The notes below the pieces were generated by a model. The model searched no databases, was not told where the DNA came from, and saw only the letters and a list, made by a program, of their open reading frames with translations. A stretch of 32,464 nucleotides of DNA from Bacteroidaceae bacterium (GTDB lineage Bacteria > Bacteroidota > Bacteroidia > Bacteroidales > Bacteroidaceae): NCBI GenBank assembly GCA_017552435.1, contig JAFZPZ010000046.1, positions 1 to 32,464 of the forward strand, written 5' to 3'. Numbering within the stretch: position 1 is the first letter of the stretch; each line of letters starts with the position of its first letter. Both the position numbers and the translations under genes were made by a program. Positions 1-32,464 of this stretch are shown piece after piece.

Positions 1-1
1 A

Positions 2-418
2 ATGACAAAGGGCGAGTTCGTGAAGGGTGAGATGAAGAAAGTCCGCCATGCCACAGACCTGGCCATTGCGGACATCTATCAGACCATCATGGCCATGCTG
101 GACCTCATGCCCAGCGCCGAACTCACCACCCTCTACACCCAACTGAAGGGTATCGAGCTCTACGCCCGCCAGTACTACCTGAAGGAAGGCAGCAGCACCG
201 GCTCCGGCAGCAGCAGCGGCGGTGGAACAGCCTCCCCCGACCCCTCCCAAGGAGGGGGGAATGGTGGAACTACGCCAGACCCAGGTACCGGAGGTGGCAC
301 GACGCCTGACCCTGGAACCGGAGGCGGCACGACTCCAGACCCGGGCACCGGCGGTGATTCAGGTGGCGGCGATGACAATGGGGATGATAACAATGGCCCC
401 ATCGGGGACGCTGAGTAA
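2..418 (+). CDS. Unrecognised protein, 3' part, with Gly/Pro/Asp-rich tail
   Basis: The frame is open from the window edge to a TAA at 416-418. An ATG sits at base 2, but the gene may begin upstream. Residues 10-62 look helical and contain no motif I can name firmly; they loosely recall the helical C-terminal segment of DUF6261-type Bacteroidota proteins, which is a guess. From residue 63 the chain becomes low complexity: a Ser/Gly linker, three copies of TTPDPGTGG(G), then an acidic Asp/Asn/Gly end. A G/C-rich palindrome is embedded in the linker (residues 77-87). The first residues (KGEFVKGE) resemble the repeat-derived peptide FVKGES in topB, so another repeat may straddle the window edge. 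A hairpin follows at 423-439. Confidence 0.6.
   Translation: MTKGEFVKGEMKKVRHATDLAIADIYQTIMAMLDLMPSAELTTLYTQLKGIELYARQYYLKEGSSTGSGSSSGGGTASPDPSQGGGNGGTTPDPGTGGGTTPDPGTGGGTTPDPGTGGDSGGGDDNGDDNNGPIGDAE
231..260 (+). repeat. G/C-rich palindromic element, copy A (in coding frame)
   Basis: Perfect 7-bp arms CCCCTCC (241-247) and GGAGGGG (251-257) flank CAA, preceded by GCCTCCCCCGA. It is read in frame as SPDPSQGGGN inside the first gene. The same core with the same flank occurs in topB (2118-2150) and, less completely, in tldD (29589-29636). Confidence 0.8.
269..358 (+). repeat. Three 30-bp tandem repeats coding TTPDPGTGGG
   Basis: Three adjacent 30-base units (269-298, 299-328, 329-358) each code TTPDPGTGG plus Gly, or Asp in the last copy. 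Nearly all differences between copies are at third codon positions; only the final codon of copy 3 changes the residue. Confidence 0.85.
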
Positions 419-422
419 AGCT

Positions 423-439
423 CGTGCCTCGATGGCACG
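423..439 (+). terminator. Hairpin just after the first gene, possible weak terminator
   Basis: CGTGCC (423-428) pairs with GGCACG (434-439) around TCGAT, five bases after the stop codon. The following tract (ACTTTACTC) is poor in T, so this may be a 3' stabiliser rather than a full terminator. Confidence 0.4.
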
Positions 440-447
440 ACTTTACT

Positions 448-475
448 CAATTGACAATTAACAATTGACAATTAA
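448..475. repeat. A/T-rich 14-bp tandem repeat
   Basis: CAATTGACAATTAA occurs twice head to tail, at 448-461 and 462-475, without mismatch. It is one of the A/T-rich repeats seen between genes here; a related tract is inserted in uxaC. Confidence 0.8.
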
Positions 476-481
476 TTGGCT

Positions 482-514
482 GGGCTCGTGTCGCAATGAT
501 GCGGGCCCGCTTTA
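482..514 (+). terminator. G/C-rich stem followed by T-rich tract
   Basis: GGGCTCG (482-488) pairs with CGGGCCC (502-508) with one G-T pair, followed by GCTTTAATTAAT. It could end transcription from the first gene. The right arm lies in a perfect palindrome, GCGGGCCCGC (501-510). Confidence 0.45.
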
Positions 515-523
515 ATTAATGAA

Positions 524-548
524 GAATTAAAAATTAAGAATTAAAAAT
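524..548. repeat. A/T-rich direct repeat
   Basis: GAATTAAAAAT is repeated at 524-534 and 538-548 (period 14). Similar lysine/asparagine-coding tracts recur inside genes in this window. Confidence 0.7.
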
Positions 549-690
549 GATAATTGGGACTTCGTAGGATAATTCTTCACTCTTCTTGGATGCTTTAGCA
601 CCAAGTCGCACTTTTTATGTGCGGAACACTCTTCACTTTTCATTCTTAACTTTTTTTCGTACCTTTGACTTCGTCGAAGGTTCTCCCGCT

Positions 691-730
691 CGGAAATAAA
701 AAGAAAACTCATCTTTTCTTTTGTATTTCG
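691..730. repeat. Long inverted repeat overlapping the topB promoter
   Basis: The left arm at 691-707 (CGGAAATAAAAAGAAAA) and the right arm at 714-730 (TTTTCTTTTGTATTTCG) are complementary apart from one bulged base on each side, around a six-base loop. The -33 TTG of the topB promoter lies in the right arm, so a cruciform or hairpin would compete with polymerase binding. Confidence 0.65.
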
Positions 731-750
731 CTCGCTTATTCGTACCTTTG
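720..750 (+). promoter_or_regulatory. Bacteroidota-type promoter for topB
   Basis: TTTG at 720-723 is followed, after 19 bases, by TACCTTTG (743-750), matching the TTG / TAnnTTTG consensus of the Bacteroidota primary sigma factor. Transcription should begin near 757, about 24 bases before the topB ATG. Confidence 0.8.
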
Positions 751-780
751 CAGGACAAATTGGTAAAATAGTCTCCAAGA

Positions 781-2760
781 ATGATAGTTTGTATCGCAGA
801 GAAACCTTCTGTGGCGCGTGAAATTGCCCACGTGCTCGGGGCCGAGAAACAAAAGGACGGGTATCTGGAGGGCAACGGTTACCAGGTGACCTGGACCTTC
901 GGCCATCTGTGCGAACTCAAGGAACCGCACGAATATACGCCGATGTGGAAGAGCTGGAGCCTGGCACAATTGCCGATGATTCCACCGCGTTTCGGCATCA
1001 AGCTCAAACAGGACAAGGGAGTGGAAAAACAGTTCCATATTATAGAGGGACTGATGCAGAATGCCGATGAAATCATCAACTGCGGTGATGCCGGACAGGA
1101 GGGCGAACTCATCCAGCGATGGGTGATGCAGAAGGCAGGAGCCAAGTGCCCCGTCAAACGCCTGTGGGTGAACAGCCTGACGGAGGAAGCCATTCGCGAG
1201 GGTTTCCAGACGCTCAAGGACCAGAGTGCCTATCAGGGACTCTACGAGGCTGGGCTGATGCGAGCCATCGGAGACTGGCTGCTGGGCATGAACGCGACGC
1301 GGCTCTACACGCAGAAATACGCTGCAGGCAGGAACCAGGTCCTCAGTGTGGGCCGGGTGCAAACCCCTACCCTCGCCCTCGTTGTGGCCCGACAGAGAGA
1401 GATTGACAATTTCGTACCGCGCCAATCGTGGGTGCTCTCAACGCTCTATCGCGACACGAAATTCAACGCGATTGTCCGTGATGAAGAGGCTGAAGCAGAG
1501 GATGCTGCAGCCGTTGCTGCCGCTGCGGAGAAAGGCAAGAAGCAAAAGCCTAAAGGCATCATCTACAAACCCCTGGAATATGCGACAGAAGCCGAAGGAA
1601 AGGCTGTCATCGATACCATCAAGGATAACCCGTTCACCGTTCTCTCTGTTGAGAAAAAGAAGGGTACAGAGGCTCCTCCGCGACTCTATGACCTGACCGG
1701 TTTGCAGGTGGATTGCAACAAGAAGCTGGGACTTTCGGCCGAGCAGACGCTCTCCATCATCCAGAGCCTCTACGAGAAGAAGGTCACGACCTATCCGCGT
1801 GTCGATACGACCTTCCTGCCCGACGATGTCTATGCCAAGTGTCCGCAGACGATGAACGGCCTCTACCAGACGAAGTTCGCGGGTGTGGCTCCCTATGCCG
1901 ACCTCATCCGTCCCCTCGGCGGAGGCAAGCCACTCCGCAAATCGAAGAAGGTGTTCGACAACTCGAAGGTGACAGACCACCATGCCATCATCCCGACCGG
2001 CGTTATTCCGCAGGGCCTCACAGAACTGGAGCAGAAGGTCTTCGACCTCGTTGCCCGCGCCTTCATCGCTGCTTTCTACGACGATTGCAAGTTCGAGACG
2101 ACAACGGTAATAGGAAAAGCCTCCCCCAACCCCTCCGAAGGAGGGGAGAACGAAAAGGATAGCATCCTGTTCCGCACTACTACCAAGGTAATTATAGAAG
2201 AAGGATGGAAGATCGTTTGGGCTTCATCAGACTCCCCTGTGCAAGAGGAGAACCAAGAAGCCTCAACTATCAACCCCTCTCCCTACAAGGGAGAGGTTGG
2301 GAGAGGGTCTTTTGTCAAAGGTGAGAGCGGACCACACATTCCTTCCATTACCGAGAAATGGACCACACCGCCGAAACCCTACACCGATGCCACACTGCTG
2401 CGGGCTATGGAGACAGCAGGCCGCTTTGTGGAGGACGAGGAGTTGCGCGATGCCCTCAAGGAGAACGGAATCGGGCGTCCCAGTACGCGTGCAGCCATCA
2501 TCGAAACCCTGATTCGCCGCCACTATATCCGCAGGGAACGCTCTTCGCTACACCCCACCCAGACAGGATTCGAGCTCATCGACCTCATTCACGAGGAACT
2601 GCTCAAAAGTGCCGAACTGACCGGTCGTTGGGAGAAGAAACTGCGCCAAATTGAGCGTCACGAATACGAAGCCCGTACTTTCCTGGACGAGCTCAAGCAA
2701 ATGGTCACGGATATCGTTCTTTCTGTTCTTCGCGACAATAAGGGACCTGGCATACAATAA
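781..2760 (+). CDS. topB: DNA topoisomerase III (type IA)
   Basis: Type IA topoisomerase: cuts one DNA strand through a 5'-phosphotyrosine and passes the other, helping to decatenate replicated DNA in the cytoplasm. The N-terminal Toprim domain shows AEKPSVA with Glu7 and GDAGQEGE with Asp103, Glu107 and Glu109; the second Asp of the usual DxD pair is Gly here. The central domain carries GRVQTPTLAL and the active-site block TTYPRVDTT, with Tyr338 as the nucleophile. The C-terminal part has GIGRPSTRA. No zinc-ribbon tail is present, so it ends sooner than the longer relatives. Two repeat-derived inserts (about residues 446-457 and 494-518) interrupt the region before the conserved TDATLLRAME block. 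The start is fixed by the promoter at 720-750. porE follows 46 bases later on the same strand. Confidence 0.93.
   Translation: MIVCIAEKPSVAREIAHVLGAEKQKDGYLEGNGYQVTWTFGHLCELKEPHEYTPMWKSWSLAQLPMIPPRFGIKLKQDKGVEKQFHIIEGLMQNADEIINCGDAGQEGELIQRWVMQKAGAKCPVKRLWVNSLTEEAIREGFQTLKDQSAYQGLYEAGLMRAIGDWLLGMNATRLYTQKYAAGRNQVLSVGRVQTPTLALVVARQREIDNFVPRQSWVLSTLYRDTKFNAIVRDEEAEAEDAAAVAAAAEKGKKQKPKGIIYKPLEYATEAEGKAVIDTIKDNPFTVLSVEKKKGTEAPPRLYDLTGLQVDCNKKLGLSAEQTLSIIQSLYEKKVTTYPRVDTTFLPDDVYAKCPQTMNGLYQTKFAGVAPYADLIRPLGGGKPLRKSKKVFDNSKVTDHHAIIPTGVIPQGLTELEQKVFDLVARAFIAAFYDDCKFETTTVIGKASPNPSEGGENEKDSILFRTTTKVIIEEGWKIVWASSDSPVQEENQEASTINPSPYKGEVGRGSFVKGESGPHIPSITEKWTTPPKPYTDATLLRAMETAGRFVEDEELRDALKENGIGRPSTRAAIIETLIRRHYIRRERSSLHPTQTGFELIDLIHEELLKSAELTGRWEKKLRQIERHEYEARTFLDELKQMVTDIVLSVLRDNKGPGIQ
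2118..2150 (+). repeat. G/C-rich palindromic element, copy B (inside topB)
   Basis: CCCCTCC (2130-2136), GAA, GGAGGGG (2140-2146), preceded by GCCTCCCCCAA. It is read in frame as ASPNPSEGGEN. The same orientation and reading frame is used in copies A and D. Confidence 0.85.
2271..2308 (+). repeat. G/C-rich palindromic element, copy C (inside topB)
   Basis: CCTCTCCCT (2276-2284) and AGGGAGAGG (2288-2296) form 9-bp perfect arms around ACA, followed by TTGGGAGAGGG. It is read as NPSPYKGEVGRGS. This is the second element in the same 200 bases of topB. Confidence 0.85.
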
Positions 2761-2806
2761 AATGCAGCCCTTTTCCGTTATTATTTAGAACAAAAGACAA
2801 ACGCTG

Positions 2807-4960
2807 ATGAACCATACCAGGAGTATTCTCTCGGGCATACTGCTTCTGCTTTTACTCTTCTCCGCCTGCACCGCAGAGGTGCACGTCAAGAAGGGCGACC
2901 AGTTCTATGCCATCGGAGAGTACTATGACGCTGCTTCCGAATACAAGAAAGCCTATTCCCGAACGCAGACAAAGGATAAGGAAAAACGAGGTCAACGAGC
3001 TTGGAAGATGTCGCAATGCTATCGCCGTATCAACTATACGGCAAAGGCTTTGGGTGGCTATCAGAATGCCATCCGCTACGGCTATCCCGACTCGATGGCC
3101 TACTTCTACCTGGGACAGCTTCATCAGAAAAACGGTGACTACAAGAGTGCCATCAAGGCCTATAATGCTTTCCTTGAAATAAAACCAGGTGACACTCTGG
3201 CTCTGAATGGGTTAAAGGGGTGCGAACTTGCTCCGAAATGGAAAGAGGAGTTCTCGCTCTACAGCATCAAGAAGGAACCGATTCTGACCAGCAGAAGAAG
3301 TGACTTCTGTCCCGCTCTGCTTGGTGATGACAGCGATATGCTCTACTTCACCTCCACGCGAAACGATGCCAAAGGTGAAGAGATAAGCGGCATAACAGGC
3401 ACGAAGAGCGCCGATATCTTCTTCAGCAGAAAAGACGACAAAGGGAAATGGGAACAACCCGAACCAGCAGAAGGCGATTTGAACAGCGAATACGAGGAAG
3501 GTACCTGCTGCTTCTCGCCAGATGGCAAGACCATGTACCTCACCGTTTGTACCTACGACTCCGATTATCCCCGCTATGCCCAGATCTACACCAGCGCCCG
3601 CAGCGATGCCTCATGGAGCAAGCCACAACTGCTGCAGATCAGCAAGGACACGCTGTCCAGCTATGCCCATCCTGCCGTATCGCCCGATGGACATTGGCTC
3701 TACTTCACCAGCGACATGCCGGGCGGTCAGGGCGGCTTCGACCTCTGGCGCATCGCCCTCACAGATCACGGCCTGGGTGGCGTGGAGAACGTCGGCTATC
3801 CCATCAACACACCTGGCGACGAGATGTTCCCGGTATTCCGCCCCAACGGTGATTTGTACTTCTCGAGCAACGGTCACGTCGGTATGGGAGGACTGGACAT
3901 CTTCAAGGGGGTGTGTGACAGCCTGGGTGTCTGGACGCTCGAAAACCTGAAATACCCAATGAACTCCAGCGGTGACGACTTCGGCATGACCTTCGAAGGA
4001 CCACACAATCGCGGCTACTTCAGCACCAATCGCGGCGATGCCCGCGGATGGGACCACATCATGGCCTTCGAACACCCGGAAGTGACGCAGACAGTAAAGG
4101 GCTGGGTTTACGAGAAGGACGGCTACGAACTGCCCGAAGGCCTTGTCTATATGGTCGGCGACGACGGCACATACCTGAAGATAAGCGTGCGAGGCGACGG
4201 CTCTTTCGAACAGGAAGTCAAACCCCAGGTCAACTATGTCTTCCTGGGTACCTGTAAGGGCTACCTCAATCATAAGGAAGAGCTGAGCGTAGATACCAGC
4301 AGCGTCAGTCAGGAATTCACACTCCAATTCCCCTTGGCCAGCATCAACAATCCCGTCCTCATCCGCAACATCTTCTACGAGTTCGACTCTGCTGCCCTGC
4401 TGGAAACCTCTTGCCTGGCACTCGACAGCCTTGTGGATCTGCTGAACGAGAACCCCAACGTCACCATCGAACTAGCCGCACATTGCGACTATCGTGGCAA
4501 GGACGAATACAACGAGAAGCTTTCGCAGCGAAGAGCAGAGAGCGTCGTCAACTACCTTAGGGAGCACGGCATCGACAGCCTCCGTCTCACTCCGGTCGGC
4601 TATGGCGAGAAACGTCCGAAAGTTGTGACGCGCAGGATAGCTGCCACATACGATTTCCTCAACGAGGGCGACACTCTGACCGAGGCATTCATCCTCAAAC
4701 TCGAGGACGAAGAAAAGCAGGAAATCTGTAACAGCCTGAACCGTCGTACCGAGTTCAAGGTGCTTCGTACCACTTTCCGGCTATTTGAACCCGAACCCAA
4801 GCCAGCCGAACAGCAGGCAACAACACCTCCAGATGAGGAAAAGGGCGAGGAGAATCAAGATGCGGAAAAAGCCACCGATGAAGCCCAAACCCCACAGGAA
4901 TCAAAATCTGTGGAGGAAGAAACTCCCCAGAATGATGACAAGGAAAACAAAGAAGGGTAG
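2807..4960 (+). CDS. porE: PorE-like T9SS lipoprotein (TPR, beta-propeller, CRD, OmpA)
   Basis: A 717-residue outer-membrane lipoprotein. The signal peptide ends in a lipobox, FSAC, with Cys21. TPR-like repeats follow (about 28-140), then a PD40/WD40-type propeller (about 155-420) with blocks such as FSPDGKTMYLT and VSPDGHWLYFTSD, a carboxypeptidase-regulatory-like beta domain (about 425-505), and an OmpA C-terminal peptidoglycan-binding domain (about 518-615) with AAHCDYRGKDEY and LSQRRAESV. This order matches PorE of Porphyromonas gingivalis, which ties the type IX secretion system to peptidoglycan; that role is by family. The tail (about 665-717) is acidic, rich in Glu, Pro and Lys. A terminator overlaps the stop codon. 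Other TPR/OmpA proteins of Bacteroidota share parts of this layout, so the exact name is less sure than the architecture. Candidate T9SS cargo lies just downstream. Confidence 0.8.
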   Translation: MNHTRSILSGILLLLLLFSACTAEVHVKKGDQFYAIGEYYDAASEYKKAYSRTQTKDKEKRGQRAWKMSQCYRRINYTAKALGGYQNAIRYGYPDSMAYFYLGQLHQKNGDYKSAIKAYNAFLEIKPGDTLALNGLKGCELAPKWKEEFSLYSIKKEPILTSRRSDFCPALLGDDSDMLYFTSTRNDAKGEEISGITGTKSADIFFSRKDDKGKWEQPEPAEGDLNSEYEEGTCCFSPDGKTMYLTVCTYDSDYPRYAQIYTSARSDASWSKPQLLQISKDTLSSYAHPAVSPDGHWLYFTSDMPGGQGGFDLWRIALTDHGLGGVENVGYPINTPGDEMFPVFRPNGDLYFSSNGHVGMGGLDIFKGVCDSLGVWTLENLKYPMNSSGDDFGMTFEGPHNRGYFSTNRGDARGWDHIMAFEHPEVTQTVKGWVYEKDGYELPEGLVYMVGDDGTYLKISVRGDGSFEQEVKPQVNYVFLGTCKGYLNHKEELSVDTSSVSQEFTLQFPLASINNPVLIRNIFYEFDSAALLETSCLALDSLVDLLNENPNVTIELAAHCDYRGKDEYNEKLSQRRAESVVNYLREHGIDSLRLTPVGYGEKRPKVVTRRIAATYDFLNEGDTLTEAFILKLEDEEKQEICNSLNRRTEFKVLRTTFRLFEPEPKPAEQQATTPPDEEKGEENQDAEKATDEAQTPQESKSVEEETPQNDDKENKEG

Positions 4961-4991
4961 CCTCCGCAGGGAGACTGCCCATCATTTTTTT
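4955..4991 (+). terminator. Rho-independent terminator of porE
   Basis: GGGTAGCCTCC (4955-4965, containing the stop codon) pairs with GGAGACTGCCC (4970-4980) with one wobble and one mismatch, followed by ATCATTTTTTT. It separates porE from the convergent tRNA gene. Confidence 0.8.
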
Positions 4992-4992
4992 G

Positions 4993-5066
<74 letters not shown>

Positions 5067-5085
5067 TTTTGTCTGTTTTGTGCTG

Positions 5086-5116
5086 CAAAATTAGTCACTT
5101 TATGCCGAACCTGCAA
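5086..5116 (-). promoter_or_regulatory. Promoter of the tRNA-Ala gene
   Basis: On the minus strand, TTG (5116-5114) is followed after 20 bases by TAATTTTG (5093-5086), the Bacteroidota consensus, about 20 bases before the mature tRNA 5' end. Confidence 0.75.
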
Positions 5117-5132
5117 ATAAATGCAGCCTTTT

Positions 5133-5164
5133 TTTGCATTAAAAAGTAAAAAATAGTACTTTTG
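5133..5164 (+). promoter_or_regulatory. Promoter of the M6 protease operon
   Basis: TTTG (5133-5136) and TACTTTTG (5157-5164) are 20 bases apart. Transcription near 5171 rules out the in-frame ATG at 5162 and supports starting at 5189. Confidence 0.75.
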
Positions 5165-5188
5165 CACGCGAAAGATGTATGTATATTA

Positions 5189-7168
5189 ATGATGAAACGC
5201 TATATACTTAGTTTCCTTTTGCTGGGACTGACCCTATCTATGATGGCTGTTCCAGCCCTGCGAGTACGCCTCATGCTTACACTCGACGACGGTCGGCTTG
5301 TGATGGCTACAGCACGAGGTAACGAAGAATTAGATTTCTGGTTGACAGATGAAGGCGAAGTAGTTGTCTGGCAGGACAGCGTCTATCACGGAACGGGCCT
5401 CACGACGAGGGAATACATCGCCTCCCTACCCTCGTTACCCCAGAAAGCACGAAGGAAAGTCGGCAGCCTGGCTTCAGCACAGATCAAATCAAAAGGTATT
5501 AGTAAAATTCCTGTCATCCTCGCTGCCTTCAAGGATATGCCCTTCTCTGTGGCTACGACAGACAAACGTGTTCAGAGCTTCTTCGAAACGTTCTTCAATG
5601 GCACAAACATCTACGCCTCTACAGGCAACTGGGGTAGCGTGCGGGAATACTACGAAGAGCAGAGTTATGGCCAGTTCCAGCCCGAATTCACCGTCATCGG
5701 TCCCGTAACACTCGACAACGACTATGCCTATTACGGAAGCGACGTGTCTTACAGGGACAAAAACTACAGCGAATTCATACGCGAGACCCTCACCAAAGCG
5801 CAAGCAATAGAGAACGACTGGTCGCAGTTCGACAACGATGGCGACGGCAAAGTGGATATGTGTGCCATTATCTTTGCCGGTCTCGGCCAGAACTACACCA
5901 ATAGCTATGGCGACAAGAGCACACTCTGGCCCCAGGAAATGCCCACAGCCTATACCATCAACGGCATAAGCTTCTCGGGCTGCGTCACAAGCTCCGAACT
6001 ACGCCCCACAGCTGTCAGCGACGGTGTCATCACGGGAACACAACCCGACGGCGTGGGTGTCGTTATCCACGAAATAGCTCATGCACTCGGATTGCCGGAC
6101 CTGTATGACTATAATTACGAGTTTTTCGGCATGGACTTTTGGAGCGTGATGGACTATGGCTTGTACACGAGAAACTGCAAAGTGCCCGTCGGCTTCACAG
6201 CTTACGAACGGGAATTCCTGGAATGGCAGCAGACCGAGACCATCACTGGGCCCTGCACGTTGCACCTCTATTGTTTCGACCAGGGCGGCAAAGGCTACAA
6301 ACTGATCAACGATTCCAATCCGAACGAGTACTATATCCTGGACAACAGACAAGCAATGGGATGGGACTGGGGTGTTTGCAGCAACCGAGGACACGGAATG
6401 CTCGTCATGCATGTGGATTACAACGCCAGCGTCTGGAACACAAACAGAGTGAATACCTACGTCAAAGGATGGCATGAGCATCCGTCCCTGACCATCATAC
6501 CTGCCAACAACAGCCTGATGGGCTCGAACAACGTCACAACTAAAGATGCATGGCAGACAAGCCTGCAAGGGAATCCCTACCCGGGAATAACAGAAAATCA
6601 CGAACTGACCGACACATCCGTTCCTGCCAGCACACTCTATACCGGCTCGCTGATGAACAAGCCCCTCGTGGATATCGAGGAGACGGAAGACGGCATTGTT
6701 ACCGTCAAGGTGATGCCTTTGGGAACGTTGGATGCTCCTACCGGCCTGGTTTATGAAGACCTCGGAGTATGCCGCACAAAAGCCGTCTGGAATGCTGTAG
6801 AGAATGCAGAGATGTACAATTTGCGTGTTTGGAGCGAAGGCGAGGAAGTTTTTCGCCAAGACAGTATCGCGGCCACATCGTTCAACCTGGAGAACCTGAA
6901 AGACGGCAGAGACTATACCTACGCCATACAAGCCATCAGCGACAAATACCGCAATAGCGAATGGGTGGAGAGCGAGTCCTTCCGTCCTTACCCAGATGCC
7001 ATCTCCGAGATTACCGAGAGTACGAGACTGGTGCGTGTCTATTCCATGAGCGGTCGCTTGATTGGTGAATGTTTTGCTGACCAGTTGCATCGTTATACGT
7101 CCCGACGTGGCATCTATATCATTCGGCGTGTTGATGGCTCCGCCAGGAAACTGATGATACGGAAGTAG
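5189..7168 (+). CDS. Secreted M6-family metalloprotease with FN3 and T9SS tail
   Basis: A 659-residue zinc protease of the M6 (immune inhibitor A-like) family. Residues 1-21 form a signal peptide ending MAVPA. The catalytic block HEIAHALGLPDLYD begins near residue 294, with the two His and the Glu of HExxH; WSVMDYG follows, as expected. A Ca-binding-type loop, DNDGDGKVD, precedes it. A fibronectin type III-like domain spans about 512-604. The last 50 residues (RVYSMSGRLIGE ... GIYIIRR ... KLMIRK) match the type A T9SS sorting domain. I chose the ATG at 5189 because the promoter overlaps the earlier ATG; 5192 is equally possible. It is first in a three-gene unit, and the stop is two bases before the next ATG. 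Substrate unknown. Confidence 0.9.
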   Translation: MMKRYILSFLLLGLTLSMMAVPALRVRLMLTLDDGRLVMATARGNEELDFWLTDEGEVVVWQDSVYHGTGLTTREYIASLPSLPQKARRKVGSLASAQIKSKGISKIPVILAAFKDMPFSVATTDKRVQSFFETFFNGTNIYASTGNWGSVREYYEEQSYGQFQPEFTVIGPVTLDNDYAYYGSDVSYRDKNYSEFIRETLTKAQAIENDWSQFDNDGDGKVDMCAIIFAGLGQNYTNSYGDKSTLWPQEMPTAYTINGISFSGCVTSSELRPTAVSDGVITGTQPDGVGVVIHEIAHALGLPDLYDYNYEFFGMDFWSVMDYGLYTRNCKVPVGFTAYEREFLEWQQTETITGPCTLHLYCFDQGGKGYKLINDSNPNEYYILDNRQAMGWDWGVCSNRGHGMLVMHVDYNASVWNTNRVNTYVKGWHEHPSLTIIPANNSLMGSNNVTTKDAWQTSLQGNPYPGITENHELTDTSVPASTLYTGSLMNKPLVDIEETEDGIVTVKVMPLGTLDAPTGLVYEDLGVCRTKAVWNAVENAEMYNLRVWSEGEEVFRQDSIAATSFNLENLKDGRDYTYAIQAISDKYRNSEWVESESFRPYPDAISEITESTRLVRVYSMSGRLIGECFADQLHRYTSRRGIYIIRRVDGSARKLMIRK

Positions 7169-7170
7169 AT

Positions 7171-8805
7171 ATGCATAGGACTTTATTGCTTCTTATTTGT
7201 GGCTTTTGTGCCCTGATTGTGTCTGCTGTTCCGGCAAAGCGAGAACGCCACACCCTTACACTTGCCGATGGTTCCACCCTGGTTGCAACAGCGATGGGCG
7301 ATGAAATACTACATTTCTTCCGGACAGACGACGGGCGCTTCCTGCAATGTGACAGCTTGGGCATCGCTCACTTCGTAGATTCCGAGGCTCTGCAAACCAG
7401 CTGGCAGGCAAAAGCCGAAAGGCGGCAATCCATCAGAAACAAGCGGAACAATGCAAGGCGAGCAAGGCAACAGAGCCGTCAGAATATCATGACAGGCTCT
7501 AAAACTGGACTGGTCATCTTGGTTGAGTTCCCCGATGTGCCATTTAATTACTCCAGTTCTACCTTCAAGCAGTTTTTCAACGAGGTTGGCTATTCTGACG
7601 AAATCAATATCGGCTCTGTACATGATTACTTTTACAGCGCCAGTTATGGGCATTTCAACTTTACGTTCGATGTCGTAGGTCCCGTTACAGTAAGCCACAA
7701 CCTCTCCTACTACGGCGCTAACAATTCCCGTGGAGATGACATGTATCCTGCCACTATGGTCTCCGAAGCTGTAGAGATAGTGGATAGAAAGATTGATTTC
7801 AGCAAATACGACTGGGATGGAGACGGAAAGGTAGAGCAGATATTCGTCATACACTCCGGTCACGACGAGGCACAGAGCAGCGTCCGCAACGACATCTGGT
7901 CGCATGCATGGACTCTCACCGAGGCCCTGGAAGAAGAAAACGACGGCAATGGCGCCATCACAGTAGATGGAGTCACCGTCGATTGCTATGCTACCAGTTC
8001 TGAACTTCGGAACAAAAGAGGTACATCCATCGCAGGCATCGGTACGGCCTGCCACGAGTTCTCCCACTGCTTCGGCTTGCCTGATTTCTACGACACGAGT
8101 GGTAGCAGTTTCTGCATGAACTCATGGGACCTTTTGGATTATGGCTCATACAACGGCGACGGCGGCATACCGGCAGGCTTCACCAGCTACGAACGCATGT
8201 TCTGCGGTTGGCTAGATCCCGTAGAACTTACAGAACCGATAGAAATCAAAGATATGCCTTCCCTCATCTCTGAGCCTGTCGCATACATCCTGAAAAATAG
8301 CGGGTGCAGCGACGAATATTACCTATTGGAGAACCGACAAAAGGAAAGTTGGGATGCAGAACTGGGAGGACACGGAATGCTGATTCTACATATTGACTAC
8401 GACAGTCAGGCATGGGAAAAGAATACTGTGAATACGATCCGCAACCACCATCGTTTGTCAATTATCCCAGCTGATAACCTCCTCTCTTCTTTTACTTTAT
8501 CTGGCGACCCTTGGCCTGGTACTTCAAGAAACACAGAACTCTCCGACAGTTCCACTCCAGCCGCTACTCTCTTCAATGAAAATGCGAATGGAGAGAAGCT
8601 GATGAACCACTCTATCACGGAAATCAAGGAAACAAGGGAAGGCTATATTAGTTTCATCTTCGACGAAGAAGCACTGGGCATAGATGAAATAAAAAATGAG
8701 AAGTTAAAAGGGAATAATAATATTTACGACCTCAGTGGTCGGAAATGCTCAATGCCCGCAAAGGGAATTTATATTCAAGAGGGCAGAAAGTTATATATAC
8801 GATGA
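7171..8805 (+). CDS. Secreted M6-family metalloprotease, second copy
   Basis: A 544-residue paralogue of the preceding gene. A signal peptide (about 1-20, ending VSAVPA) is followed by the M6 catalytic domain with HEFSHCFGLPDFYD starting at residue 295 and a matching WDLLDYG. The loop DWDGDGKVE corresponds to DNDGDGKVD of its neighbour. It lacks the FN3 domain. The C-terminus is a short sorting-type tail (YDLSGRK ... GIYIQEGRKLYIR) joined by a lysine-rich linker (DEIKNEKLKGNNN) that comes from an A/T-rich repeat. It starts two bases after the previous stop, and its TGA overlaps the next ATG (ATGA), so the three genes are probably co-translated. Similar domains but clear divergence suggest an old tandem duplication. 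Confidence 0.9.
   Translation: MHRTLLLLICGFCALIVSAVPAKRERHTLTLADGSTLVATAMGDEILHFFRTDDGRFLQCDSLGIAHFVDSEALQTSWQAKAERRQSIRNKRNNARRARQQSRQNIMTGSKTGLVILVEFPDVPFNYSSSTFKQFFNEVGYSDEINIGSVHDYFYSASYGHFNFTFDVVGPVTVSHNLSYYGANNSRGDDMYPATMVSEAVEIVDRKIDFSKYDWDGDGKVEQIFVIHSGHDEAQSSVRNDIWSHAWTLTEALEEENDGNGAITVDGVTVDCYATSSELRNKRGTSIAGIGTACHEFSHCFGLPDFYDTSGSSFCMNSWDLLDYGSYNGDGGIPAGFTSYERMFCGWLDPVELTEPIEIKDMPSLISEPVAYILKNSGCSDEYYLLENRQKESWDAELGGHGMLILHIDYDSQAWEKNTVNTIRNHHRLSIIPADNLLSSFTLSGDPWPGTSRNTELSDSSTPAATLFNENANGEKLMNHSITEIKETREGYISFIFDEEALGIDEIKNEKLKGNNNIYDLSGRKCSMPAKGIYIQEGRKLYIR
8688..8730 (+). repeat. A/T-rich repeat tract in the linker of the second M6 protease
   Basis: A run made of GAAATAAAAAATGAG and AAGTTAAAAGGGAA codes a Lys/Asn/Glu linker just before the YDLSGRK tail. 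It resembles tracts at 10497-10535, 30749-30787 and 13262-13305. Confidence 0.6.
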
Positions 8806-10619
8806 AAAGGATTCTCTTATTTTATATTTGCTATTTCTCACTTTTCTCTTTGCTTGCCACTACCATTGCACGCTATAATGGCAGTCGCATCTTCTGGGAT
8901 TCACGAACCCCTGTTACCATTTTCAGCAGCGGCGGTTATGCACGTCTGATTGAGCTCAAGGACGGGAGATTGCTGGCTTGCTGTGAGAGCGGAGGCATCA
9001 AGGTCTGTTTCTCTTCGGATAAAGGCAAAACCTGGTCCACTCCTACCCTCATCGCACCAAATTCCAACAACACACCTAATTGCGTGCCCGACCTGGTACA
9101 ACTCTCCGACGGTACCATTATCGTCGGATACAACCCGCGTCCGTCGAAACCCTATACAGAAGACCGTAGATTTGGCATCCGGGTGCGCAGGAGTACCGAT
9201 AACGGCAAGTCCTGGAGTGAAGAAATCTTTGTCTATGACGCTGACTATACCTTCGAGAACGGCTGTTGGGAACCATCTTTCCTCGAATTGCCAAGCGGAG
9301 AACTCCAGCTTTATTTTGCTGACGAGAGCCCATACATGACAACCTCGGAGCAGCAGATATCACTCTGTCGCAGTTTTGATGGCGGGCTGACCTGGTCTTC
9401 TCCGCAGCGCATCTCCTATCGCAGCGGTTATCGCGACGGGATGCCTGTCCCTGTTTTACTCAACGACAAGAAAAACATCGTGGTTGCCATCGAGGACAAT
9501 GGTTGGAGCGGCATCGGAGATTTCCTCCCAACAACGGTACGTACCACACTCTCTAATAACTGGAAGAATAATTCCTACGTTAGCGGTAACAGTAGCCAAC
9601 GTAATCGTAGCATCAACTACAACTACTGCCCCATCGCAAAAGGCGGAGCGCCCTATCTGCGTGTCCTGCCTAACGACGAGACCATCCTTTCACATCAGTC
9701 AACTTACGGCGACGGCGACAACATGAAGATGTTTGTCTATGTCGGAAACAAACAGGCAAAGGATTTCAAAGCGATGTCCAGACCGTTCTATCAGGGCACG
9801 ACTAAAGGCTGTTGGTGGAACTCTCTCGCTGTCATAGATACAGGCATTGTTGTCGCAGTAGGTGGATTGGATGGCAAAATTGCAATGGTGAAAGGCTATC
9901 CCATGAAACAGTTTATGGCCCCTTATGCCTCTCAACTCACGGATGGCCGGATTACCTCTGCCGATACTTATTACAGCCCTTCTGCAAAGCAGGTTCCAAT
10001 GGGAAATGAGACAGGGACTTTCGCATATACAGACTTCTCCTACGACAGCGATATGCTCTATATGACCAGCTTGGTTTATCGACGCGATGCTCGGTCGGAA
10101 GAACCATATCCTGACGGTGTCGTACTTTATGTTGAAACAAAAGGTGCCAGTACAGATGTCCCTATGCCCTCTGCCTATCGGTTCAACATTCTGCCTAACG
10201 GTATACTCAATATTAGTAAAGGGAATGGAAAGGATTGGGTGGAAACGGAATTGCCGACGGTTCGGGCAGCCGGTGTTGTTGCCAATGCGAACTACCGTAT
10301 AGAAATAGCTATCCCCTGGTCGGAAATAGGACTCAGCGCAGCCCCCATTGAACAAAGCCCAAGCATCAACCTGGAAATCATTACAGGCGATGGTTTGCAA
10401 CAACTTGTGGAGCGTATCCCCGATTCTTCGCCGCTCAAGCCTGCCACATGGATGCCGCTAAAACTCATCGAACACGATACTACGGGAAATGATGAGATTA
10501 AAAGTAAAAAATTGCAGGTGAAAAATGAGGAAGCTGTCTACGACCTGAGCGGCCGAAAATCGTCAATGACTCATCGGGGCATTTTCATCCAGGACGGAAG
10601 AAAATTCGTAATGCGATAG
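8802..10619 (+). CDS. Secreted sialidase-fold (BNR/Asp-box) protein with CBM9-like domain
   Basis: A 605-residue secreted protein of the sialidase-type beta-propeller superfamily. After a signal peptide (about 1-22), three Asp boxes recur at a regular 60-residue step: SSDKGKTWS (about 71), STDNGKSWS (about 131) and SFDGGLTWS (about 191). Residues about 415-560 look like a family-9 carbohydrate-binding-type domain, with the characteristic YRIEIAIPWSEIGL. The C-terminus is a short T9SS-like tail (VYDLSGRK ... GIFIQDGRKFVMR) behind an A/T-repeat-derived linker. I cannot locate the full arginine triad of true GH33 sialidases, so the substrate could be sialic acid or another glycan. The ATG at 8802 overlaps the previous stop; an earlier in-frame ATG at 8745 lies inside the upstream gene and is unlikely. 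A link to glycoprotein breakdown with the two proteases is inference. Confidence 0.8.
   Translation: MKRILLFYICYFSLFSLLATTIARYNGSRIFWDSRTPVTIFSSGGYARLIELKDGRLLACCESGGIKVCFSSDKGKTWSTPTLIAPNSNNTPNCVPDLVQLSDGTIIVGYNPRPSKPYTEDRRFGIRVRRSTDNGKSWSEEIFVYDADYTFENGCWEPSFLELPSGELQLYFADESPYMTTSEQQISLCRSFDGGLTWSSPQRISYRSGYRDGMPVPVLLNDKKNIVVAIEDNGWSGIGDFLPTTVRTTLSNNWKNNSYVSGNSSQRNRSINYNYCPIAKGGAPYLRVLPNDETILSHQSTYGDGDNMKMFVYVGNKQAKDFKAMSRPFYQGTTKGCWWNSLAVIDTGIVVAVGGLDGKIAMVKGYPMKQFMAPYASQLTDGRITSADTYYSPSAKQVPMGNETGTFAYTDFSYDSDMLYMTSLVYRRDARSEEPYPDGVVLYVETKGASTDVPMPSAYRFNILPNGILNISKGNGKDWVETELPTVRAAGVVANANYRIEIAIPWSEIGLSAAPIEQSPSINLEIITGDGLQQLVERIPDSSPLKPATWMPLKLIEHDTTGNDEIKSKKLQVKNEEAVYDLSGRKSSMTHRGIFIQDGRKFVMR
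10497..10535 (+). repeat. A/T-rich repeat tract in the sialidase-like gene
   Basis: ATTAAAAGTAAAAAATTG and GTGAAAAATGAGG code the linker DEIKSKKLQVKNEE directly before the YDLSGRK tail, the same position as the tract in the preceding protease. Confidence 0.6.
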
Positions 10620-10647
10620 ATACTTCTTACCTCTTACCTCCCACTTC

Positions 10648-11328
10648 TTAAATAATCCTACCGTCCTGCATGGAGATTTTCTGGTCGGCGAGGTCGGCAA
10701 GCTGTTCGTCATGAGTCACAATGACGAAGGTCTGCCCCATCTGGTCGCGGAGGTCGAAGAATAGGCGGTGCAGTTCCTCTTTGTTATGAGTGTCGAGGGA
10801 ACCGCTCGGCTCATCAGCGAAAACCACATCAGGTTTATTTACGAGGGCTCGGGCAACTGCTACCCGTTGTTTCTCTCCGCCAGAGAGTTCATTGGGCTTG
10901 TGCGAGACACGGTCTGAAAGTCCCATAAAAGCAAGCAACTCCTCTGCACGCTTCTTGGCTTCGCGTTTCGATGTTCCACCTATGAGGGCTGGCATCATTA
11001 CATTCTCGAGTGCCGTGAACTCGGGCAAGAGCTGGTGGAACTGAAAGACGAAACCCATGTGCTTGTTGCGGAAGGCCGAACGCTTGGCATCACTGAGCTT
11101 CATGACATCGATGCAAGCCTCTCCCCGACCTTCTTCAGAAGAGAGGGAGAATTTGACGCTACCGGAATCTGGTTTGTCCAGTGTTCCCATTATCTGCAAC
11201 AGTGTTGTTTTGCCCGCGCCGCTAGCTCCGACAATGCTGACTATCTTTCCCCGGTCGATATCGAGGTCAATGCCTTTCAGTACTTCGAGATTACCGAAGC
11301 TTTTCCTTATGTTGCGAATTTCTATCAT
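10648..11328 (-). CDS. lolD: LolD-like ABC transporter ATP-binding protein
   Basis: A 226-residue ATPase of the LolD/MacB class, which powers lipoprotein release or related export from the inner membrane. All motifs are present: Walker [11 protein letters not shown]-loop [11 protein letters not shown], signature LSGGEKQR, Walker B DVVFADEP and H-loop IVTHD. About residues 58-69 ([12 protein letters not shown]) form a short insert made by a G/C-rich palindromic element, in the loop between GSV and DVMKL. The ATG overlaps the TGA of the upstream antiporter-protease (ATGA at 11328-11325), so translation is probably coupled. No permease partner lies in the window, so the lolD symbol is by resemblance. 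It converges on the sialidase-like gene with a 28-base gap of TTCTTACCTCTTACC-type repeat. Confidence 0.88.
11115..11152 (-). repeat. G/C-rich palindromic element, copy I (inside lolD)
   Basis: On the plus strand this reads GCCTCTCCCCGACC, then CTTCT-TC-AGAAG, then AGAGGGAG. It aligns with the flank and core of copies A and B but is reversed relative to the host gene, so a different peptide ([12 protein letters not shown]) is added. Confidence 0.65.
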
Positions 11329-14300
11329 TTCCTTAGTTCTTTTCTTCCGTTTGTTACGACAATACCCTTGTAGTGCTCGTCAACCTTTTGTCCGGCGAGA
11401 TTATATAAAACATTCTCCCCTCTAGGGGAGATGGAAAGTGGTCTCACTCCATCATAATGTTCCATCAAGTAATCGAGTCCCGCTTCTGCATCTATCTCGC
11501 CATAGCCATAAACATTGTTGGGATATGTGAGTGTGGGGTCATGATGCCGGCAAGTAGCTGCAAAGACCTCGATGACCTGTTCGCGAGTCAGTGTCGGTAC
11601 AGCTTCCATCCACTGAGCGATGATGCCCGCCACAATGGGGCACGCCATACTGGTTCCTCTCTGTGAAGACCAGGCATAGTTGCGACCATTGAAGGTATAG
11701 CGAGCTACATCGTAATCAGTCATGTAATCACCGGGATTCATTTCACTGTAATAGCTATTGAAACCGGCCACAATATTGGTTCCGGGTGCAACCACATCGG
11801 GTTTGATGTTTCCCATCAGCGTAGGGCCTTTGCTGCTATAGGTTGCAACCTCGCCGCTGCGCCCTCGGTCGTAATCCATCCATTCTCCATCACAATTGTA
11901 GAATCCCGTCTTGTAGGATGTGGCGCCTACACAGATGACACTTGGGTCGCTGCCTGGGTAGTGCACATTATGCGTTGATATAGCATCCTGGTATTCGGGG
12001 TAATCAGGCTCTTTTGTGAAGAAACCAAGTTCTTGAAAGGCTTCCACCTCCGACTCCTCACCTTCGATGCAGATTCCCATTTTCAACGATAGAATGTTTC
12101 CTGCGCCCAGTTTGGTGAGTATAACATCTGTCGCAAGCTGATCAGAGTCGTAGCAACTCTGATAGCTTTTGAACCGGAGCTCGAAGGTGAGTCCGCCTGC
12201 GGTAATGGTATCTGTCATAAGACTGTCTTCTGTGGTAAGGATGTCTTCAATCGGCGCCTCATAGCAGAGGTATTTCTCCGTAGGAGACTTTATGAAATCT
12301 AGTCGTACACGGAAGTTGCCACTACTGCGAAGTAACACATTTGTGACTTTGCCTGAAGGCTGAATCAGGGAAGCGACTTTTTCTCTTCCTTCGGGCTTAT
12401 GCATATAGGTTCCGTAGAGGCTCTGATTGCCTGCTGCAGCACAGATGAGGCGTCCGGGCCGCACAAGGCTATCCAGAACGGCGCTATAGAGTTTTGATTT
12501 GCCCAAAAGATCCTCGTGCGAGCCTTCGCTGAAACTGATGACACAGGGCTTCCCAACTTTGTCGGCATAGCGGAAAATGTACTCGAAGCCTAGCAGGTCG
12601 ATGGCAGATCCGTAGAGCTCCCACAGAGAATCCGGCACAAGTTCCTTGTCGTCGGAAACTGCATTGGAAACCAGACAAATGTCAGCATCTGGAGCCATTC
12701 CGATATAAGGTGAGTCGTATCCGCTGCCGGCAGCAGTACTGGCGGTATGTGTGCCGTGATATTGCAAACGGCTGTCCGATGAGCAAGCTTTGCGGAGCAT
12801 ATCGGCACTCGTCGTATAGGATTTGCCAATAGGCAGTTCCAAGCCATTGACGATTAAGGAGGATTGTGGGCTCTCTAAGTCAAGCATATCCCAAAAGGAA
12901 CGGATACGATAGGTGTCCAAGTCACGGCTGTAAAATGTGGGATTCGTCAAGTCGAAACCGATATCCATCACGCCTACAACAACGCCTCTGCCTGTATAGG
13001 CCGAACGACTTTGAGTGGGGGTACGCAGGACATCCGAGCGGGTGATGATGGCAGACGTGTCGGTCTGCGCTTCACAAGTTCCACCGCATTCTATGCGAGT
13101 CACTTCTGACCGAAGCGAAAGCGCGGCAAGTTCCGTCTTTGGAACAGCTGCAGCATAGATGTTCCCCCAATGCCCATACATCTTGCAACCATGCTCCTCG
13201 AGAACTTTCTCGCTGTCGCTCTGCACTAAAACAAGCATTCTGGGGGTATATTGCGTTTGAGCCTTTAATTTATCTTTTTTCATTTTCAATTTTTCACTCA
13301 ATACTGCATACCTCACCATAGGTGACATTTTGTCATACCGGGGGCTTTGTGCTTCTGCAAGAAGTGGGAGCATAAGCGCCAACAAAACTACTGATGCGCG
13401 GCGGGCAGTAAAAAGCCAACGACGAATCAAACCACCAAGAGAGCGCGGTTGCCGCTGAACAGCTGTACCATTGGGGGTGAAGACAGAGATGCTCTCCTGA
13501 GGTTCTCCCCATTGGTCAGGGAAGAGAAGCATTACGCTTGTCTGACTGAAATAGTTATGAATTATCTGAGGCAATTCCTCGAAACGGCTCTGATAGGAGA
13601 TGAAACCAGGGCGAGCCGATACAATCACAAGCATGCTATTCTGGTTCAACTCGTTTTGCAGGTTCAGGAACTGCACCCAATCGTTCATCGCATAATAGTG
13701 TGAGCGAACATGACTGTGCTTCTGCGACATATAACCCATAATATAGGATATTGTCTCGGTGCTGGCGTGATACTCCAGATGGCAATCAAGTTCTTCACCA
13801 ATACGGCAGATGTGTTCCAACCATTTGTAGAAACCCACTTCGTATTCCGCTTTCTTGGGAACGGCAATCACTACACGGCGGATGGTACCGGGCGGAACGA
13901 GGTTGCGCACCACCATTACTTCTCGGTGACTGCCGCTCACCACATTATCTATAGTAGGTCCGAGCGAGGACTTCGCCCCGTCGGTTGTATGGTCGTTCAA
14001 GCAAAGGATAACTTCACCGCAATCATACTCGTTCATCGTATGCAGAATACCGCCGGCAATGTTAGTGCTCATTCGGTTGAGCGTTGCCATTGGTACATCG
14101 GCAGCAGCAGCTATCATCTGAGCTTTCTCCAACAGAATACGACCGAAATAGACCCCAACTGTCTCTCCCTTAAAGTGGGAGGAAGCTAAAGCCTGCCCTT
14201 TGAGGAAAGGATGGGAGGGATCTTCATAAGAGACATAAAGTCCCATCAAACTGTCGGGGATGAAGGGATTGCGGATGAGGATGGCGAGTTGCGTCATCAC

Positions 14301-15554
14301 ATCCACATTGTCTTCCTGACTGTATGAAATCAGGCACTTTCCGTGATAGGAGCCTCGGTTGTCCTCGAGAGATGTATTACTCAGGGCTATCTTCTTGGCT
14401 CCGCAATTGGTGGTAAAACCGCTTATGATGCAACTAATGAGAATAAGCATCACCGTACCGCTAAGTATCTCGTCGCTCATGAGTCCCACACCCGGGGCTG
14501 TACCGATAGTGACGATAGCCAAAGCACCGGCTGCATGGGCATTGGTCAGGCCGAACATGAGCCACATTCCGTGTCTGTTCTCGCCCATCGTCCAAGCCAT
14601 AATTGCTGATGCAAGCAACTTGGACAATATGCCTGTCACCACCATTACTGCAATCAGCCAATACGTTTCAGGATGCCGGACAAGGATGCCAAAGTCAATA
14701 ATCATGCCCACTCCGATGAGGAAATAGGGAATAAACAGGGCATTGCCGACGAACTCCAGACGCGACATCAGCGGGCTGGTCTTGGGAATGAGACGGTTGA
14801 CTATCAATCCGGCAAGGAAAGCACCAAGCAGGCCTTCCAGTCCTACCATCTTTGCCAACGATGCGCTGATGAAGACAAGTGTCAGTATGAATATAAACTG
14901 CATGACACTGTCCTCTACGCGACGTAGGAACAAACGACCCAAACGAGGAAAGAAAAAAACAACAAATCCCACATACAAAGCACACTTCAAGCCGAAAGCC
15001 ATCCAATCGAGCCACAAAGTGTTGGAATTCTTAATACCTACTACAGCCGCAAGCACAAGTAAGGCGGCAAATAGGGCAAAAGCCGTTGCAACGACGCTGA
15101 CAACTACTACTCTGTGACGGTTCAGACCGTATCGCCCTACGATTGGGTAAGTGACGAGGGTATGACTGGCATAGATGCAGGCCAATAGAATACTGGTAGG
15201 CAGTTTGCAGTCTAGTAACAGCATACTCGACGCTATGCCAAGCACAAAAGGAATGCTAAAGGTTAGGATGCCGAAACGGAGTCCAGTGTGTCCATAATGC
15301 TCCACGCTTCCCATTTCCAGCTCAAGACCGGCTAGGAACATGATGTAGTAGATACCCACCTGTCCGAATAGTTTGAATGAACTGTCGTGTGCCAACAGAT
15401 TCAAACCAAATGGTCCAACCAGAACACCTGCCAAAATCAAGCCGATGACCGGCGGGATACGAAGTCGTCGGAACAGCAACGGAACAATCAAGATGATGCC
15501 GAGCACCACCGAGAAAATCCATGTAGGGTCGGTTATTAAAGCGGTAGAATTCAT
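11325..15554 (-). CDS. CPA2 cation/proton antiporter fused to a secreted S8 subtilase
   Basis: One uninterrupted frame (1409 residues from the ATG at 15554) encodes two proteins. Residues about 10-390 form a dozen hydrophobic segments of a CPA2/KefB-type Na+(K+)/H+ exchanger. About 400-690 is a cytoplasmic USP-like tail typical of Bacteroidota antiporters, ending [11 protein letters not shown]. Then comes an internal signal peptide: basic [10 protein letters not shown], hydrophobic [14 protein letters not shown], and an AEA|QS cleavage site near residue 735. The remainder is a complete subtilase with Asp (VMDIGFD, 864), His (YHGTHTAS, 933), oxyanion Asn (AAAGNQS) and Ser (RGTSMACP, 1302), then a T9SS-like tail (LYNLAGQK ... 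GIVVTNGRK). A TTG codon at 13430 could alternatively start the protease alone. A GTG at 15566 overlaps the -7 box, so I prefer 15554. Two palindromic elements and an A/T-rich tract lie in frame. lolD overlaps its stop. Confidence 0.85.
11411..11440 (-). repeat. G/C-rich palindromic element, copy G (before the subtilase tail)
   Basis: CTCCCC (11415-11420), TCTA, GGGGAG (11425-11430). On the coding strand it reads ISPRGEN, in the same frame as PSQGGEN of other copies, just before the VLYNLAGQK tail. Confidence 0.75.
13262..13305 (-). repeat. A/T-rich repeat tract inside the subtilase propeptide
   Basis: Read on the coding strand, GAGTGAAAAATTGAAAATG and AAAAAAGATAAATTAAAGG give [14 protein letters not shown], just after the predicted signal-peptide cleavage region. 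It resembles the SEKLKIDS tract that begins tldE. Confidence 0.65.
14155..14222 (-). repeat. G/C-rich palindromic element, copy H (antiporter tail)
   Basis: The plus strand shows CTCCC-TTAAAGT-GGGAG (about 14165-14181), then CCCTTTGAGGAAAGG and ATGGGAGGGA. On the coding strand it reads [11 protein letters not shown]...[10 protein letters not shown], where SSHFKGE matches SPYKGE of topB copy C in the same frame. It sits in the cytoplasmic USP-like region. Confidence 0.65.
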
Positions 15555-15565
15555 GTTTGAAGCCA

Positions 15566-15573
15566 CAAAATTA
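15566..15573 (-). promoter_or_regulatory. Possible -7 box for the antiporter-protease gene
   Basis: TAATTTTG on the minus strand fits TAnnTTTG, but no TTG lies at the right distance, and the leader to the ATG at 15554 would be only a few bases. Confidence 0.4.
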
Positions 15574-15760
15574 CGAAAATTTATCCAAATTTTCAGGAGT
15601 ATTCACTTTTTTTTTGAGAAAAAGCAGAAAAAATCTTGCAGACATCGGCATGTTGTGCTGAGTCCTGAGCATAGTTGTCGTGAAATTTGATATTTATCAA
15701 AAACATAAGCAAAGACAAATAATTATGAACTAGGAACTATAAACTATAAACTATTTTTCG

Positions 15761-15768
15761 TAACTTTG
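15761..15768 (+). promoter_or_regulatory. -7 box of the asd promoter
   Basis: TAACTTTG at 15761-15768, followed by GCAGCC, lies 43 bases before the asd ATG. No clear -33 TTG is visible; the upstream part is an A/T-rich AACTATAAACTATAAACT repeat. Confidence 0.6.
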
Positions 15769-15811
15769 CAGCCGCAATTATAATCTAAATTCATAATTTT
15801 TCATTTTCAAA

Positions 15812-16822
15812 ATGAGAGTAGCAATTGTAGGCGCCAGCGGTGCTGTAGGGCAGGAATTCCTGCGAGTGTTGGACGAGAGAAATTTCCCGATTGATGAACT
15901 TTTGCTGTTCGGCAGTCAGCGTAGTGCGGGCCGAAAATACACGTTTCGGGGTAAAGAGATTGAGGTAAAGCTTCTGCAACACAACGATGACTTCAAAGGC
16001 GTTGATATCGCCTTCACAAGTGCCGGAGGCAGCACCAGCAAGGAGTTTGCCGAGACCATTACGAAGTATGGCGCTGTGATGATTGACAATTCCAGTGCTT
16101 TCCGAATGGACGAGGATGTGCCTCTAGTTGTGCCTGAATGTAATGCCGAGGATGCACTGGTTCGTCCCCGCGGCATCATAGCTAATCCCAACTGCACGAC
16201 AATCATGATGGTCGTTGCTCTGCAGGCTCTGGAGAACCTGTCGCACATCAAGCGCGTTCATGTGGCCAGCTATCAAGCTGCAAGCGGTGCCGGAGCCGCT
16301 GCTATGGATGAACTCTATGAGCAATATCGCCAGGTTCTGGCCGGTGAGAAGCCTACGGTAGAGAAATTCGCCTATCAGTTGGCATTCAATGTAATTCCCC
16401 AGATAGACGTTTTCTGCGAGAACGGCTACACGAAGGAGGAGATGAAAATGTACAATGAGACGAAGAAAATCATGCATACCGATTGCGAGGTGAGTGCGAT
16501 GTGTGTGCGTGTTCCCTCACTCCGCTGCCACAGCGAAAGCGTTTGGGCAGAGACAGAGCGTCCCGTCAGCGTAGAGGAGTTCCAGCAGGCAATCCGCGAT
16601 GGTAAAGGCTTGCAACTGGAAGACGAGCCCGCCAGCAAGACCTATCCGATGCCTCTCTTCCACGAGAACTGCGACGATGTCTTTGTGGGCCGTGTCCGCA
16701 AGGACCTTGCCAACCCCAACGGCATTACCTTCTGGCTCGTCAGCGACCAGATAAAGAAGGGTGCTGCCCTCAATGCTGTACAGATTGCAGAATACCTCAT
16801 CGAGGTAGGCAATATCAAATAA
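15812..16822 (+). CDS. asd: Aspartate-semialdehyde dehydrogenase
   Basis: A 336-residue cytoplasmic enzyme, the usual length for the family. It reduces aspartyl-4-phosphate to aspartate semialdehyde with NADPH, the branch step to lysine/diaminopimelate, threonine and methionine. The N-terminal Rossmann motif is GASGAVG; the catalytic Cys128 lies in [15 protein letters not shown] and the substrate-binding [10 protein letters not shown] with its catalytic His follow in the expected order. The start follows the promoter box at 15761-15768. The gene stands alone, divergent from the antiporter-protease, and a strong terminator follows. Confidence 0.96.
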
Positions 16823-16855
16823 AGTCAAGGGAGAGCGTCTTCTTCCATAATTCTT

Positions 16856-16898
16856 GCCCCTTTGCGTGTTCTTTTTGAATGTCGCAAAAGGGCTTTTT
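16856..16898 (+). terminator. Rho-independent terminator of asd
   Basis: GCCCCTTTGCG pairs with CGCAAAAGGGC (one mismatch) around a 15-base loop, followed by TTTTT. Confidence 0.85.
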
Positions 16899-16950
16899 GT
16901 TCCTTATTCCTTTCAATCTGTCATTTTTCTGTTATTTTTTGCCATTTTCC

Positions 16951-16981
16951 TTGCTACATATTAAAAATATATATAACTTTG
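16951..16981 (+). promoter_or_regulatory. Promoter of the large surface-protein gene
   Basis: TTG (16951-16953), 20 bases, TAACTTTG (16974-16981). The leader from about 16988 to 17030 is A/T-rich. Confidence 0.8.
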
Positions 16982-17030
16982 GGCCAGAATATGTATAATT
17001 AACCCTATTTATTAACTAAATCTTTCAAGT

Positions 17031-20000
17031 ATGAAGAAACATTTTCTTTTTCTTGCAACGTTAGTTCTTGGCTTGGGTCAGCTATTTGCCGACGAAGCCA
17101 CGTTCAACGTAAGTGATTTGAAGGCGACACTACCGTCTGACAATTCAAAAATTGAGATTCCGTACACATGGAAGGTAGCACCCTATCATGTTTCGGTTAA
17201 CATCGCCAAAAAAGATGGAACGGAAGCAAGTCTTGCTGTAGGTAGTACGATTAATCTGACTTCTGCATACCAGTTCACGGTATCTGTGGCTGGTGAGGGC
17301 GTCATTAGCGGTATCAAGATTACTACCAATCCTGCCACTCAAACGGGTAATGCAACAGCCAGCGTAGGTAGTTATGAGAGTGGCAAATGGACTCCTGCTA
17401 TTGGTGCATCCACAAATTCTGTGACTTTCACTTGCACGGGCACTTTCCGTCTAACCCAGATCTACGTGGAGTACACGCCAGATCCGAACTACAATCCTGT
17501 AGATCCCGTCGATCCCAATGAGCCTTTCGAGGCAAAACCGATTGACAACATCATGACCTACACGGGAACTGAGCCCTATGTGTACGACCGTACCAGTCAA
17601 AAGTTCTACGCTCTGAACAGCCTGGGCGATTACGAGGAGTATGGCGTTTACACTGAAGTAAACACCCTGAAGGTAGCTAGTGCTGGTGCAACAGAGATCG
17701 AGTACATCAAGGGCAACGGTTCTAACCCCTACATCAACTTGGGTTATATTCCAAAGGCAAATTCGAAGGCCGTTTGTACCCTGATTTCAGAAGAAGGTCC
17801 AGACTGGAAAGCTGCATACGGTTGCGGTTACTACAGCGGTGGTTGGAAAGACCGCTTCTGCTTCTTCACAACAAATGCCACCATCAACTTGGGTGGCGAA
17901 ACTGGCAACAAAGAAGCAATGCGCTATGGAGAGAAGATTGTGACTGTTCTGGATGCAGTTGCTGGCAAAATGGATATCTACGAAGCTGACGGCACAACCC
18001 TTATCGGCACAATCACCGACTCACCGAAGACTGCCGACTGCAAAACTCCTCTCTATGTCTTCGCACAGAACAAGGACGTTCCTGGCGGCGGCACTCAGAC
18101 CGATTGCTACAACCCCTACATGACCCTCTACAGCCTGAAACTTTATGAAGGCGAGACACTCGTTATGGACCTGGTTCCCGTTGTTACCGGCGAAGGTAAG
18201 GGCGGTCTGAAGGACAAGCTGACAGGTACTGTTTACACATCTGCCAACAGCGGCACTTTTGACCTGAGCCCCGACGCAGCAGCTGCAGGTGAAGGCGGCA
18301 TCCCCGTTTACGAAGGCAAGATGGTTATTTATAATGGTCATCTGTACGAATATACTGGCGGCGAGTTTGTTGACAAGGGCGCTTTGACCTATCAGCCCGT
18401 CAGGGATCTCGACCCTGCTTATCGCAACCTCTCGAACTGGAGCTACCCCAGTTCAACATACGACAGCACCTTTGGTGTGAACGTCTATGACGAAGCAACT
18501 GGTGGTAACAGACTCGATCCTTACGAAGGTAAGGGTGGATGGGAGCCTCTGTACTTCAAGCTTGAAGGTCTGACAAAGGGCGACACCTATCGTGCATCGT
18601 TCAACTATTCCGGCACAGCTTGGCATTCTTGGAGCTCATACACCATTCTGCCATTCTTCGTACTTGACTACGAGACCATGCCTGGTACGGCATTCAACGA
18701 TCCCGATCAGGCTTTGGGTTACATTGCTCTGCCCAACACAGAGACAATCAACCAGCCCTACTCGACCAGCTTCACAGCCAACCACGACTATGCATTGCTG
18801 TGCATCCAGTTCGGCGTATGTGACGACGGCAGCCACGATCCTGCATTTGCTTTCGAATTCAATAACATCACCATCGAACAGCAGATTTATCCCGCGGCTT
18901 ACAGAAAAATTACTTTTGCAGATCTTGTGAAGTACACAGAACTGGAGTACATCGAGAGCACAGGTGCAGCCCGCGAGAACGCATTCACCCTGCCCTACAG
19001 CCCTGTTACTGCTACACAGATTGATGCGAAGTTCAATGTATATGACACCTCCAGCGGATGGACCGGCATCTTCAGTGCACGTAACACTCATGCCGGAACA
19101 GGTATCAGCCTCTACATGAACGGTAACAACCGGGCCTTCTTCGGCTACTTCACCGGTGGTACAACAGGCGCTGGTGACGAATTCGCACCCTTTGCACTCA
19201 ACACCGACTACACCGTTTCTGCCGACGTTACCAAGCTGGTTGTAAATGGTGAGGAATATCCGACTGGCAATACTGTAACCAACCCGACGACACGTAACCT
19301 GTCACTCTTTGCTAACCCCGAATGGGACAACCCAATGCGCGGTCGCTACTACTACTGCACCATCAGCGAAGGCGGTGAGGTTCTCTACAGCTTCAAGCCT
19401 GCAATGCGTCACGACGGTGTCTTCGGCTTCTACGACAAGGCTACCAAGACATTCGTTATGCCCGCAAAGGGTACACTCGAGGGTTATGGCTACAAGAAGC
19501 TTGCTGACCAGGTTTATATAACATTCTCCGACGAGCTTCGTATCGTAATGGTAGGCACAACTGCTCAGTTCATGCCCGACGTAGATAACCTGGACGGTGC
19601 AACCTTCACATGGACATCTTCCGACGAAAGCATTGCTACCGTTGCTTCCGATGGTACCGTAACTGGTGTTGCTGCCGGTAAGGTTACCATCACTGCTGAA
19701 ACTGAAGCTGATGGCGGTTGGACTGCAAGCTACGAGCTGACTGTTTCCGAGCCCAACTTCCTCCGTAAGGATGTGGATGGCGTTGGTTATGCAGTTGTTA
19801 CAGGCGGCAATGGCTGGTACCAAGAGGGCAGCTATGACTTCAGAGTCGATAAGTTGTGCGATGGCGACGCAACAACGAACTTCGGTTGCAATGGCGTAGA
19901 AGATGCATGGGCCATCTTCATTGCCAGCGAACCCGTTGCTGTTAAGCAGTACTCTATCGTAACAGGTTATGACAACTACGAATATCCTGCTCAGAATCCT

Positions 20001-21380
20001 GTCAGCTGGAAGCTCGAAGGCTCTAACGACAACGATGTCTGGACACTCATCGACGAAAGAGTTCAAACCTATGAGCTTCAGGCTAAGAACCTGGAAGAGT
20101 TTGTATTCCCCGTAAACGGAACAGAGAAGTATAAGTTCTTCAAGTTTACTGCAACTCAGCTTGCCAATGGCCTGGAACTTGGCGAATTCTGGATCAACGA
20201 ACAGGAACACAATTATGGTTCAATACAAGCCACTGTTACCGATGCTACCTGCACACAACCAGGCTCAGTGGTATTTGTATGCGCTATGTGTAATGCTCTA
20301 CACTCGGAGGCAATCGATTGTGTTGACCACACCTACGAGAAGGGCGTCTGCACAGTTTGCGGTGCTAAGGCTTCCGAGGTTGTGCTTCTGCCGAACGGTC
20401 AGGAGGCTCCTTACTATGCTAAGTTCGTTCACGTGGACGGCGTTTTGGATGGCGTAGGTTCTATTGCAGATAATTGGACTGCTCCCGACTTCGACGACTC
20501 CGAATGGGGCGAGCTGATGATGCCTCTCGGCACCAACGGATATGGCGTTCAGCACACAATCTGGGTTAACGACTACAACACCTTCTACTTTCGTCGTAAC
20601 TTCTACGTAGATGATCCTTCTGCATTCACCACGCTGACGCTGAAGACCCTCCACGACGACGATTATGCAGTTTATGTGAATGGTACTCTCATCCAGGAGG
20701 CTACAGGTTGGACTAATGGTACTAACTGGGTTGTTCTTGAAGTTGATCCCGCACTGCTTGTTCAGGGCAACAATACCGTTGCTATGTACATCGAGCAGAA
20801 CTGGGGCGGCGCATATTGCGACTTCAGCCTCGAAGGTACTGTTGGTGCTACTATCGAAGTTAGCGATGCCAAGTATGCTACCTTCTTTGCTCCGTTCGAT
20901 ATTGACTTCACAGATGCTGAAGTTACAGCAAATGCAGCTAAGTTCAACGGAACATCCGTTCGACTCACTCCTGTGACCACCGTTCCTGCTGGAACCGCAG
21001 TTGTAATCAGTGGTGAAGAAGGCACATACACTGTACCCAAGACCACCGATGCAAAACTCGGCGCTCAGAACGAACTCGTTGCTGCTATCAGAGACGTGAC
21101 TGCCGACGGAACTCAGTACATCCTCGCCAAGGATGAGGACAAGGTTGGCTTCTTCAAAGCAACTGCAGGCAGCACCATCACTACCGGTAAGGGCTTCCTC
21201 GTTCTTTCTGCTCCTGCTGCAGTCAAGGACTTCTATCCCTTCGATCTTGGAGATGCAACTGGCATCTCTGGTCTCAATGTTGACGATGAGAACGCAGTCA
21301 TCTACAACATCGCCGGTCAGCGTGTCAGCAAGACTCAGAAAGGCGTGAACATTATTAATGGTAAGAAAGTTTTAAAATAA
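17031..21380 (+). CDS. Large multidomain surface protein (LamG-like x2, BIG2, discoidin, jelly roll)
   Basis: A 1449-residue secreted protein with no catalytic site I can recognise. After a signal peptide (1-20) come a beta domain (to about 145); a LamG/concanavalin-like domain (about 220-412) with EYIKGNGSNPYINLGY and LYSLKLYEGETLVMDLVP; a beta-sandwich (about 464-620); a second LamG-like domain (about 636-817); a BIG2 Ig-like domain (about 828-908, TWTSSDESIATV); a discoidin/F5-8C-like domain (about 910-1058); a Cys-rich segment with paired CxxC (about 1059-1120); a galactose-binding jelly-roll domain (about 1121-1274); and a C-terminal beta region ending IYNIAGQRVSKTQKGVNIINGKKVLK-like, a short T9SS-type tail. 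The domains point to adhesion or glycan binding at the cell surface; the ligand is unknown. Codon use is typical of the neighbouring genes by eye. Confidence 0.8.
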   Translation: MKKHFLFLATLVLGLGQLFADEATFNVSDLKATLPSDNSKIEIPYTWKVAPYHVSVNIAKKDGTEASLAVGSTINLTSAYQFTVSVAGEGVISGIKITTNPATQTGNATASVGSYESGKWTPAIGASTNSVTFTCTGTFRLTQIYVEYTPDPNYNPVDPVDPNEPFEAKPIDNIMTYTGTEPYVYDRTSQKFYALNSLGDYEEYGVYTEVNTLKVASAGATEIEYIKGNGSNPYINLGYIPKANSKAVCTLISEEGPDWKAAYGCGYYSGGWKDRFCFFTTNATINLGGETGNKEAMRYGEKIVTVLDAVAGKMDIYEADGTTLIGTITDSPKTADCKTPLYVFAQNKDVPGGGTQTDCYNPYMTLYSLKLYEGETLVMDLVPVVTGEGKGGLKDKLTGTVYTSANSGTFDLSPDAAAAGEGGIPVYEGKMVIYNGHLYEYTGGEFVDKGALTYQPVRDLDPAYRNLSNWSYPSSTYDSTFGVNVYDEATGGNRLDPYEGKGGWEPLYFKLEGLTKGDTYRASFNYSGTAWHSWSSYTILPFFVLDYETMPGTAFNDPDQALGYIALPNTETINQPYSTSFTANHDYALLCIQFGVCDDGSHDPAFAFEFNNITIEQQIYPAAYRKITFADLVKYTELEYIESTGAARENAFTLPYSPVTATQIDAKFNVYDTSSGWTGIFSARNTHAGTGISLYMNGNNRAFFGYFTGGTTGAGDEFAPFALNTDYTVSADVTKLVVNGEEYPTGNTVTNPTTRNLSLFANPEWDNPMRGRYYYCTISEGGEVLYSFKPAMRHDGVFGFYDKATKTFVMPAKGTLEGYGYKKLADQVYITFSDELRIVMVGTTAQFMPDVDNLDGATFTWTSSDESIATVASDGTVTGVAAGKVTITAETEADGGWTASYELTVSEPNFLRKDVDGVGYAVVTGGNGWYQEGSYDFRVDKLCDGDATTNFGCNGVEDAWAIFIASEPVAVKQYSIVTGYDNYEYPAQNPVSWKLEGSNDNDVWTLIDERVQTYELQAKNLEEFVFPVNGTEKYKFFKFTATQLANGLELGEFWINEQEHNYGSIQATVTDATCTQPGSVVFVCAMCNALHSEAIDCVDHTYEKGVCTVCGAKASEVVLLPNGQEAPYYAKFVHVDGVLDGVGSIADNWTAPDFDDSEWGELMMPLGTNGYGVQHTIWVNDYNTFYFRRNFYVDDPSAFTTLTLKTLHDDDYAVYVNGTLIQEATGWTNGTNWVVLEVDPALLVQGNNTVAMYIEQNWGGAYCDFSLEGTVGATIEVSDAKYATFFAPFDIDFTDAEVTANAAKFNGTSVRLTPVTTVPAGTAVVISGEEGTYTVPKTTDAKLGAQNELVAAIRDVTADGTQYILAKDEDKVGFFKATAGSTITTGKGFLVLSAPAAVKDFYPFDLGDATGISGLNVDDENAVIYNIAGQRVSKTQKGVNIINGKKVLK

Positions 21381-21401
21381 GACTTTAAGATATTAAGAAA
21401 A

Positions 21402-21454
21402 TAAGAAAGGGCTGTGTGTGCGGCTCTAATGGTCAAGCACCAGCCACTTTCTTA
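21402..21454. other. Hairpin between the surface-protein gene and the small peptide gene
   Basis: TAAGAAAGGGCTG (21402-21414) pairs with CAGCCACTTTCTTA (21441-21454) with one bulged base. There is no T-run, so it may be an attenuator or mRNA-processing site rather than a full stop. Confidence 0.5.
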
Positions 21455-21494
21455 CATTATCTTATTTTCACAATTTCTAAATTTCTTATTATAT

Positions 21495-21650
21495 ATGAAG
21501 AAGACATATTTTGTTCCTGCCTTGAAGGTAGAAGAGGCTATGGCCGCTCAGATGCTGGCTGAAAGCCTGGCAATCAGCGACGATCCGGTTGATGGCGGCG
21601 ACGCCCTCACCAAGGAAGATAACAGTTGGGATATCTGGGGCGACGAATAA
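21495..21650 (+). CDS. Small 51-residue peptide of unknown function
   Basis: A 51-residue frame starting MKKTYFVPALKVEEAMAAQ and ending in an acidic, tryptophan-containing tail (EDNSWDIWGDE). I recognise the general pattern (MKKxYxxP start, acidic tail) as common among uncharacterised small Prevotella/Bacteroidales proteins, but know no function. There is no hydrophobic signal. A double glycine at DDPVDGG|DAL resembles a GG-type leader end, which is only suggestive. It lies 114 bases after the surface-protein gene on the same strand and just before a strong terminator, so it is probably the last gene of that transcript. The ATG at 21495 is preferred over an upstream in-frame ATG at 21414, which would put a hairpin inside the gene. 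Confidence 0.65.
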   Translation: MKKTYFVPALKVEEAMAAQMLAESLAISDDPVDGGDALTKEDNSWDIWGDE

Positions 21651-21668
21651 AAGCCCCACTAAATAAAA

Positions 21669-21701
21669 GAACCCCCGAGACAAAATCTCGGGGGTTTCTT
21701 T
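21669..21701. terminator. Bidirectional terminator
   Basis: AACCCCCGAGA (21670-21680) and TCTCGGGGGTT (21686-21696) form an 11-bp perfect stem around CAAAA, with TCTTT after it on the plus strand and TCTTTTATTT after it on the minus strand. It should end both the surface-protein/peptide transcript and the convergent phosphatase gene. Confidence 0.92.
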
Positions 21702-21750
21702 ATTGGCCTATAGGGCTTATGAGGCTTATAGGGACTATGAGTTATGGGTT

Positions 21751-23103
21751 CTATCTCTTTTTGCTTATAGTAACAGTCTCACAAACTTCACCGGAATAGA
21801 TATTGTGAACAGTAATGACTAGTTTCCCGTTTACGATTTCTCCGTCTATCACAGTTGGGAAATGCCCTTCTTCCTTGCCCGTCATATTTGGGCCGCCGCC
21901 AACTATTTGCATCCACTTGTGTGCTTCATTGGGTTGGTCGAGCCGATAAACATGCTGGTGAGCAGTGAGCAAGAGTTGACAACCAGCCTTTTCGAGTATC
22001 GGTCCCCAAAGTTTGGAGCAAGTACGTTGCCACTCTGCAAAATTGCCCTTATAATTATCAGCAACATCGGCTGGATAAAGATCACCGGGATTCACATCAG
22101 GACGAGGATCGTATAGAGGAATATGGCAAAAAGCAACGAGGTAAGGTGCATTCTTTATCTCAGGCTGTTTCAGCGCATCACTCAACCAAGTCTGCTGAGC
22201 TACTCGATATGGCTCGCTAACGAAAAGGTTGCAGAATCTGGGATTGGTATCTACTTTGTCTTCAGCTGTGTCAAGGCCTACCAGAGCAATGTCTCCCATG
22301 CGAACAGCGAAGTTACGACCCAAGTCCCAATCGCGAGGCTTTCGCTCTTCTGGCTGGCGATACATCCACACACGCTCCAGATGGCGGTTTGCCATACCTC
22401 GGTTGTCGTGATTTCCGGGACAGAAAATATACGGGATATTAGCCGCATAATCTTTTCGCTCAATTTCCGGTTTGAGGAAGATACGTTTCTGTGCAGTAAT
22501 CGTCTCTTCTACATTGCAGGCATCGCCGTTCCAAATAACACAAGTAGGTTGCAGCTGCATTACCTTGTCGATAGTTGGACCGAAAGCTTTCCAACTGGCG
22601 TGCGTATCATTAATGACGCAAAAATGAGGGACCGCCAGCTTCCCTGCAGTACGGAAAGAGTAGATATGCTCTCTCTCTTCGTTTCCTGTAATGCTAATAT
22701 GATAGCCGTCTTTGTACTCGATACGGTCGGCACCTATCTTATAATAATATAATGTATTTGGTTTAAGGTCAGTCAGACGTACACGGATCACTTCGTTGTC
22801 CATATCCGTCACGCGATAACCTCCGCACCAAACCTTCTTCCCGTCACTCAGATCCGGCTTCTCGCCATAGATAACATAGCCATTTGCCCAATCGGTTACG
22901 CTGAAGGCAATACCCATACTGGTTTCTGCATAATTCTGCAGGACAGGCTCGCTATCAATCAACGGTTTTGACTCCGCACCTTCCTGTGCCGTTTTCGATT
23001 CTTCATCTACAGGAAGGAGCTTATCTGCTGCCATAACATCGGATGCTATACTGCCAGAAGCAGCTACGAGGGCAGCATTTCGCAGAAAATCACGTCTCTT
23101 CAT
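21751..23103 (-). CDS. Tat-type metallophosphatase with purple-acid-phosphatase-like N-terminal domain
   Basis: A 450-residue exported calcineurin-like phosphoesterase. The N-terminus KRRDFLRNAALVAA fits a twin-arginine signal. About residues 60-150 form a fibronectin-like domain of the type before purple acid phosphatases (PNTLYYYKIG). The metal-binding blocks appear in order: NDTH (Asp166), WNGDACN, PGNHD (about 229-233), FCHIP and TAHQHVYR. Natural substrate unknown; phosphomonoesters or diesters are expected for the family. An in-frame ATG at 23139 lies upstream of the promoter box, so 23103 is the start. It is divergent from the hexuronate operon and ends at the bidirectional terminator. 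Confidence 0.87.
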   Translation of the reverse strand: MKRRDFLRNAALVAASGSIASDVMAADKLLPVDEESKTAQEGAESKPLIDSEPVLQNYAETSMGIAFSVTDWANGYVIYGEKPDLSDGKKVWCGGYRVTDMDNEVIRVRLTDLKPNTLYYYKIGADRIEYKDGYHISITGNEEREHIYSFRTAGKLAVPHFCVINDTHASWKAFGPTIDKVMQLQPTCVIWNGDACNVEETITAQKRIFLKPEIERKDYAANIPYIFCPGNHDNRGMANRHLERVWMYRQPEERKPRDWDLGRNFAVRMGDIALVGLDTAEDKVDTNPRFCNLFVSEPYRVAQQTWLSDALKQPEIKNAPYLVAFCHIPLYDPRPDVNPGDLYPADVADNYKGNFAEWQRTCSKLWGPILEKAGCQLLLTAHQHVYRLDQPNEAHKWMQIVGGGPNMTGKEEGHFPTVIDGEIVNGKLVITVHNIYSGEVCETVTISKKR

Positions 23104-23127
23104 ATAACTTCTTGTTTTAATCTCCTG

Positions 23128-23135
23128 CAAAGATA
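23128..23135 (-). promoter_or_regulatory. -7 box of the metallophosphatase promoter
   Basis: TATCTTTG on the minus strand, followed by CAGGAG, 24 bases before the ATG at 23103. No convincing -33 TTG is visible. Confidence 0.6.
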
Positions 23136-23248
23136 GCATTAATTTCCTTTTGTTCCATTCCTTTCATCATCTTATTGTAAGGATAATAGGCTTTTTTACT
23201 ATTAGACAGCAAAATAATACAATCACGCACAACTTTTCTGCAAAGAAA

Positions 23249-23279
23249 TTGATTGTTAGGATTATTCTTGCTAAATTTG
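23249..23279 (+). promoter_or_regulatory. Promoter of the hexuronate operon
   Basis: TTG (23249-23251), 20 bases, TAAATTTG (23272-23279), giving a leader of about 20 bases before exuT. The divergent promoter for the phosphatase lies about 115 bases away, leaving room for an operator I cannot identify. Confidence 0.8.
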
Positions 23280-23306
23280 CACAATGAAATAAACAAATCA
23301 TAGGTT

Positions 23307-24767
23307 ATGAATAACAATTTTAATTCGGCCAAGATGACCAATTACCGTTGGATTATCTGCTCAATGCTCTTTATCGCTACAACAGTAAACTATATGGACC
23401 GTCAGGTTTTATCATTAACCTGGAAGGATTTCATTGCTCCCGAGTTTCACTGGACAAACTCCGATTACGGCGACATCACAGCCGCATTTTCCATCTTCTA
23501 TGCCTTCGTGAGCCTCTTCTCAGGCAAGTTCATTGACTGGGTGGGCACGAAGAAAGGCTATCTCATTGCCATCTTTGTCTGGAGCCTGGGTGCCTGTATG
23601 CACGCAGGTTGCGGCTGGCTGACGATGTATATTCATGGCCTCGAGAATATGGAAGCACTACGATTGGTTGAAGCAGGTAGCACTTTGGCATTGGCAGTCT
23701 CTACAACCAGTGTGTGGCTCTTCATGGTGTGCCGCATGGTGCTCGCCATAGGTGAGAGCGGCAACTTCCCAGCCGCTATCAAGGTCACCGCCGAGTACTT
23801 CCCAAAGAAAGATCGCGCGCTTGCTACCAGTATCTTCAACTCCGGCGCGTCTGTCGGGGCGCTGGTGGCTCCCATCTCCATCCCCTTCCTCGCACGGGCC
23901 TATGGTTGGGAGTGGGCTTTCATCATCATTGGTGGACTGGGGTTCCTCTGGATGGGCTTCTGGTTCTTTATGTATGAAAAGCCCGAAAAGAACAAGCACG
24001 TGAACAAGGAAGAATTGGCGTATGTCAATCAGGATGAAGCCAATGCTGCCGTCGATGCTATCGCCCAGGAAGAGCCCAAGCAAGCAGGCATCCCCATTTG
24101 GAAATGTTTCCTGCTTCGCCACACCTGGAGCTACATCTGCGGCAAGTTCTTCACAGACGGTGTATGGTGGTTCCTGCTGTTCTGGGCACCTGCATACTTC
24201 AGTGTTCAATACGGCTATCGCAGCGACTCCGCGATGGGTGCCACACTCATCTTTGTTGTCTATCTCATCGTTACAGTGGTGAGCATAGCTGCCGGCGGAT
24301 ATCTGCCCAAGTTCTTTATAGTACAACGCGGTATGGAAGCCTATGCAGGACGTCTGCGTGCCATGTTCATGTTTGCCCTTCTGCCCATCTTCGCCCTTTT
24401 CGCTCAACCACTGGGACAATACAGTGTATGGTGGCCTGCCATTATCATCGGTTTAGCTGGTGCCGGGCATCAGTCGTGGTCGGCTAACCTCTACTCTACT
24501 GTCGGAGACATGTTCCCCAAGAGTGCAATTGCTACCATTACAGGAATCGGTACGATGACAGGAGGAATCGCCTCATTTGCCATCAACAAGGGGGCCGGAT
24601 GGCTTTTTGACTACACCGAGGGTCTTGGTTCTGCTTTTCATTTCCTCGGTTTCGAGGGGTTGGAAGCAGGCTACATGATTATTTTCTGCTATTGTGCTGT
24701 GGCCTATCTCATTGCATGGGCTTGCATGAAGACCCTTGTGCCACGATATAAGAAAGTAGAACTTTAA
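23307..24767 (+). CDS. exuT: Hexuronate (glucuronate/galacturonate) MFS transporter
   Basis: A 486-residue major facilitator of the ACS/ExuT type. The N-terminal block NYMDRQVLSLTW and the loop GKFIDWVGTKKG after the second helix are typical, as is CRMVLAIGESGNFPAAIK. About 12 hydrophobic segments are visible, with a long charged cytoplasmic loop (about 220-255) in the middle. It should bring glucuronate and/or galacturonate across the inner membrane with protons. uxuA begins 13 bases later and uxuB and uxaC follow, which strongly supports hexuronate as substrate. Confidence 0.92.
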   Translation: MNNNFNSAKMTNYRWIICSMLFIATTVNYMDRQVLSLTWKDFIAPEFHWTNSDYGDITAAFSIFYAFVSLFSGKFIDWVGTKKGYLIAIFVWSLGACMHAGCGWLTMYIHGLENMEALRLVEAGSTLALAVSTTSVWLFMVCRMVLAIGESGNFPAAIKVTAEYFPKKDRALATSIFNSGASVGALVAPISIPFLARAYGWEWAFIIIGGLGFLWMGFWFFMYEKPEKNKHVNKEELAYVNQDEANAAVDAIAQEEPKQAGIPIWKCFLLRHTWSYICGKFFTDGVWWFLLFWAPAYFSVQYGYRSDSAMGATLIFVVYLIVTVVSIAAGGYLPKFFIVQRGMEAYAGRLRAMFMFALLPIFALFAQPLGQYSVWWPAIIIGLAGAGHQSWSANLYSTVGDMFPKSAIATITGIGTMTGGIASFAINKGAGWLFDYTEGLGSAFHFLGFEGLEAGYMIIFCYCAVAYLIAWACMKTLVPRYKKVEL

Positions 24768-24780
24768 ATCGATTATTCTC

Positions 24781-25959
24781 ATGATGGAGAAAACATGGCG
24801 TTGGTTTGGACGCAAGGATAAGATAACACTCGATATGTTGCGCCAGATTGGCGTGGAAGGTATCGTAACAGCCCTTCACGATGTGCCTAACGGAGAAATT
24901 TGGACCGTAGAGCAGATAAACGACCTAAAGGAATACATTGAGAACTACGGACTGCGTTGGAGTGTTGTAGAAAGCCTTCCCGTATGCGAAAGCATCAAAT
25001 ATGGAGGCCCCGACAGAGACGAGCTGATAGAGAAATACAAGGTCTCTCTTGCCAATCTGGGTAAGTGCGGCATCCATACCATCTGTTACAACTTCATGCC
25101 TGTACTCGACTGGGCACGTACCGACCTTGAGAATCCCAATGGCGACGGCACATCCAGTCTCTACTTCAATCATGCCGAGTTTGCGTACTTCGATTGCCAG
25201 ATTCTCAAACGCAAAGGCGCAGAAGCAGATTATACCCCAGAGACATTGGCCAAAGTAGAAGAAATGAAGAAGGTCTTCACGCAGGAAGACGAGCATCGCC
25301 TGGTGGAGAATATCATCGTAAAGACACAGGGCTTTGTAAATGGCAACATCAAGGAAGACGACGAGAAACCCGTCGAGATATTCCGTTCCCTGCTGGAACT
25401 CTACAAGGACATCACCCCCGATAAGTTGCGCCAGAATATGAAGTATTTCCTCGAAGCCATCATGCCTGTCTGCGACGAGTGGAACATGAATATGTGTGTA
25501 CATCCCGACGATCCTCCCTTGCAGATTCTGGGCTTGCCCCGTATCGTCACCTGCGACAAAGATATAGAATGGTTCCTGAATGCCGTTCCCAACGAGCACA
25601 ACGGACTTACCTTCTGCGCAGGCTCTCTCAGTGCCGGCGCTCACAACGATGTGCCTGCTTTGGCCGAGAAGTATGCCAAGCGTACCCACTTTGTACACCT
25701 GCGCAGCACGAATGTCTTTCCCAATGGCGATTTCAAGGAAGCTAGCCATCTGGGCGGTAGGGCCCACATCATAGACCTTGTCCGTATTTTCCAGAAGCAG
25801 AAACCTGGTCTTCCTATGCGCGTTGACCACGCTCCCCTGATGCTGGGTGACGAGAGGATGGGCTATAATGCAGGCTACAGCTTCCACGGGCGCATGCTAG
25901 CCCTAGGTCAGGTAGAGGGTGTTATGGCTGTTGTAGATAACGAATTAGGAATCAAATAA
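24781..25959 (+). CDS. uxuA: Mannonate dehydratase
   Basis: A 392-residue TIM-barrel enzyme of normal length. It removes water from D-mannonate to give 2-keto-3-deoxy-D-gluconate, needing a divalent metal. Characteristic segments are TWRWFGRKDKITL at the N-terminus, NFMPVLDWARTDL, the metal-region CVHPDDPP, the HFVHLRSTNVFPNGDF block, and the C-terminal DHAPLM. Start ATG at 24781 or 24784. It sits between the transporter and the oxidoreductase with 12-13-base gaps, so the three are one transcript. Confidence 0.96.
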   Translation: MMEKTWRWFGRKDKITLDMLRQIGVEGIVTALHDVPNGEIWTVEQINDLKEYIENYGLRWSVVESLPVCESIKYGGPDRDELIEKYKVSLANLGKCGIHTICYNFMPVLDWARTDLENPNGDGTSSLYFNHAEFAYFDCQILKRKGAEADYTPETLAKVEEMKKVFTQEDEHRLVENIIVKTQGFVNGNIKEDDEKPVEIFRSLLELYKDITPDKLRQNMKYFLEAIMPVCDEWNMNMCVHPDDPPLQILGLPRIVTCDKDIEWFLNAVPNEHNGLTFCAGSLSAGAHNDVPALAEKYAKRTHFVHLRSTNVFPNGDFKEASHLGGRAHIIDLVRIFQKQKPGLPMRVDHAPLMLGDERMGYNAGYSFHGRMLALGQVEGVMAVVDNELGIK

Positions 25960-25971
25960 AAGAATATCCAC

Positions 25972-26784
25972 ATGAAGAATCTGTTCGATATTAAAGACAA
26001 TGTTGTTGTCATCACTGGTGGAACTGGTGTTTTAGGACGCAAGATAGGTAAGTATCTGGCTCTGCAAGGAGCACACGTTGTACTGCTGGGCCGCAAGGAG
26101 GAAGTCGGGAAAGAAATCATTGCCGACATCCAGCAGAAAGGCGGCGATGCAATGTTTATGCAATGCGATGTGATGAGCCAAGAATCATGCGAAGCGGTTT
26201 GCAAGGCTGTTCTGGATAAATACGGCAAGGTGGATGCCCTGCTGAATGCTGCAGGCGGCAATATGCCTGGTGCCACCATCAGCCCAACGGGGACTTTCTT
26301 CGACGTAAAGATAGAGGAGTTCCAGAAGGTGCTCAATGTCAACCTCACTGGCACCGTCATCCCCACTCAGGTATTCCTGAAGCCCATGGTAGAAGCAGGC
26401 AAAGGCAGCATTGTCAACTTCAGCAGTATGGCAGCTTTCCGCCCCATGACGCGTGTTATGGGTTATGCGGCAGCAAAGGCAGGTATCAGCAATTTCACAG
26501 CTTTCCTTGCAAACGAGGTTGCCAAGAAGTTCACGACAGGTATCCGCGTCAATGCCATTGCCCCAGGTTTCTTCCTGACTAACCAGAACCGCGCATTGCT
26601 GACAAATCCCGATGGCAGCCTGACAGAACGAGGAGCAGACGTCATCCGGCAGACACCTTTCCAGCGTTTCGGAAAGCCCGAGGAACTGTGCGGTACCATA
26701 CATTATCTTATCAGCGAGGCTTCCAGCTTCGTCACTGGCACCGTTGCCGTGGTGGATGGCGGCTTCAATGCATTTGCGATGTAA
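25972..26784 (+). CDS. uxuB: SDR-type D-mannonate oxidoreductase (fructuronate reductase)
   Basis: A 270-residue short-chain dehydrogenase. The cofactor motif is TGGTGVLG near the N-terminus; NAAGGN follows, then the catalytic Ser in NFSSMAAF and Tyr/Lys in GYAAAKAG, and APGFFLTNQNR near the substrate loop. The role, NAD(P)H reduction of D-fructuronate to D-mannonate, is inferred from its place between uxuA and uxaC and from the known use of an SDR enzyme for this step in Bacteroidota; it is unrelated to the long-chain UxuB of E. coli. Confidence 0.88.
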   Translation: MKNLFDIKDNVVVITGGTGVLGRKIGKYLALQGAHVVLLGRKEEVGKEIIADIQQKGGDAMFMQCDVMSQESCEAVCKAVLDKYGKVDALLNAAGGNMPGATISPTGTFFDVKIEEFQKVLNVNLTGTVIPTQVFLKPMVEAGKGSIVNFSSMAAFRPMTRVMGYAAAKAGISNFTAFLANEVAKKFTTGIRVNAIAPGFFLTNQNRALLTNPDGSLTERGADVIRQTPFQRFGKPEELCGTIHYLISEASSFVTGTVAVVDGGFNAFAM

Positions 26785-26806
26785 TAACCTACAAAAAAGA
26801 ATCAAT

Positions 26807-28243
26807 ATGAAAGCTTTCATGGACAAAGACTTCCTGCTGCAGACCGAGACGGCGCAAAAGCTGTTTCACGAGCAGGCAGAGCATCTTCCCATCATAGATT
26901 ATCACTGTCACCTGAACCCTAAGGAGATAGCAGAAGACCACCGTTTCAGCTCTATCACAGAGTTGTGGCTGGGTGGTGACCATTACAAGTGGCGGGCCAT
27001 GCGTAGCAACGGCGTAGATGAGAAATACATCACGGGCAATGCCAGCGACTGGGAGAAGTTCCAGAAGTGGGCCGAGACGATGCCCTACTGCATGCGTAAC
27101 CCACTCTATCACTGGACGCACCTCGAACTCCGTACCGCTTTTGGTATCAACAAGTTGCTGAATGCCAGTACCGCCCGCGAGATTTTCGATGAGTGTAACG
27201 AGAAGTTGAAACAACCGGACTTCTCTGCCAGAGGTTTGATGAAACGCTATAATGTAGAGGTAGTATGCACGACGGATGACCCGGCCGACACCCTTGAATA
27301 CCACCAAGCCTATACCGCTGAAATCGTAAATTGTAAATCGTCAAATCGTAAATGTACCAAGGTTCTTCCCGCATGGCGCCCCGATAAGGCGATGGCTGTC
27401 GAGAACCCTGCTGCTTACAAGGCTTATATCGAGAAGCTGGGCGAAACTGCAGGACGTAACATCTCTACCTACGACGAACTCATCGATGTCCTACAGCAAC
27501 GGCACGATTTCTTTGCCTCTCAGGGGTGCCGTCTGTCAGACCACGGCATCAATGAATTCTATGCCGAGGACTTCACAGAGACAGAGATAAAGCAAATCTT
27601 CCAGAAGGTGCTGGAGGGCAAGCAACCAACCGCAGACGAGGTGAACAAGTTCCGCTCTGCGTTGCTGCTTGAGTTTGCCCGTCAGGATGCCAAAGCAGGT
27701 TGGACACAGCAATTCCACTATGGTCCGATGCGAAACAATAACACGCGTATGTTCAGGCAGTTAGGACCTGATACTGGATATGATAGTATAGGTACCTTCA
27801 ATACCGCTCAGAGTATGTCCCGCTTCCTCGACAAGTTGGACAGCGAAGGCATGTTGGCCAAGACAATCCTGTATTGCATCAATCCAGCCGACAACGAGAT
27901 GGTGGCCACGATGTTGGGCAACTTCCAGGAAGGTCCCACCCCCGGCAAGATTCAGTTCGGCAGCGGATGGTGGTTCAACGACCAGCTGGATGGTATGGAG
28001 CGCCAGATGAATGCCCTCAGCGTTCTGGGACTGCTGAGCCGCTTTGTCGGAATGCTGACCGACAGCCGTTCGTTCCTCTCCTACCCTCGCCACGAGTACT
28101 TCCGTCGCTGTTTGTGCAACCTTATCGGACAGGACGTGGAAGATGGCAAGCTGCCTGCCGAAGAGATGCCATTCATCGAGCAGATGGTAAGGGACATTTC
28201 CTATTATAATGCCAAGCGTTACTTTAATTTTCCAAACGATTAA
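26807..28243 (+). CDS. uxaC: Glucuronate/galacturonate isomerase
   Basis: A 478-residue amidohydrolase-fold enzyme that opens the pathway: D-glucuronate to D-fructuronate (and galacturonate to tagaturonate). Metal-binding DYHCHLNP is near the N-terminus; CTTDDPAD, LPAWRPDKA and SDHGINEF follow, then FGSGWWFNDQ and LTDSRSFLSYPRHEYFRR at the end, all family hallmarks. Between YTAE and KVLPAW there is an insert, IVNCKSSNRKCT, coded by an A/T-rich repeat; in E. coli UxaC this stretch is a short ordinary loop. The ATG at 26807 lies 22 bases after uxuB; an in-frame ATG at 26744 lies within uxuB and is less likely. It is the last clear gene of the hexuronate set; KDG kinase and aldolase are not in the window. 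Confidence 0.95.
   Translation: MKAFMDKDFLLQTETAQKLFHEQAEHLPIIDYHCHLNPKEIAEDHRFSSITELWLGGDHYKWRAMRSNGVDEKYITGNASDWEKFQKWAETMPYCMRNPLYHWTHLELRTAFGINKLLNASTAREIFDECNEKLKQPDFSARGLMKRYNVEVVCTTDDPADTLEYHQAYTAEIVNCKSSNRKCTKVLPAWRPDKAMAVENPAAYKAYIEKLGETAGRNISTYDELIDVLQQRHDFFASQGCRLSDHGINEFYAEDFTETEIKQIFQKVLEGKQPTADEVNKFRSALLLEFARQDAKAGWTQQFHYGPMRNNNTRMFRQLGPDTGYDSIGTFNTAQSMSRFLDKLDSEGMLAKTILYCINPADNEMVATMLGNFQEGPTPGKIQFGSGWWFNDQLDGMERQMNALSVLGLLSRFVGMLTDSRSFLSYPRHEYFRRCLCNLIGQDVEDGKLPAEEMPFIEQMVRDISYYNAKRYFNFPND
27321..27353 (+). repeat. A/T-rich direct repeat inserted in uxaC
   Basis: AAATCGTAAAT occurs at 27321-27331 and 27343-27353, joined by TGTAAATCGTC. It codes IVNCKSSNRKC in frame. The composition contrasts with the surrounding gene and matches the style of intergenic A/T-rich repeats. 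Confidence 0.8.
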
Positions 28244-28264
28244 CATTACCAATCTATAAACAAA

Positions 28265-29371
28265 ATGAAAAAGAATTTCTTACTGACAATGCTTGCTGCC
28301 ATTTGTCTGGTAGCTTGCGCAGAGACACAGAAAAAGACTGAAATCAAGGTTGTTGGCGACTTGGGCGACCCTCAACCCACGTTCCTCCACAATATGTTCG
28401 GGCGTGAAACCTATGCCGAAGGACAGGTTGCTGATGGCGTAGTTACGTTCGTTGTGGATACCGTCCAGGATGCGATTGCCGTAATTGGACGCAGCGCCGA
28501 CAGACGTCAGCCCGTCTGCACCGTTATCCTCGACGGCCAGCCCATCGAAGTGACCATTAAGGATGGCGAGGCTGAGATAACAAAGGGTTCCGAGAGCAAC
28601 ATGAAACTGGCCGAAGCAAATGAGCGTTTAAAGATGGCGAGCAGCCCCATGGAAGATCTCATGAAGGAGTACAGCGAGGCTCACGAGAAGTATAACGGCA
28701 ACATCCCCGATGACATCATGGAAGGCTTCGACAAGCGTTACGATGAAATCTCCGAGGAAATTACTGCCACACAGAAGCAAATCATCTCCGAGAACACAGA
28801 TAATCTCGCTTCTATTTACTTCCTGCGCGCTGCCGGCGACGCTCTCGGTGTCGAGTTCATCGAAAACTTCCTGAAGGACTACAAGTACAAGGACAACGAG
28901 ATGCTCGAGCCTGTAATGGCCTCAATCAGTGGCGAGAAGAACAAGCTGCCTGGAGCTCCTGTTGTGGACTTCGTAGGCAAGGACCTCGAAGGCAACGAGT
29001 GCCACCTGACCGACTATGTTGGCAAGGGCAAGTATGTGCTTGTTGATTTCTGGGCAAGCTGGTGTGGTCCCTGCCGTGGTGAAATGCCTAACGTAAAGGC
29101 CAACTACGAGAAGTACAAGGAGAAGGGCTTCGAGGTTGTAGGCATTTCCTTCGACAACGACAAGGAAGCTTGGGCAAAGGGTGTCAAGGACCTCGGCATC
29201 ACTTGGCCCCAGATCAGCGACCTGAAGGGCTGGCAGTGTGCTGCAAGTGATCTCTACAACATCAAGGGCATCCCTGCAACCATCCTTTATGGTCCCGATG
29301 GCAAGGTCATCAAGGCAGGCCTTCGCGGTGAGGAACTAGGCAAAGCTTTGGCAGAATATCTTGGTGAATAA
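28265..29371 (+). CDS. TlpA-like thioredoxin-fold lipoprotein with DUF4369-type N-terminal domain
   Basis: A 368-residue lipoprotein. The lipobox is LVAC with Cys18. About residues 25-120 form a beta-rich domain of the DUF4369 kind usual in Bacteroidota, followed by a helical, charged segment (about 120-220) and an AhpC/TSA/TlpA thioredoxin fold (about 232-368) with the redox pair C267-G-P-C270 in WASWCGPCRGEMP and a cis-proline loop GIPATIL. It probably exchanges thiols in the periplasm, facing the inner or outer membrane; the partner is unknown. It begins 21 bases after uxaC and overlaps tldD at its end, so it may be co-transcribed with both. Confidence 0.9.
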   Translation: MKKNFLLTMLAAICLVACAETQKKTEIKVVGDLGDPQPTFLHNMFGRETYAEGQVADGVVTFVVDTVQDAIAVIGRSADRRQPVCTVILDGQPIEVTIKDGEAEITKGSESNMKLAEANERLKMASSPMEDLMKEYSEAHEKYNGNIPDDIMEGFDKRYDEISEEITATQKQIISENTDNLASIYFLRAAGDALGVEFIENFLKDYKYKDNEMLEPVMASISGEKNKLPGAPVVDFVGKDLEGNECHLTDYVGKGKYVLVDFWASWCGPCRGEMPNVKANYEKYKEKGFEVVGISFDNDKEAWAKGVKDLGITWPQISDLKGWQCAASDLYNIKGIPATILYGPDGKVIKAGLRGEELGKALAEYLGE

Positions 29372-30722
29372 AATCCTTGCTGCAGCCCTCTCTGGTGGTA
29401 GCGAGTATGCCGATATCTTTTCAGAGAATACGCAAATCAGCAGCATGGTGCTGCAGGATGGTGCGGTAAGTCAGGCCCAGCAGGTTTGTCTCTACGGCGC
29501 CGGCATTCGCGCGGTCCAGGGTACTCAGACGAGCTATGCCTATACGATGGACTTGAGCGAGGAAGCCTTGATGAAGGCAGCAAAAAGCCTCACCCCAACA
29601 GCCTTCCCCATCCCCTCCCAAGGAGGGGAGAACAGAAGATTTGTGGCCGAGGGGAAAGCCATCGGCGAGACAAGCGGAACTTCTCTTCCTCCTTCCCAAG
29701 TCCGTCAACTTCTCCTGCAGGTCGAGGAGAGAGCCCGTGCGCTTGACGATTCCGTCGTCAAGGTCAAGGCATACGTCTCGCAACGGATGCAGGAGATACG
29801 GTTCGAGGCCAGTGATGGCACGGCGTTTCACGACTTCCGCCCTCGCACCTCACTTTCCGTGAATATCGTCATGGAGCGTGGCGGCAAGACGCAGATGTGC
29901 TATGCCTCGCGCATGCTTCAGATGGGTGCCGAGTTCTTCTCGGATACCCTCATAGATGAGGTTGTTCGCGAAGCCATCCGACGCACCGATTTCCTTTTCT
30001 CCGCCTCGCAGATCGAGGGTGGCGAGATGCCGGTCGTAATGGCAGCCGGCAGCAGCGGCATCTTGTTGCACGAAGCCATCGGACACGCTTTCGAGGCTGA
30101 TTTCATCCGCACCGGCGACAGCATCTTCACAGGACAACTGGGCAAGCAAATCTGTCATCCCAGCATCAGCATCGTGGATGACGGCACACTTTCAGGCGAT
30201 GCAGGGATGTTGCGCCATGACGACGAGGGCATCCCGGGACAATGCACGACCCTTGTCGAGCATGGCCGCCTCAATAGCTACCTGTACGACCGTATCAGCG
30301 CCCGACATTTCGGTGTCAAGCCTACAGGCAACGGCAGACGCGAGAGTTTCCGCTGTATGCCCATTCCCCGAATGCGCTCCACCTATATGCTGCCTGGCGA
30401 GGCAAAGGAGGAGGACATCATTCGCAGCGTGAAACGCGGCATCTATGCCCAGTCCTTCACCAACGGCCAGGTGCAGATAGGCGCAGGCGACTTCACTTTC
30501 TTTATGAAGACCGGCTATCTCATCGAGGACGGCCGCTTGACGCGTCCCCTTCGCGACCTCAACATCATCGGTAACGGCCCCGAAGCACTCCGGCGCATCA
30601 GTATGGTGGGAGACAATCTCAAAATTGACCACAGCGCCAGCATGTGTGGCAAGGAGGGACAGAAAGTGGCAGTCAGCCAAGGCCTGCCGACTGTGTTGAT
30701 TGATAAATTAATCGTTGGATAA
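29364..30722 (+). CDS. tldD: TldD-family metalloprotease subunit
   Basis: A subunit of about 452 residues of the TldD/TldE protease, which in E. coli matures microcin B17 and degrades CcdA. The zinc site HEAIGH (about 236-241) with AFEADF after it, the DDEGIPGQ, PTGNGRRES and TYMLPG blocks, and CGKEGQ near the end all match TldD. There is no ATG at the 5' end: it must start at GTG 29364 (or TTG 29361), inside the last codons of the upstream gene, which implies translational coupling. Residues about 76-92 (LTPTAFPIPSQGGENRR) come from a palindromic element. tldE follows after 36 bases. Confidence 0.9.
   Translation: MNKILAAALSGGSEYADIFSENTQISSMVLQDGAVSQAQQVCLYGAGIRAVQGTQTSYAYTMDLSEEALMKAAKSLTPTAFPIPSQGGENRRFVAEGKAIGETSGTSLPPSQVRQLLLQVEERARALDDSVVKVKAYVSQRMQEIRFEASDGTAFHDFRPRTSLSVNIVMERGGKTQMCYASRMLQMGAEFFSDTLIDEVVREAIRRTDFLFSASQIEGGEMPVVMAAGSSGILLHEAIGHAFEADFIRTGDSIFTGQLGKQICHPSISIVDDGTLSGDAGMLRHDDEGIPGQCTTLVEHGRLNSYLYDRISARHFGVKPTGNGRRESFRCMPIPRMRSTYMLPGEAKEEDIIRSVKRGIYAQSFTNGQVQIGAGDFTFFMKTGYLIEDGRLTRPLRDLNIIGNGPEALRRISMVGDNLKIDHSASMCGKEGQKVAVSQGLPTVLIDKLIVG
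29589..29636 (+). repeat. G/C-rich palindromic element, copy D (inside tldD)
   Basis: CCCCTCC (29612-29618), CAA, GGAGGGG (29622-29628), with GCCTCACCCCAACAGCC upstream. Read in frame as IPSQGGEN, identical in frame and orientation to copies A and B. Confidence 0.85.
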
Positions 30723-30748
30723 GACCCCCTAACCCCCTTTAGGGGGGA
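30723..30748. repeat. G/C-rich palindromic element, copy E (between tldD and tldE)
   Basis: GACCCCCTAA, then CCCCCT (30733-30738), TT, AGGGGG (30741-30746). It begins directly after the tldD stop codon and is an inverted partner of copy F. Confidence 0.8.
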
Positions 30749-30787
30749 ATAATGAAAAATGAAAAGTGAAAAATTAAAAATTGATAG
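30749..30787 (+). repeat. A/T-rich repeat tract supplying the tldE start
   Basis: AATAATGAAAAATGAAAAG and TGAAAAATTAAAAATTGAT. The ATG at 30759 in this tract is the only in-frame ATG before the conserved part of tldE. Confidence 0.7.
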
Positions 30788-32135
30788 TTTTTCTCATAAA
30801 GGAGATTGGGAACTCCCCCTAAAGGGGGCCGGGGGGTCCATATATTTTGCCGAAGAGAGGCTTCGGCAGCTCTCGTCAAAGCTCGCCTACAAGCTTGTCC
30901 TGCTCGAGAATCACGAGGATGACATCATCCTGCGCGACGGGAAGGTGGAGAAGATGCTGCGCGCCACATCCATTTCACTCGCCATCAACCTCTACCTCGA
31001 CGGGCGCGAGGGGTTCTTCTATACCAACGATTTGCGAGCCGAATCTGTCGGCGACTTCATCCGAAGGGCTTACGAAACCACCAGCCTTCTGGAACCCGAT
31101 GAGAGCCGAACCCTTGCCGACCCCAGCCGCTACTACAAAGGTGGAGGTCCGGACCTGCAGAACTTCGACGCCTCTCTCTCCGAAATCGACCCAAGGGAGA
31201 AACTCCGGCTGATGCAGGACATAGCTGCGGAAGTGGAGGGAGCCGACAAACGCATCATCAGTATGCAGACACGCTACATGGATCGCCAGCATCAGGCCCA
31301 CTACCTCATCAGCAACGGCTTCGACGGCTGCGAGCAGACCAGCTACTGCACTCTGACCAGCCTGATAACCGTCGAGGGCGTGGGTGGTCAGCATCCCATG
31401 GACGGATGGGGCGAGACGCGTCTCTTCTTCCGCCAGATGCCCCATACAGGCATCGCTCCGATTGCCCTCAGGCGTACCCTGAACAAGATTGGACAACGGC
31501 CTGCTCCCAGCGGACGATACCGCATGATACTGGAGTCGCCCTGCGCAGGAAACTTCCTGCAGCCAATACTGAATGCAATGAATGGACAGGCCTTGCAGCA
31601 ACGCACTTCGTTCCTCCGGGGAAAGCTCGGAGAGCAGGTTGTTTCGCCACTCGTGAACATCGTCGATGACCCGTTGCAGCCGGGCACTCGCGGAGCCGTG
31701 CATTTCGATTACGACGGCGTTGCCACACAGCGGCGTGAACTCTTCACCGAAGGTCGGCTGCAAACCTATTTCATAGACACCTCGATGGGTCGGAAGCTTG
31801 GCTTGAAGCCCACCACGCAAGGCATTCACCATCTTGTGATGGAACCCGGGAGAGAAAGCCTCGACGATGTGATTGCCGACTCCAACAGGGCAATCCTCGT
31901 CACCGACTTCAACGGCGGCAACTGCGATCCCGTCACGGGAAATTTCTCCTATGGCATCGAGGGTTTCCTCATCGAGAACGGAAGCATCGTTCAGCCTGTC
32001 AGCGGTATGAATGTCACAGGCAACATGCTCGATGTCTGGCAGCGCCTGAGCCATGTCAGCAACGATGCCGACCCCTGGGAAACCGAACTCATCCCCACCC
32101 TATCCTTCGAGGACGTCGCCTTTGGCGGCTGCTGA
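30759..32135 (+). CDS. tldE: TldE/PmbA-like protease subunit with repeat-derived N-terminus
   Basis: A 458-residue partner of TldD; this subunit lacks the zinc HExxxH motif. Family features include the LRDGKVEKMLRATS strand near the N-terminus, VNIVDDPLQPG, FDYDGVATQRRELF, GRKLGLKPTTQ and the C-terminal FSYGIEGFLIENG block. The first 29 residues (MKSEKLKIDSFS...) are coded by an A/T-rich repeat and then by palindromic element F (LPLKGAGGS), and no in-frame ATG exists until about residue 66, within the conserved fold. So the repeats now provide the start codon, or a non-ATG start near IYFAEERL is used. A terminator follows at 32163-32201. Confidence 0.88.
   Translation: MKSEKLKIDSFSHKGDWELPLKGAGGSIYFAEERLRQLSSKLAYKLVLLENHEDDIILRDGKVEKMLRATSISLAINLYLDGREGFFYTNDLRAESVGDFIRRAYETTSLLEPDESRTLADPSRYYKGGGPDLQNFDASLSEIDPREKLRLMQDIAAEVEGADKRIISMQTRYMDRQHQAHYLISNGFDGCEQTSYCTLTSLITVEGVGGQHPMDGWGETRLFFRQMPHTGIAPIALRRTLNKIGQRPAPSGRYRMILESPCAGNFLQPILNAMNGQALQQRTSFLRGKLGEQVVSPLVNIVDDPLQPGTRGAVHFDYDGVATQRRELFTEGRLQTYFIDTSMGRKLGLKPTTQGIHHLVMEPGRESLDDVIADSNRAILVTDFNGGNCDPVTGNFSYGIEGFLIENGSIVQPVSGMNVTGNMLDVWQRLSHVSNDADPWETELIPTLSFEDVAFGGC
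30813..30840 (-). repeat. G/C-rich palindromic element, copy F (N-terminus of tldE)
   Basis: CCCCCT (30815-30820), AA, AGGGGG (30823-30828), then CCGGGGGGTCC. It is an inverted copy of element E, about 75 bases away, and is read as LPLKGAGGS in tldE. Confidence 0.8.
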
Positions 32136-32328
32136 TTCTTCCTGCAGTCCAATAGATACAGCAAAAAAGCCAGGCCAGCAATCCGCGAGCCCAGCTTTTT
32201 CATTTGTCATTTCTCATTTAGGCAGCGCCGCTGTCGCTTATGGATACCTCAATTCATTAATTTTTGATGCTACCCCTTACTAATTGTCAGCAAATCTCCT
32301 TCAAAAGTCCTATATTTACAGGGTGACG
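32136..32328. other. Intergenic region after tldE
   Basis: Apart from the terminator at 32163-32201 and a TTTTTCATTTGTCATTTCTC repeat-like tract (about 32196-32215), I see no gene or RNA here. Confidence 0.5.
32163..32201 (+). terminator. Probable terminator of tldE
   Basis: AAAAAGC (32164-32170) pairs with GCTTTTT (32194-32200); inside, after a two-base mismatch, GGC pairs with GCC. The run of T in the right arm serves as the release tract. Confidence 0.6.
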
Positions 32329-32464
32329 TGTACTGAATAAGTTGACACTTTTGAAATTAAAAAAGTGTATCAGTATGCAACAAAGAGAAGGAATGAATGA
32401 CGAGAAAAGGCTTGCTTTAATAGATGAGTATCTGTTCTCTGGTAAGTCAAAATGTCGTTTTGAG
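32329..32464 (+). mobile_element. Left end of a probable insertion sequence, cut by the window
   Basis: The sequence from TGTACTGAATAAGTTGACAC looks like the outer end of an IS3-like element. A perfect 8-bp stem, ACACTTTT / AAAAGTGT (32345-32352 and 32361-32368), lies just before a short frame resembling a transposase N-terminus. The right end, the rest of the transposase and any target duplication are outside the window. Confidence 0.45.
32375..32464 (+). CDS. Transposase N-terminal fragment (helix-turn-helix type)
   Basis: Thirty codons are open from ATG 32375 to the window end. ALIDEYLFSGKSKCRFE resembles the first helix of HTH OrfA-type transposase proteins, where a motif of the kind EYLxSGxSKxxF precedes the recognition helix. 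Family assignment is tentative, since only the first helix is visible. Confidence 0.5.
   Translation, partial: MQQREGMNDEKRLALIDEYLFSGKSKCRFE

Follow-up and report, generated by a model that had tools for sequence, protein, structure and literature searches.

Palindromic repeats within genes of a Bacteroidaceae bacterium and their probable link to a DUF559 nuclease unit

The best described counterparts of the repeats discussed here are the REP sequences and REPtrons (RAYT/TnpA_REP; PMC3733652, PMC6006769), in which short repeats composed of a tail and a hairpin occur in many copies, both alone and as inverted pairs, as they do in the present case. REPs inside open reading frames, including RPE-4 and RPE-6 of Rickettsia conorii, are already described (PMC3733652), and a coding location is therefore not special to the Bacteroidaceae lineage. 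In a REPtron the gene of the cognate enzyme lies between inverted copies, an arrangement that is also found here, and, as with REPs, some of the present copies lie in frame inside genes. The differences are that the partner enzyme is a DUF559 nuclease instead of the Y1 HUH transposase of REPtrons, that the tails are C-rich instead of GTAG/CGTC, and that nearly the same core spans many families of one phylum. A further parallel, drawn by description and concerning a different host, is offered by the Rickettsia palindromic elements (RPE), which are palindromic repeats in frame inside conserved proteins; we know of no nuclease partner for these. To our knowledge, no movers are known for most small bacterial palindromic repeats outside the REP/RAYT systems.

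The DNA that was analysed, here called the window, is a stretch of 32,464 nucleotides from a Bacteroidaceae bacterium (GCA_017552435.1, contig JAFZPZ010000046.1). All nine palindromes that an earlier note had listed in it are present (Table 1), eight of them in predicted coding sequence, with F merely at a possible N-terminal extension, and the gene names proposed there (topB, lolD, antiporter-protease, tldD and tldE/pmbA) were confirmed. Copies A, B and D have a 17-nt core in common. The window contains five C/G-rich perfect hairpins with a stem of at least 7 (A, B, C, G and D), as compared to none in 17 and one in 3 of 20 dinucleotide shuffles. The type-1 end reads AGCCTCCCCC and the type-2 end GACCCCCTAA, neither of which carries the tetranucleotide GTAG or CGTC. 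A search of the window with Rfam at the gathering threshold returned tRNA only.

Table 1 Palindrome copies in the window and the genes that host them
Feature	Position	Strand	Description
Copy A	229..261	+	Type-1: tail AGCCTCCCCCGA and hairpin CCCCTCCCAAGGAGGGG; frame reads TASPDPSQGGGN; ORF 2-418
topB	781..2760	+	Hosts copies B and C
Copy B	2118..2150	+	Type-1, inside topB; translates as KASPNPSEGGEN
Copy C	2271..2308	-	Inside topB; subtype tail ACCCTCTCCCAA and hairpin CCTCTCCCTTGTAGGGAGAGG on the - strand
lolD	10648..11328	-	Hosts copy I
Copy I	11115..11152	+	Decayed palindrome inside lolD (lolD on the - strand)
Na+/H+ exchanger and S8 protease fusion	11325..15566	-	Hosts copy H
Copy G	11411..11440	.	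Hairpin close to the antiporter-subtilase C-terminus; family membership not supported
Copy H	14155..14222	+	Decayed, tail GACCCCAACTGT and CTCTCCC..GGGAG; inside the antiporter-subtilase gene
tldD	29361..30722	+	Hosts copy D
Copy D	29589..29636	+	Type-1, inside tldD, TAFPIPSQGGEN; loop is a hot-spot
Copy E	30723..30748	+	Type-2: tail GACCCCCTAA and hairpin CCCCCTTTAGGGGG; left half of tail-out inverted pair
tldE/pmbA	30759..32135	+	Predicted N-terminus overlaps copy F
Copy F	30813..30840	-	Type-2; right half of E/F pair; LPLKGAGGS in frame at the predicted TldE N-terminus

Comparison with orthologous sequences supports the view that copies B, C, D, H and I are lineage-specific insertions. Among 29 aligned topB loci of the same genus, the nearest of which is 91% identical, none has the palindrome at the site of copy B (possible remnants in L033 and L037) or at that of copy C (perhaps a remnant in L036), and the loop that holds copy C contains a different palindrome in L032 (clear) and L052 (decayed). 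At copy I all eight lolD orthologues show a 30-nt gap, and at copy H a gap of 42 nt is present in five of five orthologues (net 39 in L433). Four of eight tldD orthologues are without copy D (L064, L067, L068, L069), three have inverted pairs of other subtypes at its site (L062, L065, L066) and one is rearranged (L063). The inverted tail-out pair E/F between tldD and tldE is missing from all six orthologues compared, some of which have other repeats in its place. The hairpin of copy G is real, yet a net insertion was seen against none of five orthologues. The claim of in-frame insertion is thus supported for five coding copies (B, C, D, H and I), E/F is supported as an inverted pair, and for G there is no such support; identical peptides at identical sites in distant genera were not encountered at the sites tested. 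Net insert lengths differ (24, 24, 30 and 42 nt), and the edges are not sharp in the alignments. Elsewhere in the genome, 15 further in-gene sites were selected and 11 aligned (L003, L005, L012 and L256 were left out): insertion is supported at five, the htpG and rsmF-like sites have orthologues with other sequence of about equal length and hence no net insertion, and four give no clear answer because their relatives are few or highly variable.

The repeats are widely dispersed. The type-1 core CCCCTCCNAAGGAGGGG of copies A, B and D occurs at 43 places in the genome with at most one mismatch, against 0 for the reversed-pattern control, and the type-2 core CCCCCTNAAGGGGG of copies E and F gives 140 matches (72 and 68 by strand, at least two self-complementary places being entered twice), again with a control of 0. 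A 28-nt pattern of the palindrome is present in many Bacteroidota, and nearly the same core is common to many families of this phylum. Classification of type-1 copies was based on 30 exact core places, reduced to 29 distinct copies by merging one pair with identical flanks, and left out the 13 places with one mismatch; the type-2 sample comprised 47 copies in 40 stretches, among the first 100 places listed. Closely spaced palindromes are arranged tail-out in 33 cases, tail-in in none and in the same direction in 6. Inside genes, as delimited by a simple codon-score gene caller and not by curated annotation, both strands are occupied, and the sense copies are distributed over the frames as 34/5/1, i.e. 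34 of 40 in one frame. This bias persists (29/3/1, p 1e-10) among the 33 sense copies whose unit has no stop in any of the three sense frames. Six-frame openness was found for 11 of 17 distinct type-1 units of this genome and for 113 of 151 units from the phylum.

It could be argued that the palindromes inside genes are just low-complexity loops of an ordinary kind, alike by composition because they are GC-rich and use Pro, Gly and Ser codons. Copies indeed sit in variable loops, and one set lies in Gly-rich tails; copy A is located in ORF 2-418, in a Gly-rich tail at the C-terminus that similar proteins share. The decayed copies I and H, and also G, are weak if taken singly, and the htpG and rsmF-like sites would fit as well. 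Nevertheless, the genome-wide core count against a control of 0, the presence of the 28-nt pattern in many Bacteroidota, the use of both strands and the empty sites in relatives make this explanation hardly credible, and for copies B, C, D, H and I it is contradicted.

Overlooked in the earlier note was a DUF559 nuclease unit, outside the window, that is bracketed by palindromes of the same kind. All three full-length DUF559 genes of the genome are flanked by inverted palindromes of the window kind, with arms of 28-35 nt that are 83-94% complementary and spaced 399-436 nt; a fourth, partial match (L268, 22.9 bits) has no C-rich hairpin in a simple scan. The score line for a bracket was 30 on the first pass and was later lowered to 28, and both counts are given. 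In the genus, 27 of 33 DUF559 loci were bracketed at a score of at least 30 on the first pass, and with the gene placed by profile 32 of 33 reached at least 28 and 30 of 33 at least 30. In the phylum sample the corresponding numbers were 18 and 16 of 30, the other 12 scoring below 28, several without any palindrome. Shuffled flanks never scored 28 (0/330 for the genus and 0/300 for the phylum, 0/630 together), and control loci at score 30 gave 0/29 for topB and 1/15 for tldD. Among nine DUF559 loci fetched from plasmids of other phyla, six scored above their own shuffles and three were without palindrome. All loci fetched for these counts were top-scoring matches and not randomly drawn. DUF559 was found in 170 of 296 sampled Bacteroidota genomes, and clustering of the gene neighbours of 114 phylum loci brought up fusions of DUF559 to guanylate kinase, with a 346-aa frame in this genome joining the two. 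In phages, five weak DUF559 records were noticed.

Nuclease and palindrome also vary together. The two flanks of a unit agree in subtype, and nuclease identity correlates with palindrome similarity (rho 0.32 for 1542 non-syntenic pairs; 0 of 2000 permutations), 54 syntenic pairs having been excluded and 11 of 68 loci left out for want of a pair at a score of at least 24. Since the elements have one common architecture, flanks exchanged between loci still score (336/1056 in the genus, 104/870 in the phylum). Of the 40 genus genomes that have the type-1 core, 37 also have DUF559, as compared to 63 of the 99 without the core (p 0.0003, kinship ignored). No DUF559 match was obtained in the incomplete assemblies G012 and G026, both of which contain type-1 copies. 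At the yicC|gmk site, compared with one copy per gene after L201 and L176 had been dropped as orthologous duplicates, L265 has the full unit, L173 a solo palindrome with a remnant recognised by eye, and L203 is empty.

These data bear on the idea that DUF559 units are passengers, the nuclease homing into existing palindromes that are spread by some other route. Solo palindromes are far commoner than units (the 43 type-1 core places of this genome compare with one type-1 unit), common repeats would give a homing-type nuclease safe landing sites, and in G027, an incomplete assembly, 22 type-1 copies occur without a DUF559 match. Such passengers would not be expected to have flanks of one and the same subtype that change together with the nuclease, and the empty L203 site, a single case, is without palindrome; we therefore regard this possibility as unlikely.

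A link to a Y1/RAYT enzyme was the first idea tested and was not supported, the genome itself giving no Y1 match and strong Y1 matches not tracking type-1 copies. According to this idea, the palindromes would be REPs of the ordinary kind, their mover a Y1 HUH transposase (TnpA_REP/RAYT) that was lost or is missing from the assembly, and DUF559 would merely have landed between them. Y1_Tnp matches are present in 62 of 139 genomes of the genus, and inverted repeats flank 14 of 20 Y1 loci, so that REPtrons do exist in the genus; moreover, some Y1 match occurs in 9 of 20 copy-rich genomes, and in L109 a C-rich hairpin lies about 230 bp from one. However, Y1_Tnp (PF01797) has no match in the 88%-complete genome under study, and strong matches (at least 60 bits) are rarer where type-1 copies occur (5 of 40 genomes) than where they are missing (21 of 99). 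Of the 20 copy-rich genomes, 3 have a strong Y1 match and 19 have DUF559. Other kinds of hairpin are also seen near Y1 genes, for instance GCACCCC..GGGGTGC in L104 and L108. A custom Y1 profile gave no match at the 114 phylum loci, a weak null as the profile is without positive control. Altogether, the Y1 explanation appears quite improbable.

The DUF559 protein is, by its sequence, a PD-(D/E)XK-type nuclease of predicted activity, related to the homing endonuclease I-Bth0305I and to Vsr. By sequence it matches 3hrl (E 1.5e-23), fold matches are 3hrl (E 1.5e-7), 3r3p (E 1.4e-4) and 1vsr (E 0.023), and E14, D42, E53, H59 and D68 are invariant across 68 domains; fold and conserved acidic residues place the protein among the Vsr/I-Bth0305I-like nucleases. 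Weak PADLOC matches included homing-endonuclease and DpdF models. Like the Vsr-like homing endonucleases (I-Bth0305I, PDB 3r3p), the protein has this nuclease fold and its gene, which lies within or next to conserved genes, is a candidate selfish element; unlike the case of I-Bth0305I, the ends of the DUF559 unit are palindromes of a kind also present alone in many copies. The same domain occurs in VsrA of Caulobacter, a DUF559 protein for which a function in mismatch repair is predicted and roles in repair and DNA damage are described (PMC12907096); a word search of that paper for palindromes found none.

The best reading of the DUF559 unit is a REPtron-like arrangement, but with a different enzyme. 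We consider the solo palindromes, with a probability of about 0.7, to be short, non-autonomous versions of a mobile unit some 470-490 bp long, by which they would be mobilised. A complete unit would consist of a palindrome some 28-35 nt long (hairpin with 5' tail), a nuclease gene as the sole gene, encoding the DUF559 protein, and an inverted palindrome, with the tails outward. The nuclease may recognise folded palindromes of its own subtype and nick or cut target loops, after which repair of the break could copy in one palindrome, a pair of them or the entire unit; internal deletion would leave solo copies and short pairs. Copies inside genes would survive if free of stops and encoding a bland peptide (Ser/Pro/Gly/Asn/Glu), which would explain the preferred frame and the placement in variable loops. 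The relation resembles that of MITEs, short inverted-repeat elements without the gene of a longer relative, in that the putative deletion derivatives have the same ends: palindromes both bracket DUF559 genes and stand alone, and one remnant was seen by eye (L173). Unlike MITEs, the units were seen without a DDE-type transposase. In the alignments the edges are too blurred to show a target duplication.

Among the matches listed in a search of open-licence PMC papers, preprints not included, none was seen to link DUF559 to palindromes or to describe the present repeat, and a search for its DNA and peptide words gave no paper. The chances seem evenly balanced that palindrome-bracketed DUF559 units, occurring in several bacterial phyla, are a fundamentally new category of mobile DNA. 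Folded palindromes would then be spread through genomes by a homing-type nuclease, which is sometimes fused in frame to host enzymes; six-frame openness in the majority of solo palindromes, together with a frame that encodes a bland linker, could allow them to colonise conserved genes. A common, little-understood gene family would then be tied to a common, unexplained repeat, the nuclease and its cognate palindrome forming a simple, testable pair. Since nearly the same peptide sits in frame in many unrelated proteins, the in-gene copies are a natural experiment in protein evolution. The results suggest that nuclease-linked palindromes are a little-noticed form of mobile DNA and that the peptides which they contribute to proteins are mostly harmless.

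All nine palindromic stretches (A to I) listed in the earlier note were located in the window, and at most of the window sites compared with orthologues the element is absent from the relatives or from some of them. Within topB, palindromes B and C are absent from all 29 aligned orthologue loci of the same genus, at sites that are loops of variable length; the C loop contains a different palindrome in loci L032 (clear) and L052 (decayed), and the topB loci L033, L037 and perhaps L036 may hold palindrome remnants. Copy I in lolD is matched by a 30-nt gap in 8/8 orthologues, copy H by a 42-nt gap in 5/5, and 6/6 relatives lack E and F, which lie in the window as an inverted pair. At the tldD loop occupied by copy D, four of eight relatives lack it, in three the loop contains an inverted pair of a different subtype, and one is rearranged. 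The proposal that the copies are insertions is supported for B, C, D, H and I. Copy G shows no net insertion against its orthologues and should be dropped from the family.

A 17-nt core common to copies A, B and D, CCCCTCCNAAGGAGGGG, occurs at 43 places in the own genome at no more than one mismatch (30 exact; assembly of 3.50 Mb in 129 contigs, estimated 88% complete), with none for the reversed-pattern control. For the E/F core, CCCCCTNAAGGGGG, there are 72 matches on the forward and 68 on the reverse strand, at least two self-complementary places being counted twice, and again a control of 0. Five C/G-rich hairpins with a stem of at least 7 lie in the window, as compared to zero in 17 and one in 3 of 20 shuffled windows. 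All share an architecture in which a C-rich tail precedes the hairpin on its 5' side: type 1 (the A/B/D kind) consists of AGCCTCCCCCNN, CCCCTCCNAAGGAGGGG and about four further bases, approximately 33 nt, and type 2 (the E/F kind) of GACCCCCTAA and CCCCCTTTAGGGGG. A second, AT-rich set of dispersed AATGAAAAATGAAAAGTGAAAAATTAAAAAT-like repeats has one copy between E and F, and a AATGGTCAATGGTCAATGG repeat (MVNGQ-type peptide) adjoins type-2 palindromes inside GH32 and esterase genes (L230 and L258).

Eleven additional in-gene sites of the own genome were aligned with relatives, the genes being named by reading the sequences by eye rather than by database search. Five of them show net insertion against most relatives (Table). 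The htpG and rsmF-like genes have no net insertion, their relatives carrying different sequence of about equal length, and at four sites (M3 peptidase, second GH32 site, RecD-like gene, histidine kinase) the relatives were too variable or too few; the RecD-like element also occurs in L343, and at the histidine kinase gene L359 carries a different inverted pair.

Table. Five further in-gene sites with net insertion, and other features of the window
Feature	Window coordinates	Net insertion	Comparison or remark
thyA		+24 nt	8/10 relatives without; same element in G020; one with other sequence of equal length
TonB-type receptor gene		+24 nt	element missing in 3/4 relatives
lacZ			element missing in 3/3 relatives
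Esterase gene			palindrome missing in 4/4 relatives; another repeat adjoins it
First GH32 site			3/5 relatives without; remaining two carry inverted pairs of other subtypes
AT-rich repeats	448-562, 632-667, 8679-8718, 10500-10526, 13264-13295, 15720-15768, 30747-30781		
Fusion gene	11325-15566		1413 aa; Na+/H+ exchanger domain and S8 protease domain

The palindromes are linked to genes for DUF559 (PF04480), a Vsr/I-Bth0305I-like nuclease. Clustering of element-neighbour genes and Pfam searches identified in-frame fusions of DUF559 with guanylate kinase in L144 and L149, where a type-1 palindrome marks the point of fusion. Searching the own genome for DUF559 gave three full-length genes and a weak partial match; all three full-length genes are flanked by inverted palindromes, each of a different subtype, and in L265 a 346-aa DUF559 frame passes through the palindrome into guanylate kinase (kinase part by eye). 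Among close palindrome pairs listed, at least 33 have their tails outward, as do the ends of the DUF559 unit, none inward, and at least six point in the same direction.

DUF559 matches occur in 100/139 genomes of the genus and in 170/296 of the phylum sample; the loci fetched from genomes were the best-scoring matches per search and not a random draw. For 33 genus loci (three own, 30 fetched), 27 reached an inverted-repeat score of at least 30 in a first pass, and with the gene placed by profile 32 reached at least 28 and 30 at least 30, L283 scoring 27. Shuffled flanks gave 0/330 at 28, and control loci at a score of at least 30 gave 0/29 (topB) and 1/15 (tldD); loci of Y1 enzymes, the HUH transposases (TnpA_REP/RAYT) of REP systems, served as positive control (14/20). 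Flanks swapped among genus loci reach 28 in 336/1056 cases because the elements have one common form. In the 30 phylum loci, 18 scored at least 28 and 16 at least 30 (shuffled 0/300, swapped 104/870). Forty plasmid records matched DUF559; of nine loci fetched, six exceeded their own shuffles (Pseudanabaena, Synechocystis at 27 vs 22, Picosynechococcus, two Deinococcus, Sphingomonas), and those of Photobacterium, Sinorhizobium and Azospirillum did not. DUF559 lies inside open frames of at least 230 aa in 8/33 genus and 12/30 phylum loci. In-frame positions within larger genes were seen in L374, L376, L382, L283 and L293, the putative hosts, judged by eye, being leucyl-tRNA synthetase (L374) and HsdR-like (L376, L382). 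The genus Y1 loci (L091-L110) are separate; besides the 14/20 flanked by inverted repeats, hairpins of other kinds were seen at some of these loci.

The protein has a nuclease fold. A model of the nuclease part of L144 (mean pLDDT 76.6, alignment of five sequences) matches 3hrl (E 1.5e-7), the homing endonuclease I-Bth0305I (3r3p, 1.4e-4) and Vsr (1vsr, 0.023); by sequence, the values are 1.5e-23 for 3hrl and 0.029 for 3r3p. Invariant across 68 DUF559 domains are T11, E14, W18, Q33, D42, E53, G56, H59, D68, R71 and R84.

Nuclease and palindrome covary: nuclease identity correlates with palindrome similarity over 1542 non-syntenic pairs from 57 loci (rho 0.32; 0/2000 permutations). DUF559 occurs in 37/40 genus genomes with type-1 copies vs 63/99 without (p 0.0003, uncorrected for kinship), strong Y1 matches in 5/40 vs 21/99; of the 20 genomes with at least five copies, 19 have DUF559, nine any Y1 match and three a strong one. 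Three genomes, G012, G026 and G027, have type-1 copies (22 in G027) and no DUF559 match. The yicC-gmk site has the whole unit in L265, a solo palindrome with a DUF559 remnant (by eye) in L173, and is empty in L203. It is possible that the nuclease is a passenger, homing into palindromes that something else spreads.

In-gene status was taken from a simple gene caller based on codon scores. It puts 25 of the 29 distinct type-1 copies of the own genome inside genes, one across a gene end and three between genes (random positions 75% inside), and the 47 type-2 copies divide into 15, seven and 25. An exact 28-nt pattern matched at least 114 loci, and the 80 titles among the matches listed all read as Bacteroidota. 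In-gene copies are common, yet phylum-wide rarer than chance, since 72 of 151 lie inside genes (11 overlap ends, 68 intergenic) vs 83% of random positions in these loci.

Sense in-gene copies (n=40) are mostly in frame 1 (ASPxPSxGG; 34, vs five in frame 0 and one in frame 2), antisense copies by frame being 18, 9 and 5. A stop codon shuts one frame in some units, all six frames being open in 11/17 distinct own and 113/151 phylum units; the 33 sense copies whose unit has no stop in any of the three sense frames split 29/3/1 (p 1e-10), and for frames 1 and 0 alone 34/39 are in frame 1 (p 1e-6). With a single copy per gene, the main frame holds 29/32 sense and 13/25 antisense copies. In the own genome it holds 19/19 sense copies, 12 of them in one Gly-rich protein family (by eye), which leaves seven independent genes. 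The simplest reading of the bias is selection for a bland peptide. Similar Gly/Asp-rich C-terminal tails with in-frame type-1 palindromes, grouped by eye, occur in L001, L004, L009, L014, L017, L019, L020, L021, L024, L027 and L028, and window copy A belongs to this group.

REPs inside ORFs have been described, including RPE-4 and RPE-6 of R. conorii (PMC3733652), as have in-frame REPs within tnpA_REP genes (PMC6006769). The REP systems of these papers have Y1 enzymes or GTAG/CGTC tails; neither was found for the palindromes described here. A published link between DUF559 and palindromes was not found in the literature searched (open-licence PMC papers; for several topics the best-ranked matches). 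The best reading is that the DUF559 nuclease drives the spread of its own palindrome: it would recognise this palindrome and cut targets, upon which repair would copy the palindrome, the pair or the whole unit into place.
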